Assembly (NCBI RefSeq): GCF_020520425.1
Contig: NC_079489.1
Span: 95,336,810-95,400,809 of the forward strand
Direction: 5' to 3'
Length of the DNA: 64,000 nt
Source of the DNA: Spinacia oleracea
Taxonomy: Eukaryota > Streptophyta > Magnoliopsida > Caryophyllales > Amaranthaceae
Positions 1 to 64,000 of the stretch are shown here, one piece after another. Within the stretch, counting starts at the first letter, position 1; the number at the start of each line of letters is the position of its first letter. The notes under the pieces were generated by a model. It worked only from the letters and a program-made list of their open reading frames with translations, had not been told where the DNA came from and made no database searches. Made by a program: the position numbers and the translations under genes.

Positions 1-1087
1 TATCATAGCCCTAATTTGTAAAATTCATCCTATACGAGAAATTAATTCATAATGCTCAACTAATTAAAGTAAAATTAAATTTTAAGACCGAAGAAAAAAG
101 GAACTGGAAAAAATTATAAACTAGCCTTGAGAAAAGAAGAGAAACATCAGCTAGCTAGATAGGGAGGCCGGCGACAAGGAGAATAGAAGTTGGGGGTGAG
201 TACTATGGCAGAGGCGAGCAAGGTGGTGGTGGCGGCGATGAGAAGAAGGATATAGATCGGAAAATATTAGTGTGATGGGAGTGGTGAGTGCATGAGATAA
301 GGCGAGTCAGCGCAGGAGAGGACCTTCCAGCAGTAGGCGAGTTAGCTTCCAGAAACACAGGCGAGTCGCGCAGGGGGAGAAACGTGGGTGGGGGATATGG
401 CAGCCACGACGTGGTGATGCTTTTTGGGTGGGCGGTGTTGGGGAAGCAAGGAGAGAAGCAATCGAGAATGAAGCAAGCAGAGGAAGCAGTGAGAAACAAA
501 AAAAGCGGGAATGAAATTTGGTGTGGGAAGGAATTTTTTCATTTCCAAACTAACCTAAGTGAAGTAGTGAAAAGGGAGGTCTAAGTTCTTGTGGGGTGAA
601 TAGTAACCCCCAAGAACTTGTAAAATTTGCATCTTGTGCTTGGGTGAATAGAAAACCCCAAAAACTTACTTAAAAAAAATTAATTTCAATCAAGTGCTTG
701 GGGTTTCTCTAAGACCCAAGTACTTGGCTCAGAGCACTTGAGGTTCTTTCTACTAGTGTGCATGTCCTAAACAATGAAAAATGTGAAAGGTTGGATCCCA
801 ATTTTTATACTTATCTCTTAGAATAACAAGACAAAAGAAACTACTACGTACATGATAACTCTTGTACGCCCCCACATTAATTTATTAGCCCCATTTAGAA
901 TATTTGGAAATACTAATAAATGGAATATATTGCTTCACCTTACCCTTTTTGGCTCTCTCTACACCAAAAAATATGTTTCTACGAGTAGTATTACTAGTAT
1001 GTGTTGGTCAATGAATGTACTTCGTGCTACGAGTAGTATGTGATGAATTTAAGTGGGTTTCTTCAAAAGATTGTGTGTGTATTTGAT
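1..1087. other. intergenic, no supported gene
   Basis: No coding region, RNA gene or complete element could be supported here. Open frames of 60-98 codons occur on both strands around 200-585, but they overlap one another, resemble no family I know and have no clear splice or start context. The stretch 180-300 is rich in GGC/GGT triplets and could belong to a gene lying to the left of the window. Confidence 0.6.
584..619. repeat. short inverted repeat
   Basis: An imperfect hairpin: AGTTCTTGTGGGG is followed by a short loop and its complement CCCCCAAGAACT. Related CTTGGGG / CCCCAAG words recur down to about 745, which suggests a small decayed MITE. Its ends could not be fixed. Confidence 0.4.
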
Positions 1088-1340
1088 GTACAATACATTT
1101 ATTGTATATCAGAGTAAATTGTAACCAATTTTTGGTAATTTTTAACAAGTTTTGATTAACTTTTTATGTTATGAATTAATTTTTGATAATAAACTTTTTA
1201 AAGTACTACCCTGTATATAGTTACATTTATACATTACTAGTGATTTTGAAAGGATGAATTTCATTAAAGTGAAAAAAAGTATCATTAAAAATCAAATAAC
1301 TTTTATATTATATAGGGATAACTTTTAAACATTTTAGGGT
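1088..1340. repeat. dispersed repeat, copy 1
   Basis: This stretch resembles 58975-59215. Both have a TGTACAAT.../TTATTGTA end, then a run like GTTTTGATTAACTTTT, then TTACATTTATA and GTGATTTTGAAAGGAT, and both end in ATAACTTTTATA. The low-complexity AT-rich ends look like those of a MITE. The resemblance was found by eye. Confidence 0.45.
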
Positions 1341-1357
1341 AACTTTATATCGCCTTA

Positions 1358-1618
1358 GAGCAAGATCAATCATAAGCCTTAAGACTTAGATTTTGCTGAC
1401 ATGGTATATGCATGCCCCACCTAATCTTAAGACAATACAACATTGAAGTGGGTGGATCTTAACAAAATCTTAAATTGAGTCAGGAAAAATCAAGAGTCAA
1501 CTTAAGACTCAATGTTTGAGTTGAATAAAATATAAAATAACATTATATCTAAATTTACGTCTTAAATGATTTTTAAAAGAGAAAAACTAAATTTGTTCGA
1601 AGTTAGAAGTCATCTTTA
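1358..1618. mobile_element. MITE fragment (TTA-flanked, GAGCAAG end)
   Basis: It begins GAGCAAGATCAATC directly after TTA and contains the family's CTTAAGAC and GCTGACATGG words, also seen at 7449-8173. TTA targets and GAGCA ends are typical of PIF/Harbinger (Tourist-like) MITEs. The right half is missing here. A matching right end (TTAAGACAAGACTCCCC...CTTGCTC) is present at 7318-7447, so the copia element at 2035 may lie inside an older MITE copy. Confidence 0.45.
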
Positions 1619-1690
1619 CTCTCGTCGCGCGCTTTCCCATCTTTCTCCTTCTCTCCTTTTCCATTGTTTATTTTCTTGGCCGTCGTAGGC

Positions 1691-1730
1691 CGAAAATAGT
1701 CTAATTTCTTCGAAAATTAGACTATTTTCG
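1691..1730. repeat. perfect 17-bp hairpin
   Basis: The arm CGAAAATAGTCTAATTT is followed by the six-base loop CTTCGA and the exact complementary arm AAATTAGACTATTTTCG. No gene is adjacent. It may be a fold-back remnant. Confidence 0.75.
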
Positions 1731-2034
1731 ACCCTCTTTTTTCATTTAATTCTAGTTATTGTCTTAAATTCAATAAATTTTCATTATATGGCGGAATTCG
1801 TCCTTGTTTGTTAGTTTCCGTATGGTGAAGTTATTTTTAGTATGTTTGGTTTGTCATTCACTCGTAGTGGTACGTTTATGTATAATTAGTTCATTGGTAA
1901 AGTTTTATGCGGGATCGCAACATAGATCAATTTTCTGAGTACATTCAGATGAATCAAGTGGAAATCATCATCGCATCTACAACAAATCGTTAGACCCTCT
2001 CTCTAAAAAGGTTGCATGTTCCAGGGCTATATAA

Positions 2035-2394
2035 TGAAGGATAAGCCTACTTGGAGTAATTAAGCTAAAATAATTAAGCTTTAGTTTTTAATTCAATATT
2101 GCTATCGTGTTTTCTAGTCCTTTAAAGCTGTTATTTTGTCACCTACTGCACATGTATGTGTACCAGTGATGAGTTTTCTCAAGGGCATAAGGTTGGTAGG
2201 GTTTGTTCTCTCTTTGGCATTGTTCAGCCGCATTATATAAATGCGTGCAAGTGTTTTGTAAGGCAAGCAATCTGAATACAATACAAAAGAGCTTTCCTTT
2301 CTTTCCTCTTCTTTATTTTCTGCACTTATGTTCTTAATTCCATGCACAAGTTGTGAGATTTTCTTCATCACAATTAGTGACAATCTAGTTATCA
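2035..2394 (+). repeat. 5' LTR of copia-1
   Basis: It runs from TGAAGG to ...TTATCA directly before the primer site. A TATA-like word (ATTATATAAATGCG) lies near 2231-2244. The first 260 bases match the 3' copy with few differences. Confidence 0.8.
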
Positions 2395-2407
2395 TGGTAT
2401 CAGGGCC
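2395..2407 (+). other. primer-binding site of copia-1
   Basis: TGGTATCAGGGCC matches the usual plant copia primer site complementary to the 3' end of initiator Met tRNA (TGGTATCAGAGC), with one change. Confidence 0.8.
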
Positions 2408-2636
2408 AAGCTTGTGTATATGGAATAGAATACTACTACGTTGAAAGATCAAAGGTTTGACCTTTGAATCTGAAAATCCCTTCTGTCTCATTCTTCTCTT
2501 TCTCCTTCTTCATTTTCTCTGAATCTCTTCTTCTCTCTTTCTCTGAATTTTTTGTGAATCTCTCTCTCATTCTTCTTCTATAAAACACTTCTTGTTCCTT
2601 AAGAAAGTCTGCATCTTACTCACCAAATCAGTGAAA

Positions 2637-3720
2637 ATGTCAAAACTGACGTTTGCTGACATTCAAAACCCTTTGTTCCTCTATCCTTCTAATGCAAATG
2701 TAATAAGCATTGATAAGCTGCAAGGAGCTGATGATTACAGGGCATGGAGAAGAAGCATGGAGATCAACATGTCCTCTAAAAGAAAGATGGGATTTATCAC
2801 TTGTGCATAGTGCAAGACACTGAAGATGAGGTAAAATCTGAACTCTGGGATATATGAAACAATATGGCCATTGCTTGGATTCATAACAATGTTTCTATAT
2901 CCATAAAAAAATCTATTATTTACACTACCTCTACTAAAGAAATCTGGAGTCAACTAGAAGTTAGATTTTCCTTGACTCATGGGTCCAGAAAATACAGAAT
3001 AAACAAAGACCTCTATAATACTAAACAGAATGCTAGCTCAATCAATGACTACTACACTGCTCTAAGTGTCTTGTGGGAAGAACTGGATTCTATGAACATG
3101 TTGCCTACTATTACTAATATCACTGGGGATATTAGAAAATTGCTGTAAGTTGTTGATCGACAGAAAGAGGAATCCAGGTTATTTCAGTTCTTGAATGGTC
3201 TGAATGACAAATATGGACTTCAAAGGAGTCAAATCTTGATGATGACTCCTCTTCCCACCGTTGAAAGTGCATGTTCAGTGTTGCAACAGGAAGAATCTCA
3301 AAGAGAGGTTTTGAAATTCACTAAACCTGAAACTGAAATGTCTGCAATGTTTACTAAAACTCAGTCTGATAGAGTAGAAACTATTTGCAAGGCATGTGGT
3401 GTGAAGGGTCACTTGACTGAGAAGTGTTGGACTATCGTTGGATGCCCAAAATGGCACTCCAGGCATGTAAGGTTCCTCCAAAACCTGGTAATTGAGAAAA
3501 CGTGGCTTCCTCATCATCCTATTCAAGATGGAATGTGGGAAAGAGCAACCCTCCTAGAGTTGCAGCAGATGTTCAGATTAGTGAAACAAAATCTGAAACA
3601 GGTGTGTTGTTCACTCCAAAACAGTTGGATCAACTGGCTAAATTGTTGCCCAACCTAGTGACTAAATCAACTTCCAGGCACACTGATACTGATGATGAGT
3701 TAGATGTTCATTTTTGGTAT
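2637..3720 (+). pseudogene. copia-1 gag remnant
   Basis: The likely start is the ATG at 2637. The N-terminal part has the copia gag pattern (a tight LQGADDYRAWRRSMEI-type segment, followed by a KRKMGFI segment). A CCHC zinc knuckle (C-x2-C-x4-H-x4-C: CKACGVKGHLTEKC) lies near 3391-3432. The product would be the nucleic-acid-binding capsid protein of the retrotransposon particle. Stops at about 2808 and 3146, plus at least one frame change around 2811-2864, break it. Confidence 0.75.
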
Positions 3721-6700
3721 AATTTCTTGCTATCGTGTTGCAGAACTGAGTGGTGCATGGATAGTTGACTCTGGAGCTTTGGATCATATGACTCCACACC
3801 TCCATTATCTGACTGAACCTGTTACAGCAAAAAGTGGTCCTACCAACTAGTGAAACTTCCATGATATCTCACGTGGGAAAAGAAACTCTTGGAACATACA
3901 TTGTGCTAAAAAATGTGTTGTGTGTCCCGAAATTCCGACATAACTTGCTCTTTGTATAAAAGCCGATCAAGGAAAGCAATTGTGAAGTACTCTTCTATCC
4001 CACGCACTGTGTAATAGAAGACGGCAAGACAAAGAAGACTTTGGGTGTAGGAAAGGCAAGAAATGGTCTTTACTACCTGGAGAAAAATGATGTTGAAACT
4101 TTGAAACAATCTAAAAATGCTCACTTTGGTCTGACTGCAAAAAGGGCTGCTGAAGAGTACATATTGTGGCACAATAGACTTGGACATGCCTCTCTCTCAA
4201 AGTTGGAACACTTGGAATGTGTGAAGCCTTACCTGACAGCAAAAAAATGAAGTAGTGTGCATCACTTGTCCCATTGCTAAGTTTGCAAAGGTGCCTTTCA
4301 ATCTGAGTTCTTCTCATGCTGCTGAGATATTTGAACTGGTTCATATGGATATTTGGGGTCCTTACAAAGTTGACACAAGGAATAAATTCAAGTATTTCAT
4401 GACAATTGTTGATGATCATTCAAGAATGACATGGGTATACCTGCTGCAATACAAATCTCAGTCCCTAGATACTCTTGTAATGTTTCAGAATTATGCAAAA
4501 AACCACTTCAGTAAATCCATCAAGCACTTGAGAACTGATAATGCACTGGAATTTGATGATGAAGAGTGCCCAAAATTCTTCTCTGGAAATGGAATTCTTC
4601 ACCAAACTTCATGTGTGGGAACACCTCAACAGAATGCAAGAGTTGAGAGGAAGCACAGACATGTTTCGGAAATGGGAAGAGCACTGAGATTCCAAGATTC
4701 ACTGCCTTTGCATTTCTAGGGTGATTGTGTGATGACTGCTGCTCATATAATAAACAGAATTCCTTTTAAGATCCTTGAAAATAAGACTCCATTTGAAGTT
4801 TTGCATAACAAAAAGCCAGAGTATGAACACTTAAGAGTGTTTGGATGTTTGGCCTTTGCTCCAAACCCATAAATCACCACAGATAAGTTCAAGGCAAGAG
4901 GAGTACCTTATGTTAAGTTGGGTTACCCACCATCTCAGAAGGGGTATAGACTATTGAATCTTATTACAAGGCAAGTTATGGTGACAAGACATGTGAAATT
5001 CAAGGAACATATCTTCCCTTTCCAATCAGATGCTGAAAACTCATACATAAAACCTCTACCTCAACCCTTGCCAAACACAAACTGTTTTCCACCATCTGAT
5101 CTGTTTGACATATTACAACATGACAGTGATGCTGAACCTAATGAAGACATCAACAACATCCCTGAAATTGACTCACCTACTCACACACATCAAATCACTG
5201 AACCAGAATCTGAACCTGAGGGAGACCAGTCAGAGGATTCCAATCTTCCCCATGATGAGGATGTAGCCCCAAGAAGATCATCAAGATCTCACTCTGCACC
5301 AGTGTGGTCAAAAGACTATGTGATGAAGAACAATTCAAGTTCCCAACACATAGCTAATCTAGCTGAGTATGAGATTCATAACACCTTCTATTGCTTCCTG
5401 GTAACACTAAACAACATCAGTGATCCAATATCATTCAAACAAGTTGTCACATAGTCAAAATGGGTCAATGTTATGAACAGAGAGTTGGATGCATTGGAAC
5501 TGAATGATACATGGGATATATGTATCCTACCTTCAGGGAAACAGGCCATTGGGTGTAAATGACTGTTCAAAACCAAATTTCATCCTGATGGGAAAATGGA
5601 CAAAAACAAGTCAAGATTGGTTGCTTTAGAAAGAAAACAGAAGTATGGACAAGACTATGCTGAAACATTTTATCCAGTGGCAAAGATGACCACTTTTAGG
5701 ACCATCTTGGCAGTAGCAGCAATGCAAGACTGGTATGTGTTTCAGATGGATGTAACCAATGCCTTCCTACATGGAGACTTGTATGAAGATGTGTACATGA
5801 AACTGCCTCAAGGTTATACTGGAATAGGGAGCAGAATCAAACTGAATGATGATGATGATTGTGTTGTGCCTCAGAAAGTTGTGTGCAAACTCAAAAAATC
5901 CATGTATGGCTTGAAGCAAGCTCCAAGACAATGGTTTGCCAAACTTTTAGAGACACTATTTAGATTTAGTTATAACCGATCCAAGTCAGACTACAGCTTG
6001 TTCACAAAGACAAATGGTCAAGAAATCACCTTGATATTGTTATATGTTGATGATCTTATGATATGTAGCACAAACCAGACAGAAATTGCAACTCTCAAAG
6101 AAATGTTGTCTAAGTCATTTCACATGAAATACCTTGGAGAATTGTCCTACTTTTTAGGTCTTGAAGTATTCAGATCCTCTTCTGGTTTCTTTGTGTCTCA
6201 AAGAAAATATGCCTTGGATCTACTCAACGAACATCAGATGGTTGATGTAAAACCTGTACAACTTCCCATGGAATCAAATCTGAAACTCACCACAGACAAG
6301 GGAGAGCTACTTCCTTCCCCTACTCCATATCAGAGGTTGTTGGGTAGGTTGATCTACATGTCCATTACAAGGCCTAACATTTCATTCATTGTCCAACCCT
6401 TGAGCCAATTCATGCATCAGCCAATGTCAGTTCATATGCAGGCTGCCAAAAGGCTACTGAGATACATTGCTGGTACTGTCAATCAAGGCATATTGCTTGC
6501 TTCCACCTCTGCAGCCACACTTACAGCTTATTGTGACAGTGATTGGACTGGATGTCCAATATCAAGAAGATCAACCTCAGACTATTGCATCTTCTTGGGA
6601 AAATCACCTGTTTCTTGGAAAGCAAAGAAACAATCAGTTGTGGCTAGATCATCAGCTGAATACAGGGCTATGGCCTTGACCTCTTGTGAAGTAACATGGC

Positions 6701-6990
6701 TGACATATTTATTGAAGGATCTTGGTTTGTCTTCTCTACCACCTGCAGTGCTAAAATGTGACAATCAAGTTGCTCTCTATTGCTGCTAGTCATGTTCTCC
6801 ATGAGAGAACAAAGCACTTGGAAGTTGACTGTCACTTCATTAGAGACAAAGTGCAGAATGGCAGCATTGTCACTTAACAAGTACCCTCCACTGAACAGAT
6901 TGCAGATGTTATAACCAAGATTTTCACTGTGAAGCAACACCAGTATCTCTTGGATAAGTTGGGAGTTACAACTCACAACTTGAGGGGGAG
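3721..6990 (+). pseudogene. copia-1 pol remnant (PR-IN-RT-RH)
   Basis: Readable domains in order: aspartic protease motif WIVDSGA near 3757; GAG-pre-integrase LWHNRLGHASL near 4166; integrase core 4320-4660 with H-M-D, LRTDNALEF and VERKH, giving the D-D-35-E spacing; reverse transcriptase 5596-6330 with MDVTNAFLHG and the catalytic LYVDD; RNase H 6520-6780 with YCDSDW and SSAEYRA. Frames change between 3755, 4041 and 4255, and stops occur at about 4717, 4870, 5452, 5560 and 6787. The 397-codon RT/RNase H block is the longest open piece. It is not functional as it stands. Confidence 0.85.
6980..6990 (+). other. polypurine tract of copia-1
   Basis: TTGAGGGGGAG lies immediately before the 3' LTR, the usual position for plus-strand priming. 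Confidence 0.75.
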
Positions 6991-6993
6991 TAA

Positions 6994-7254
6994 TGAAGGA
7001 TAAGCCTACTTGGAGTAATTAAGCTAAAATAATTAAGCTTTAGTTTTTAATTCAATACTGCTATCTTGTTTTCTAGTCCTTTAGAGCTGCTATTTTGTCA
7101 CCTATTGCACATGTATGTGTACCAGTGATGAGTTGTCTCAAGGGCATAAGGTTGGTAGGGTTTGTTCTCTCTTTGGCATTGTTCAGCCGCACTATATAAA
7201 TGCGTGCAAGTGTTTTGTAAGGCAAGCAATCTGAATACAATACAAAAGAGCTTT
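6994..7254 (+). repeat. truncated 3' LTR of copia-1
   Basis: It matches the 5' LTR from TGAAGG to ACAAAAGAGCTTT and then departs. It is about 99 bases shorter than the 5' copy. Confidence 0.8.
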
Positions 7255-7317
7255 GTTTGATTCAATTTGTCGTGTATTTGTTTAAATAGTATGACTCTTA
7301 TTAATGAATTAACTTTC

Positions 7318-7447
7318 CTTTAAAAAGAAAAAAACTGAATTAATTCAAATCTGAAGAGTCTTAACAATAATTTATTTATTAAATACTAATGAAAAGATGA
7401 CATGGAATATACAAAACTATTAAGACAAGACTCCCCTAAACTTGCTC
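7318..7447. mobile_element. MITE right-end fragment
   Basis: This is the right end of the same family as 1358-1618. It has GATGACATGGAATAT, TTAAGACAAGACTCCCC and a terminal CTTGCTC (complement of GAGCAAG). It directly abuts the next copy at 7449. Confidence 0.45.
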
Positions 7448-7610
7448 TAGTGATTAGCCCTAAGTCTTAAGACTTTAGTTATGCTGACATGGAATATGAC
7501 TACCAAGTCTTAAGATTAGACAAAGGAATTTTTAGCATTGAAAAGGGTAAGTCTTGACAAAGTCTTAAATTGAGTCTTGAAAAAACTAAGACTCAACTTT
7601 TCGTGGTGGG

Positions 7611-7628
7611 AAAATTTAGCAGGCCATG
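7611..7628. repeat. 18-bp exact match to 8501-8518, inverted
   Basis: AAAATTTAGCAGGCCATG here is the exact reverse complement of 8501-8518. It lies inside the segment inserted in the MITE at 7449 and is probably filler DNA copied from about 0.9 kb away. Confidence 0.7.
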
Positions 7629-7759
7629 TGTGAGTTGAATAAAATAATAAAATAACATATGGTGCATAAAAATGCAAGTCTTAAATAAGTTTGAAGGGTG
7701 AAGTGATAAATTTAATTGAATCTTAAAAGTCATATTAGCAATAGTTTAATTATTTATTA

Positions 7760-8113
7760 GAGCAACATCAAGGGGGTCTTGTCTTAAGATTTTCTTCATT
7801 TGCCATGTCAGCATTTCATTAATATTAAATAATTAAATTATTGTTAAGACTCCTTAAGATTCAATCAAATTTAGCTCTTCACCCATTAAATCATTTAAGA
7901 CTTGTAAATTTATGTAAAATATCATTTTATTATTCAATTTAACTCATATACCAAGTCTTAAGTTCAGTCTTAATTTTTCAAGACTCACTTTAAGACTTTG
8001 GTAAGACTTGTCTATTTCAATGCTAAAATTTATATATGTTTGATCTTAAGACTGATTAATCATATGTCATGTCAACACAACTCATGTCTTAAAACTTGGG
8101 GTTGATCATGCTC
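7760..8113. mobile_element. MITE copy nested in its own family
   Basis: It follows TTA, begins GAGCAACATCAAGG and ends with the imperfect complement GGGTTGATCATGCTC. Internal CTTAAGAC words read opposite to the surrounding copy. No coding capacity. Confidence 0.5.
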
Positions 8114-8173
8114 AAAGATGACATGACATATTAAAAAAAGTCTTAAGACAAGAACCCATTAATCTTGCTATTA

Positions 8174-8627
8174 CATTATTTTATTATACACATGTCTTAA
8201 TTAAAGTTATGATTAGTTTTTTTGTTATTTATGATTTTTCTTTAAATTTAAATATTTTGAATATAAGAAAAGTACACTTTACGTTGACCAGAAAAAGAAA
8301 ATTTGCAAAGATCTAAAGTTTGTCGAGTAATAAAACAAAAAGGGACCGCATAAAACTAAAAACAACCTTTCTCCGTGCTCCGTCTAAGAACCCTTCAATT
8401 TTCGTGACATATCTTAAAGTTTTTATCCACAGAGTCCTAAAAAAATATTTTGTGGGGCCAAAAGAATACTATTAGGAGAATTTTTGCCGTGTGCCAAATT
8501 CATGGCCTGCTAAATTTTCTAAGGGGGGGCGAAATACGTTGTTGCATATTTGTGGGGTTAAAGTTTATTCTACTCATCTAAGATGCCAATATAGATTTAG
8601 GCCTCAAGCACTATGTCGAGAAGACTA
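8174..8627. other. intergenic, nothing recognised
   Basis: AT-rich DNA with no gene, RNA or bounded repeat that I can support. It contains the donor-like 18-mer at 8501-8518. Confidence 0.6.
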
Positions 8628-8746
8628 CTCCCTCCGTAACTAAATAAATGATTAGTTCATTTGATCGGCATGAAGTTTAACGAATGTGAATTGTTTTATT
8701 ATAGAATGAAAGAAGTGGGATAGTTGTGGATTACATAATTGAAGTA
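8628..8746. mobile_element. Stowaway-like MITE, left part
   Basis: CTCCCTCCGTAAC follows a TA dinucleotide, which is the Stowaway (Tc1/mariner) terminal pattern. It is interrupted at 8747 by another Stowaway copy. The outer right end beyond 9111 is not clear. Confidence 0.45.
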
Positions 8747-9110
8747 CTCTCTCTGTTCCTAATTTTTTTTTTCGTTTATCATTTTACGTTGTATTAAGGA
8801 GAATGTAAAATTATAAAATTAATTATTGTTGTATTTTTATGGGAAATTGTTGCCTTTTGATTTCATTTTCATAAGAAAACAAAATAGTTGTAAAGGTTGT
8901 GAGCCAATACAGTTTAGGGTAAAATTGACAACTCATTAATCCATCCAAACTTCAACCAACCAATGAGATTACAAGGTTTTTTTTATTGATGACCTAATAG
9001 AATTATGATTAAGATTCCAAAGACAATATTAAAAGGGAAAAAAAAAGTAAGGGGATATCATTTTGGTACACCTTAAAACGAAACGGAAAAATATTTAGGG
9101 ACGGAGGGAG
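8747..9110. mobile_element. Stowaway MITE, 364 bp
   Basis: Flanked by TA at 8745-8746 and 9111-9112. The left end CTCTCTCTGTTCCTAA pairs with the right end TTAGGGACGGAGGGAG. No coding capacity, as expected of a mariner-derived MITE. Confidence 0.7.
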
Positions 9111-9171
9111 TAAAAGATAATAAAAGTAGGGATAATTGTGGAATAAATGATTAAAAATTAGTAGTGAGATA

Positions 9172-9444
9172 CTCCCTCCGTATTTTAAAAAGAGATACAC
9201 TTTTTTTAAACGGTCGTATTTTAAAAAGAGATACATTTTCCTTTTTTGACATGTTTTGGTCCCCACTTCCATTATATTAATATTTCTCTCTTTCTTGTGA
9301 TCTCCACACTTACCCACATCATCTTTTTACTATAATAAATAATTCAACCAATTACCCTACTTTTATCTTATTTTAATAAATTCAACTCACTCTCTTAAAA
9401 CATGTGACGGTCAAATTGTTTCTCTTTTTAAAATACGAATGGAG
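9172..9444. mobile_element. Stowaway MITE, 273 bp
   Basis: Flanked by TA at 9170-9171 and 9445-9446. The left end CTCCCTCCGTATTTTAAAA is complemented by the right end TTTTAAAATACGAATGGAG. The subterminal word GTATTTTAAAAAGAGATAC is repeated twice at the left. Confidence 0.8.
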
Positions 9445-9575
9445 TATTTAGTATAAGAAAAATATAATAAAATAAGGGGGAAATTTTCCCAAAATAAAAG
9501 GTGCATCAATCACTTTATTACGGCCGATTAAAGTGACTACAATTGAAAATTATCTATTTTTTAACTAATCTTCAC

Positions 9576-9584
9576 TTTGGATAC
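9576..9584. other. left 9-bp target duplication of the MULE
   Basis: TTTGGATAC, identical to 35061-35069. Nine-base duplications are the Mutator-superfamily signature. Confidence 0.85.
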
Positions 9585-9645
9585 CAACGCGCGGATGGTA
9601 CAGGCGCGTGCACCTAGATCTAGGTGCACCTGCACCAAAACGCAG
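9585..9645. repeat. left terminal inverted repeat of the MULE
   Basis: Bases 9594-9629 match the complement of 35016-35051 with two differences, and AAAACGCA matches again after a seven-base gap. The outermost nine bases differ between the ends. It contains the palindrome at 9608-9629 (GTGCACCTAGA followed by its own complement). Confidence 0.85.
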
Positions 9646-9919
9646 AAAAATAAGAACAAAACGCAAAAACATAAAAAAGCAATAAAAAACATAAAAGAAC
9701 ACAAAAACATAAAAGAAAGAACATCAAGAATTAAACCAAAAGAACAATAAGTAAAACAGGAAAGAACAATAGCATTGAAAACGCAGAAAAATAAGAACAA
9801 AACGCAAAAACATAAAAAAGCAACAAAAAACATAAAAGAACACAAAAATATAAAAGAAAGAACATCAAGAATTAAACCAAAAGAACAATAAGTAAAACAG
9901 GAAAGAACAATAGCATTGA
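9638..9919. repeat. 141-bp tandem duplication
   Basis: Two nearly identical 141-bp units, with CGCAGAAAAATAAGAAC recurring at 9641 and 9782. Each holds several AAAGAACA words. They lie just inside the left end, so this is subterminal repeat expansion. A long minus-strand open frame across it only reflects the repeat. Confidence 0.85.
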
Positions 9920-10733
9920 AAACCAAAAAAGGTTAAAACAACAAATAAATAAAAACACGTAAAAGAACAATAAGTAAAAACACGTAAAAGAACATAAAAC
10001 ACTAAAAAGAAAGAACATCAGCAATTAAACGAAAGAACAAATAGAAAAGAACAATCATATTAAAAACCAAAAAGATTAAAACACGTAAAAGAACATAATA
10101 CACTAAAATGAAAGAAGATCAGAAAGTAAAGGAAAAGAACAAAAAGAAAAAAAGAAAAACACAAACATATTAAAAACCAGAAAGGTTAAAACAAGGAAAG
10201 AACGATTTCTCTGCACTTTTAAAAAGAACATGGCAAATGCAACACCAGACGCACAAAATAACAAAAGAACCAACGAAAAGAACAACAAAAACGTTAAAAA
10301 GTGAAAAAACCGCCAAACAGAAGTTTTTTATTGAAATAATGAACGTGGCAAGAAAAAAACTGCAAAACAGAAGTTTTCCTATGAAAACATAAAACGTGGC
10401 AGTTAATTTCTCTCTCCTCAAAATCTTTTAATAAAAAAAAAATTAAATAAGTTACTTGTCTTTCATTTTGTATTTTAAAAAATTAAAAAATAGATTACTG
10501 TTTAAAATAAAAAAAATAAAAAAATATAATTTAAGTAAAAACAGTAATAAAAAACAAATTTAAAAATACTAACAACAGATAATAAAAAGAACACAAAGGA
10601 GACTCAAACGAACATCATTTTCTTTACTTATAGGCCAAAAGAACAAAAGAGCGGACGAAAAGAACAACAAAAAAAAAGGAAGTTTAAATTTGAAAATACT
10701 GTAGCAGTTATTTTCTCTCTCTTCAATTTATCA
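9920..10733. other. MULE left non-coding region
   Basis: No gene. A-rich DNA dominated by AAAAGAACA words on the + strand. A segment near 10258-10420 (ending CAGTTAATTTCTCTCTCCTC) is echoed at about 10630-10727 (ending CAGTTATTTTCTCTCTCTTC), which suggests that a promoter-proximal block was duplicated. Confidence 0.6.
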
Positions 10734-10743
10734 TATATAAATA
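10734..10743 (+). promoter_or_regulatory. putative TATA box of the ULP1-like gene
   Basis: TATATAAATA lies 219 bases before the start codon at 10962, preceded by a pyrimidine-rich TTTTCTCTCTCTTC stretch. The space between would be the 5' UTR. Position and sequence fit a plant core promoter. No transcript evidence is available. Confidence 0.5.
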
Positions 10744-10961
10744 CATCATTGAATGCGACATTTATTTTCATTTTCACACTCAACCTACATGCAAAACCTT
10801 CACTCACCAACAATCAAAAAAACAGTGCAAAACCTTTCAAATTCTTGCAAATCCGAACTTCCCCAATTTGGAATTCTACTATTTTCACTCTAAAAACTTC
10901 CCCAATTTGTTTTTTGGAAGTGATAATCTGGTTACAAAAACTTGAACCCTAACAATTGAAA

Positions 10962-13900
10962 ATGGGGAAATCGAAAAAAGGAGAAGAAGTTGATGCGAAA
11001 TGTTCTATTGAGTAAGAATTCAACTTCATTTTTCTTTTCTATTTCTTGAATTTCAGTTTAATTTTAATTTTTAGAGAATTTCCCATGAATTTTAATTTTC
11101 TATAAAATTTCATTTGAAGGGATGATATTCCTTTGACAACGACTTTATTGAACTTAAGAAACAAAAAGAAGAAAGAGAAAGAAATTACACCAACAATTGA
11201 TGCGGATTTGTTGGAAGATATCAACAAAGAAATTTTAGAAACGGAAGAAGAAGAAGAGAGCGAGTAAGTGGATTTTTTAAACAAAAACCTTGGTTCATTT
11301 ACACCTTCTGTTTGTTCTTTTTGTTTTCCTTAATGTTCTAATTACAATAACGAAACCAAATACATTTTTTAACGAATTTAAAAGAAGATCTACATTTATG
11401 TTTTTTTTAAATGTATTTTAAGTCACTGAATCATACACTTAGAAGAACAATGGTATAGATTTAAAAGAACAACGAATGTTAACTCAAAAGAACAGCGGAA
11501 ATTTAAATTGAATAAGTAGATCTATGTTCTTTTATTTATTTACTGTCTGTTCTTTTTATTAGCCCTACTGTTTTGACGAGCTTAAACCTAGATCTATAAT
11601 TTTGTTCTTATCTATTGAATTTGATCTATGTTCTTTTTTATCTATGTTCTTATCTATAAAAACTTAAAAGAACCAACTGTGCAGGTTTAAAGAACAATCA
11701 ATGTAGACTCAAAAGAACAACCAATGTACACTCAAAAGAACAGTACAGTATTAATGTAGGCTTAAAAAGAACTATGCATCTGGAAGAAAAGAACAGTCCA
11801 TGTCTACTTAAAAGATCACTTGCATTAAAAGAACAATCAATGAAAATTAAAAAAAACAATGTGCTTAGATTTGATGAGATGGTGTTCTTTTTACTTGTTC
11901 TTAAATGTATTTAAAAAAAAGAACAATCAATCACGGATAAAAGAACAAACCATCTACATTTAAAAGACAAACCTAAAACTGTTAGCACACAGTAAAAGAA
12001 CACTTAATAGAAAGAACATAACAAAAGGAACATATAAGCATACCTTAATCCTCAGCAAATGATCACAATCCTCTTGAATTTCATTATCTCCTTCAATTTT
12101 CTTTCTACGAAAATTAGCAAATTGTATTTTTTCATCTCCTGAGAATTAGTATTCTGATTAATTCACTAATTCTCAAAAAAACAGGAACAATAATGCGAAA
12201 AGTTGGAGAGAAAATAATCGCATTTCACTCTTTCTCTCTCTTAAATTCTCTCTTCTGTTGAGAGAAAATAAAACCTCTCATTTTTCTCTCTCTAAAATGT
12301 GTTGCTAAAATTATGAAATGATGAATGAATGAGAATATGGAGGACAAACATTATTTATATATTGTATATGAAAAAATAAAAAAATCAGATGAATAAGATA
12401 TTGTGCAAGGGTGCAGGATGAGAACTGTGCACTTGTTTTTTGTGTTGTTCCTTTTTTCATAATATGTGTTCTTTCCAAAAGCATAGCTGTGTTCTTTTGT
12501 ACACGACATGTTGTTCTTTTTCCATTACATGTGTTATTTTAAACATTTTTCTGTTGTTCTTTTTTCATAACATGTGTTTTTGGTGTTGTTCTTTTTTTCA
12601 TGACATATGTTTTTTCATTATAGACTTTCCAAACAAAGGAAAGCATTGCAAGAACAACAGAAGATGGTGCAAGCACTTCAGAAAAAGCTGCTACAACAGG
12701 AAAAGCAGCTGGATCTGATTGAACAAAAAAAGAAGGGTGGAGAAGGACAAAAAAATTCCAGCAAAGATCCTGAAAAGCAGGAAGAAACTGAAAAGAAAGA
12801 GCATGAAGTAAAAGTGCATGAAGAAGTGAAAGAACCTGAAAAAGAGGAGGCTGAGGTAAAAGTTCCAGAAGAGCTGGATGAACCAGAAAGAAAAGAAAAG
12901 AAAACGAACTTAAAAATTACTTTGAGGTATCATCTGTGTTTGTTAATACTATTTCATATTTACATTGTAGTTGTTATTTTCGTTTCTTAAACATACTTTT
13001 GCATTTATGTTTTTACTAGAAAGAAAAAAGACGGAGAAGAAGCTGGTGAGGAACCTGAAAAAGCAAAGGGGAAGTCTAGGAAATCAATACCAAACAGGAA
13101 AAGGACAAGGTAACTTACATAAATGGTGTTCTTTTTATTTTCTGTGTTTTACTTTTTTTTTACTACTTATGTTCTATTGTTTTGGTCAACAGAAGTCAAT
13201 TGCTGAAAGAAGAATTTCCCGATCTTATAAAAGAGGTAAAGCAGGAATTGGAAGAGGCACATAAGAAGAAGAGCTTGTTGCCTGCTGAGAAAATTTCAAC
13301 AAAAAAAGTTGCACCAAATGCTAAGAAGGGGAATGGAGTTACTTTGAAAAAGACTACAGCACTTAAGGTAAACTTCACATTACCCTTTTTCAATCATTTT
13401 ATTTACCTTAATGTTATATTATAATAGAGATAAATGCTGTGTTTTAAATAAAGAATGTTCTTTTTTTCCTGTCTTGTTTTCTTTACATCATCATTTATGT
13501 TCTTTTTTCATTCAGAGGGGTAGCAAAGTTAATCAGATAGTTGTGAGGGAGGTTTATGAAGACGAGGAAGATGAAGAAGGAGGTGAAGAAGAAGGTGAAG
13601 AAGTAGAAGAGGAAAGTGAACCCTTAATGAAGAAGGGGAAAAAAGTAGTTGAGAAGGTCAAAAATTTTCTTAAGTTATTTGTTCTTTTTCTTCCATATAA
13701 TGTTCTTTTACTCCCTGACTAATGTTCTTTATATTTTTTCTTTTTTCCAGAGAGCAACAAGAAGTAAACAAATTGTTGTTTCTGATGAGGTCATGGAGGT
13801 GGTGGATGATGAGAAACCAAAATCTTTGGTTGTTGCCAAACCAAAACCTGAAGAAAGGAAACTAAATCTAAGGCAAACTCCGCAATTGATGATGCGATTC

Positions 13901-15445
13901 TTGAGGGGAATTGCATCTAATGAACCACATGATATAAGAAAACAACAAGCCATCGTGGAGTTAGGCTTTGGATCTCTTCTGCAACTTGACATCCCACAAA
14001 ACGAAAATCCATTCCCGTACGAGTTGGTTAGGAATTTCAACTCGTCCGACCGTTCCTTGCATCTACCAAAGTCTTCCCTTGATATTACTGTAGAGGATGT
14101 ATACCTGGTGTACGGTATACCTATTGGAGGAGCTCCGGTCGTGGAATGGACGGATGAACAAGATCCTGAAGTGTTGAGGGTTTTTGCTGAATTTTGGGCA
14201 TACTGGCAAGTGAAGTTTGGATGCCCAAAATTGAAAGAAATGGTTGAAAAACTGATCAAAGATGACACTCCAGTTGATGATAACTGGAAGAGATCTTTCC
14301 TAGTGGTTGCAGTTAACACCTGCATTAAATCTACTACTAATTTATCGGTAAACATCAAAATTCCTTTGTTTCTCATTAATGTTCTTTTATTTCTCATTAA
14401 TGTTCTTTTGTTTGCGTATTATGTTCTTTTAAATGTTTATTAATATTTTTATTGTTCTTTTATTTGTTTGTCGAATTCCATGTTCTTTCTTTCTCTTTCA
14501 CTGTTCTTTTATTCTGTATGATATTCCATGTTCTTTCTTACATCAAAATTCCTTTGTTTCTCATTAATGTTCTTTTATTTCTCATTAATGTTCTTTTGTT
14601 TGCGTATTATGTTCTTTTAAATATTTCTCACTGTTCTTTTATTCTGTATGATATTCCATGTTCTTTCTTACATCAAAATTCCTTTGTTTCTCATTTATGT
14701 TCTTTTATTTCTCATTAATGTTCTTTTGTTTGCGTATTATGTTCTTTTAAATGTTTATTAATATTTATTGTTCTTTTATTTGTTTGTCGAATTCCATGTT
14801 CTTTCTTTCTCTTTCACTGTCCTATTGTTGTACTTTCCTTTATATGAATTTTAGTTGTGTTCTTTTCAGTTGTATTCAATATTCTTTTGCTCTTCTTTCA
14901 TTGTTCTTTTCATTCTCTCTAATGTTCCTTTATTTTCTATTGAATGTTCTATTTTCTTATTCTATTTAAAATCATAATTAATGTTCTTTTCTTTTATATT
15001 TTTCTGTTTCAAAAGCCAAACTTCAGATTCCTAGCAAGCACTGTTGACTTGGAGCAAGTGAGGAATCTAAATTGGTGCCAGTATGCATACACCAGCCTTC
15101 TTGGGGCAGCTATGTACTGGAATGTGGACCGTAGCAGATGGTTTGCTGGTCCACTACCATTTCTAATGGTAAATTTCAATCATTAAGCTAGCATTTCCCT
15201 TTGTTATATATATTACTTTCATCTTCTTCTTTCACCTAACTAACAATAAATTATGTTGTTATTGTTAAATTAGGTATGTTATTTCGATCGGGTGCAGATC
15301 ATGGAAGAGTACCCTCCAAGGAACTTCCCCCTAATTTCTTGCTGGACAAGAGATATGATAAGCAGCAGGGTACGCAATGACAATGCTACAGGCTTCGGAC
15401 ATGGCTTGATTCTGGACAGAATTCAAGGTCCACCTGAGCTACAAC
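10962..15445 (+). CDS. ULP1-like MULE gene, 5' part (exons 1-9a)
   Basis: My GT-AG model joins 10962-11011, 11120-11263, 12624-12926, 13020-13109, 13193-13367, 13516-13656, 13751-14347, 15016-15168 and 15274-15445, then continues at 25855. All phases agree and no stop is met. The start ATG at 10962 opens a basic, lysine-rich N-terminus. Residues about 17-300 are Lys/Glu-rich and probably form coiled coil, with a strongly acidic run in exon 6. Exons 7-9 (residues about 302-610) form a globular domain with motifs such as LYLPKSSLDITVEDV-like text, VYGIPIGG and GAAMYWNVDRSRWF. This is the region found ahead of the peptidase in MULE ULP-like proteins (DUF1985 / plant-mobile-domain type, assigned from memory). 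Exon 9 is cut at 15445 by the B1 retrotransposon, so the present allele should yield a truncated product. Confidence 0.75.
11264..12623 (+). other. intron 2 of the ULP1-like gene, motif-rich
   Basis: A 1.36-kb intron with the motif in both orientations: TGTTCTTTT near 11303-11325, 11528-11650 and 12440-12600, and AAAAGAACA across about 11430-12010. The longer word AACAATCAATGTAGACTCAAAAGAAC near 11693 recurs in slightly changed form in the transposase intron near 33738. Confidence 0.6.
12035..12370 (-). promoter_or_regulatory. possible relic minus-strand promoter and exon
   Basis: On the - strand there is a TATATAAATAATG box near 12352-12365, then CT-rich DNA, then ACTAATTCTCAG as a possible acceptor. 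It is followed by about 95 bases open in one frame (reading QFANFRRKKIEGDNEIQE) and a donor-like AAG|GTATGC near 12038. It lies inside intron 2 of the opposite gene. The motif to its left is in the orientation expected for a leftward transcript. No start codon is in frame and the product is unknown. It may be the stump of a third MULE gene. Confidence 0.3.
14341..14820 (+). repeat. tandem TGTTCTTTT-bearing units in intron 7
   Basis: Units of about 130-190 bp starting ACATCAAAATTCC at 14352, 14539 and 14669 repeat the order TCTCATTAATGTTCTTTT, GCGTATTATGTTCTTTT, TTCCATGTTCTTTC. I count 13 exact GTTCTTTT words in these 480 bases, all on the + strand, and no AAAAGAAC. Confidence 0.85.
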
Positions 15446-16864
15446 TGTTAGGTTATGATTCATATGACAATTCATAAATCATGCGGAAAAACCATAAACC
15501 CAGGAAAACATATTATTTACACATAATCATTTAGCATAGATTAGATGCATACTCTTTGTTGCGTGCCTTCCCTAGCTGCGCCCGAACCGAACAAGAACAA
15601 GTTTTTAGGACTCCAAGTGTCGTCCCTCCGTAGATAGTCCACAGCACGTCCGGATCCGCCTTAAGATTGACCAACTAGAATCGCCCTTAAGGTACTATTA
15701 TTTTCGGCACTTTTGAGCAAGATGTGTGGCTGAATTTTTTTTCTCAAAAACTCACTTTGAATACTTTGAAACTTGTGTTATAAATTGTGAGCCCTAGCCT
15801 CATATTTATAGCGGTATGGAAAGGGAATCGAAATCCTATTCAGATACAAATTAATTAAACCTAGAATCCTACAAGAACTCTAATTTAATTAATTTATCAA
15901 ATAGAATTAGGAATTTAATCATTAACCGAACTCTGCATGTTTTAGGAAACGTGCACGAACACAAACACTTGCACACACACGCACGGCAGCCACGATGGGC
16001 CCCATGCGTGCGCGCGAGCAGCAGCCCACTCAGCGCCCGCGCGCGCTGCGCGCTGCGCGTGCTGTGCGCGCTGTGCTCGCTGCGCGCTGCGCGCAGCCTG
16101 CTGGGCCTGGCCTTGCGCTGGGCCTGGCGTTGCTGTTTGTGCGGCGCGCTTGGCTTGCTGGGCGATGGCCTGGCTTCGTGCTGGGCCTCGTCCGGCAGGC
16201 CTCGTCCGATGCTTATTCGTACGATGCGCTTCCGATTAAATTTTCCGATTCCGGAATTCATTTCCGATACGAACAATATTTAATATTTCCGATTCCGGAA
16301 TTAATTTCCGTTTCGAACAAATATTTAATATTTCCGTTTCCGGAATTATTTTCCGATTCCGGTAATATTTCCGATTCTGACAATATTTCCGTTTCCGGCA
16401 ATATTTCCGATTCTGGCAATATTTCCATTTCCGATAATATTTTCCGATACGTACCATGTTTCCGTTTCCGGCAACATCTACGACTTGGATAATATTTATA
16501 TTTCCGATACGATCCATATTTCCGTTTCCGGCAATATCATCGTTTCCGGAGTATTCATTTCTTGCCTGTGACGATCTTAGCTCCCACTGAAACCAAGATC
16601 CGTCGGTTCCGAATATTCATAGATGGAGTATTTAATGCCATTAAATACTTGATCCGTTTACTTACTATTTGTGTGACCCTACGGGTTCAGTCAAGAGTAA
16701 GCTGTGGATTAATATCATTAATTCCACTTGAACTGAAGCGGCCTCTAGCTAGGCATTCAGCTCACTTGATCTCACTGAATTATTAACTTGTTAATTAATA
16801 CTGAACCGCATTTATTAGACTTATCATAGAATGCATACTTGGACCAAGGGCATTATTTCCTTCA
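15446..16864 (-). repeat. 3' LTR of B1 (left copy)
   Basis: Begins TGTTAGG and ends TTCCTTCA on the + strand, so TGAAGGAA...CCTAACA on the element strand. A TATA box (TATAAATA on the - strand) lies at 15803-15810. A GC-rich stretch at 16000-16200 precedes the TTTCCG array. Confidence 0.9.
16228..16545. repeat. TTTCCG repeat array in the B1 LTR
   Basis: A run of degenerate units of about 18-20 bp built on TATTTCCGTTTCCGGCA and TTTCCGATTCCGGAA. It lies in the U3 part of the LTR on the element's own strand, so a role as a promoter enhancer is plausible. The same array recurs in the other three B LTRs (about 25213-25530, 46910-47230, 55880-56205). Confidence 0.8.
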
Positions 16865-16877
16865 GTCTCCCACTTGT
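16865..16877 (-). other. polypurine tract of B1
   Basis: On the - strand it reads ACAAGTGGGAGAC directly before the TGAAGGAA LTR start. This is nearly the same as the tract of element A (CAAGTGGGAGAT). Confidence 0.8.
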
Positions 16878-19109
16878 CCTTAGGGACAAGTGTGCATTTC
16901 CTAATTCCTTTGTCGCTCGATGCTTGCTCTTGAACATAAGGTAAGAGTTGTCATCCTTATTATGTCCAGAGGTGTTCCTCGGTTTCAGAGTTCAACTGAT
17001 CAAATAAACAGATAATCATAGCCTATGATTCATCCGAGCACGGCCATGCATTTCACAGTTTCTAGCTCTCCGAGTGGCCTTGTACAACTTTTAAGCATCT
17101 CATCCCGATTTATGGGAGGACAATCCCAATCTTGCGATCTTGAGATTAGACTTCGTTTGATAGGTGATTACCTGAGCGTTGCCTTTATAGCCTCCTTTTA
17201 CGGTGCGACGGTTGGTCAACGTCAAAGCAACCAGTTCTCAAACAAGTAATCTCAAATCACTCAGGTATTGAGGATTTAGTGTCTAATAATTTAATGAAAT
17301 TTACTTATGACAGATTTTCATCTCTTACAGTAAAGTTTCATAGGTCTTGTCCGATACTAGTCTTCCCAAAGTAAGTATCTATGCAAATGATTATGACATT
17401 GCCATGTCCACATAGTTCAAGAAACCGAACTACTAGTCATCTTGCATTCTAGTCGTCTAACGTTTTCTATGCGTCCAATTTTATAGAGAACTCCGACTAG
17501 GGACCATTTTCAACCTTTGACTTTCAAGTTCACTTGATAGACATTTCTTAGTCACAGGACTGGTCCTGACAGTCTATCTTGAATATATCGTCAAATTTGA
17601 AGGGACTCATCATTTAATACTAAACCAAGATTAAATGGAATATGAAAATACATTTCATATATGATAAATGTTCAACCCCAATGTTTTATAACCATGGGCC
17701 TCAAACCCATCTTCTAAAACAATTCGTGGAATTCAAAGCTATGCTTGATTTCCAGTGCGACAATGTGAGTGTTGCTTCTCACTTGTTGCATAGGTTTAGT
17801 TATCATTCTTTGCCAATCTTAATATCCTTTTTCATCGAATGTTCTTCGAGATATGATGAAAAGATCTTTTCGAGTTTGTTTATTATGTGATCTAGTCTTT
17901 CTTACTTCGATGGTGGTTTTACTCACTTTGCAATGAAGAACCATCAAGTTAGCAGACGTTTTTCTTGCTTCAAGAGTGGTTCTACGCATTTTTCAATGAA
18001 GAACCATCAAGCCAGCAGATAGGTGATCTACCCAAGTTCAGTGAAGAACTTTAAACAACCCTGTTTTATTGCTTCTTAGGCAATAATTACTTTTACTTCA
18101 ACTGTATAGGTTGCTAGTGATGCTTTGTTTGGATTTACCTATCCAAGCAGTTCATAGATATGTGGAAGACTCTCCAACTATATCTTAGAACATAGAAATT
18201 ATTATTTTAATTTCCCACGCAACAACTCATGGTCTCCAATCCATGTTGCCATTTCAAAACACGATACTCTATAGCTCGTCCTTATCAATGGTTAACTCCA
18301 AAGGGTCTTGCTTGATCCTTTGCCAGTGTTTATGCGTGTAGCATCAATATTTAGCATATCTTTATTTCCTTGAATCAAGAACTATTCCTATGTACCTTTT
18401 CAAGTACCATAAGTATTCTTGATCTCAATCTAGTTGATCTTCACTTAGATCAATAGAGATTGGTATATGTTCGTCATGCCTAAAGTCATACGATACATTT
18501 TTGGCGATCCTCATATTATATCATACATGATAAATTCTTTTGCAGAATAATTCCCAATTGAATTCTATTCATGTAACTTTAGCTTATCTAGTTTCAGTAG
18601 ATACTAAATTCAGCTAAATTCTTTGACATATAATATAGGTTAAGAATCTTATTTAGATCCTTTGATGTTTAACTTAGTAAATGCTTATACATAGTTCAAA
18701 CATCCTTTACTTAGATTTATTCATATGGGTCGAATATCTCCAATGGAGACTTTCGTGTTTGATTTAGTAAATGTCATTACTTAATCTAAAACAATATTAT
18801 AAGATCTTTGTAAATAGATCTTAATACCCAATATGTACTAAGTTTCGCCATGGTCCATTATTGATGAATAATTTCAAATCTAAGTAATTAGCATTTGAAT
18901 GTTATTTCATAATAGAGAGATATGTGTGTGATACACATAGGACCAATTAAGTTTTACGTACTCCCACTAAACTTCTTATATATCTATAAGAATCATGTAT
19001 ATTTTATGAAACTAAAATACTTATTAGCTTCACTAAAATACAATTCCAATTCCCAATTGCTTGCTTAAATCTGTACTTAGATTTCCTAAGCTGGCATTCA
19101 TTTCAAGCA

Positions 19110-19440
19110 TTATTTGGATCCACAAATCCTATGACATGACATGTACATAGTTTTCTTCCAACATTTGATTGAGGAATATGTTTTGTCATCCAATTGCCAT
19201 ATGTACCAATATGCAATCATTGCTTGATTTATAGACTTGAGCATTACGATTATGCATGAGGTTTCAACACAATCCATGCCATGAATTTGCTTGTAACCTT
19301 TTAGCAACTAATTTAGCTTTGTGTTGTGAACACAATTTCATGTTTGATGGTTTTTATCCTTAAAACAGACTTGCAACCAATAGGTGTGAAACTATTCTTG
19401 CAAATCAACAAAATTTCAATTTTGTCATCAAAACATTGAG
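19110..19440 (-). pseudogene. reverse-transcriptase remnant in B1
   Basis: The - strand reads fragments resembling the copia RT segment PIGCK...KAKLVAKGYKQIHG, then CVET...MLKSI and IWQLDDKT. The same order (KARL...GF.QIHG..YDET, AMLKSI, IWQMDVKT) is seen in element A at 44890-45110. Catalytic regions downstream are not readable. The same decayed text recurs in B2 at 49792-50034. Confidence 0.7.
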
Positions 19441-22400
19441 TATGTTTTATGGCCTTTAACCAATTAAACATATAGTCTATATATGGCCTCTAACCATTTT
19501 AGGGAATCTATATTTCGTCATAGCTTTCTTACAAGTCACAAACTCATTAATCTATATGATAATAGTTTGACTGCAAGTTGTAGGTTTCTTCACTATTTAA
19601 TAGAAGAATCTCATAGTTTCATTGACCTGATCTCTATGTTTCTTCACTATCTAATAGAAGAATCTCATAGTTTCAGTGACTTGAATTCTATGCCTACTTG
19701 GGTATAGAACATCAAACAATAGAATATCAATAGCCACTTGAAAGTCCTTTGAATATTCTGTTCTCCTTGAAGCACTTGTAAAGTCTTCTAAGAGATGTCT
19801 ATTCTTTAAAGCCACTTCTAAAGTCCTTAAAGAATAAGTTCGGTTTTTCTGAAGCACTTCGAAAAGCCTCCGGAATGTCCGTTTATGTTTGTTGTTCGCC
19901 TCGAAGACTTTCGAGGTCTATTTTCTCCCACTTGTCATTTTGGAAACGAATCTCCAAAAGGACATTATTTCGAGCAAACAAACATTATGTTCTCAAAAAT
20001 TCGTGGTAGAAACAATACCCTTGTGTCTCATTTGAATAAATCACAATGAAACATATATCTAGACTTGGGCCTTAGTTTGTTGAATAACAAACACTAAGCT
20101 CCCACTGAGTTTAGCAACTCTTTAGATATATATAATTGAAAAGATATCCTGAAATTACTTTTCAATAGCTTTGACGAATTTGGTTTAGTTTGGTGGTAGT
20201 TGAGCATTTTGTTTTAGAAATTATAGGAAAAGTCTTTATGATTCATCATTGATCGAATCAAGTACTAATTGACTTCGATTATTCCAACTACAATATGCCA
20301 TATATTATGGACCTAGATTGTGAAATTACAACACACAATCATTGATGATCATATTTGGTCTCAAGTAATCATCAACATGATCTAACCTAGATCTTTATGA
20401 TTTCTTGCCAAGTGGATTTTATACTTCTGAATCTTTGAACTAGCCAAACAGATTCAACTTATATCACATTTGAGTAAATAAACCTACATTCACTCAAATC
20501 CATGCGAAATAATAAAGTCATAAAATCTTTCTTTAGCTTTGAACTCTATTGTCTAGGCGTTCTAACAATAGTTCACATCTTTTGTTACTTTCAACAAGTA
20601 AGACTAGCTTGTCTTAAGTTGATCTAGAAATCAACCAACTTTCAAAAGTCCATTAAAATAGAGTTTTTGAATGTTAACTTGTTGATATGGTCTAAGCAAC
20701 AATGCCAAAGATTAGTGGAACTCAAATCAAGGGGTTGATTTGAACCTAGTAAAGTTCTTTAAAGAGTTGTTTGTTTTAATCAAGCATATTGACTCATCCC
20801 GTAAATGACCATTTCATTCAAATAAACAAACAAACAAGCATTGTTTTTGTTCTTCTGAATGTGAGTCTTTCTGTGTTTGAAGCAGAAATTTAGGTATGCT
20901 GATTATGGAATAAAATAGCCATTTAGTTCCAGCCTTTGAAGGGACTTAAAACAAACTAGATGACCCTACAACTAATGTAGCATTTCCATGCTTCATTTCC
21001 CACTTGTAGGTCATTAGTGTATCCTAGCTTCCATTGTTTGAGTTATTATCGAAGTAAGAACCTCAAGCGGTATATGATACCAAGGAAGTTTGATTGCTAG
21101 GTCACTTCTCTTTAAACATAAACTTATAGGTAGAAACGAAATCGTAAATTCCTTTCATTTGTTCCCCGTTTTCCTATTTCTTGTACCCTTTCTTATAGTC
21201 TTAAGAATTGAATTCTTTAGTGTTGACTTTTATACTTTGTTAGACATGTCCAATGTCACCCCAACAAGGTTCTTAACATTTAATTTATGTTGAATATTAA
21301 GTTTCAACTAGATGATCTTACCAGAAGCTTCTAAAGTTCTCTAAGCATCGATCTATTCGAATGTCTAGGGACTAGACTCATTCGAGAATTAAATGGACAA
21401 AGATATTAGGTTGTTAACCATTGGTAAAGCTGAGCGTTTAAGCTCAATGCTTTATGATCTCAAAACTACAGTGTATTTTGAATTCACAAGCACCAATTGG
21501 TTTGCCATTCGAATTTGATATTCGAAAACAACCATAAAAGTCGATATAAGAAACGTACATTTTAAATTGCTCACTTTCTCTCTGTTCCGTGAATCGTTCT
21601 TGGATTCACTACCAATCGAGGAAATTTACTGTTACCTTTCTAAAAGGATTTATTGCAGTGCAAGATATTTAATTATAAACAATAATTAAAACATACATTG
21701 AAGCATGCAAAGTCTAAACATTTATCATGAATAATAACTTGAAATTAAAGCAACCATGCAATTCAAACAAGTTATTAGCATTTTATTCGATTTTATTGTT
21801 CCGGCAGGTGTGAATAAAATGATTCCAAGATCCTAAAACCATTGAAGAATTAAGCACAGTTTGTCGACTCAATTCTAAAACATTTTAGGTAAGCAAAAGC
21901 CTTTTGCTAATAGTCTAAAAACTACTCTTGGTTGATAGGTACGTCTAAGAACTTATTAGGTAAACCTATCGATTTTGCCACGACATAAAAGGACTCCTTA
22001 CTTATATCGTTGAGTTTCACCAAAACTAACATGTACTCACAATTATTTGTGTACCTTGCCCCTTTAGGACCAATAAGTAACACCTCGCTGAGCGAAAACT
22101 ATTACTAGATTGATGTAAAGGATATCCAAGCAAGTGTATATTTTGGCATGGCACCTTTTAACTCAATTTTTTTTAAGTTTGGAACTTAAGGCTCTTACTA
22201 TGTTGGTTAGATTTTAAGTGAACTAAAATCCTTAATCATGCAACATAATCAAGCCACAATCTTATGCATAATTAAGACATATTTAAAGCAATAAATAACT
22301 TAAAGCATGCATAAGATAAATGTGATCTAGTATGGCCCGACTTCATCTTGAAGCTTTAACTTCAAAGTCCGTCTTGAAAATCTCCGTGGGAGGCACCATT

Positions 22401-23099
22401 TTCTTCAAATAGGATAAGCTATAACTAATTACAACTATTTGATGGTACGCAGACCATATTTGAATTGAAAAATAACTTTGGTACTTTAGACCAATTACAT
22501 TCAAATTAATGGTACGCAGACCATATTTTCTATCCTATTTGGGCCATACTAGTCACTTCATAACCTGCAAAACAGTACATATACAATATATACCATTCAC
22601 CCATTCATTATCATGAATGGCCCACATAGCTGGTTAGTAAAACACATTATGCATCACGTAAACATTTGCAGCAATTAATCAAGGGCACCAATAATCTACC
22701 AATTATTCAGTACTTATTAATTCTAATCAAGTTGTTTTAACCTTAAGGATTTGTAGACCTAATCAAGAGTTTATGACTAAAAAGCGCTCCCACTTAAACC
22801 AATAAATTCATATGCTTTACCAATTTTAAACGTAAAAATGTATTTCTAGTCTAACCGGAAACATACAAATTTAATTAAAATTTAAAGCTCATATAAATTT
22901 ATAATTGAATCCAAAAAGTTTAATTTAATTTCAGTCGCATTTAAATTAATTCATGATTTTAATTTTAGTAAAATAATTAGAATAAATAACATTTATTATA
23001 ATTATAATATTCAAAATTAAAATCCAAGAAAATAATTTAAATTATTAATTTTAAAATTAATTAAAATTACGTGAACTGAAATTTTCAAATTAAACATTC

Positions 23100-23700
23100 A
23101 GAACGATCTAATCGTAACGCAAACACCCTACGCGTTGCACGCCCATGGGCCGCACGCACACAGCCATTGCTGGCCATGTGCGCGCAGCCCATGCGCTCGT
23201 CGCATAGCTGCTGCATCCCTATCGCAAGCCTCCGCACGCATTGGTGCTCGCTGCGCGCGCCAGCGCTCATCGCACGCGGGCTATCGCTCGCAGTGCGCGC
23301 GCGACATCGCTCGCTGGGCGCGCGACATCGCTCGCTGGGCGCGCGAGCCATCGCTCGCTGGGCGCGCGACATCGCTCGCTGGGCGGGCGACATCGCTCGC
23401 TGTGCGCGCGAGCAATGCTAGGCGCAGCGCTCGTGGCACGCGAGCTTGCGCTCGCTGCGCGCGAGGCTGCGCGCTCTTGTGCGAGGCAGCGCGCGTTGTG
23501 GCGCAGCTCGCTTGCTGCCCACACGCGACTGCCTTGGCTCGCCCTACGCCCATGCCCATTCGTCCATTGGTCGTGGCACACGACATAAGGCAGGGCTGCT
23601 GCCTTGTGCTCGTGCACTACGCCCTTGCTCATTGCATTCGTGCCGCACGGGCGACGAGCTCCCTTGCTCGTCGTCGCATGCCCGCATTATACAACACCCC
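23100..23700. repeat. GC-rich tandem repeats in the B1 leader
   Basis: A CpG-dense island within AT-rich DNA. Between about 23294 and 23402 a unit of about 21 bp (GCGCGCGACATCGCTCGCTGG) repeats some five times with variants. Open frames on both strands here come from low stop-codon density. B2 has a diverged counterpart at 53750-54370. Confidence 0.75.
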
Positions 23701-24422
23701 TTAAGGGTAACACGAAGCGTCCATTGCTTCGTGCGTGCAAGTTTTATGAACGAATCGCATAAAAATTTAAAATTTATATTTAAAATTAATGACAAATTAA
23801 TAAATAATATTAATTTCATAATTTTAGGGCGAAAAATCGAAAATTTATTATCCAATTGATTTCCGATTGTTATGGATTCAAGTCTAGGTCATAAAAATTT
23901 AAAATTTATCATAAATTTACAATTTTTTTATGGTGGTTTTTAATCATAGGTTTCTAATTAAATTACAATTAATTATGAAAATCAAATTAATTCTAAATTA
24001 TTCTAATTTTCAACAAATTAATCATAATTACAAATTAGATTGCATAATTAACAAGACTAGGCATTCAAACTTGTTAAACATATACAGTAGGTCAATCAAA
24101 AATTCAAGATTTATCAACAAGAATCGCAAATATTTAATTTAACATCTTAAATTTACGAAATTTTGCATTCGAAAAACTAAAACCTTCGAAAAGTCATAGT
24201 TAGGCTTCGAATTTTAGAATGCCTTTTACATGCGGAATTGACACAAAAATCACTCAATTCGGATGAGTAACGAAGAAACTGCCGAAAAACTGCGTACGTA
24301 TAATTAAATAAACGCAATTTGCAATTAATTAACAATTACGAAAATTAATCACCCCTTTTAATTCTTGCAAATTTGTAATATTTAACCATGTTCATGCAAT
24401 TTAGATTATGAAAAAAATAAGG

Positions 24423-24436
24423 GGCTCGTGATACCA
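24423..24436 (-). other. primer-binding site of B1
   Basis: On the - strand it reads TGGTATCACGAGCC, one base in from the 5' LTR. It resembles the initiator-Met tRNA primer site used by copia elements. Confidence 0.8.
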
Positions 24437-24437
24437 C

Positions 24438-25849
24438 TGTTAGGTTATGATTCATATGACAATTCATAAATCATGCGGAAAAACCATAAACCCAGGAAAA
24501 CATATTATTTACACATAATCATTTAGCATAGATTAGATGCATACTCTTTGTTGCGTGCCTTCCCTAGCTGCGCCCGAACCGAACAAGAACAAGTTTTTAG
24601 GACTCCAAGTGTCGTCCCTCCGTAGATAGTCCACAGCACGTCCGGATCCGCCTTAAGATTGACCAACTAGAATCGCCCTTAAGGTACTATTATTTTCGGC
24701 ACTTTTGAGCAAGATGTGTGGCTGAATTTTTTTTCTCAAAAACTCACTTTGAATACTTTGAAACTTGTGTTATAAATTGTGAGCCCTAGCCTCATATTTA
24801 TAGCGGTATGGAAAGGGAATCGAAATCCTATTCAGATACAAATTAATTAAACCTAGAATCTTACAAGAACTCTAATTTAATTAATTTATCAAATAGAATT
24901 AGGAATTTAATCATTAACCGAACTCTGCATGTTTTAGGAAACGTGCACGAACACAAACACTTGCACACACACGCACGGCAGCCACGATGGGCCCCATGCG
25001 TGCGCGCGAGCAGCAGCCCACTCAGCGCCCGCGCGCGCTGCGCGTGCTGTGCGCGCTGTGCTCGCTGCGCGCTGCGCGCAGCCTGCTGGGCCTGGCCTTG
25101 CGCTGGGCCTGGCGTTGCTGTTTGTGCGGCGCGCTTGGCTTGCTGGGCGATGGCCTGGCTTCGTGCTGGGCCTCGTCCGGCAGGCCTCGTCCGATGCTTA
25201 TTCGTACGATGCGCTTCCGATTAAATTTTCCGATTCCGGAATTCATTTCCGATACGAACAATATTTAATATTTCCGATTCCGGAATTAATTTCCGTTTCG
25301 AACAAATATTTAATATTTCCGTTTCCGGAATTATTTTCCGATTCCGGTAATATTTCCGATTCTGACAATATTTCCGTTTCCGGCAATATTTCCGATTCTG
25401 GCAATATTTCCATTTCCGATAATATTTTCCGATACGTACCATGTTTCCGTTTCCGGCAACATCTACGACTTGGATAATATTTATATTTCCGATACGATCC
25501 ATATTTCCGTTTCCGGCAATATCATCGTTTCCGGAGTATTCATTTCTTGCCTGTGACGATCTTAGCTCCCACTGAAACCAAGATCCGTCGGTTCCGAATA
25601 TTCATAGATGGAGTATTTAATGCCATTAAATACTTGATCCGTTTACGTACTATTTGTGTGACCCTACGGGTTCAGTCAAGAGTAAGCTGTGGATTAATAT
25701 CATTAATTCCACTTGAACTGAAGCGGCCTCTAGCTAGGCATTCAGCTCACTTGATCTCACTGAATTATTAACTTGTTAATTAATACTGAACCGCATTTAT
25801 TAGACTTATCATAGAATGCATACTTGGACCAAGGGCATTATTTCCTTCA
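24438..25849 (-). repeat. 5' LTR of B1 (right copy)
   Basis: 1412 bp, TGTTAGG to TTCCTTCA on the + strand. It differs from the left copy by one 7-bp deletion in the GC-rich part and about two substitutions (near 24861 and 25647). Confidence 0.9.
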
Positions 25850-25854
25850 ACAAC

Positions 25855-28800
25855 TGTACAGGGAGGAGATGGAGCTGCTCAAACAGCAAAAAGCACTCAG
25901 TGAACAACCACCACCACTTCTTCTTCAACACCCACAACAACAACAGCAGCAACATGATGAACAACCATCGCAGCAACCACTGCAGCAACCACAACAGCAA
26001 CATCAACACCAAGAGCCTAACTGGTCCACAAATGATGTGTCCAGAGAACATCAAGGTGCACCAGTGACTCAACTCGGGGATGACAAAGATTTGCCAGAGC
26101 AACAGGCAGACCCCAGTGAGAAAGCAAAAGTCCCTTCTACAATTGAGGTAAAAATTAAATTCACTCAACAAAACCATTGCATTTATTTTTTCAACGTTTT
26201 TGTTGTAATGTTCTTTTTCCTCCAACAAATGTTCTTTTACGTACTCAATATAATCTTTTTTCCTACCATGTTTTTTGCTTTTTGTGTTTATGTTCTTTTT
26301 ATCAAAAACTAGTTCTTTACGTTCTTTTACATGTTCTTTTAAATGTTTATTCATGTTATTTAAGCATGTTCTTTTTTCTTAAAAAGATGTTCTTTACATT
26401 TGAATGTTCTTTTATATGTTTAAGCATGTTATTTACATGTTCATTTATCTCTTTAACATGTTCTTTCGATCTTTAACAATGTTTCTATGCTCTACTTGAA
26501 TGTTCTTTTAGGGATCTCTCTTGTTCTTTTTTCCATTCGAATGTTCTTTTTATTTATCCAGTCCTTATTGTTGTTATTGTTAAACAGGAATTCCATGCTG
26601 AATTCACTAAAACCACTACTGAACTCAGTAGTGTCATGAACAAGTTCAACGACTTATTGTCGTTGTCCAGAAAGTTCTTTGACACTACTATTGATGTCAA
26701 AAAAAGTCTGCCATTCAATATGGCAAAAATGTGGTCAACATGCTCTGGAACTGAAATTCCAGTTACTTTTGAGAAGGGCAACTCTACAGAAGAGCGGCAA
26801 GAAGGAAGGAATACTGAGGAGATTGGTTCAATCCTCAGTCAAGATAAAGAATTTTTCAGTTCAGACTACTTCACAATACTATTTGAGGAAGCAGTACGAA
26901 AGGCAACAGAAGGAAATGAAAGAAAGGAAATCAAGGAATCTGAGGATGTTACATTTGATTTGCCACCATTTTTAACACCTCCGATCATGCCTTCCCAGCC
27001 TAATGTATTTGCTGATTTGACATTGAAGCTTGGAATGGTTTCCGATTCAAATCCTCCTCCTCAGGCACACGACTTTGAAGAGGAAATGAGATTAGAAGCA
27101 ATCTTGGCAAACAAAACTTTGACTGAACGTGATTTGGAGACAATTTCAGGGGACAACAAAGATGAAGCTGAAAAACAACAGCCACCTACAGAAAAAACTG
27201 AGTATGCGTTCTTTTAAAACAGTTCACATACACATGTATAATAAATATGTGACTGTTTCTTTCATTATTCACAATGTTCTTTTATAAACAATTATTTGTT
27301 TTTTTATTCGTTTGATTTGTTCTTTTTATTAATTCTCTGTCTTTATACAATTATTTAATGGATCTTTTGTTTCTTTTATTCGGAATGTTCCTTTCATATA
27401 TTTCTTTATGTTCTTTCTATATTTACTTTAATATCTTCCTACTTTTAATATTAACTTATATGTTCTTTTTCATTGCACTTTTGTTCTTTAATTCTTCTCA
27501 TTGTGTTCTTTGTTCCTCCTCACATGTTCTTTTTTTTTTTTGTAATACACAGAGAACCTGAAAATGTGAGATCAGATATGGAAGGTTTAATCCAAGGAGC
27601 TGAAGATGGAAAACCAATGTCTCCAACCGTTAGAACTGAAGACTCCGAGTTTCAGACTATGGAAGGTTTAATCAAAGGAGCTGAAGATGGAAACCCCATG
27701 TCTCCAACTGTTAGAACTGAAGAATCCGAGTTTAAGACTCCAACTGCCGCTGAGTCGCAGACTGAAATGGAAACTCCATCAATATTCCTGAAGTAAGACT
27801 ACTGTATTTTATTAAAATATAATTTTCATAATCTTCAATTTAATGTTATTTTCTTTCTCTCTTTTGTTCTTTTTATTTATAGTAATATATTCTTTTCTTT
27901 CCACTCTTTTAGCACTCCAAGTGCGGTGTACTCGCAACCAGAAAATGCACCTACATCTATGAACATAGAGTATGACTACTGCATTTTATTTTATAAGTTA
28001 TTTTTCGTTTATTATTACAAGTTATTTTTCATTATCATTTATAAAATGTTCTTTTCTTTTCACTTTGTTGTTCTTTTTATTGTTAGTCTGAATTCGTTTT
28101 TCCCGCTAATATGTTCTTTTTACTTTATAATGTCTTTGTTTTCATAAGTGAGGAAGAGGATCCAGATAACGTACAAGTACCTAAACTTGTTAAGAGAAAG
28201 AAAAATGTTCCCCTCAAGTTACTGTCACCCTTCTTAACTCAGTATTCACACCTACTGGTTGGGGAAGAACAGTTGAATCAAAAGGAAAAGGACATGCGAT
28301 GCGTACTGGATTATGCCTTTGGAAAGGGAAGCCCAACGTAAGAATTTTATACTATTACAAGTATTTGAATGTAGATGTTCTTTTTGTACATGTTCTTATG
28401 GAAATTTTATTTTCATTCTTATAACAGTCAGGTGTTGTACACTGATGATTGGAATATAGTTACCAGAGAAGAGTTTCAAACCCTAGGTATATATTTAATT
28501 ATTGGAATTTAAAATGTTCTTTTAAATGCTGTTGATGTTCCTTTTACTCATATTTTTGTTCTTTTCCTTTAAAACAGCTCCCAATGTGTGGGTGATGAAT
28601 AATGTTATTGACACTTTTGCAAGAATACTGAATGATGATCCAGATCAAAGTGTCAAGAGTAACTTGAAGTTCTATTTCTCTACAATCCCTTTCGTAAGTT
28701 TTAATATCACTAAAAAATCATATTTTCGTACTTCTTCAATAATTTTTATTATATAACATATATTTAAAATTATTTTTTTTTCGGTGCAGAATATGCTCTG

Positions 28801-29723
28801 CCAGAATGAACCGTATGGTGGATCACAGGATAGTCAAGCAACCGAAAGCAAACGCTTAGAAAATTTTATTTTAAGTGTACGCCATGAGTATGAAACTGCT
28901 GGTGTGAAGTCTTTGAAGGGATTCCATCTGGTAAAATTATAAAATTGTTCTTTTCTTTTTTACATATGTTCCTTTTCCTTTGTTTAATGTTCTTTTCTCT
29001 GCTTGTAGTTGTTCTTTCCAGTCTGGTCTGGTGATCATTTTTATCTCATTGTAATCAACCAAAAGGCGAAGAAGGTGGAGATCATTGACAATCTCTCCTT
29101 ACCTGAAGGAATTACATATGATGATAAATATAAAACATTTGCAGAAAGAACTGTAAGTCTATTTGAAGAATTTCCTCTTATATATTTTATTTGTTCTTTC
29201 CTTTGTTGTTCTTTATTCTTTTACTAAATTAAATGTTCTTTTTTCCTTCCTTTGTTGTTCTATGTTTCTTTGTTGTTCTTTGTTCTTTGTTCTTTTACTA
29301 AGTTAAATGTTCTTTTTATTTCAGTTTGAAGCATGGACAATATTTTCTGAACAAGAAGGACATTCTTTGCGGAAGGCACAGATTTCAGCATATGAAATTG
29401 TGTTGCTTGAAATGCCATGGAAGAACAGAACAAACAAGACTGATTGTGGGGTATATGCAATGAGGCATATGGAGACCTACAAAGGCAACCAGACTTGGAA
29501 TTGTGGCTTCAAAAACACAGATGAAGATGTAAGTAAATTTTGAATATATGTACGTATATTATTTTAATATATAATCTTTTATTAATGTACTATTTTATGT
29601 TTTCAGAAAGACTTTATTTGCAGGCTGAGAATGCGGTACGGTACTGAAATCTTATTATCCGTTCTGAACAAAAGGCATGAGCTAATGTATCTGGCATTGA
29701 AGAGAGCTAATCAAGTTGAATAG
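25855..29723 (+). CDS. ULP1-like MULE gene, 3' part (exons 9b-19, C48 peptidase)
   Basis: Exons: 25855-26147, 26588-27201, 27553-27792, 27913-27969, 28149-28337, 28428-28486, 28578-28693, 28790-28930, 29009-29152, 29325-29528, 29607-29723, stop TAG. Joined to the 5' part with one ACAAC copy, the frame is open for 1332 codons. Exon 9b encodes a Gln/Pro-rich linker. Exon 11 holds a duplicated 27-residue unit. The C-terminus is a ULP1-type cysteine peptidase: His about 1188 (WSGDHFYLIVIN), Asp about 1205 (EIIDN) at the 17-residue spacing of yeast Ulp1, and Cys about 1267 (TDCGVYAM). The oxyanion Gln usually six residues before the Cys is not present (Arg there). ULP1 enzymes remove SUMO. Whether this one does is unknown. 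Confidence 0.8.
27578..27739 (+). repeat. 81-bp in-frame tandem duplication in exon 11
   Basis: Two 81-base units (27578-27658 and 27659-27739) each encode 27 residues starting MEGLI and containing GAEDG and PMSPTVRTE. The second unit has a few substitutions. The frame is preserved. Confidence 0.85.
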
Positions 29724-30268
29724 TTGGTTGTTTTCATGAAGGCAGAATAATATTTACCTTTTATTAGAAGTATGCTTTAAAAAACAATGGTATATTTTGT
29801 AGATATGGTTATTGCTGGAGTTATGGGTTGTTCTTTTAAACATGTGTGGTGTTCTTTTGGAAACAATTAGATGTTCTAGTAGTTGCAGATAAGTAGTTTG
29901 GATATTTTAAACAAGTATTTCAATTAAAGGTTCAAGTTCTTTTCAATCCCAGACCATGTTCTTCTATATCATGGGATATGTTCTTTCCTTTCCAAAATTC
30001 TTTTTATTCTCTTTTAGTAAGTTCTTTTCACATTTAAGCATATACTCCTTTATGCAATAATTTTGCAATCCTAATTGCACAAAAATCAAAACAAAAATAA
30101 GAATATATACAACTAAAAATTCTCATTTCAAAATATTGAATGAGCCAAACATCAGTAGCCCGTAAAAATATACATCAAAAGAGTAAAAGAACATTATTGA
30201 GAATACAAAAACAAATGATTAAAAACACAACAAACTAAAAATAAAAATATTACCAATCGTAAATGAAT
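29724..30268. other. convergent 3' flanks of the two MULE genes
   Basis: No gene. It holds the 3' UTRs of the ULP1-like gene (+) and the transposase (-). TGTTCTTTT words on the + strand stop near 30020, and AAAAGAACA words start near 30180, so the motif flips between the two transcription units. Confidence 0.65.
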
Positions 30269-33200
30269 CTACAAAGGTTGTATGTGTACTCCAAAATAAT
30301 CATCTGGAACATATGCTTCCAATTGTGAATTTGAAGATGTTGGATGAACCAAAACCCCACCAACAGGTAAATTTATGATACACTGAAAAAGAACAAACAA
30401 ACAATAAGGAATAAAAGAACATGATAAAGAAGAAAAAAGAACAAAATAGATAATAAAAAAGAACAGTTCAAAAAAGAACGTAATAAACATTAAAAGAACA
30501 AATAGATGTTTTTTTTAAAAATGAACTGTTTAGCAAAAAGAACATAAACAAAAAGACGAAAGAACATATAGAAAGAAAAACGAACAATGATAAACAAAAG
30601 GAACAAACTAAAGGAATAAAAGAACAAATAGATTATTAAAAAGAACAGAACATAATAAAGTAAACTAAAAGATCATAAACAAAAAGGATAAATAGAACAT
30701 AAAAATGGAAAAAAGAACAATGATAAACAAAAAGAACATTCCAAAGTAATAAAAGAACAAATAAATGTTTAAAAAGAACAGTTTACCTGATCAGTAGACT
30801 GAGTTTCCTCCCTCAAATTATCAACATGTCTTTCTCTTCTCTTGTTCCAACCTTTCAGTTTATTGCGTTTCTTCTCAACAATTCCTTTAGGTCTCACATT
30901 CCTCTCATTAGCCTTTTCAGTCCCGTTCTTAATCTTCCTCTTTCGCTTTGGTGGATTTTGAATCATTGTTGGAATGACTTTTTCAGCAATCGGTTCAACA
31001 ACATCCGGCAAAACTGTGTCTGTTGAAGGCTCAATGCCATCAAGTAGAGTTTCTTCTCGCACATACTTGTTTGATACATTACCATCCCCTTCAACACCAC
31101 CAATATACTCCTTCACTTTGCATGACATATCCAACACACCCAAATCAATAAGCTTCCTTGCAGCCGGACAATGTTGAGCTTCATTTATAACTTTAATGCA
31201 ATTTCTTATGCTTTGCATCCTCCATACTGAAGCAGAAACAACACTTACTTCATTATCTCTATCTTCTCCTTCTTCAACAATCATGTTCATAGCCTTTTTG
31301 GTCCATCTCTTCATAATGTATTGTTTGGGAATCTCTTCAACATTATGGACAATGAAAACTCGAAGAATATGAGAACAAAGAACTCCTATCTCTCCATATG
31401 ACTTGCAAGTACAATCAACAACCACTCTTGCTCATTAAACATCACAACATGTCTAATAAAATCCTTTGTAGGATGCCCAACAATGTACTTAGAAACTGGA
31501 AACTCATAGGAAATGCGTTGACACCTCAAACCAATTGCTTTGATGAATCGTTGCTCAAATATCAAATATATTGCAATGGTATACACATCCCGCGCATGCA
31601 AACATAACATGTTATCCGCACATGCGTAATATCTATTTCCAGTAGAAGAATTATAATCTCCCTTGTTCTCCTTACTTCTCCATTCATCAATTACATCTAA
31701 AAAACACTTATAAAAATCACATAAACCATTCGTTTTATGCAACCTCCTAGAAATAGAATGATTTGTCGTCTCACTCCTTTGAGAAGATAAAATACCCCCA
31801 GAAAACCACTCTTTGTTATATGCAGGACACCATTTCTCTTTCAAATCATATAACCTCTCTATCCATTTGTGTGTCTTGCAATTGTAATCAGTCATAAGAC
31901 TACAAAAGAACAAACGAGGAGAACAAAAGAACAATCAGAGACACAAAACGAACACCCTGAGTAAAACAAAGAACAAATGAAGACAAAAAAAGAACAATAT
32001 ACAGTACAATAAAACTTGAAAAGAAAGTACACACAATCACAGTTCAAGAAGTATGGACTCTATTAAACAAAGAAAAGAACATTAAAATACCAGATTAAAA
32101 GAACAAGTTTCATCAACCATGAAAAGAACACTATTTAACATTACAAAAAACATGTCGTCGAATGAAAAGAACAAAACAAAATTTTAAATACTAATCAGTC
32201 TATTAGCAAAATAATTTTTACCTATTCCAATAATGCTCGAACTCAGCAACTGTGTCAGTATATTTCAAAACATAATCAAAGCGACGTTTGAAACCTTCTT
32301 TGGCCATAACACCTTTGATGTTTACAACAGCATTTTCCCCAATGTGCCATGTACACAAACGATGCCTCGATTTTGGAAACACTTCCCTAAAAAACCATAA
32401 ACCAAAAAAATAGATAAAAATATAAACTAAACAAAAAGACAAAAGAAAAAGAACATAAAAAATAGTACAAAAATACAAAAGAACAAAAGTGTTTGATGAA
32501 CGAACATACAAACAACCTAAAAGAACTTTACCTTATAGCCTTGTCCATGGCAGAAGATTGATCAGTCATGATAGTCACAGGTTGCTTCCCTCCCATTGAA
32601 GTCAAAAAAGAATTAAAAAGCCAGTCAAAAGTACCTGCCTTCTCATTCAATATAAAACCCACTCCAAACATGATATTTTGAGTGTGAAGATTCATTCCAA
32701 CAAAAGGCCCACAAATCATATCGTATTTATTAGTACGATAAGTTGTATCATGAATCAATAAATCACCAAAAGCTTCATAATCAGACCGCATTCTTCCATC
32801 TCTCCAAAAAAAATTGATCAACTGATTCTCTTCATTCAATTGAAAATCATAATAAAAATCATGTTCTTTAGCTTGCCTCATAGCGAACCATCTGATCAAC
32901 TGATTTGAATCACAACCATCCAACTTTTTCTTCTTCTCTGCCAAAACAGCATCATACGCGTCAGGAACAGTGAACCCTAAATTCGCCTCACCACCAACTT
33001 CTTTCCTCATAGCTCTAAGAACATCAGCAAGCTTCGTGCCACTACAAGTAAAAGTAGTAAGAAAAGCCAATTGTTCCTTTGAAATGTGCCTATGTGACCT
33101 AATAAGGTGTCTCTTATTAGCAGGAACCATTGAATGGTTATGCAGACGGGAATGTTTAGAAAGAACATACACTCCAGTTTTCTTATCAACATCAAACTGA

Positions 33201-34769
33201 ACTGAAGCCTTGCATCCAGTTCTCCTATCAATTTTTTTAAAGGATTTAGGCACAACACCATCTGGATTTTTAAACCCCTCGTATGCACAAACAAAAAACC
33301 GTTGTCGAACTATTCTAGTACCACTTCTATACTCCTTTTTACCCTTCCTAGTACCAAAACCATTCCTAAATGCATGACTGTTGTATAACTCATACGCCTC
33401 ATCATCATCCTTAACTACACTTCCCTCTAATGAAACTGGTTCTTCAAAATCTGCATGACGATAAAAAAGAACACAAAGAACATCATAAGTATGATAAAGG
33501 AACAAACACAAGACGTAAACGAACATTGTGATAAACAAGTAAAAGTACAATTCATGTACCTTGGCCAACAACCACATAGGATTCTGGATCCTCATTAGCA
33601 TCATTTTGTTCTGAATTATTAACTGAATTATTTAATATATCTGGAAATTTATAAAATAAAAAAAATCAGAAAAAGAAAAGAACAAAAGAACTTAAAAGAA
33701 CAGTAGCCATTAAAAAGAACAATGCACAGAGTAAACGAACAATCCATGTAGACTGAAAAGAACACTAGGCATGAAAAGAACAATCAATGAAGAGTTAAAA
33801 GAACAATCAATTAGTCAATCAAAAGAACACATTAAAACTTAAAAGAACAATTTGGGCAGATATAAAAGAACAACCAATAAAGAATAAAAAACAACAGTAC
33901 CTATTAGAAAAGAACAATGCATCAAGAGTAAATTACACACTCCAACTAGACTGGAAAGAACACTACGCATTAAAAGAACAATCAATAAACAGTTAAAAGA
34001 ACAATCAGTTTTGTCAATCAAAAGAACACATTAAAACCTAAAAGAACAATATCGGCATAATTATCAACAATCAATTTTGTCAATCAAAAGAACAATGTAA
34101 ACTCATAAAAACATAAAAGAAAAATCCGTGCAAATATAATAAAAAAACCAATAAAGAATCAAAGGAACAGTAACTATTAAAATGAACAATAAAAATAGAG
34201 TAAACGAACACAAAAAGAACACTATGACTTAAAGAACAATCAATGAAGAGTTAAAAGAACAATCAATAAAGAACAATCAGTGTTTATTTGAAAAGCTAAA
34301 TATAATAAAAAGGAACGTCTCAATACGTATTCTTAACATGTTCATTTGATACTGAAAAATGTTCTTCTGAAATGATACAATGTTCTTTTCTGCAAACAGA
34401 CAAAATCAACGTATCTTCCTTAAATATAATAGTTATTACAGAATCAGTTTCACCACATAAATGAAATAAATGCGAAATCAACGAAAAAACCAATTCGTAA
34501 CCTTCATTATCAACAATCACCAAAATCAACAAAGAATGAGATTCAAAATTAAATTAATCAAACTAATTACAATCACAAAAAACATAAAAAGTACGATTAT
34601 TATGAAATCGAAATCATAAAATCAAAGAAAAATGCAACTCGTTATTACAAATTGAAAGAATACCTTCGTAACTCTGATTTTCAGCTGAAGAATTCAGATG
34701 ACAAGAAGAAGAATCATTCGAAATTGATGTTGAAACAGAGAAATCATGGAATATTTGAGAATTTTCCAT
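30269..34769 (-). pseudogene. FAR1-type MULE transposase, one frameshift
   Basis: Six exons on the - strand: 34769-34664, 33640-33560, 33450-32532, 32386-32222, 31899-30787, 30382-30269. Phases agree throughout if one base is missing at about 31424. The product would be about 832 residues. Domains: FAR1 DNA-binding domain (33410-33110; DEAYELYN, RTGCKA, HNHS); MULE transposase core with LIHDTTYRTN, TIMTDQSSAMD and the C-x2-H motif LCTWH; SWIM zinc finger C-x-C-x9-C-x-H at 31350-31415. The start ATG at 34769 lies behind a CT-rich leader. The reading frame breaks between EQEW and VDCTC, just before the SWIM finger, where a GG run looks one G short. The allele is therefore probably dead for transposition, unless this is a sequencing error. 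Confidence 0.85.
33641..34663 (-). other. intron 1 of the transposase gene, motif-rich
   Basis: A 1.02-kb intron almost wholly built of AAAAGAACA-centred units such as AAAAGAACAATCAATGAAG. Near 34366-34390 the motif is inverted (TGTTCTTCT, TGTTCTTTT). Confidence 0.65.
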
Positions 34770-34984
34770 CAGTTTCTCTCTCTAAAAAAAATTTATGCAC
34801 AAATGTAAGCTTTCTCTCTCCTATTCACACTTTTTGAATTCAAAATTATGAAGCCCAGACATATAAAAAGGAGCGAAGAACAAAAAAAATCGCGAAAACT
34901 AAACAGGGAAGAACAGAGCACATGATGTTCTTTTGTATTGTGAGACTTGTTCTTTTTAACTGCAGAATTAATGAAAATACGCGT

Positions 34985-35060
34985 TTTGTTTTAAAATGTT
35001 TGCGTTTTAATCCCAGTGCACCTAGATCTAGGTGCACACGCCTGCACCATCGAAATTGCG
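34985..35060. repeat. right terminal inverted repeat of the MULE
   Basis: Complement of the left end from 35051 inwards (ACCATC at 35046-35051), with the same 22-bp palindrome at 35016-35037. The palindrome is 23 bases from the edge at both ends. Confidence 0.85.
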
Positions 35061-35069
35061 TTTGGATAC
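35061..35069. other. right 9-bp target duplication of the MULE
   Basis: TTTGGATAC, identical to 9576-9584. Confidence 0.85.
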
Positions 35070-36008
35070 ACGCTAACAGGAAGTGAATCTATGTGTAAGT
35101 ATTGTCATGTCAAGTTTGCAAGAAAGTTGATCTTTATTTTATTAATTTCTTTATTAATAAAAAAATCAAGATAATTTTACAATGGCTACATTAATTTCGT
35201 AGTGACTACAATTTTTAATTTTGATCTTATATTTTGATATACGAAAACTACACCGTTTATTTATTTTTTTGACATGACTTTTAAGGAAAATTAAAAATTA
35301 ATTATTCTTTTTAAACGGAATTTTTCATAGAAAAGATCTTAAACGTTAGGAGTTAGTTCTCAAAGTAGGAAAACCTATTTTATGTACAATAAAAGTAATA
35401 CGGGCGGTTGTTGAGTACTTGAGTGGTTAAGAGAATATGATGAACGATGATGATAGTATTTGATTGATACTGTGGATTTGTGATGTTTGCGAATTTAATT
35501 CAGAAACTTTTGTGTAAGACCGCCTAACGGTTATATCACTTTTTTGGTATTAACTAAACTAGTGTAAAACATAACTAAAAGTAATAAAATTATAACTAAT
35601 TAAATAACAAAATAGTTAAGGTATAAAGACAAATAGTTACATTTATGAGTAGAATAGTTATTATTTTTTAACAAACTTATTATTAACTAAAACTCATAAA
35701 ATCTTAACTCATTGATCTCATTGATTAACTAATCAATTTCATTGTTTTACTAATTGGTTCGGTTGCATAACTAATTAGTTTCATTGCTTAACTAATTGGA
35801 TTTCAAACTTAACTAATTGGTTTCCGTGGTTAACTAATTAGTTATAGTGTATACCTAATGGGTTCCAGTGCATAAAAGTGGTTTAACCGTTAGACCGTCT
35901 TTACTAAAAGTTTGTAAATCTAATAAGAGAGATATATGTGCCTTTTTTTTTTTTTGAAACGCAGTTTTTATTTTATTTTATTTTTATATGGTTAAACAAA
36001 TAAACGTA
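35070..36008. other. intergenic, no gene
   Basis: AT-rich DNA without a supportable gene. The only structure noted is the minisatellite at 35725-35850. Confidence 0.6.
35725..35850. repeat. TAACTAATTGG minisatellite
   Basis: About six degenerate units of roughly 20-22 bp, each starting TAACTAAT(T/C)(A/G) and followed by variable T-rich text such as TTTCATTGC. Confidence 0.7.
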
Positions 36009-36017
36009 TAAAATTTA

Positions 36018-36949
36018 GGAAAAATTAACAATAATAATCCGAACTATGGATGGTATTCTAAAAATAATCTTAACTATCGATTATTCCACTATAATCCCAA
36101 CTATCAACCTAGCCTTCCCAAAACAGTCTTAGATTTTTGTCGACCTCTTCAACAGGTAAAATAGATTAGGTGTCGTAATATTATTGGTCCAATAACTTTT
36201 TTTTTCTATCTAACTTCCTCCTCCTCTTCTCCGGCATGTCAACAACTGAAATCAAGACTTTGCTTGATTAATCACCAACTCACTGTTAATTGCCATCGCA
36301 TGATCCTTATTATCAAAAACAACATACCTTCATGATATTAACCTTGCTTAATTTTACATAAAATCCCCTGATTTACGTCTTCTTTGTATTCTTGTTCAAC
36401 AGATTTTTGTTTTTTATGAACTTGTGATGTGGGTTTTCTTCTTTTTAATAATAGTAGAACAGGAAACTATGTTAAAATGTAAAAGGAATGGGGATGGGGA
36501 AATTAAATTTGAGAAGAGTGGATTTGTATTCATATTATCCATCTTTGAATCTTTGATGAAGGATCTAATGCAAACTTCATGAACAAAACTCACGTGCAGG
36601 AGAAAGATAGGTGATTACAAAAACTCAGACAATCAAGTACCTACCGAACAATCTGGTTAGAGATAGTTCCGGTATTGAATGTGAGTTGGGATATTGTCGT
36701 GGTTTTTTATTGAGAAAGAAAAGGGGTTGAAGTGTTATGGTACGCTAAGGTGGAGGGAGAGAGACATATGAAAGGTGAATAAAATAAGGGAAGAAGTCTA
36801 GAAGAAAAAACCGGCTTCGTAGGTAAATGGTAAACTGAGATTGATTTTGGAAGGCTAGGTTGATAGTTGGGATTATAGTGGAATAATTGATAGTTGGGAT
36901 TATTTTTAGAAGACCACCGATAGTTCGGATTATTATTGTTAATTTTTCC
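36018..36949. mobile_element. Mutator-type MITE, 932 bp
   Basis: Flanked by the 9-bp duplication TAAAATTTA (36009-36017 and 36950-36958). Terminal inverted repeats of about 100 bp start GGAAAAATTAACAATAATAA and are nearly identical at the two ends. The middle (about 36125-36840) shows no recognised domain. A short captured host fragment cannot be excluded. It is non-autonomous and unrelated in sequence to the large MULE. Confidence 0.85.
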
Positions 36950-36958
36950 TAAAATTTA

Positions 36959-37442
36959 TCCTTAAAACTGAAGGATTGAGATTTACTAAAATTACGGTGG
37001 CTATCATTTTATCATAGTCATTGAGAAACCTTCTAATTATATGAAAGATTTATTTTGTACGGAGTAAAATTTGTTGTATATCATATTTGATAAAAAAAAA
37101 ATTCTATTAGGTTATTATATTTGATTTTTTTTCAAATTTGACACGGTAGTCGGAAACAATGACCATATTGGTTAGATTATGAAAAAAGATTGAGAATAAT
37201 TATAACTAGTAAAAATAGTGTACATGTTAAAGAACATACTTCCTCTATTTCGAAATAATTGAGACACTTATGTATTTCACAACAACCAATATAAATGATT
37301 GGAATGTACTCGTAAGAAATAAGTATGGGAAAAGTGAAATGTTGTAAGAAAAGAATAATAAAAAAATTAGGTTGATTGAAGTGGTATAAAAAAAGAAGAA
37401 TAAAAAATAGGTTAGGTGGAAAATTATGAGTAAAAAAATAAT
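36959..37442. other. intergenic, remnant Stowaway-like end
   Basis: No gene. ACTTCCTCTATTTCGAAATAATTGAGAC near 37237-37265 resembles a Stowaway end. A partly complementary piece (CCAATTATTTCGAAACGGG) lies near 38939-38957, so an old MITE may have been split by the element at 37443. Confidence 0.4.
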
Positions 37443-38792
37443 GGCCCTGTTTGGTGATTAGCGGTTAGCGGTTAGCTGTAGCGGATTGAATTAACAGTTT
37501 TGACTAGCTGATTGAATTAGCAGTTTTGACTAGCGGATTGTATTAGCAGTTTGCGTAAAAGTGTTTGGTAAATAGCTGTTACCTGTTAGCTGTTTGAATA
37601 TGTAAAATGATAAATAAGGACATGATTCATATTGAATTGTTTAACTTAAAAGTACAAATTGTTAATATGATAGATATACATGTAATAATATATTTTTCTA
37701 CGGAGTACATGTTTGTGCAAATAAATAAATAAATAATATTCTCTTACTAATATCTAAAATAAAATTGTGAGATGAACTTTATAGTTTGTATATTAATTTT
37801 TTATTGAAGTTCATTTATGAATTAATCTAAAAAACATTAAAAAAAATTTAAAAATAGCAGAAAAAACAGAAAATTTTAAAATAAATCAGAAAAATTACAC
37901 CAATGAGGCAGGGGAGGAGGGAAATTAAGAGGAAAAACTAAAAAAAAAAGAAGTGGCGCAGGGGAGTAGAAAAAAAAATATCAGATAACATAGAAAAAAC
38001 AAGACAGAAAAAAATATACACAGAAAAACAAGCTAGAAAATAAAAATTAAAAAAAAAAAAAAAACAGAAATTTCCCCCAAAATTGGCACGGGTAGGGGAA
38101 TTAAAAAAGAGAGCAAAAATTAATCAAGAAAAATAAATCAGATAACAAAAAAAAGAGTAAAAGGAGGAGATAAAAGGGGAGAAAAACAAAAAACATAGAA
38201 AATCATGAAAAAAATAAACCGCAGGAGGTAGAAGGAGAAAAAAAAATCAAGAAGATCTTCTAAAAAAAAAAAATAGTGCACAGGAGGTAGAAAAAAAACG
38301 TAGAGGTAAGGGGAAAAAACAGAAAAAATATCATCTAAAAACAAGAAAAAAAATGCAGAAATAATTTACAAAAAATTCAAGATAAATAGAAAAGGGCAGT
38401 AAATAACAAGAAAAAAATTGGGAAAGAAAAAAAATTACAAGGAAGGAAGGATTCTGAATCTACTATGAAGGTGAAAGTTTGAGAGAGTTAATTTTGAGAG
38501 ACCTTCATTTTGAACAGTTGGTGAAAGAGAATCAATTAATGGAATGTAGTAGAATGAATTAAAGAAATGCAGTAGGTTGTTGAGGAAAATATTGAAAATC
38601 CACATTAAAATCTGAATCCTCTATTAAAAAACGCTGTTATGAGCTACTTTTTTTATTTCGCGGTTTGAGGAGAATAAGCTATTCCAATCCTCTAACAACC
38701 AAACACCCCAATTAGAGGTTTTGAAAGGTCAAACCTCTAAATTGCTCCAATCCTCTAATTTTCTACCAAACCTCTAACAACCAAACACCACC
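37443..38792. mobile_element. hAT-like non-autonomous element
   Basis: The left end GGCCCTGTTTGGTGATTAG pairs imperfectly with the complement of the right end (GGTGGTGTTTGGTTGTTAG). The 'GTTTGGT' terminal type, plus many subterminal TTAGCGG / CCTCTAA words, is common in plant hAT MITEs. The interior is A-rich with AGGAGGTAGAAG-type repeats and no gene. No clean 8-bp duplication was found. Confidence 0.5.
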
Positions 38793-39273
38793 AATATAAA
38801 AGTAGATTGAGTGGAAAGTTGTAAGTAAAGTGGAAAAAAGAGTAGTGTGAATCTATTAAATATGATGAGTTATATACCAAAATTAGAATAAATCACATTG
38901 TCCCTATTATTTTGAAACATCAATTTTAAAGAAACTGTCCAATTATTTCGAAACGGGTAACAGGGTTGAAGAAAGAAAAGTTGTTAAGACCCTCTTTTAC
39001 CCAGAAAGTAATTATGCAATTGGATACAATACCAAGCATATTGGTGAAAAGTGAAACATTATGTGATAGAGCTTGTGTATTTTCAACCCTAAGATGTCAT
39101 GATCGACATCAAGAAGAATATATATAGTTATGGTATAGGGATTATAGCTAGGTCCCTAAGATATAATTTCCAATAAAAGGCCTAATTTACCACCTACACT
39201 TTTAAAATGTCATTTTTTCCCATACTACAGTAATATCTATACTCATATATTGAAAAGGGTTTTTTACAAAGTA
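38793..39273. other. intergenic, nothing recognised
   Basis: No gene or complete repeat beyond the MITE remnant noted near 38939. Confidence 0.55.
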
Positions 39274-39278
39274 TATGT

Positions 39279-39933
39279 TGAAGGAATTATGTCCTTAGAC
39301 ATTTCCGGCAATTACTAAATATAAATAGGAATTAATTATGAGGATAATAAGTTAATTATTTTAGTAATCATATTTGCTTGCTAGAGAATAAATGTGATTA
39401 GCAGGACAATATTGATTGGACCTACAACTAAAATATATTAATCCTATAAGGTCACACATATAAGCATTAATTGGAATGGGCCCAAAAGGCCCGATGGCAA
39501 CCGGTCTGTTAAGGGAAGAATGTTGGGCTTTAGTTTTGTGTTAACCTAAAACTCTCACATTATAATAGTTATAATGTCAGGGATTTAGAAACGACGTTCA
39601 TTCAATATATCTCGCAAAAAGGAAAACACAAAAACCCTAATTCTTATTTCTCTGAAACGACGTTCTTCCCAAACAAAGCAAGAGATTGATCGTGATCGTT
39701 CTCTTCCGTACTAGCATACGTGGGATTCAATTGGTGCTTGTGGACTAAGTAGAGGAGCAACAAGTGGGGCTCTAAGATCTTCGAAGCTTGCATACGAACG
39801 GGAGAACACGCTACAAAGGTGATTGTTCTTTTGACTTAATCTGATCTATACTATTGTTATGCATGAGATCCTGTGATAGATGTTAGGAAATTGTTTCCTG
39901 AAATTCCGCTTTATGCATCTATATGTTCCTACA
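39279..39933 (+). repeat. 5' LTR of A
   Basis: 655 bp, TGAAGGAATTATG to TTCCTACA. Differences from the 3' copy by eye: near 39632, 39834, 39871 and 39888. Confidence 0.92.
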
Positions 39934-39934
39934 G

Positions 39935-39947
39935 TGGTATCAGTTTT
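39935..39947 (+). other. primer-binding site of A
   Basis: TGGTATCAGTTTT begins one base after the LTR. The first nine bases match the copia initiator-Met tRNA site. Confidence 0.75.
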
Positions 39948-42294
<2,347 letters not shown>

Positions 42295-45200
42295 ATGTCT
42301 GGTGTAAACAACAACTCTACTTTTAACTTGCGCCCTCTAATTCAAAAAGACAAACTGAATGCTACCAACTTCCTACAATGGAAAATGGCTGTGAGAATTG
42401 TTCTCAGAGAGGAAGGAAAAGAAAGTGTTCTTGACAATCCTCTCCCTGAACCCCTGCCAGAAAATGCTACTGCAGCTCAAAGGCGAGCTAGACAAACTCT
42501 AGAGGATAACTTCCTGCAAGTAACATGCTTGATGCTTGCTTGCATGGAACCAGAGTATCAAAAACGTTTTGATGGTCTGGATGCATACAACATAATCCAG
42601 CAACTGAAAACTTTGTTTCAGAAAAATGCTAGATTGGAGAGATTTGAAGCAAACTACAAACTTCTAGATTCCAAGTTGGAAGAGGGGAGGCCCGTTGGTC
42701 CGCATGTGTTCGATTTGATTGGACATTTTCATACCATGGAGAAATTGGGCTTCCCTTATCCTAAGGACCTGGCAACTGACATAGTCATCAGATCCTTGCC
42801 TGAAGATTTTCATAACTTTAAGTTAAACTTCTACATGCAAGGAGGGGAGGCTACCCTGCAAGAGTTGCATGGTTCACTAACTCAGGCTGAGAGAAACTTA
42901 CCAAGTAAACCTAAACATAAGGATGTTCTAATGGTTAGTAAAGGTAAGCAGTTCAAGAAGAAAGGGGCTCCCATGAAGAAGAACAAGGGCAAGGTAGTTG
43001 CCAATGAGAACTCTTCAACCAAGCCAAAGGCCACTCCAAAGGCTAAGGTAGCTGCTCAACATGAGTGCTACCACTGCCACAAGATTGGTCATTGGAAGAG
43101 GAACTGCCCCAAGTATCTGGAGGAAAAGAAGACTGGTGCTTCAATTTCAGGTATCTATGTCATAGAAGTTAATTTAGCTACAACTGCTTCTTGGGTATTT
43201 GATACCGCTTGTGGATCTCACATTATTGGTAATGTGCAGGGACTAAAAAGAAGTAGGAGCTTGAGCAAAGGCGAAGTGGATCTCCGAGTAGGCAATGGAG
43301 CAAGAGTTGCTGCTTTAGCTGTAGGAGATTATAGTTTACGCTTGCCTTCTGGTTTAATATTAGAACTTTATAATTGTTATTACGTTCCAGTTATTACCAA
43401 GAACATAATTTCTATTCCGATTTTGGATTCGAAAGGTTTTTCATTTCAAATTATGGATAATTGTTGTTCAGCATATTTGAATGGTATGTTCTATGTCTCT
43501 GCTAAATTATCAAATGGTTTGTATGTACTAGACTTAAAAAACCATATCTAACACATAGAAAACAAGAAACACAAACCAAATGATTTGAACCCTACTTACC
43601 TATGGCATTGTCGATTAGGCCACATAAGCTCAAAGCGCATAGAGAAACTTCATAAGGATGGAATTCTCAAATCATTTGATTTTGAATCATTTGAAGTATG
43701 TGAGTTTTGCTTAATGGGGAAAATGACAAAGTCTCCTTTCACAGGCTCAAGTGAAAGGGCCAATGATCTTTTAGCCCTCATACATACTGATGTGTGCGGA
43801 CCTATGAGTACTTTGGCTAGGGGAGGGTACGGGTATTTCATTACTTTTACTGATGATGTGAGCAGATTTGGATATGTTTACCTCATGCGGCATAAGTCGG
43901 AATCCTTTGAAAAGTTCAAGGAATTCCAAAATGAAGTACAAAACCAACTTGGAAAGAAAATTAAAGCATTGCGATCCGATCGTGGTGGTGAATATTTATC
44001 TCAAGAGTTTGGTGATCATTTGAAAGATTGTGGAATACTTTCGCAATTGACTCCACCAGGGACACCACAATTGAATGGGGTTTCCGAAAGAAGGAACTGA
44101 ACTCTATTAGATATGGTTTGGTCCATGATGAGTCTTGCTAACCTTCCTGTCTCATTTTGGGGATTTGCGCTTGAAACATCGGCATTCACACTCAACAGAG
44201 CTCCGTCCAAAGCAGTAGAAAAGACGCCATATGAGATGTGGACTAGAAAAGATCCAAAATTGTCTTTTCTAAGGACATGGGGTTGTGAAGTTTATGTAAA
44301 ACGTTTACTTTCTGATAAGCTTTCACCCAAGTCCGATAAGTGTCTTTTTGTGGGTTACCCAAAACAGACTAAGGGATACTACTTCTACAACCAAAGCGAA
44401 AACAAAGTGTTTGTTGCTCGCGATGGTGTCTTTCTGGAAAAGGAGTTTATTTCCAGAAAAACAAGTGGGAGTAATGTATAGCTCGAAGAAATTCGAGATG
44501 AGCAACAAATGGATGAGGTTCACACCTCGTCAGAGACGACCCAGCATGAAAATGCTCAGGAGGCGGTGCATTCCATTCATGCGCCTTCTACCGTCCCACT
44601 TGGAGATAATCCATGCGAAGTCCCTCAACCTAATGAGGTGGAAACTTCTCCTGTTGTTCCCCAACGTAGGTCTAGTAGGACCGTCATTCCGTCAAAGAGA
44701 TATATTGATTTCCTTTTGACTGAAAGTTCTGAAATAGAGATTTTAGAACATGAGGAACCTACTAGCTACACAAATGCTTTGACGAGTCAAGACTCCTAGA
44801 AATGGCTTGAAGCCATGAGATCCGAAATGGATTCGATGTTTGAAAATCAAGTATGGGACTTGGTTGCTTTGCCTGATGGGGTTAAACCCATAGGTTGCAA
44901 ATGGATTTTCAAACTGAAAAAGGACAAAGATGGAAACATTGATGTCTTTAAGGCAAGACTAGTGGAAAAAGGTTTTAGACAAATTCATGGTATCGACTAT
45001 GATGAAACCTTCTCACCAGTAGCCATGCTGAAATCCATCAGGATAATTCTTGCGATTGCTGCCTTTCATGACTATGAGATCTGGCAGATGGACGTCAAAA
45101 CCGCTTTCTTGAATGGGTTCTTAACAGAGGATGTGTACATGACACAACCACAAGGTTTTGAAGATCCAAACATTCCAAGAAAAGTTTGCAAGCTTAAGAA

Positions 45201-46202
45201 GTCCATTTATGGGCTTAAGCAAGCATCCCGGAGTTGGAACCTCAGATTTGATGAGGCGGTCAAATCTTTTGGCTTCCTTAGAAATGAAGAGGAATCTTGT
45301 ATATACAAGAAGTTTAGTGGGAGTAGTATTTCTTTCCTGGTCTTTTATGTGGATGACATACTTCTCATAGGAAACGACAAGACCATGCTTGAGTCAGTCA
45401 AGGAATGGCTTAAAAGTTGTTTTTCCATGAAAGACCTAGGAGAAGCTGAGTACATCTTGAGAATAAGGATCCATAGAGATAGATCCAAAAGGCTGATTGG
45501 ACTTAGCCAAGAGACTTATATTGATAAGGTTCTTGCAAGATTCAAGCTGGAAAACTCCAAAAGAGGTTTCATTCCCATGCAACATGGCATTTCACTTGGC
45601 AAGACTCAGTGTCCTTCGACACCTGATGAGGTCAAGCGCATGAGTAATGTCCCTTATGCTTATGCAGTAGGGTCCATTATGTATGCCATGGTATGCACTC
45701 GACTGGATGTTGCATATGCTTTGAGGATGTGCAGCAGATACCAGTCAAACCCAGGAGAGGCGCACTGGATGGCAGCAAAGAATATCCTTAAGTACTTAAG
45801 AAGGACTAAGGATAATTTCTTGGTCTATGGTGGAGATAATGAGTTGGTTGCCACTGGATACACCGATGCAAGCTTCCAAAGTGACAAAGATGATTTCCGA
45901 TCACAATCTGGTTTCATATTTTGTCTAAATGGAGGGGCTGTGAGCTGGAAGAGTTCTAAGCAGAGTACCATCGCAGATTCTATAACAGAGGCTGAGTATA
46001 TTGCAGCAAGTGATGCAGCAAAAGAAGCAGTTTGGATCAAAAAGTTCATTAGTGAACTTGGTGTAGTTCCTAGCATTGAAAATGGCATTGAGTTATATTG
46101 TGACAACAATGGTGCCATTTCTCAGTCCAAGGAACCCAGATCGCACCAAAAATCCAAACATGTGCTCAGGAGATTCCATCTTATTCGAGAGATCGTTGAA
46201 AG
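42295..46202 (+). pseudogene. A gag-pol, single frame with four stops
   Basis: Start ATG 42295 (MSGVNNN). All blocks share one frame, broken only by stops at 43549, 44098, 44479 and 44797. Domains: gag; CCHC knuckle CYHCHKIGHWKRNC at 43066-43110; protease motif FDTACGSH near 43199, with Ala where D-T/S-G is usual; GAG-pre-integrase WHCRLGH; integrase 43780-44100 with D-D-35-E; RT 44815-45620 with QMDVKTAF and YVDD; RNase H 45850-46202 with YTDASF and EAEYIA. B2 interrupts the last part. The frame resumes at 56525. Three stops sit where CAA, CGA or CAG would be expected, consistent with C-to-T change. Confidence 0.9.
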
Positions 46203-47546
46203 TGTTAGGTTATGATACATATGACAATTCATAAATCATGCGGAAAAACCATAAAGCCAGGAAAGCATATTATTTACACATAATCATTTAGCATAGTTTA
46301 GATGCATACACTTTGTTGCGTGCCTTCCCTAGCTGCGCCCGAACCGAACAAGAACAAGTCTTTAGGACTCCAAGTGTCGTCCCTCCGTAGATAGTCCACA
46401 GCACGTCCGGATCCGCCTTAAGCTTGACCAATTAGGATCGCCCTTAAGGTACTTAGAATTTTCGGCTATTGTAGGCAATTGTATGACTGAATTTTTTCTC
46501 TCAGAAATCACTTTGAATACTTGAATCGTATGTACAAATAATGACCCTAGGCCCTTATTTATAGAGGTATGGAAAAGGAATTGTAATCCTACTAGGATGT
46601 GGATTTGTTAATTAGAACTTTATTAGGACTCTAAATAACAAAGCAAATCTAATAGGATTAGGATTTTAATATTCGCATGAATCCTAATAGGATTAGGATT
46701 TCCCGCACACGCATCGTACAAGCCGTGCACCCGCGCAGGCCTTGCGGCCCACGACAAGCGCACAGCCAATGTGCGGTGCTGCGCGCGCGCGCGCCCTTGG
46801 CTGGGCCTGGTCGAGGCGTGCGTTGTTGCGTGCGGCTCGCTGGGCAATGGCCTGGCTTCGTGCTGGGCCTTCGTCTTGCGGGCCTCGTCCGATGCTAATT
46901 CGTACGATACGCTTCCGATTAAATTCCCGATTCCGGAATTCATTTCCGATACGAACAACATTTAATATTTCCGATTCCGGAATTAATTTCCGTTTCGAAC
47001 AAATATTTAATATTTCCGTTTCCGGAATTATTTTCCGATTCCGATAATATTTCCGATTCTGACAATATTTCCGTTTCCGGCAATATTTCCGATTCCGGCA
47101 ATATTTCCATTTCCGATAATATTTTCCGATACGTACCATGTTTCCGTTTCCGGCAACATCTACGACTTGGATAATATTTATATTTCCGATACGATCCATA
47201 TTTCCGTTTCCGGCAATATCATCGTTTCCGGAGTATTCATTTCTTGCCTGTGACGATCTCAGCTCCCACTGAAACCAAGATCCGTCGATTCCGAATATCC
47301 ATAGATGGAGTATTTAATGCCATTAAATACTTGATCCGTTTACGTACTATTTGTGTGACCCTACGGGTTCAGTCAAGAGTAAGCTGTGGATTAATATCAT
47401 TAATTCCACTTGAACTGAAGCGGCCTCTAGCTAGGCATTCAGCTCACTTGATCTCACTGAATTATTAACTTGTTAATTAATACTGAACCGCATTTATTAG
47501 ACTTAACATAGAATGCATACTTGGACCAAGGGCATTATTTCCTTCA
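46203..47546 (-). repeat. 3' LTR of B2 (left copy)
   Basis: TGTTAGG to TTCCTTCA on the + strand. TATA box on the - strand at 46556-46563. It differs from the B1 LTR in the part upstream of the TTTCCG array, so B1 and B2 are subfamilies. Confidence 0.9.
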
Positions 47547-47559
47547 GTCTCCCACTTGT
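47547..47559 (-). other. polypurine tract of B2
   Basis: The - strand reads ACAAGTGGGAGAC, as in B1. Confidence 0.8.
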
Positions 47560-49739
47560 CCTTAGGGACAAGTGTGCATTTCCTAATTCCTTTGTCGCTC
47601 GATGCTTGCTCTTGAACATAAGGTAAGAGTTGTCATCCTTATTATGTCCAGAGGTGTTTCTCGATTTCAGAGTTCAACTGATCAAATAAACAGATAATCA
47701 TAGCCTATGATTCATCCGAGCACGGCCATGCATTTCACAGTTTCTAGCTCTCCGAGTGGCCTTGTACAACTTTTAAGCATCTCATCCCGATTTATGGGAG
47801 GACAATCCCAATCTTGCGATCTTGAGATTAGACTTCGTTTGATAGGTGATTACCTGAGCGTTGCCTTTATAGCCTCCTTTTACGGTGCGACGGTTGGTCA
47901 ACGTCAAAGCAACCAGTTCTCAAACAAGTAATCTCAAATCACTCAGGTATTGAGGATTTAGTGTCTAATAATTTTAATGAAATTTACTTATGACAGATTT
48001 TCATCTCTTACAGTAAAGTTTCATAGGTCTGTCCGATACTAGTCTTCCCAAAGTAAGTATCTATGCAAATGATTATGACATTGCCATGTCCACATAGTTC
48101 AAGAAGCAGAACTACTAGTCATCTTGCATTCTAGTCGTTTAACGTTTTCTATGCGTCCAATTTTATAGAAAACTCCGACCAGGGACCATTTTCAACTTTT
48201 GACATTCAAGTTCACTTGATAGACATTTCTTAGTCACAGGACTGGTCCTGACAGTCTATCTTGAATATTTCGTCAAATTGAAGGGACTCATCATTTAATA
48301 CTAAACCAAGATTAAATGGAATATGAAAATACATTTCATATATGATAAATGTTCAACCCCAATGTTTTACAACCATGGGCCTCAAACCCATCTTTAAAAC
48401 AGTTCATGGAATTCAAAGCTATGCTTGATTTCCAGTGCTACAACGTGAGTGTTGCTTCTCACTTGTTGCATAGGTTTAGTTATCACGCTTTGCCAATCTT
48501 AACATCCTTTTCATCGAATGTTCTTCGAGATATGATGATAAGAACTTTTGAGTATGTTTATTTTGTGATCTAGTCTTTCTTGCTACATTAGTGGTACTAC
48601 GCATTTTGCAATGAAGAACCATTAAGTCAACAGACATGTGATCTTCCCAAGTTCAATGAAGAACTCATTAATATAAACAACTCTGTTTTATTGCTTCTTA
48701 GGCAATAAGTACTTTTACTTCAACTGTTTAGGTTGCTAGTGATGCTTTGTTTGGATTTACTTATCCAAGCAGTTCACAGATATGTGGAAGATTTTCCAGC
48801 TGTATCTTTGGAACATAGAAATTAATATTTTAATTTCCCACGCAACAACTCATGGTCTCCAACCCATGTTGCCATTTCAAAACACGATGCTCTATAGCTC
48901 GTCCTTATCAATGGTTAACTCCAAGGGAATCTTGCTTGATCCTTTGCCAGTGTTTATGCGTGTAGCATCAATATTTAGCATATATTTATTTCCTTGAATC
49001 AAGAACTATTCCTATGTACCTTTTCAAGTACCATAAGTATTCTTGATCTCAATCTAGTTGATCTTCACTTAGATCAATAGAGATTGGTATATGTTCGTCA
49101 TTCCTAAAGTCATACGATACGTTTTTGGCGATCCTCATATTATATCATACATGATAAATTCTTTTGCAGAATAATTCCCAATTGAATTCTATTCATGTAA
49201 CTTTAGCTCATTCAATTTCAGTAGATAGTGAATCCAGCTAAATTCTTTGACATATAATATAGGTTAATAATCTCACTTAGATCCTTTGATGTTTAACTTA
49301 GTAAATGCTTATACATAGTTCAAACATTCTTTACTTAGATTTATTCACATGGGTCGAATATCTCCAATGGAGTCTTTCGTGTTTGATTTAGTAAATGCCA
49401 TTACTTAATCCAAAACATTAATATAAGATCTTTGTAAATAGATCTTAATACCCAGTATGTACTAAGTTTCGCCTTGGTCCATCATTGATGAATAATTTCA
49501 AATCTAAGTCATTAGCATTTGAATGTTATTTTACAATAGAGAGATATGTGTGTGATACACACAGGACCAGTTAAGTTTTTATGTACTCCCACTAAACTTC
49601 TTATATATCTATAAGAATCATGTACATTTCATGAAACTAAAATACTTATTAGCTTCACTAAAATACATTTCTAATTCCCAATTGCTTGCTTAAATCTGTA
49701 CTTAGATTTCATAAGCTAGCTTTCTTTTTCAAGCATTTA

Positions 49740-50040
49740 TTTGGATCCACAAATCCTATGACATACCATGTACATAGTTTATTCCAACATTTTATTGAGG
49801 AATTGTTTTGTCATCCAATTGCCATATGTACCAATATGCGATCATTGCTTGATTTATAGACTTGAGCATTACGATTATGCATGAGGTTTCAACACAATCC
49901 ACGCCGTGAATTTGCTTGTAACCTTTAGCAACTAATCTAGCTTTGTGTGTGAACATAATTTCATGTTTGATGGTTTTTATCCTTAAAACAAACTTGCAAC
50001 CAATAGGTGTGAAACTATTCTTGCAAATCAACAAAATTTC
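49740..50040 (-). pseudogene. reverse-transcriptase remnant in B2
   Basis: The - strand reads PIGCKFVLRIK, KARLVAKGYKQIHG, CVETSCI, MLKSI and IWQLDDKT, then decays. The same substitutions are present in B1, so the damage predates amplification of the family. Confidence 0.75.
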
Positions 50041-53000
50041 AATTTTGTCATCTAAACATTGAGTATGTTTTATGGCCTCTAACCATTTAAAACATCTGAG
50101 TCTATATATGGCCTCTAACCATTTTAGGGAATCTGGGTTTCGTCATAGCTTTCTCACAGGTTATAAACTCATTAATCTATATGATAATAGTTTGACTGCA
50201 AGTTGTAGGTTTCTTCACTATCTAATAGAAGAATCGCATAGCTTTAGTGAACTGAACTCCATGTTTCTTCACTATCCAATAGAAGAATATCATAGTTCCA
50301 GTGACTTGAACTCTATGCCTACTTTGGGTATAGAACATCAAACAAATAGAATATCAATAGCCACTTGAAAGTCCTTTGAATATTCTGTTCTCCTTGAAGC
50401 ACTTGTAAAGTCTTCTAAGAGATGTCTATTCTTTAAAAGCCACTTCTAAAGTCCTTAAAGAATACGTGTTCGGATTTTCTAAAGAACTTCGAAAAGCCTC
50501 CAGATTGTCCGTTTATGTTTGTTGTTCGCCTCGAAGACTTTCGAGGTCTATTTTCTCCCACTTGTCATTTTGGAAACGAATCTCCAAAAGGACATTATTT
50601 CGAGCAAACAAACATTATGTTCTCAAAAATTCGTGGTAGAAACAATACCCTTGTGTCTCAATTGAATAAATCACAATGAAACATATATCTATACTTGGGG
50701 CCTTAGTTTGTTGAATAACAAACACTAATCTCCCACTGAGTTTAGGAACTCTTTAGATATATTATGAAAAGATATTTTGAAATTACTTTTCAATAGCTTT
50801 GACGAATTTGGTTTAGTTTGGTGGTAGTTGAGCATTTTGTTTTAGAAATTATAGGAAAAGTCTTTATGATCCATCATTGATCGAATCAAGTACTAATTGA
50901 CTTCGATTATTCCAACTAAGATATGCCATATCTTAGGGACCTAGATTGTGAAATTACAACACACAATCATTGATGATCATATTTGGTCTCAAGTAATCAT
51001 TAACATGATCTAACCTAGATCTTTATGATTTCTTGCCAAGTGGATTTTATACTTCTGAATCTTTGAACTAGCCAAACAGATTCAACTTATATCACATTTG
51101 AGTAAATAAACCTATATTTACTCAAATCCATGTGAAATAATAAAGTCATAAAATCTTTCTTTAGCTTTGAACTCTATTGTCTAGGCGTTCTAACAATAGT
51201 TCAAATCTATTGTTACTTTCAACAAGTAAGACTAGTTGTCTTAAATTGATCTAGAAATCAGTCCATCGAAATAGAGCTTTTGAATGTTAACTTGTTGATA
51301 TGGTCTAAGCAACAATGCCAAAGATTAGTGGAACTCAAATCAAGGGGTTGATTTGAACCTAGTAAAGTATTTATTGTTAAAGAGTTGTTTGTTTTAATCA
51401 AGCATATTGACTCAACCCATAATTGTCCATTTCATTCAAATAAACAAACAAACATTGTTTTTGTTTTTCTTGAATGTGAGTCTTTCTGTGTTTGAAAACA
51501 GAAATTTAGGTATGCTGATTATGGAACAAAATAGCCATTAAGTTCCAGCCTTTGAAAGGACGTAAAACAAACTAGATGACCCTACAACTAATGTAGCATT
51601 GCCATGCTTCATTTCCCATTTGTAGGCCATTAGTGTAGCCTAGCTTCCATTGTTTGAGTTATTACCGAAGTAAGAACCTCAAGCGGTATATGATATCAAG
51701 GAAGTTTGATTGCTAGGTCACTTCTCTTTAAACATAAACTTATAGGTAGAACCGGAATCGTAAATTCCTTTCATTTGTTCCTTTGTTTTCCTATTTCTTG
51801 TACCCTTTCTTATAGTCTTAAGAATTGAATTCTCTAGTGTTGACTTTTATACTTTGTTAGACATGCCCAATGTCATTTTATCAAAGTTCTTACCATTTAT
51901 GTTGAATATTCTGTTTCAACTAGATCGATGATCTTACCAAAAGCTTCTAAAGTTCTCTAAGCATCGATCTATTCGAATGTCTAAGAACTAGACTCATTCG
52001 AGAATTAAATGGAAAAAGGATTTTAGGTTGTTAACCATTGGTAAAGCTGATTGTTAAACTCAATGCTTTATGATCTCAAAACTACATTGTATTTTGATTT
52101 CACAAGCACCAATCGGTTTGCCATTCGACTTTGATACTCGAAAACAACCATAAAAGTCGATATAAGAAACGTACATTTTAAATTGCTCACTTTCTCTCAT
52201 TTCCGTGAATCGTTCTTTGGATTCATTACCAATCGAGGAAATTTACTGTTACCTTTCTAAAAGGATTTACTGCAGTGCAAGATATTTAATTATAAACAAT
52301 AATTAAAACATTCATTGAAGCATGCAAAGTCTAAACATTTATCATGAATAATAACTTGAAAATGAAAGCAATCATGCAATTTAAACAAGTCATTAGCATT
52401 TTATTCGAATTATGTGTTCCGGCAGGTGTGAATAAAATGATTCCAAGATCCTAAAATCATTGAAGAATTAAGCACAGTTTGTCGACTTAATTCTAAAACA
52501 TCTTAGGTAAGCAAAAACCTTTTGCTAATAGTCTAGAAACTATTCTTGGTTGATAGGCATGTCTAAGAACTTATTAGGTAAACCTATCGATTTTGCCACG
52601 ACATAAAAGGACTCCTTACTTATATCGTTGAGTTTCACCAAAACTAACATGTACTCACAATTATTTGTGTACCTTGCCCCTTTAGGACCAATAAGTAACA
52701 CCTCGCCGAGCGAAAACTATTACTAGATTGATGTAAAGGATATCCAAGCAAGTGTATATTTTGGCATGGCACCTTTTAACTCAATTTTTAAGTTTGGAAC
52801 TTAAGGCTCTTACTATGTTGGTTAGATTTTAAGTGAACTAAAATCCTTAATCATGCAACATAATCAAGCCGCAATCTCATGCATAATTAAGACATATTTA
52901 AAGCAATAAATAACTTAAAGCATGCATAAGATAAATGTGATCTAGTATGGCCCGACTTCATCTTGAAGCTTCAACTTCAAAGTCCGTCTCGAAAATCTCC

Positions 53001-53749
53001 GTGGGAGGCACCATTTTCTTCAAATAGGATAAGCTATAATTAAACTAATTACAACTTATTTGATGGTACGCAGACCATATTTGAATTGAAAAACAATTTT
53101 GGTACTTTAGACCAATTACATTCAAATTAATGGTACGCAGACCATATTTTCTATCCTATTTGGGCCATACTAGTCACTTCATAACCTGCATAACAGTACA
53201 TATACAATATATACCATTCACCCATTCATTATCATGAATGGCCCACATAGCTGGTTAGTAAAACACATTATGCATCACATAAACATTTGCAGCAATTAAT
53301 CAAGGGCACCAATAATCTACAAATTATTCAGTCCTTATTAATTCTAATCAAGTTGTTTTAACCTTAAGGATTTTTAGACCTAATCAAGAGTATATGATTA
53401 AAAAGGGCTCCCACTTAAACCAATAAATTCATATGCTTTACTAATTTTAAACATAAAAATGTATTTCTAGTCTAACCGGAAACATACAAATTTAATTAAA
53501 ATTTAAAGCTCATATAAATTTATAATTGAATCCACAAATTTAATTTAATTTCAGTTGTATTTAAATTAATTCATGATTTTAATTTTAGTAAAATAATTAG
53601 AATAAATTTTTTTTATTATAATTACAATATTCAAAATTAAAATCCAAGAAAATAATTTAAATTATTAATTTTAAAATTAATTAAAATTACGAAAACTGAA
53701 AATTTCAAATTAAAATTCTAAAACGATCTAATCGTAGCGCAACAACCCC

Positions 53750-54370
53750 ACGCAATGCACGCCCATGGGCCACACGCACACAGCCATCGCTGGCCATGTG
53801 CGCGCAGCCCATGCGCTGCGTCGCATCGCTGCTGCTTACCATCGCAAGGCATCAATCGAACACGCGAGCCAGTGCTCGCTGCGCGCGCCAGCGCTCGATG
53901 CACGCGAGCCATCGCTCGCTGCACGCCCCAGCGCTCGATTCATGCGAGCCATCGCTCGCTGCGCTCGCTTGCCAGCGCTCGATCCATGCGAGCCATCGCT
54001 CGCTGCGCGCCTGCCTTTCCCGCACGCGAGCTTGCGCTCATCGCACGAGGCAGCAGTATGCGAGCTGGCGCTCGCTGCGCGCGAGCCATCGACGCTGTGC
54101 GTAGCGCTCGTGGCACGCGAGCTTGCGCTCGCTGCGCGCGAGGCTTCGCACGCTTGCGCGAGGCAGTGCGCGCTGTGGCGCAGCTCGCTTGCTGCCCACA
54201 CGCGACTGCTCGTGCCTTGCTCTCGCCCTTGCCCATGCGCCCATTGCACACAGCCCACGACACAAGGCAGGGCTGCTGCCTTGTGCTCGTGCACCATGCC
54301 CTTGCTCGCTGCATTCGTACCGCATGGGCGACGAGCTCCCTTGCTCGTCGTCGCATGCCCGCACTATACA
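53750..54370. repeat. GC-rich tandem repeats in the B2 leader
   Basis: CpG-dense repeats built on GCGAGCCATCGCTCGCTGC, CCAGCGCTCGAT and similar. Same position as in B1 but a different arrangement of units. Confidence 0.75.
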
Positions 54371-55143
54371 ACACCCCTTAAGGGTAACACGTAGCGTCCA
54401 TTGCTTTGTGCGTGCAAGTTATATGAGCGAGTCGCATAAAAATTAAAAATTTATATTCAAAATTAATGACAAATTAATAAATAATAATAATTTCATAATT
54501 TTAGGGCGAAAAAATCGAAAATTTATTATTTAATTGATTTCCGATTAACATGGATTCAAGTCTAGGTCATAAAAATTTAAAATTTAACATAAATTTACAA
54601 TTTTTATGGTGGTTTTTAATCATAGGTATCTAATTAAATTATAACTAATTATGAAAATCAAATTAATTCTAAATTATTTCAATTTTCAACAAATTAATCA
54701 TAATTACAAATTAGATTGCATAATTAACAAGGCTAGGCATTCAAACTTGTTAAACATATACAGTAGGTCAATCAAAAATTCAAGATTTATCAACAAGAAT
54801 CGCAAATATTTAATTTAACATCTTAAATTTACGAAATTTTGCATTCGAAAAACTAAAACCTCCGAAAAGTCATAGTTAGGCTTCGAATTTGAAAATTCTG
54901 GGTTGGGCCGAAAAATATTAGTTTTGTCAAAATTTTAGAATGCCTTTTACATGCGGAATTGACACAAAAATCACTCGATTTGGATGAGTAACGAAAAAAC
55001 TGCCGAAAAACTGCGTACGTATAATTAAATAAACGCAATTTGCAATTAATTAACAATTACGAAAATTAATCACCCCTTTTAATTCTTGAAAATTTGTAAT
55101 ATTTAACCATGTTTATGCAATTTAGATTATGAAAATAATAAGA

Positions 55144-55157
55144 GGCTCGTGATACCA
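55144..55157 (-). other. primer-binding site of B2
   Basis: The - strand reads TGGTATCACGAGCC, identical to B1. Confidence 0.8.
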
Positions 55158-55158
55158 C

Positions 55159-56519
55159 TGTTAGGTTATGATACATATGACAATTCATAAATCATGCGGA
55201 AAAACCATAAAGCCAGGAAAGCATATTATTTACACATAATCATTTAGCATAGTTTAGATGCATACACTTTGTTGCGTGCCTTCCCTAGCTGCGCCCGAAC
55301 CGAACAAGAACAAGTCTTTAGGACTCCAAGTGTCGTCCCTCCGTAGATAGTCCACAGCACGTCCGGATCCGCCTTAAGCTTGACCAACTAGGGTCGCCCT
55401 TAAGGTACTTAGAATTTTCGGCTATTGTAGGCAATTGTATGACTGAATTTTTGCTCTCAAAAATCACTTTGAATACTTGAATCGTATGTACAAATAATGA
55501 CCCTAGGCCCTTATTTATAGAGGTATGGAAAAGGAATTGTAATCCTACTAGGATGTGGATTTGTTAATTAGAACTTTATTAGGACTCTAAATAACAAAGC
55601 AAATCTAATAGGATTAGGATTTTAATCTTCGCATGAATCCTAATAGGATTAGGATTTCCCGCACACGCATCGTACAAGCCGTGCACCCGCGCAGGCCTTG
55701 CGCCCCACGACAAACGCACAGCCCATGTGCGGTGCTGCGCGCGCGCGCGCCCTTGGCTGGGCCTGGCCTTGCGCTGGTCCTGGTCGAGGCGTGCGTTGCT
55801 GCGTGCGGCTCGCTGGGCGATGGCCTGGCTTCGTGCTGGGCCTTTGTCTAGCGGGCCTCGTCCGATGCTAATTCGTACGATACGCTTCCGATTAAATTCC
55901 CGATTCCGGAATTCATTTCCGATACGAACAACATTTAATATTTCCGATTCCGGAATTAATTTCCGTTTCGAACAAATATTTAATATTTCCGTTTCCGGAA
56001 TTATTTTCCGATTCCGATAATATTTCCGATTCTGACAATATTTCCGTTTCCGGCAATATTTCCGATTCCGGCAATATTTCCATTTCCGATAATATTTTCC
56101 GATACGTACCATGTTTCCGTTTCCGGCAACATCTACGACTTGGATAATATTTATATTTCCGATACGATCCATATTTCCGTTTCCGGCAATATCATCGTTT
56201 CCGGAGTATTCATTTCTTGCCTGTGACGATCTCAGCTCCCACTGAAACCAAGATCCGTCGATTCCGAATATCCATAGATGGAGTATTTAATGCCATTAAA
56301 TACTTGATCCGTTTACGTACTATTTGTGTGACCCTACGGGTTCAGTCAAGAGTAAGCTGTGGATTAATATCATTAATTCCACTTGAACTGAAGCGGCCTC
56401 TAGCTAGGCATTCAGCTCACTTGATCTCACTGAATTATTAACTTGTTAATTAATACTGAACCGCATTTAGTAGACTTAACATAGAATGCATACTTGGACC
56501 AAGGGAATTATTTCCTTCA
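55159..56519 (-). repeat. 5' LTR of B2 (right copy)
   Basis: 1361 bp. It carries 17 extra bases in the GC-rich stretch near 55765-55785 compared with the left copy. Confidence 0.9.
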
Positions 56520-56524
56520 GAAAG

Positions 56525-56648
56525 AGGGGATGTGAAAGTAAGCAAGGTTCATACTGAAGATAACATGGCTGATCCTCTGACTAAACCGCTTGCTCAACCT
56601 AAGCATGAGAGTCATACTAGGTCTATGGGGCTTAGGCATATGGGATAA
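56525..56648 (+). pseudogene. A pol, C-terminal end after the B2 insertion
   Basis: This continues the RNase H end of A in the same frame once B2 and one GAAAG copy are ignored. It contains VHTEDNMADPLTKPL, the conserved copia pol tail, and ends MGLRHMG at a TAA stop. Confidence 0.85.
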
Positions 56649-57419
56649 TGGCTTTAGTTTGTTTACTTTATGTTTACAATTGTAAAGACATTTATTATGC
56701 TTTGAATGTTTATCAATAAAAGTTCATTCTTATTTAATTGTTTGGTTTAGTATTAAATAAAATGTCCAAATAACTTGTGTTTTCAAATAGGATTATCGAA
56801 AACGTTTTGATAATGGAACCCTATAAAGTGAACTGAAATCACAACTTCTTAAGTCCCTAGTCTGAATCACTAAATTGTACATAAGTGATTTATGAGAAGA
56901 CTAGCATGTAATTAATTGATAGTGCAGTTCCATGGGCTATGGAGACATAGGGATGTCTAATTGATTATATGGATGTATACTTGATGCATTGAGACTTGAC
57001 CTAACTAGATTCTAAAAGTAGAATCAAAATTCTATATTTAGTGGATTCCTTAGACATGAGTATGTCTTAATAACCATGAGACAATTAGTTTAACCTTGAC
57101 TCTGTCAAACGCAGCGCCGTAAAAGGAGGTTATAAAAGCAGTGATCAGGTGGGCTAAGAATTGAGTGGGAGTTATGGTCATACAAGAGTGAATAAGTCCT
57201 CCTATTTGATAGGAATGGTGTCTGGGCCTCTTGATGAGCGAGAACTGAAAAATTGCATGGCCATGCGGAATGGGATTAAAATGTTAATCTTTATTTGAAC
57301 AGTTCGAACTCGGCGATCAAGAAACTAGAATTTGAGAATAACAGTGTGTTATCAAATTTTGGCATTAAGAGACTTAAGGAATTTAGCATTGCGTTCTTGT
57401 CTTCGGACAAGTGGGAGAT
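56649..57419 (+). other. 3' non-coding region of A
   Basis: No gene. It ends in the polypurine tract CAAGTGGGAGA (about 57408-57418). The segment 57100-57300 (GTAAAAGGAGGTTATAAA, GCATGGCCATGCGG) resembles the complement of 17040-17260 in B1, further linking A and B. Confidence 0.7.
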
Positions 57420-58074
57420 TGAAGGAATTATGTCCTTAGACATTTCCGGCAATTACTAAATATAAATAGGAATTAATTATGAGGATAATAAGTTAATTAT
57501 TTTAGTAATCATATTTGCTTGCTAGAGAATAAATGTGATTAGCAGGACAATATTGATTGGACCTACAACTAAAATATATTAATCCTATAAGGTCACACAT
57601 ATAAGCATTAATTGGAATGGGCCCAAAAGGCCCGATGGCAACCGGTCTGTTAAGGGAAGAATGTTGGGCTTTAGTTTTGTGTTAACCTAAAACTCTCACA
57701 TTATAATAGTTATAATGTCAGGGATTTAGAAACGACGTTCATTCAATATATCTGGCAAAAAGGAAAACACAAAAACCCTAATTCTTATTTCTCTGAAACG
57801 ACGTTCTTCCCAAACAAAGCAAGAGATTGATCGTGATCGTTCTCTTCCGTACTAGCATACGTGGGATTCAATTGGTGCTTGTGGACTAAGTAGAGGAGCA
57901 ACAAGTGGGGCTCTAAGATCTTCGAAGCTTGCATACGAACGGGAGAACACGCTACAAAGGTGATTGTTCTTTCGACTTAATCTGATCTATACTATTGTTA
58001 TGCATGAGATGCTGTGATAGATGTTAGAAAATTGTTTCCTGAAATTCCGCTTTATGCATCTATATGTTCCTACA
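57420..58074 (+). repeat. 3' LTR of A
   Basis: 655 bp, about four differences from the 5' copy. Confidence 0.92.
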
Positions 58075-58079
58075 TATGT

Positions 58080-59832
58080 GTCACGTGAACCCTCTCTCAT
58101 AAGAAACATGACATGTCATCAACATAGCAAGAAATATACATACAAAAATTTTGCATAGTATGTCTCGAACATGAAATACTATCTACTAACCTCTTACAAT
58201 TATTTTATATTTTCACTAGATGTTGATGGAAAACACATTTTATTTTGATATCAAAGAATTTCTAAGTAGAGAAAATAGTTCATAATAACAATTATTCATA
58301 CTAAAATAAAATTATATTATTCAAATTAGAAATCTTGGCATTGCCTGAGATACATACTAGCTTAAATGAATTAATGTAAACGATAGTATTTCGGTAGATA
58401 ATAGCTATCACATCTTAACGGGCATTATATTTATATTGCTAACAGATCACATACTACTATGTACTCCAAACGTAAACCAATCCTTTAAAGATCGTATTAA
58501 GACTATAAGACGAATCATATAGAGAATCGTCTCACAATATTGCATGGATGCCAAAACCCATATGAAAGTAAAGGAAAAGATACAGTGGTTTAGCCTCCGT
58601 TCGTTGATGGAAAACATTTTTCCTAAAAAAGTTAAAAATTTATTTATTTTCTTTGTTTATTTTGTTGATTATCAAAAATAAGTTTTCTTTTAAAAAGTAG
58701 GGATGCTGGCATGTCATATTTTTCTCTCCTTCAATCTATCTCTTATTTTCATGACTATTTTACTCTTCTGTCCTTTATTGTTTGTCTCATTCATTATATG
58801 TGTTTTACTCCTATTAAAAGATGGATGAGTGAAATTGAGAAGAGACAAAAGTGAAAGAACAAATTAATGTATTTTATTTGAGAAAAAAATTATGGTCCCA
58901 CGATCATTTTTAGTAATTGACCAATCTTTTGGGAATGGACTAGAATGGAAAACCAAGGTCTTTCACAAGTCCGGTGTACAATAATTTTATTGTACAACGA
59001 AATAACTTTTAGATGTTTTGATTAATTTTTATATTATGAAAAAAAATATAATGGATAAATATTTTAAAAGGTCACATGATTACATTTATATATTATCAGT
59101 GATTTTAAAAGGATATTTTTATTTATTAAAGTGAATAAATTTTTATTAGTAATAAATAGATAACTTTTATATCAAGTTAACTTTTATTCTGACGTATAAT
59201 ATTTATTGTACCTCAACTTTAAATAAGAATTTGTAAATGAAAAATGGGCAAACAAAAAGGGACGGGGATTATTTTACTATACCTTTTGTTGCAAAAATAC
59301 AATAAACCAAAGGAAAACCATTTTACATGCAATATCATTAACCTTTGAAAATATTTTTCGTTGAAGTAAACGGGGCATTAGATCATCATGCATGTATTGG
59401 ATGTTAATAATCATGAGTCATGACATAAGTTATAAGAAGAAATTATATTCTTTCAAATTTCATTTCTCCCAAAACGTGTAGGTGAGTCATATACAAAGTA
59501 ACACAGACGAGTGGACGACTTTCGAACTCATATTTCAAAATCACCATTGTAGTTTGTAACGCTACTAATCTGCAAGTACATTAGAGAAGGAAAATTTGTT
59601 TTTGTTTTCTGATTTAGAATCGTTCATAAACCAAGGCAAAATTGTTAGAAATTAGATATCCCATGAACCTCAAATAGAAGGAAAAAAACTCCCCACCCAT
59701 ATTTACCCAAATTAACTGCCGCACCCACCCATATTCAGAAAACATAAGAGAGATTGAAATGTTAAAAGTTAAAAAAAGAAAATTAAAAAAAAAAAAAAAC
59801 AGAGAATTAGGAGCTGGAAAAAGCTGTAAAAC
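58080..59832. other. intergenic, one dispersed repeat
   Basis: No gene seen. The part 58975-59215 is the second copy of the repeat at 1088-1340. The stretch just before 59833 is the 3' flank of the IPT gene. Confidence 0.6.
58975..59215. repeat. dispersed repeat, copy 2
   Basis: It begins GTGTACAATAATTTTATTGTAC and shares ordered words with 1088-1340 (TTTTGATTAATTTTTAT, TACATTTATATATTA, GTGATTTTAAAAGGAT). It ends near ATTTATTGTACC, so its termini may be inverted repeats. Confidence 0.45.
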
Positions 59833-60879
59833 CTACTCCTCCAAGAAGCGCTTCACAATCTTCATGCTTGGTTCTACTACTTCTCTGTTCCAAATATCTG
59901 ACCTACTCTTCGATCCTTCCAAAACTGCTCTAAACGTTTCTGTACCGTCGATTCTATGTAGTCTCCATCCACCATTTCTCAGCCGTTGGATCTTTTCAAT
60001 CTGAGTCTTAGCAAGTTGGCACGTGTTTTCCTTGATAGTCCTCACTGCATCGTCATATAAACCTCTCCGCACTCGATCTCTCTCCTCCTTACACGCGTCG
60101 CAACCACCGTTGTATCTAAAGTACCGTTCAAATTCTGGTACCCCAATCGCCTTCGTTAACCCGGTGTCAGGCGCCAGCTCATCCACCATCCCTGACTCGT
60201 AAAACTCAGCTAACTCGTTTACCATCCCCGAGTCAAGCATATCATCAACTCGCTTTGCTAAATATTCGTTTAACACCGGCAATGAAACGTCGATCCAGAG
60301 GAAACAACACCGGAACCGTAACTCGGAACAAACTGGGCCACCGCCGTTGAACACATCCGAGTCAGGGCTAAACCTTTTGGCTAGAAGCGCGTATATCAAG
60401 GAGTTAGACCCACCCACCACCAATGGCAGGTTCCCGCGCGCCGCGATTCCAGAAATGACGGAGGAAGCTCGAGCTCGGTATTGAGCCGGAGTCAACTCGC
60501 CATGAATCTCTGAGTCAATTTCGTCGATCAAATGGTGAGGAACGCCGAGTCGCTCCTCCATTGGGATTTTATTCGTCGTAATATCAAGCCCTTTGTAAAC
60601 TTGGATCTTATCCGAGTTTATAACTTCAAAGGGAAAACAGGTGCCCAGCTCAATCGAAAGACCCGACTTTCCTGAACCAGTAGGCCCCAATATAACAACC
60701 GCTTTCACCTCTTTCTCCTTCCCTCGACGCCGGTAAAGGCGGCCGTTTCCGGCGGTGGAATGAAAAGCGCCCGTATTAAGCACCGTCGTTGTGGGTAGTT
60801 TATAAACAGAGAGAAGAGAGGAAGTGGTTGCATAAGAGAAAAAAGAATTGCAGCGTAATGAACGCAAGGAAAGTCTCAT
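59833..60879 (-). CDS. adenylate isopentenyltransferase (cytokinin biosynthesis)
   Basis: 348 codons, intronless. It transfers the isopentenyl group from DMAPP to ADP/ATP, the first step of cytokinin synthesis, usually in plastids. The N-terminal 55 residues are rich in Ser/Thr/Arg and fit a transit peptide. The P-loop GPTGSGKS is at residues 65-72, followed by INSDKIQVYKGLDITTNK with the conserved Asp, GVPHHLIDE, VVGGSNSLI, FRCCFLWIDV and AIGVPEFERYF. The C-terminus VEPSMKIVKRFLEE resembles the IPT1/4/6/8 group of Arabidopsis more than IPT3 or IPT5. Length and lack of introns are normal for the family. The only recognised non-transposon gene in the window. The exact paralogue was not established. 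Confidence 0.93.
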   Translation of the reverse strand: MRLSLRSLRCNSFFSYATTSSLLSVYKLPTTTVLNTGAFHSTAGNGRLYRRRGKEKEVKAVVILGPTGSGKSGLSIELGTCFPFEVINSDKIQVYKGLDITTNKIPMEERLGVPHHLIDEIDSEIHGELTPAQYRARASSVISGIAARGNLPLVVGGSNSLIYALLAKRFSPDSDVFNGGGPVCSELRFRCCFLWIDVSLPVLNEYLAKRVDDMLDSGMVNELAEFYESGMVDELAPDTGLTKAIGVPEFERYFRYNGGCDACKEERDRVRRGLYDDAVRTIKENTCQLAKTQIEKIQRLRNGGWRLHRIDGTETFRAVLEGSKSRSDIWNREVVEPSMKIVKRFLEE

Positions 60880-60889
60880 AGGAGTAGAA

Positions 60890-60892
<3 letters not shown>

Positions 60893-60923
<31 letters not shown>
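60893..60923. repeat. (GA)n microsatellite upstream of IPT
   Basis: Thirty-one bases of GA on the + strand, read as TC on the IPT strand, starting 14 bases before its ATG. It is probably in the 5' UTR. CT repeats there are common in plant promoters and vary in length. Confidence 0.9.
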
Positions 60924-60926
<3 letters not shown>

Positions 60927-61798
60927 GTGAATAAATGAGTAATCCGTACTTTTAAGGAATGCAGAGAGAGAGAGGATAATGAGGTGTAAAACCCACACAG
61001 AAAAGCTGATGTTTGAGGAGAGAGAAAAATGCAAGGAAGAAAATGAAGGAGGTAGTCAGGTACTGTAGCAGTAAGGAGTAAGGAGGAAGCAGTGTGAGTA
61101 AATTTGCAGAAGACGATGGCATGCGGCGCAGTTTTCCACGAAATAGTACTCTAAATTAGTGATGTTGGTTTGGCGTTTTTCAAACACTGGAAGGGGTGGA
61201 GCGGATGGATGGAATGTTGTACGAGGGATGAAACATTGAAATGAAATAGAAGCTCCAATCTTTTTTTTTTGTTCGTATATATAAGCATTTTTTTTACGGG
61301 ACAAACAACTTCTTCATACGGTGTTCATATTAGTACTCTTTCGTTTTTTTTTATTAGTCTCATTATATGCAGGCAATGCGTAAGAGAGTATATATATAAA
61401 ATTAAATTTGTATTATTGCAACTAATCACCTCAAATAATAGACAAGAAAAACTATTCACAAAGTTATTTTAAAGAAAAATTAGACACCATTAATTTCAAC
61501 ATGAACCAAACAACTAAATAGTGAAACAAAATAATACGTATGCCTTTACATGACGAATATTTAAATTGTGATCATAATATAAATAAAGTAAACATATAGT
61601 AAAATATTGTGTTTCACTTTTTATTTTTTTGCTCACAATATACTGTCTAACCACGTGCACTTATTCACTCAATCGATTTGCAACACATAACTAACATGAT
61701 TATTATGTTCTTGATTAAAATATTCAATTGGTGTCATCCACGAAAAAGCTTTGGTTATGAAGGTTGAGAATTCTTTTCCATGAGCCGATTATGTCTTC
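60924..61798. other. IPT upstream region, no other gene
   Basis: It contains further GA-rich text (60965-61030) and AT-rich DNA. No clear TATA box could be fixed for IPT, and no second gene was seen. Confidence 0.55.
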
Positions 61799-61844
61799 TT
61801 TTTTTTTTTTTTTTTTCCTTTTTGACATAAGCTTATAGAACAAA

Positions 61845-62783
61845 TTAAGGAAAACTACTAAAATTTAAAAGTAACGTAGAAGCTGAAGTTGCTAGATCAT
61901 GAGCCCTCTGAACTTGATGACGATCTACCTTGTTGACACAACACCAGCAAAAAGTTTTCCCCATTTTCTTAATTTCCGCAATAGTCCACCTGACCTGCAC
62001 ATCTGAAAAATCATCCAATCTTAAAAGTTCAACTAATAGTTGTGAATCTGTCAAAATTGTAACTCTTGCTATCGAAGCTTGTGACGCCCAACATAAAGCT
62101 AGAAGACAAGCTTTAGCCTCTGCTTGTAACGCAGAATGCGCAGTACCAGATTGCACCCCTCCCAAAGTACTTACCTTCTGGATCTGATGCCCTTCTAGTA
62201 CCCAACCCATTCCTGCATTCTTAGTTGACTTGTGCCACGACCCATCCTCCAAAATTATAGCTGGAGTTCCCTGGAATTCAGTACCAGAAATGATAGCCCT
62301 GAAAAACCCCGGTGGAAAAGCTAAAGTATCCTCTGGGGGATGGAGAAAACCTAGATAAGGTTGGTTATGACTCTGAAGGGTTCCATTGTCATTCAATCCA
62401 TTATTGATAATCGATTGAACAGTCGCCATCGACGTAATTTCACCCCTAAACACACAGTTATTCCTTGTTAACCAGAGCCCCCAAAGTGTACTAATAAAGT
62501 ATACCATTCTCGGACTGCTCTTTCCATCCTGACGTTGAAATTGTCGGATATAAAACAAAACCCATTCCGAAAAGGACATGGTTTCGTTGAGTTCTGAGTG
62601 GATAGCTAGTAATCCACTCCTCCAAACTTGTTGCGCGAAGTTACAAAACCGGAAAAGGTGTTGTAAATCTTCCTCCCCTCTATTACATAAATCACAAGAA
62701 ATGGAAACTTGAATACCTTTCTTCCCCAGATTGACCTTGGTTGCAATTCCGTTATGCAGCAGTTTCCACAAAACAATTTCCAC
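61845..62783 (-). pseudogene. LINE C-terminal block: zf-RVT and RNase H
   Basis: The N-terminal part has WKLLHNGIATKVNLGKKG, then C-x2-C and HLFRFC, the zf-RVT pattern. Residues about 180-312 form an RNase H (RVT_3) domain with EDGSWH, EAKACLLAL and LTDSQLLV, which supply the acidic catalytic positions, and DRHQVQRAHDLA near the end. It belongs to the same polyprotein as the upstream RT block but lies in another frame. The break lies near 62765-62783. Confidence 0.85.
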
Positions 62784-63994
62784 TTAGGATGGATACCCAG
62801 AGACCAAAGCATCTTATAAGTGTTATTCCCTGGAACATTAGTACTGTCAGAAACCTCCTCCATTGCCATCATAGCATAAGCATTTTTAACTGTCAATTCA
62901 CCTGACTTCTGAAATTTCCAGTAAAGGAGATCATCAATATTTGAAGTTGGAAGCTCCATGGCAACTATTTTTCGAGCATCCTGGAATTCGAAACATGCAC
63001 GAACCTTGTCATGGTCCCACCCCATACCCAAAGGACGAATGAAATGATGAACTTTCCAGTCCTTCGCTTGCAGTAACGTAACATTTGAATTAAAAATAGG
63101 AACTTCACCCTCAACCCACCTATTTCCCCCTGCCAAAACTTTCCTTCCATTCCCAATTTTCCAGCTACAACCTTTAAGAATATTGTTGAAAGCTCTTCCC
63201 ATGCCACGCATACCCCAAGAAAGAGCACGCCCTCTAACTGAAGCTTGAACCCCGGATTGTAATGGCTTTGCAAACTTATGATTAACAATAGCAGCTAACA
63301 TAGAATGGGGGTTATTACTTAAACGCCAAATATGCTTCATGAGTAAAGCCTTATTTAAGCAGGACGTACCTCGAATGCCTAAACCACCTAGTCCCCTAGG
63401 GAGCTGCAGAACTTGCCTATTAACCCAATGTATTCCTTTATTTGAATTTCCAACCCAAAAAAACCTAGTTATAATTGAGTCAAGCTTGGTTGTTAAGGAA
63501 AGAGGAATTTCCATGCAATTGAAAATATGGGAAACCATGGCAATAAGAATAGAATTGATAAGAATCAATTTTTGAGGTTGTGACAGGCAACAAGAATTCC
63601 AAGCCGCAACTTTTCCTGCTACCTTGTCAACTAAGAATTGAAACTTGGTGTGCTTTGTACCTATCAAGTCAACCGGGACTCCCAGATGTGTTCCTAAGTT
63701 TGGAACCAAATGCATTTTGAGAATATCTTTGAATATTTCCTTCTCAACTACAGGGGTATTAGGACTAACCTTAAAATGAGATTTTTGCAAATTCAGTTGT
63801 TGACCTGAAATATCACAAAATCTATGAAGAACCTTCAAAACCTGGGAGTAGCTATCCCTAGTAGTAGTAAAGAAGAGTAGCGCGTCATCAGCAAAGAAAA
63901 GATGTGTCATCTGGGGTCCACCCCTTGTAAGGCATATTCCTTTAAAGAACCTTAAGTCATTACCCAACTGAAGCATTCGAGAATGAATATCCAT
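62765..63994 (-). pseudogene. LINE reverse transcriptase, C-terminal part
   Basis: It reads the catalytic FADD (HLFFADDALLFF) near 63880, then GQQLNLQKS, LGTHLGVPV, AAWNSCCLSQPQKLILINS and RGLGGLGIRG, the standard order of plant L1 reverse transcriptase downstream regions. The domain's N-terminus and the endonuclease lie beyond the window. The frame runs on to 62606, but the homologous text shifts near 62770, so about the last 55 codons are out of frame. Confidence 0.85.
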
Positions 63995-64000
63995 GCAGAA

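Follow-up and report, generated by a model that had tools for sequence, protein, structure and literature searches.

The locus studied here raises the question whether a plant transposable element marks its own non-coding DNA with a short word that is recognised by a protein of the same element, and which of its proteins this would be. We analysed a 64,000-nt stretch of Spinacia oleracea contig NC_079489.1, referred to as the window, and carried out genome-wide searches in the 894-Mb genome to which it belongs, with the pattern read backwards as control. A preliminary description of the window had reported the word GTTCTTTT (AAAAGAAC on the opposite strand) to be dense in the non-coding DNA of one MULE, and had suggested a parallel to the anti-silencing system of Arabidopsis VANDAL elements.

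Structure of the MULE and its two genes

The element and its parts are located as follows:

9585..35060, MULE; defined by terminal inverted repeat, target duplication and genes, with an LTR element nested within gene A
9576..9584 (left) and 35061..35069 (right), target-site duplication TTTGGATAC, identical copies
9594..9664, plus strand, left terminal inverted repeat, 71 nt, 82% complementary to the right one
34981..35051, minus strand, right terminal inverted repeat
10962..29723, plus strand, gene A, PMD-like and Ulp1 protein, 20 exon pieces; hand-made GT-AG model and Pfam
13751..14347, plus strand, gene A exon with most of the PMD-like region; query of the genome search
29009..29528, plus strand, catalytic region of Ulp1; its His, Asp and Cys align with those of yeast Ulp1
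30269..34769, minus strand, gene B, FAR1-MULE-SWIM transposase, 6 exons, frame shift near 31430
15447..25855 (borders approximate), nested LTR element, LTRs 98.5% identical

The borders of the MULE were set because the inverted repeats are flanked by TTTGGATAC, both copies of which lie 9 nt beyond the conserved GATGG of the terminal repeat. The left terminal repeat contains GCGCGTG at 9604 and the palindromic CACCTAGATCTAGGTG at 9611. Besides the 9-bp duplication and the 71-nt repeats (82%), gene B places the element in the MULE superfamily, with Pfam matches to the MULE transposase (PF10551, E 4.7e-27), FAR1 (2e-14) and SWIM (4e-4). Genes A and B are convergent. This copy of the MULE has a frame shift in gene B and for that reason is unlikely to be autonomous. 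Coding tandem repeats are present in gene A (12763-12896 and 27572-27739), and in the hand-made exon model its reading stays open on either side of the LTR insertion. Within the window no match was obtained with Rfam; NCBIfam gave none either.

The N-terminal half of gene A resembles the plant mobile domain (PMD, PF10536; E 3.6e-6), with 26.8 bits against a curated cut-off of 34.9, and in seven relatives Pfam gave a weak PMD match in four (E 0.0006-0.04) and none in three. The second half contains an Ulp1 (C48) domain, with 20.7 bits equal to its cut-off. A predicted His-Asp-Cys triad, whose residues we take to have the catalytic roles of their counterparts in Ulp1, aligns with the yeast Ulp1 structure 1euv in a second stretch scoring 1.4 bits only. 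DUF1985, the VANC domain, was not found in gene A: the Pfam scan of the PMD region listed PMD only at E up to 10, and both halves together gave PMD and C48 only at E up to 1, thus neither DUF1985 nor DUF287. The DUF1985 model detects 149 other places in the spinach genome; in a comparison of 121 of these with 81 PMD places, none was within 10 kb of a PMD. Among solved structures none resembling the PMD region was found, whether it was searched alone or as a profile.

Distribution and strand of the word in the window

The numbers given in the preliminary description (13 GTTCTTTT in 14341-14820 and 16 AAAAGAAC in 33661-34110) were reproduced exactly. The whole window holds 134 copies, 65 forward and 69 reverse, and with a single exception (39825) their starts fall between 9693 and 34949. 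For counts by sequence class, each segment was shuffled 200 times with its dinucleotides preserved and the average taken as null, and the MULE borders were taken as 9586-35059, i.e. one base short at either end. This comparison, proposed in the preliminary description, showed 133 copies in the 8,568 bp of MULE non-coding DNA versus about 4 expected. They are distributed over the left end (15 in 1,376 bp, null 0.8), the gene A introns (68 in 4,354 bp, null 1.6), the region between the genes (5 in 545 bp, null 0.1), the gene B introns (43 in 2,003 bp, null 1.4) and the right end (2 in 290 bp, null 0.1). The reported near-absence from other DNA was found again as a count, with no copy in the MULE exons (6,497 bp, null 0.9), none in the nested LTR element (10,409 bp, null 0.8) and one in the flanks (38,526 bp, null 4.0); since the null is only 0.9 in exons, the exon value means no enrichment and not proven depletion. 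An effect of the neighbourhood was rejected, as the nested LTR element and its second copy at 46200-56519 (90.6% identical) are both free of the word.

Among 9-mers with at least 8 copies in the MULE non-coding DNA, TGTTCTTTT has the highest excess, with 123 copies versus 3.3 expected from a second-order Markov model. Its variants with G replaced by T (10 versus 7.7 expected) or C replaced by T (6 versus 7.1 expected) occur about as often as expected, so the word is not an artefact of T-richness.

The individual arrays are:

9693..10665, minus strand, left-end array, 15 AAAAGAAC
11264..12623, plus strand, gene A intron 2, with 11 minus copies besides 9 plus ones; no other gene A intron has minus copies
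14348..15015, plus strand, gene A intron 7, densest plus-strand array, 16 copies with period 21
26148..29606, plus strand, gene A introns 10-19, of which 8 hold 27 plus copies in total
30383..30786, minus strand, gene B intron 5, 13 copies
33641..34663, minus strand, gene B intron 1, 18 minus copies and 1 plus copy
34927..34956, plus strand, right-end copies, 2, antisense to gene B

As first described, the strand of the word switches between the convergent genes, with 57 sense and 11 antisense copies in the gene A introns, all antisense ones in intron 2, and 42 sense copies and 1 antisense copy in the gene B introns. At both ends the copies are antisense to the adjacent gene (left 15 of 15 minus, right 2 of 2 plus).

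A preferred spacing of about 21 bp

The copies also show a preferred spacing, a property absent from the preliminary description. With GTTCTTT as core, 59 of 136 adjacent same-strand pairs lie 19-24 bp apart, while random placement gave a mean of 16 and a maximum of 36 in 2,000 trials. After removal of pairs with similar spacers, 22 of 83 stay at 19-24 bp and 19 of 83 at 40-46 bp. Half of the 44 distinct pairs less than 40 bp apart fall at 19-24 bp versus 20% for random placement, a share reached in none of 2,000 trials. Of 25 cases with a skipped step, 11 have a match of 8 of 9 positions in between (1.7 expected), as for decayed motifs.

Neighbouring spacers are 50% alike compared with 45% after shuffling (26 triples), the 123 exact words occur in 65 distinct contexts, and the step is retained among dissimilar spacers; therefore, the word and the step of about 21 bp are kept and the remaining sequence is nearly free. 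Substitutions within the word are uneven: T to C occurs 9 times at the sixth and 18 times at the ninth base (8 and 13 without duplicates) and never at the third and fourth.

Arrays elsewhere in the spinach genome

Pairs of GTTCTTTT at 21 bp occur 3,942 times genome-wide versus 35 times for the reversed control, compared with 83 versus 22 at 26 bp and 69 versus 9 at 16 bp. The permuted word GTTTTCTT gave 15 pairs at 21 bp; reversed GTTTTCTT gave 696, which we attribute to TTCTTTTG sitting inside GTTCTTTTG. We examined 20 regions around the first places among the GTTCTTTT 21-bp pairs listed. Four of them have matches to gene A or B, and two adjoining ones among these are spanned by a second complete element with the same convergent order and arrays throughout. 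Its transposase pieces are 89-97% identical to gene B, and its pieces of gene A are 60-84% identical in the PMD half and 34-65% in the Ulp1 half. Seven regions (L089, L092, L095, L097, L098, L100 and L101) contain 25-40 motifs and matching terminal repeats without a gene match. The two tested, L097 and L100, are 64-94% similar to autonomous elements in BLAST; from this similarity they look like deletion derivatives, and for these two the idea of unrelated carriers was rejected. The remaining 9 regions hold 2 to 19 motifs and no gene match, so not every pair belongs to a nameable element; some pairs fall in satellites or repeats without a gene match.

The variant word TGTTCTAA forms 8,353 pairs at 21 bp versus 3 for the control, partly as plain satellites. 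For TGTTCAGA the numbers are 44 and 0, a PMD or transposase place being no more than 40 kb away for 39 of the pairs and no more than 10 kb away for 34, and for TGTTCAAA at 22 bp 287 and 7, some of them in a dispersed repeat of another kind. Matches in collections of viral (4 stretches) and prokaryotic (76) sequences were taken as chance or local repeats, since their density, judged in loci with at least 6 copies and in the four viral ones, was mostly about 1 per kb.

Motif type follows the PMD lineage

The PMD exon was used for a genome search in which 150 of 409 candidate places were scored. At least 28 places are 91-100% identical over nearly the whole exon, and 23 of these are stop-free there. 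The search for the word in further MULE copies, also proposed in the preliminary description, was thus extended to 33 PMD-type loci: 22, including the window, the second element, L096 (70%) and L099 (52%), carry arrays of TGTTCTTT, 6 carry TGTTCTAA, 1 carries TGTTCAGA, 1 a mixture with TGTTCAAA, and 3 no array. In relatives with 60-99% identity, each of the 14 regions examined directly after the PMD exon contains 6 to 21 TGTTCTTT per 1 kb in sense orientation. More distant relatives (L109-L112, PMD 37-47%) have fewer, 8 to 13 in 6 kb versus about 1 expected. At 27-34% PMD identity (L113, L114, L131, L132, L133 and L135), TGTTCTAA is present instead of TGTTCTTT; L137 (30%) has TGTTCAGA, and L136 (33%) has a mixture of TGTTCAAA and TGTTCATA with some TGTTCTTT. 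No array was detected in the pieces examined of L115, L130 and L134.

Different words in related elements (TTT, TAA, AGA and AAA/ATA) are a VANC-type trait, with the AGA and AAA/ATA types known from one locus each plus the genome-wide pair counts. The motif type follows the PMD subfamily in 30 of the 33 loci, the other three being those without an array. Judged by the loci compared, the TGTTC core and the lattice are constant and the tail varies with the PMD lineage. The TTT type spans 37-100% PMD identity, so the co-change of protein and motif is coarse. In a tree of 11 rows the TTT and TAA types are parted by a single change (support 91/90). Equally good clustering is reached in 40-51 of 500 shuffles, and the row adjoining the TAA pair is L111 (TTT), so that little is proven by this tree on its own. 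In L113 the 22 copies of TGTTCTAA all run antisense to the PMD gene; L114 has 20 and 14 on its two strands.

Linkage and divergence of PMD and transposase

A relative of gene B lies within 40 kb of 76 of the 139 PMD places compared, in convergent orientation in all 76. At 11 of the 18 places with a PMD identity of 59-64%, the transposase is still 84-93% identical; the other 7 have no transposase among the nearby matches listed. As judged from these 11 elements, the PMD diverges faster than the transposase, as is typical of VANC proteins. At L113, of the TGTTCTAA type, a FAR1-MULE transposase 29% identical to gene B follows on the same strand (seen in L138), thus convergence is not universal. 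MUDRA-type transposases (PF03108, 150 of 655 candidates scored) were rejected as an explanation of the TGTTCTAA group, since by eye two only lie within 30 kb of its PMD places. The pieces examined of this relative (L113/L138) gave no Ulp1 match, which a very diverged Ulp1 could escape; going by this relative, the arrays seem not to need Ulp1.

Recognition of the word and its possible function

What was observed are the arrays and their spacing, their confinement to non-coding DNA, the link between motif type and PMD lineage, and the faster divergence of the PMD. GTTCTTTT/TGTTCTTTT is very likely a site for an element-encoded protein, and this protein is probably the product of gene A. The preliminary description had named the ULP1-like protein as recogniser. 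An Ulp1 domain is indeed part of gene A; its N-terminal half is PMD-like, and because of this match and the arrays of the relative L113/L138 without detectable Ulp1 we favour the PMD half, rather than the Ulp1 half, as the putative recognising part. The coding tandem repeats of gene A were counted in favour of gene A. Counted on the other side were the presence of the transposase in the same elements, the sub-cut-off PMD score, the three PMD loci without an array and the rare motif types known from one locus each.

We lean towards an account in which gene A provides a PMD-based, VANC-like system of self-recognition and anti-silencing. Since the anatomy is like that of Arabidopsis VANC targets, binding by gene A, cooperative loading and protection from silencing are predicted. 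TGTTC together with a tail specific to the subfamily would be the site bound by the gene A product, and the step of about 21 bp, equal to two helical turns, would place the sites on one face of the DNA. Dense same-strand arrays might then load many gene A molecules jointly, with lone sites elsewhere being ignored. Bound protein may keep off or strip repressive chromatin from ends and introns, as VANC does for VANDAL elements, and the cleared chromatin would permit expression of transposase and gene A. Related elements may have switched protein and tail jointly, making the system private to their own family and its non-autonomous derivatives. That this is a second lineage of sequence-specific anti-silencing, with a PMD-type protein instead of DUF1985, a fixed TGTTC half-site and two-turn lattice, and a tail (TTTT, TAA, AGA, AAA) switched with the protein, is proposed tentatively.

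It is unlikely that gene A, bound to the arrays, serves not in anti-silencing but to activate or repress transcription of the element or to regulate it through the SUMO pathway. All binding-type evidence fits such a regulator equally, the Ulp1 domain with its predicted triad would suit it, and the Arabidopsis PMD proteins MAIL1 and MAIN are described in the cited part of PMC5418596 as silencing without DNA methylation. However, arrays across introns and both ends are closer to VANC targets than to promoters, and VANC21, according to the passages cited of Hosaka et al. (PMC5735166), primarily removes silent marks and does not activate.

The FAR1-type transposase was the second recogniser named in the preliminary description, and would use the word as internal sites for transposition or self-regulation. 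Gene B has the FAR1 domain, and a FAR1-MULE transposase also lies beside the TGTTCTAA-type gene L113, so that it accompanies the arrays. Nevertheless, the known FHY3/FAR1 site CACGCGC, as given in the cited part of PMC7181604, is unlike the word; this site fits the left terminal repeat (GCGCGTG), the right one having no exact match, and the word is spread through introns instead of being confined near the ends. The transposase is the weaker candidate, and a rather improbable one. The divergence of PMD and transposase does not discriminate here, as the same word is found in both sets.

Satellite-like slippage, i.e. neutral tandem duplication, is a very improbable origin of the arrays, even though tandem arrays exist in the MULE, exact words share contexts and 21-bp TGTTCTAA satellites are found elsewhere in the genome. 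Tandem duplication did help to spread the word, and is insufficient alone: dissimilar spacers with a retained word and step contradict it as sole cause, as do several words with one core in different PMD lineages. A T-rich intron word, also considered earlier, here taken as one that aids splicing and whose strand follows transcription, accords with the mostly sense copies of TGTTCTTTT in introns and is hardly credible, being largely contradicted by the T-rich neighbours of the word, which are not enriched, by the 17 copies located beyond the gene models in the two ends and the 5 copies separating the genes, and by L113 and L114, whose strands argue against intron U-richness as the cause.

Comparison with known systems

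Self-tagging by motifs is a principle already known from Arabidopsis. Our literature search found nothing joining plant mobile domain, Ulp1 and transposon, and no title or abstract opening naming the word. Sasaki et al. 2022 (EMBO J) reportedly describe diversified VANC systems in eudicots, in which motif sequence, density and helical periodicity are said to set specificity. What seems to be new is the PMD as companion, the plant concerned and a set of words built on one core, a novelty which that work might reduce.

PMDs in or beside MULE transposases, often antisense, are described in the cited sections of Ikeda et al. 2017 (PMC5418596) and Dupeyron et al. 2019 (PMC6446971), the latter for MULEs of several plant groups, VANDAL among them, and PMC7156037 mentions genic PMD proteins with a fused protease; thus, neither combination is new by itself. 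The spinach element differs from these PMD-MULEs by its candidate target motif, none being reported in those sections. Ikeda et al. (PMC5418596) speculated there that a PMD captured by MULEs is used for anti-silencing of transposable elements, an idea that has become testable, since a single genome offers a high-copy family with a precisely defined candidate site and with naturally varying proteins and sites. If the account is true, self-tagging by motifs is not limited to VANC proteins of the DUF1985 family and might be widespread among the MULEs of plants, the natural protein-motif series would make a recognition code readable, and matched protein-motif pairs would be available for steering demethylation to chosen DNA.

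KIU elements, as summarised in the cited part of a review (PMC13317346), carry VANC genes with a captured Ulp1, and hypomethylation of related elements in a sequence-specific manner is reported for them. The spinach MULE likewise has a gene with an Ulp1 domain, but the other half of gene A resembles the PMD. In Arabidopsis, the VANDAL proteins VANC21 and VANC6 are associated with the motifs YAGTATTAY and AGTTGTCC/AGTTGTAC (cited passages of Hosaka et al. 2017, PMC5735166). The suggested parallel to this system, which gains strong genome-wide support from the same-strand arrays, the preferred spacing and the differing words of relatives, holds for the short, dense same-strand words in the element's own non-coding DNA, the family-specific variants in relatives and an element-encoded, fast-evolving protein; coding tandem repeats, as in gene A, are also described for VANC genes in PMC5735166. 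It does not hold for the protein, as the spinach MULE has PMD-like and Ulp1 regions in place of DUF1985, and its sites are candidate binding sites. In contrast to the VANDAL motifs described there, the spinach words share a TGTTC core across subfamilies, are set on a 21-bp lattice and belong to elements with terminal repeats in another plant.

Terminal repeats and introns of the MULE

Both terminal repeats of the MULE hold a palindrome around CACCTAGATCTAGGTG (window 9611-9626 and 35019-35034), and the rest of the window has none. The left palindrome is adjoined by GCGCGTG at 9604, complementary to CACGCGC, which FHY3/FAR1 recognises.

Within the element, intron 2 of gene A (plus strand, PMD-like and Ulp1 protein) and intron 1 of the convergent gene B (minus strand, FAR1-MULE-SWIM transposase) contain stretches that are 63% similar on the same strand (11666-12069 and 33821-34225, respectively). 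The stretch in gene A is perhaps a duplicated gene B stretch, which would explain the minus-strand copies of the word, i.e. the nine-letter motif of the non-coding DNA, in this intron.

Other features in the window

The following features were located, the frames being judged by eye:
15447-25855 and 46200-56519, two copies of a large LTR element, 90.6% identical to each other
3149-6789 and 42238-46215, frames resembling copia-type retrotransposon proteins
59833-60951, minus strand, isopentenyltransferase-like frame of 372 aa
In the window-wide count, the word was absent from both LTR element copies.

Related words and loci elsewhere

In the window's own genome (G000), TGTTCTAA forms runs with a 21-bp step and similar spacers at C1:2399531-2400425, C1:2660596-2661442 and C1:11221164-11221809, and these three sites are satellite-like in character. 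L138 (C5:63391600-63394099), the transposase part of the element containing the distant PMD-type locus L113, holds eight copies of TGTTCTGA (0.2 expected) with four of TGTTCTAA beside them; TGTTCTGA may represent a fifth tail or a variant. In the prokaryote collection, GTTCTTTT occurs 33 times, on a single strand throughout, in L033 (CAKZQG010000001.1), a contig of 3,552 bp from a bacterium assembled from a metagenome.

Among the matches to the PMD exon of gene A, opposite-strand pairs of the 31% group with 5-12 kb between them were observed at C3:19493366/19498773, C3:101442167/101451140 and C5:63388352/63400808; each element may carry two PMD genes, or one copy may sit inside another. The genome also has at least 149 places matching DUF1985, the domain of the anti-silencing VANC proteins of Arabidopsis VANDAL MULEs, and these possibly represent a VANC-like family of the classical kind.
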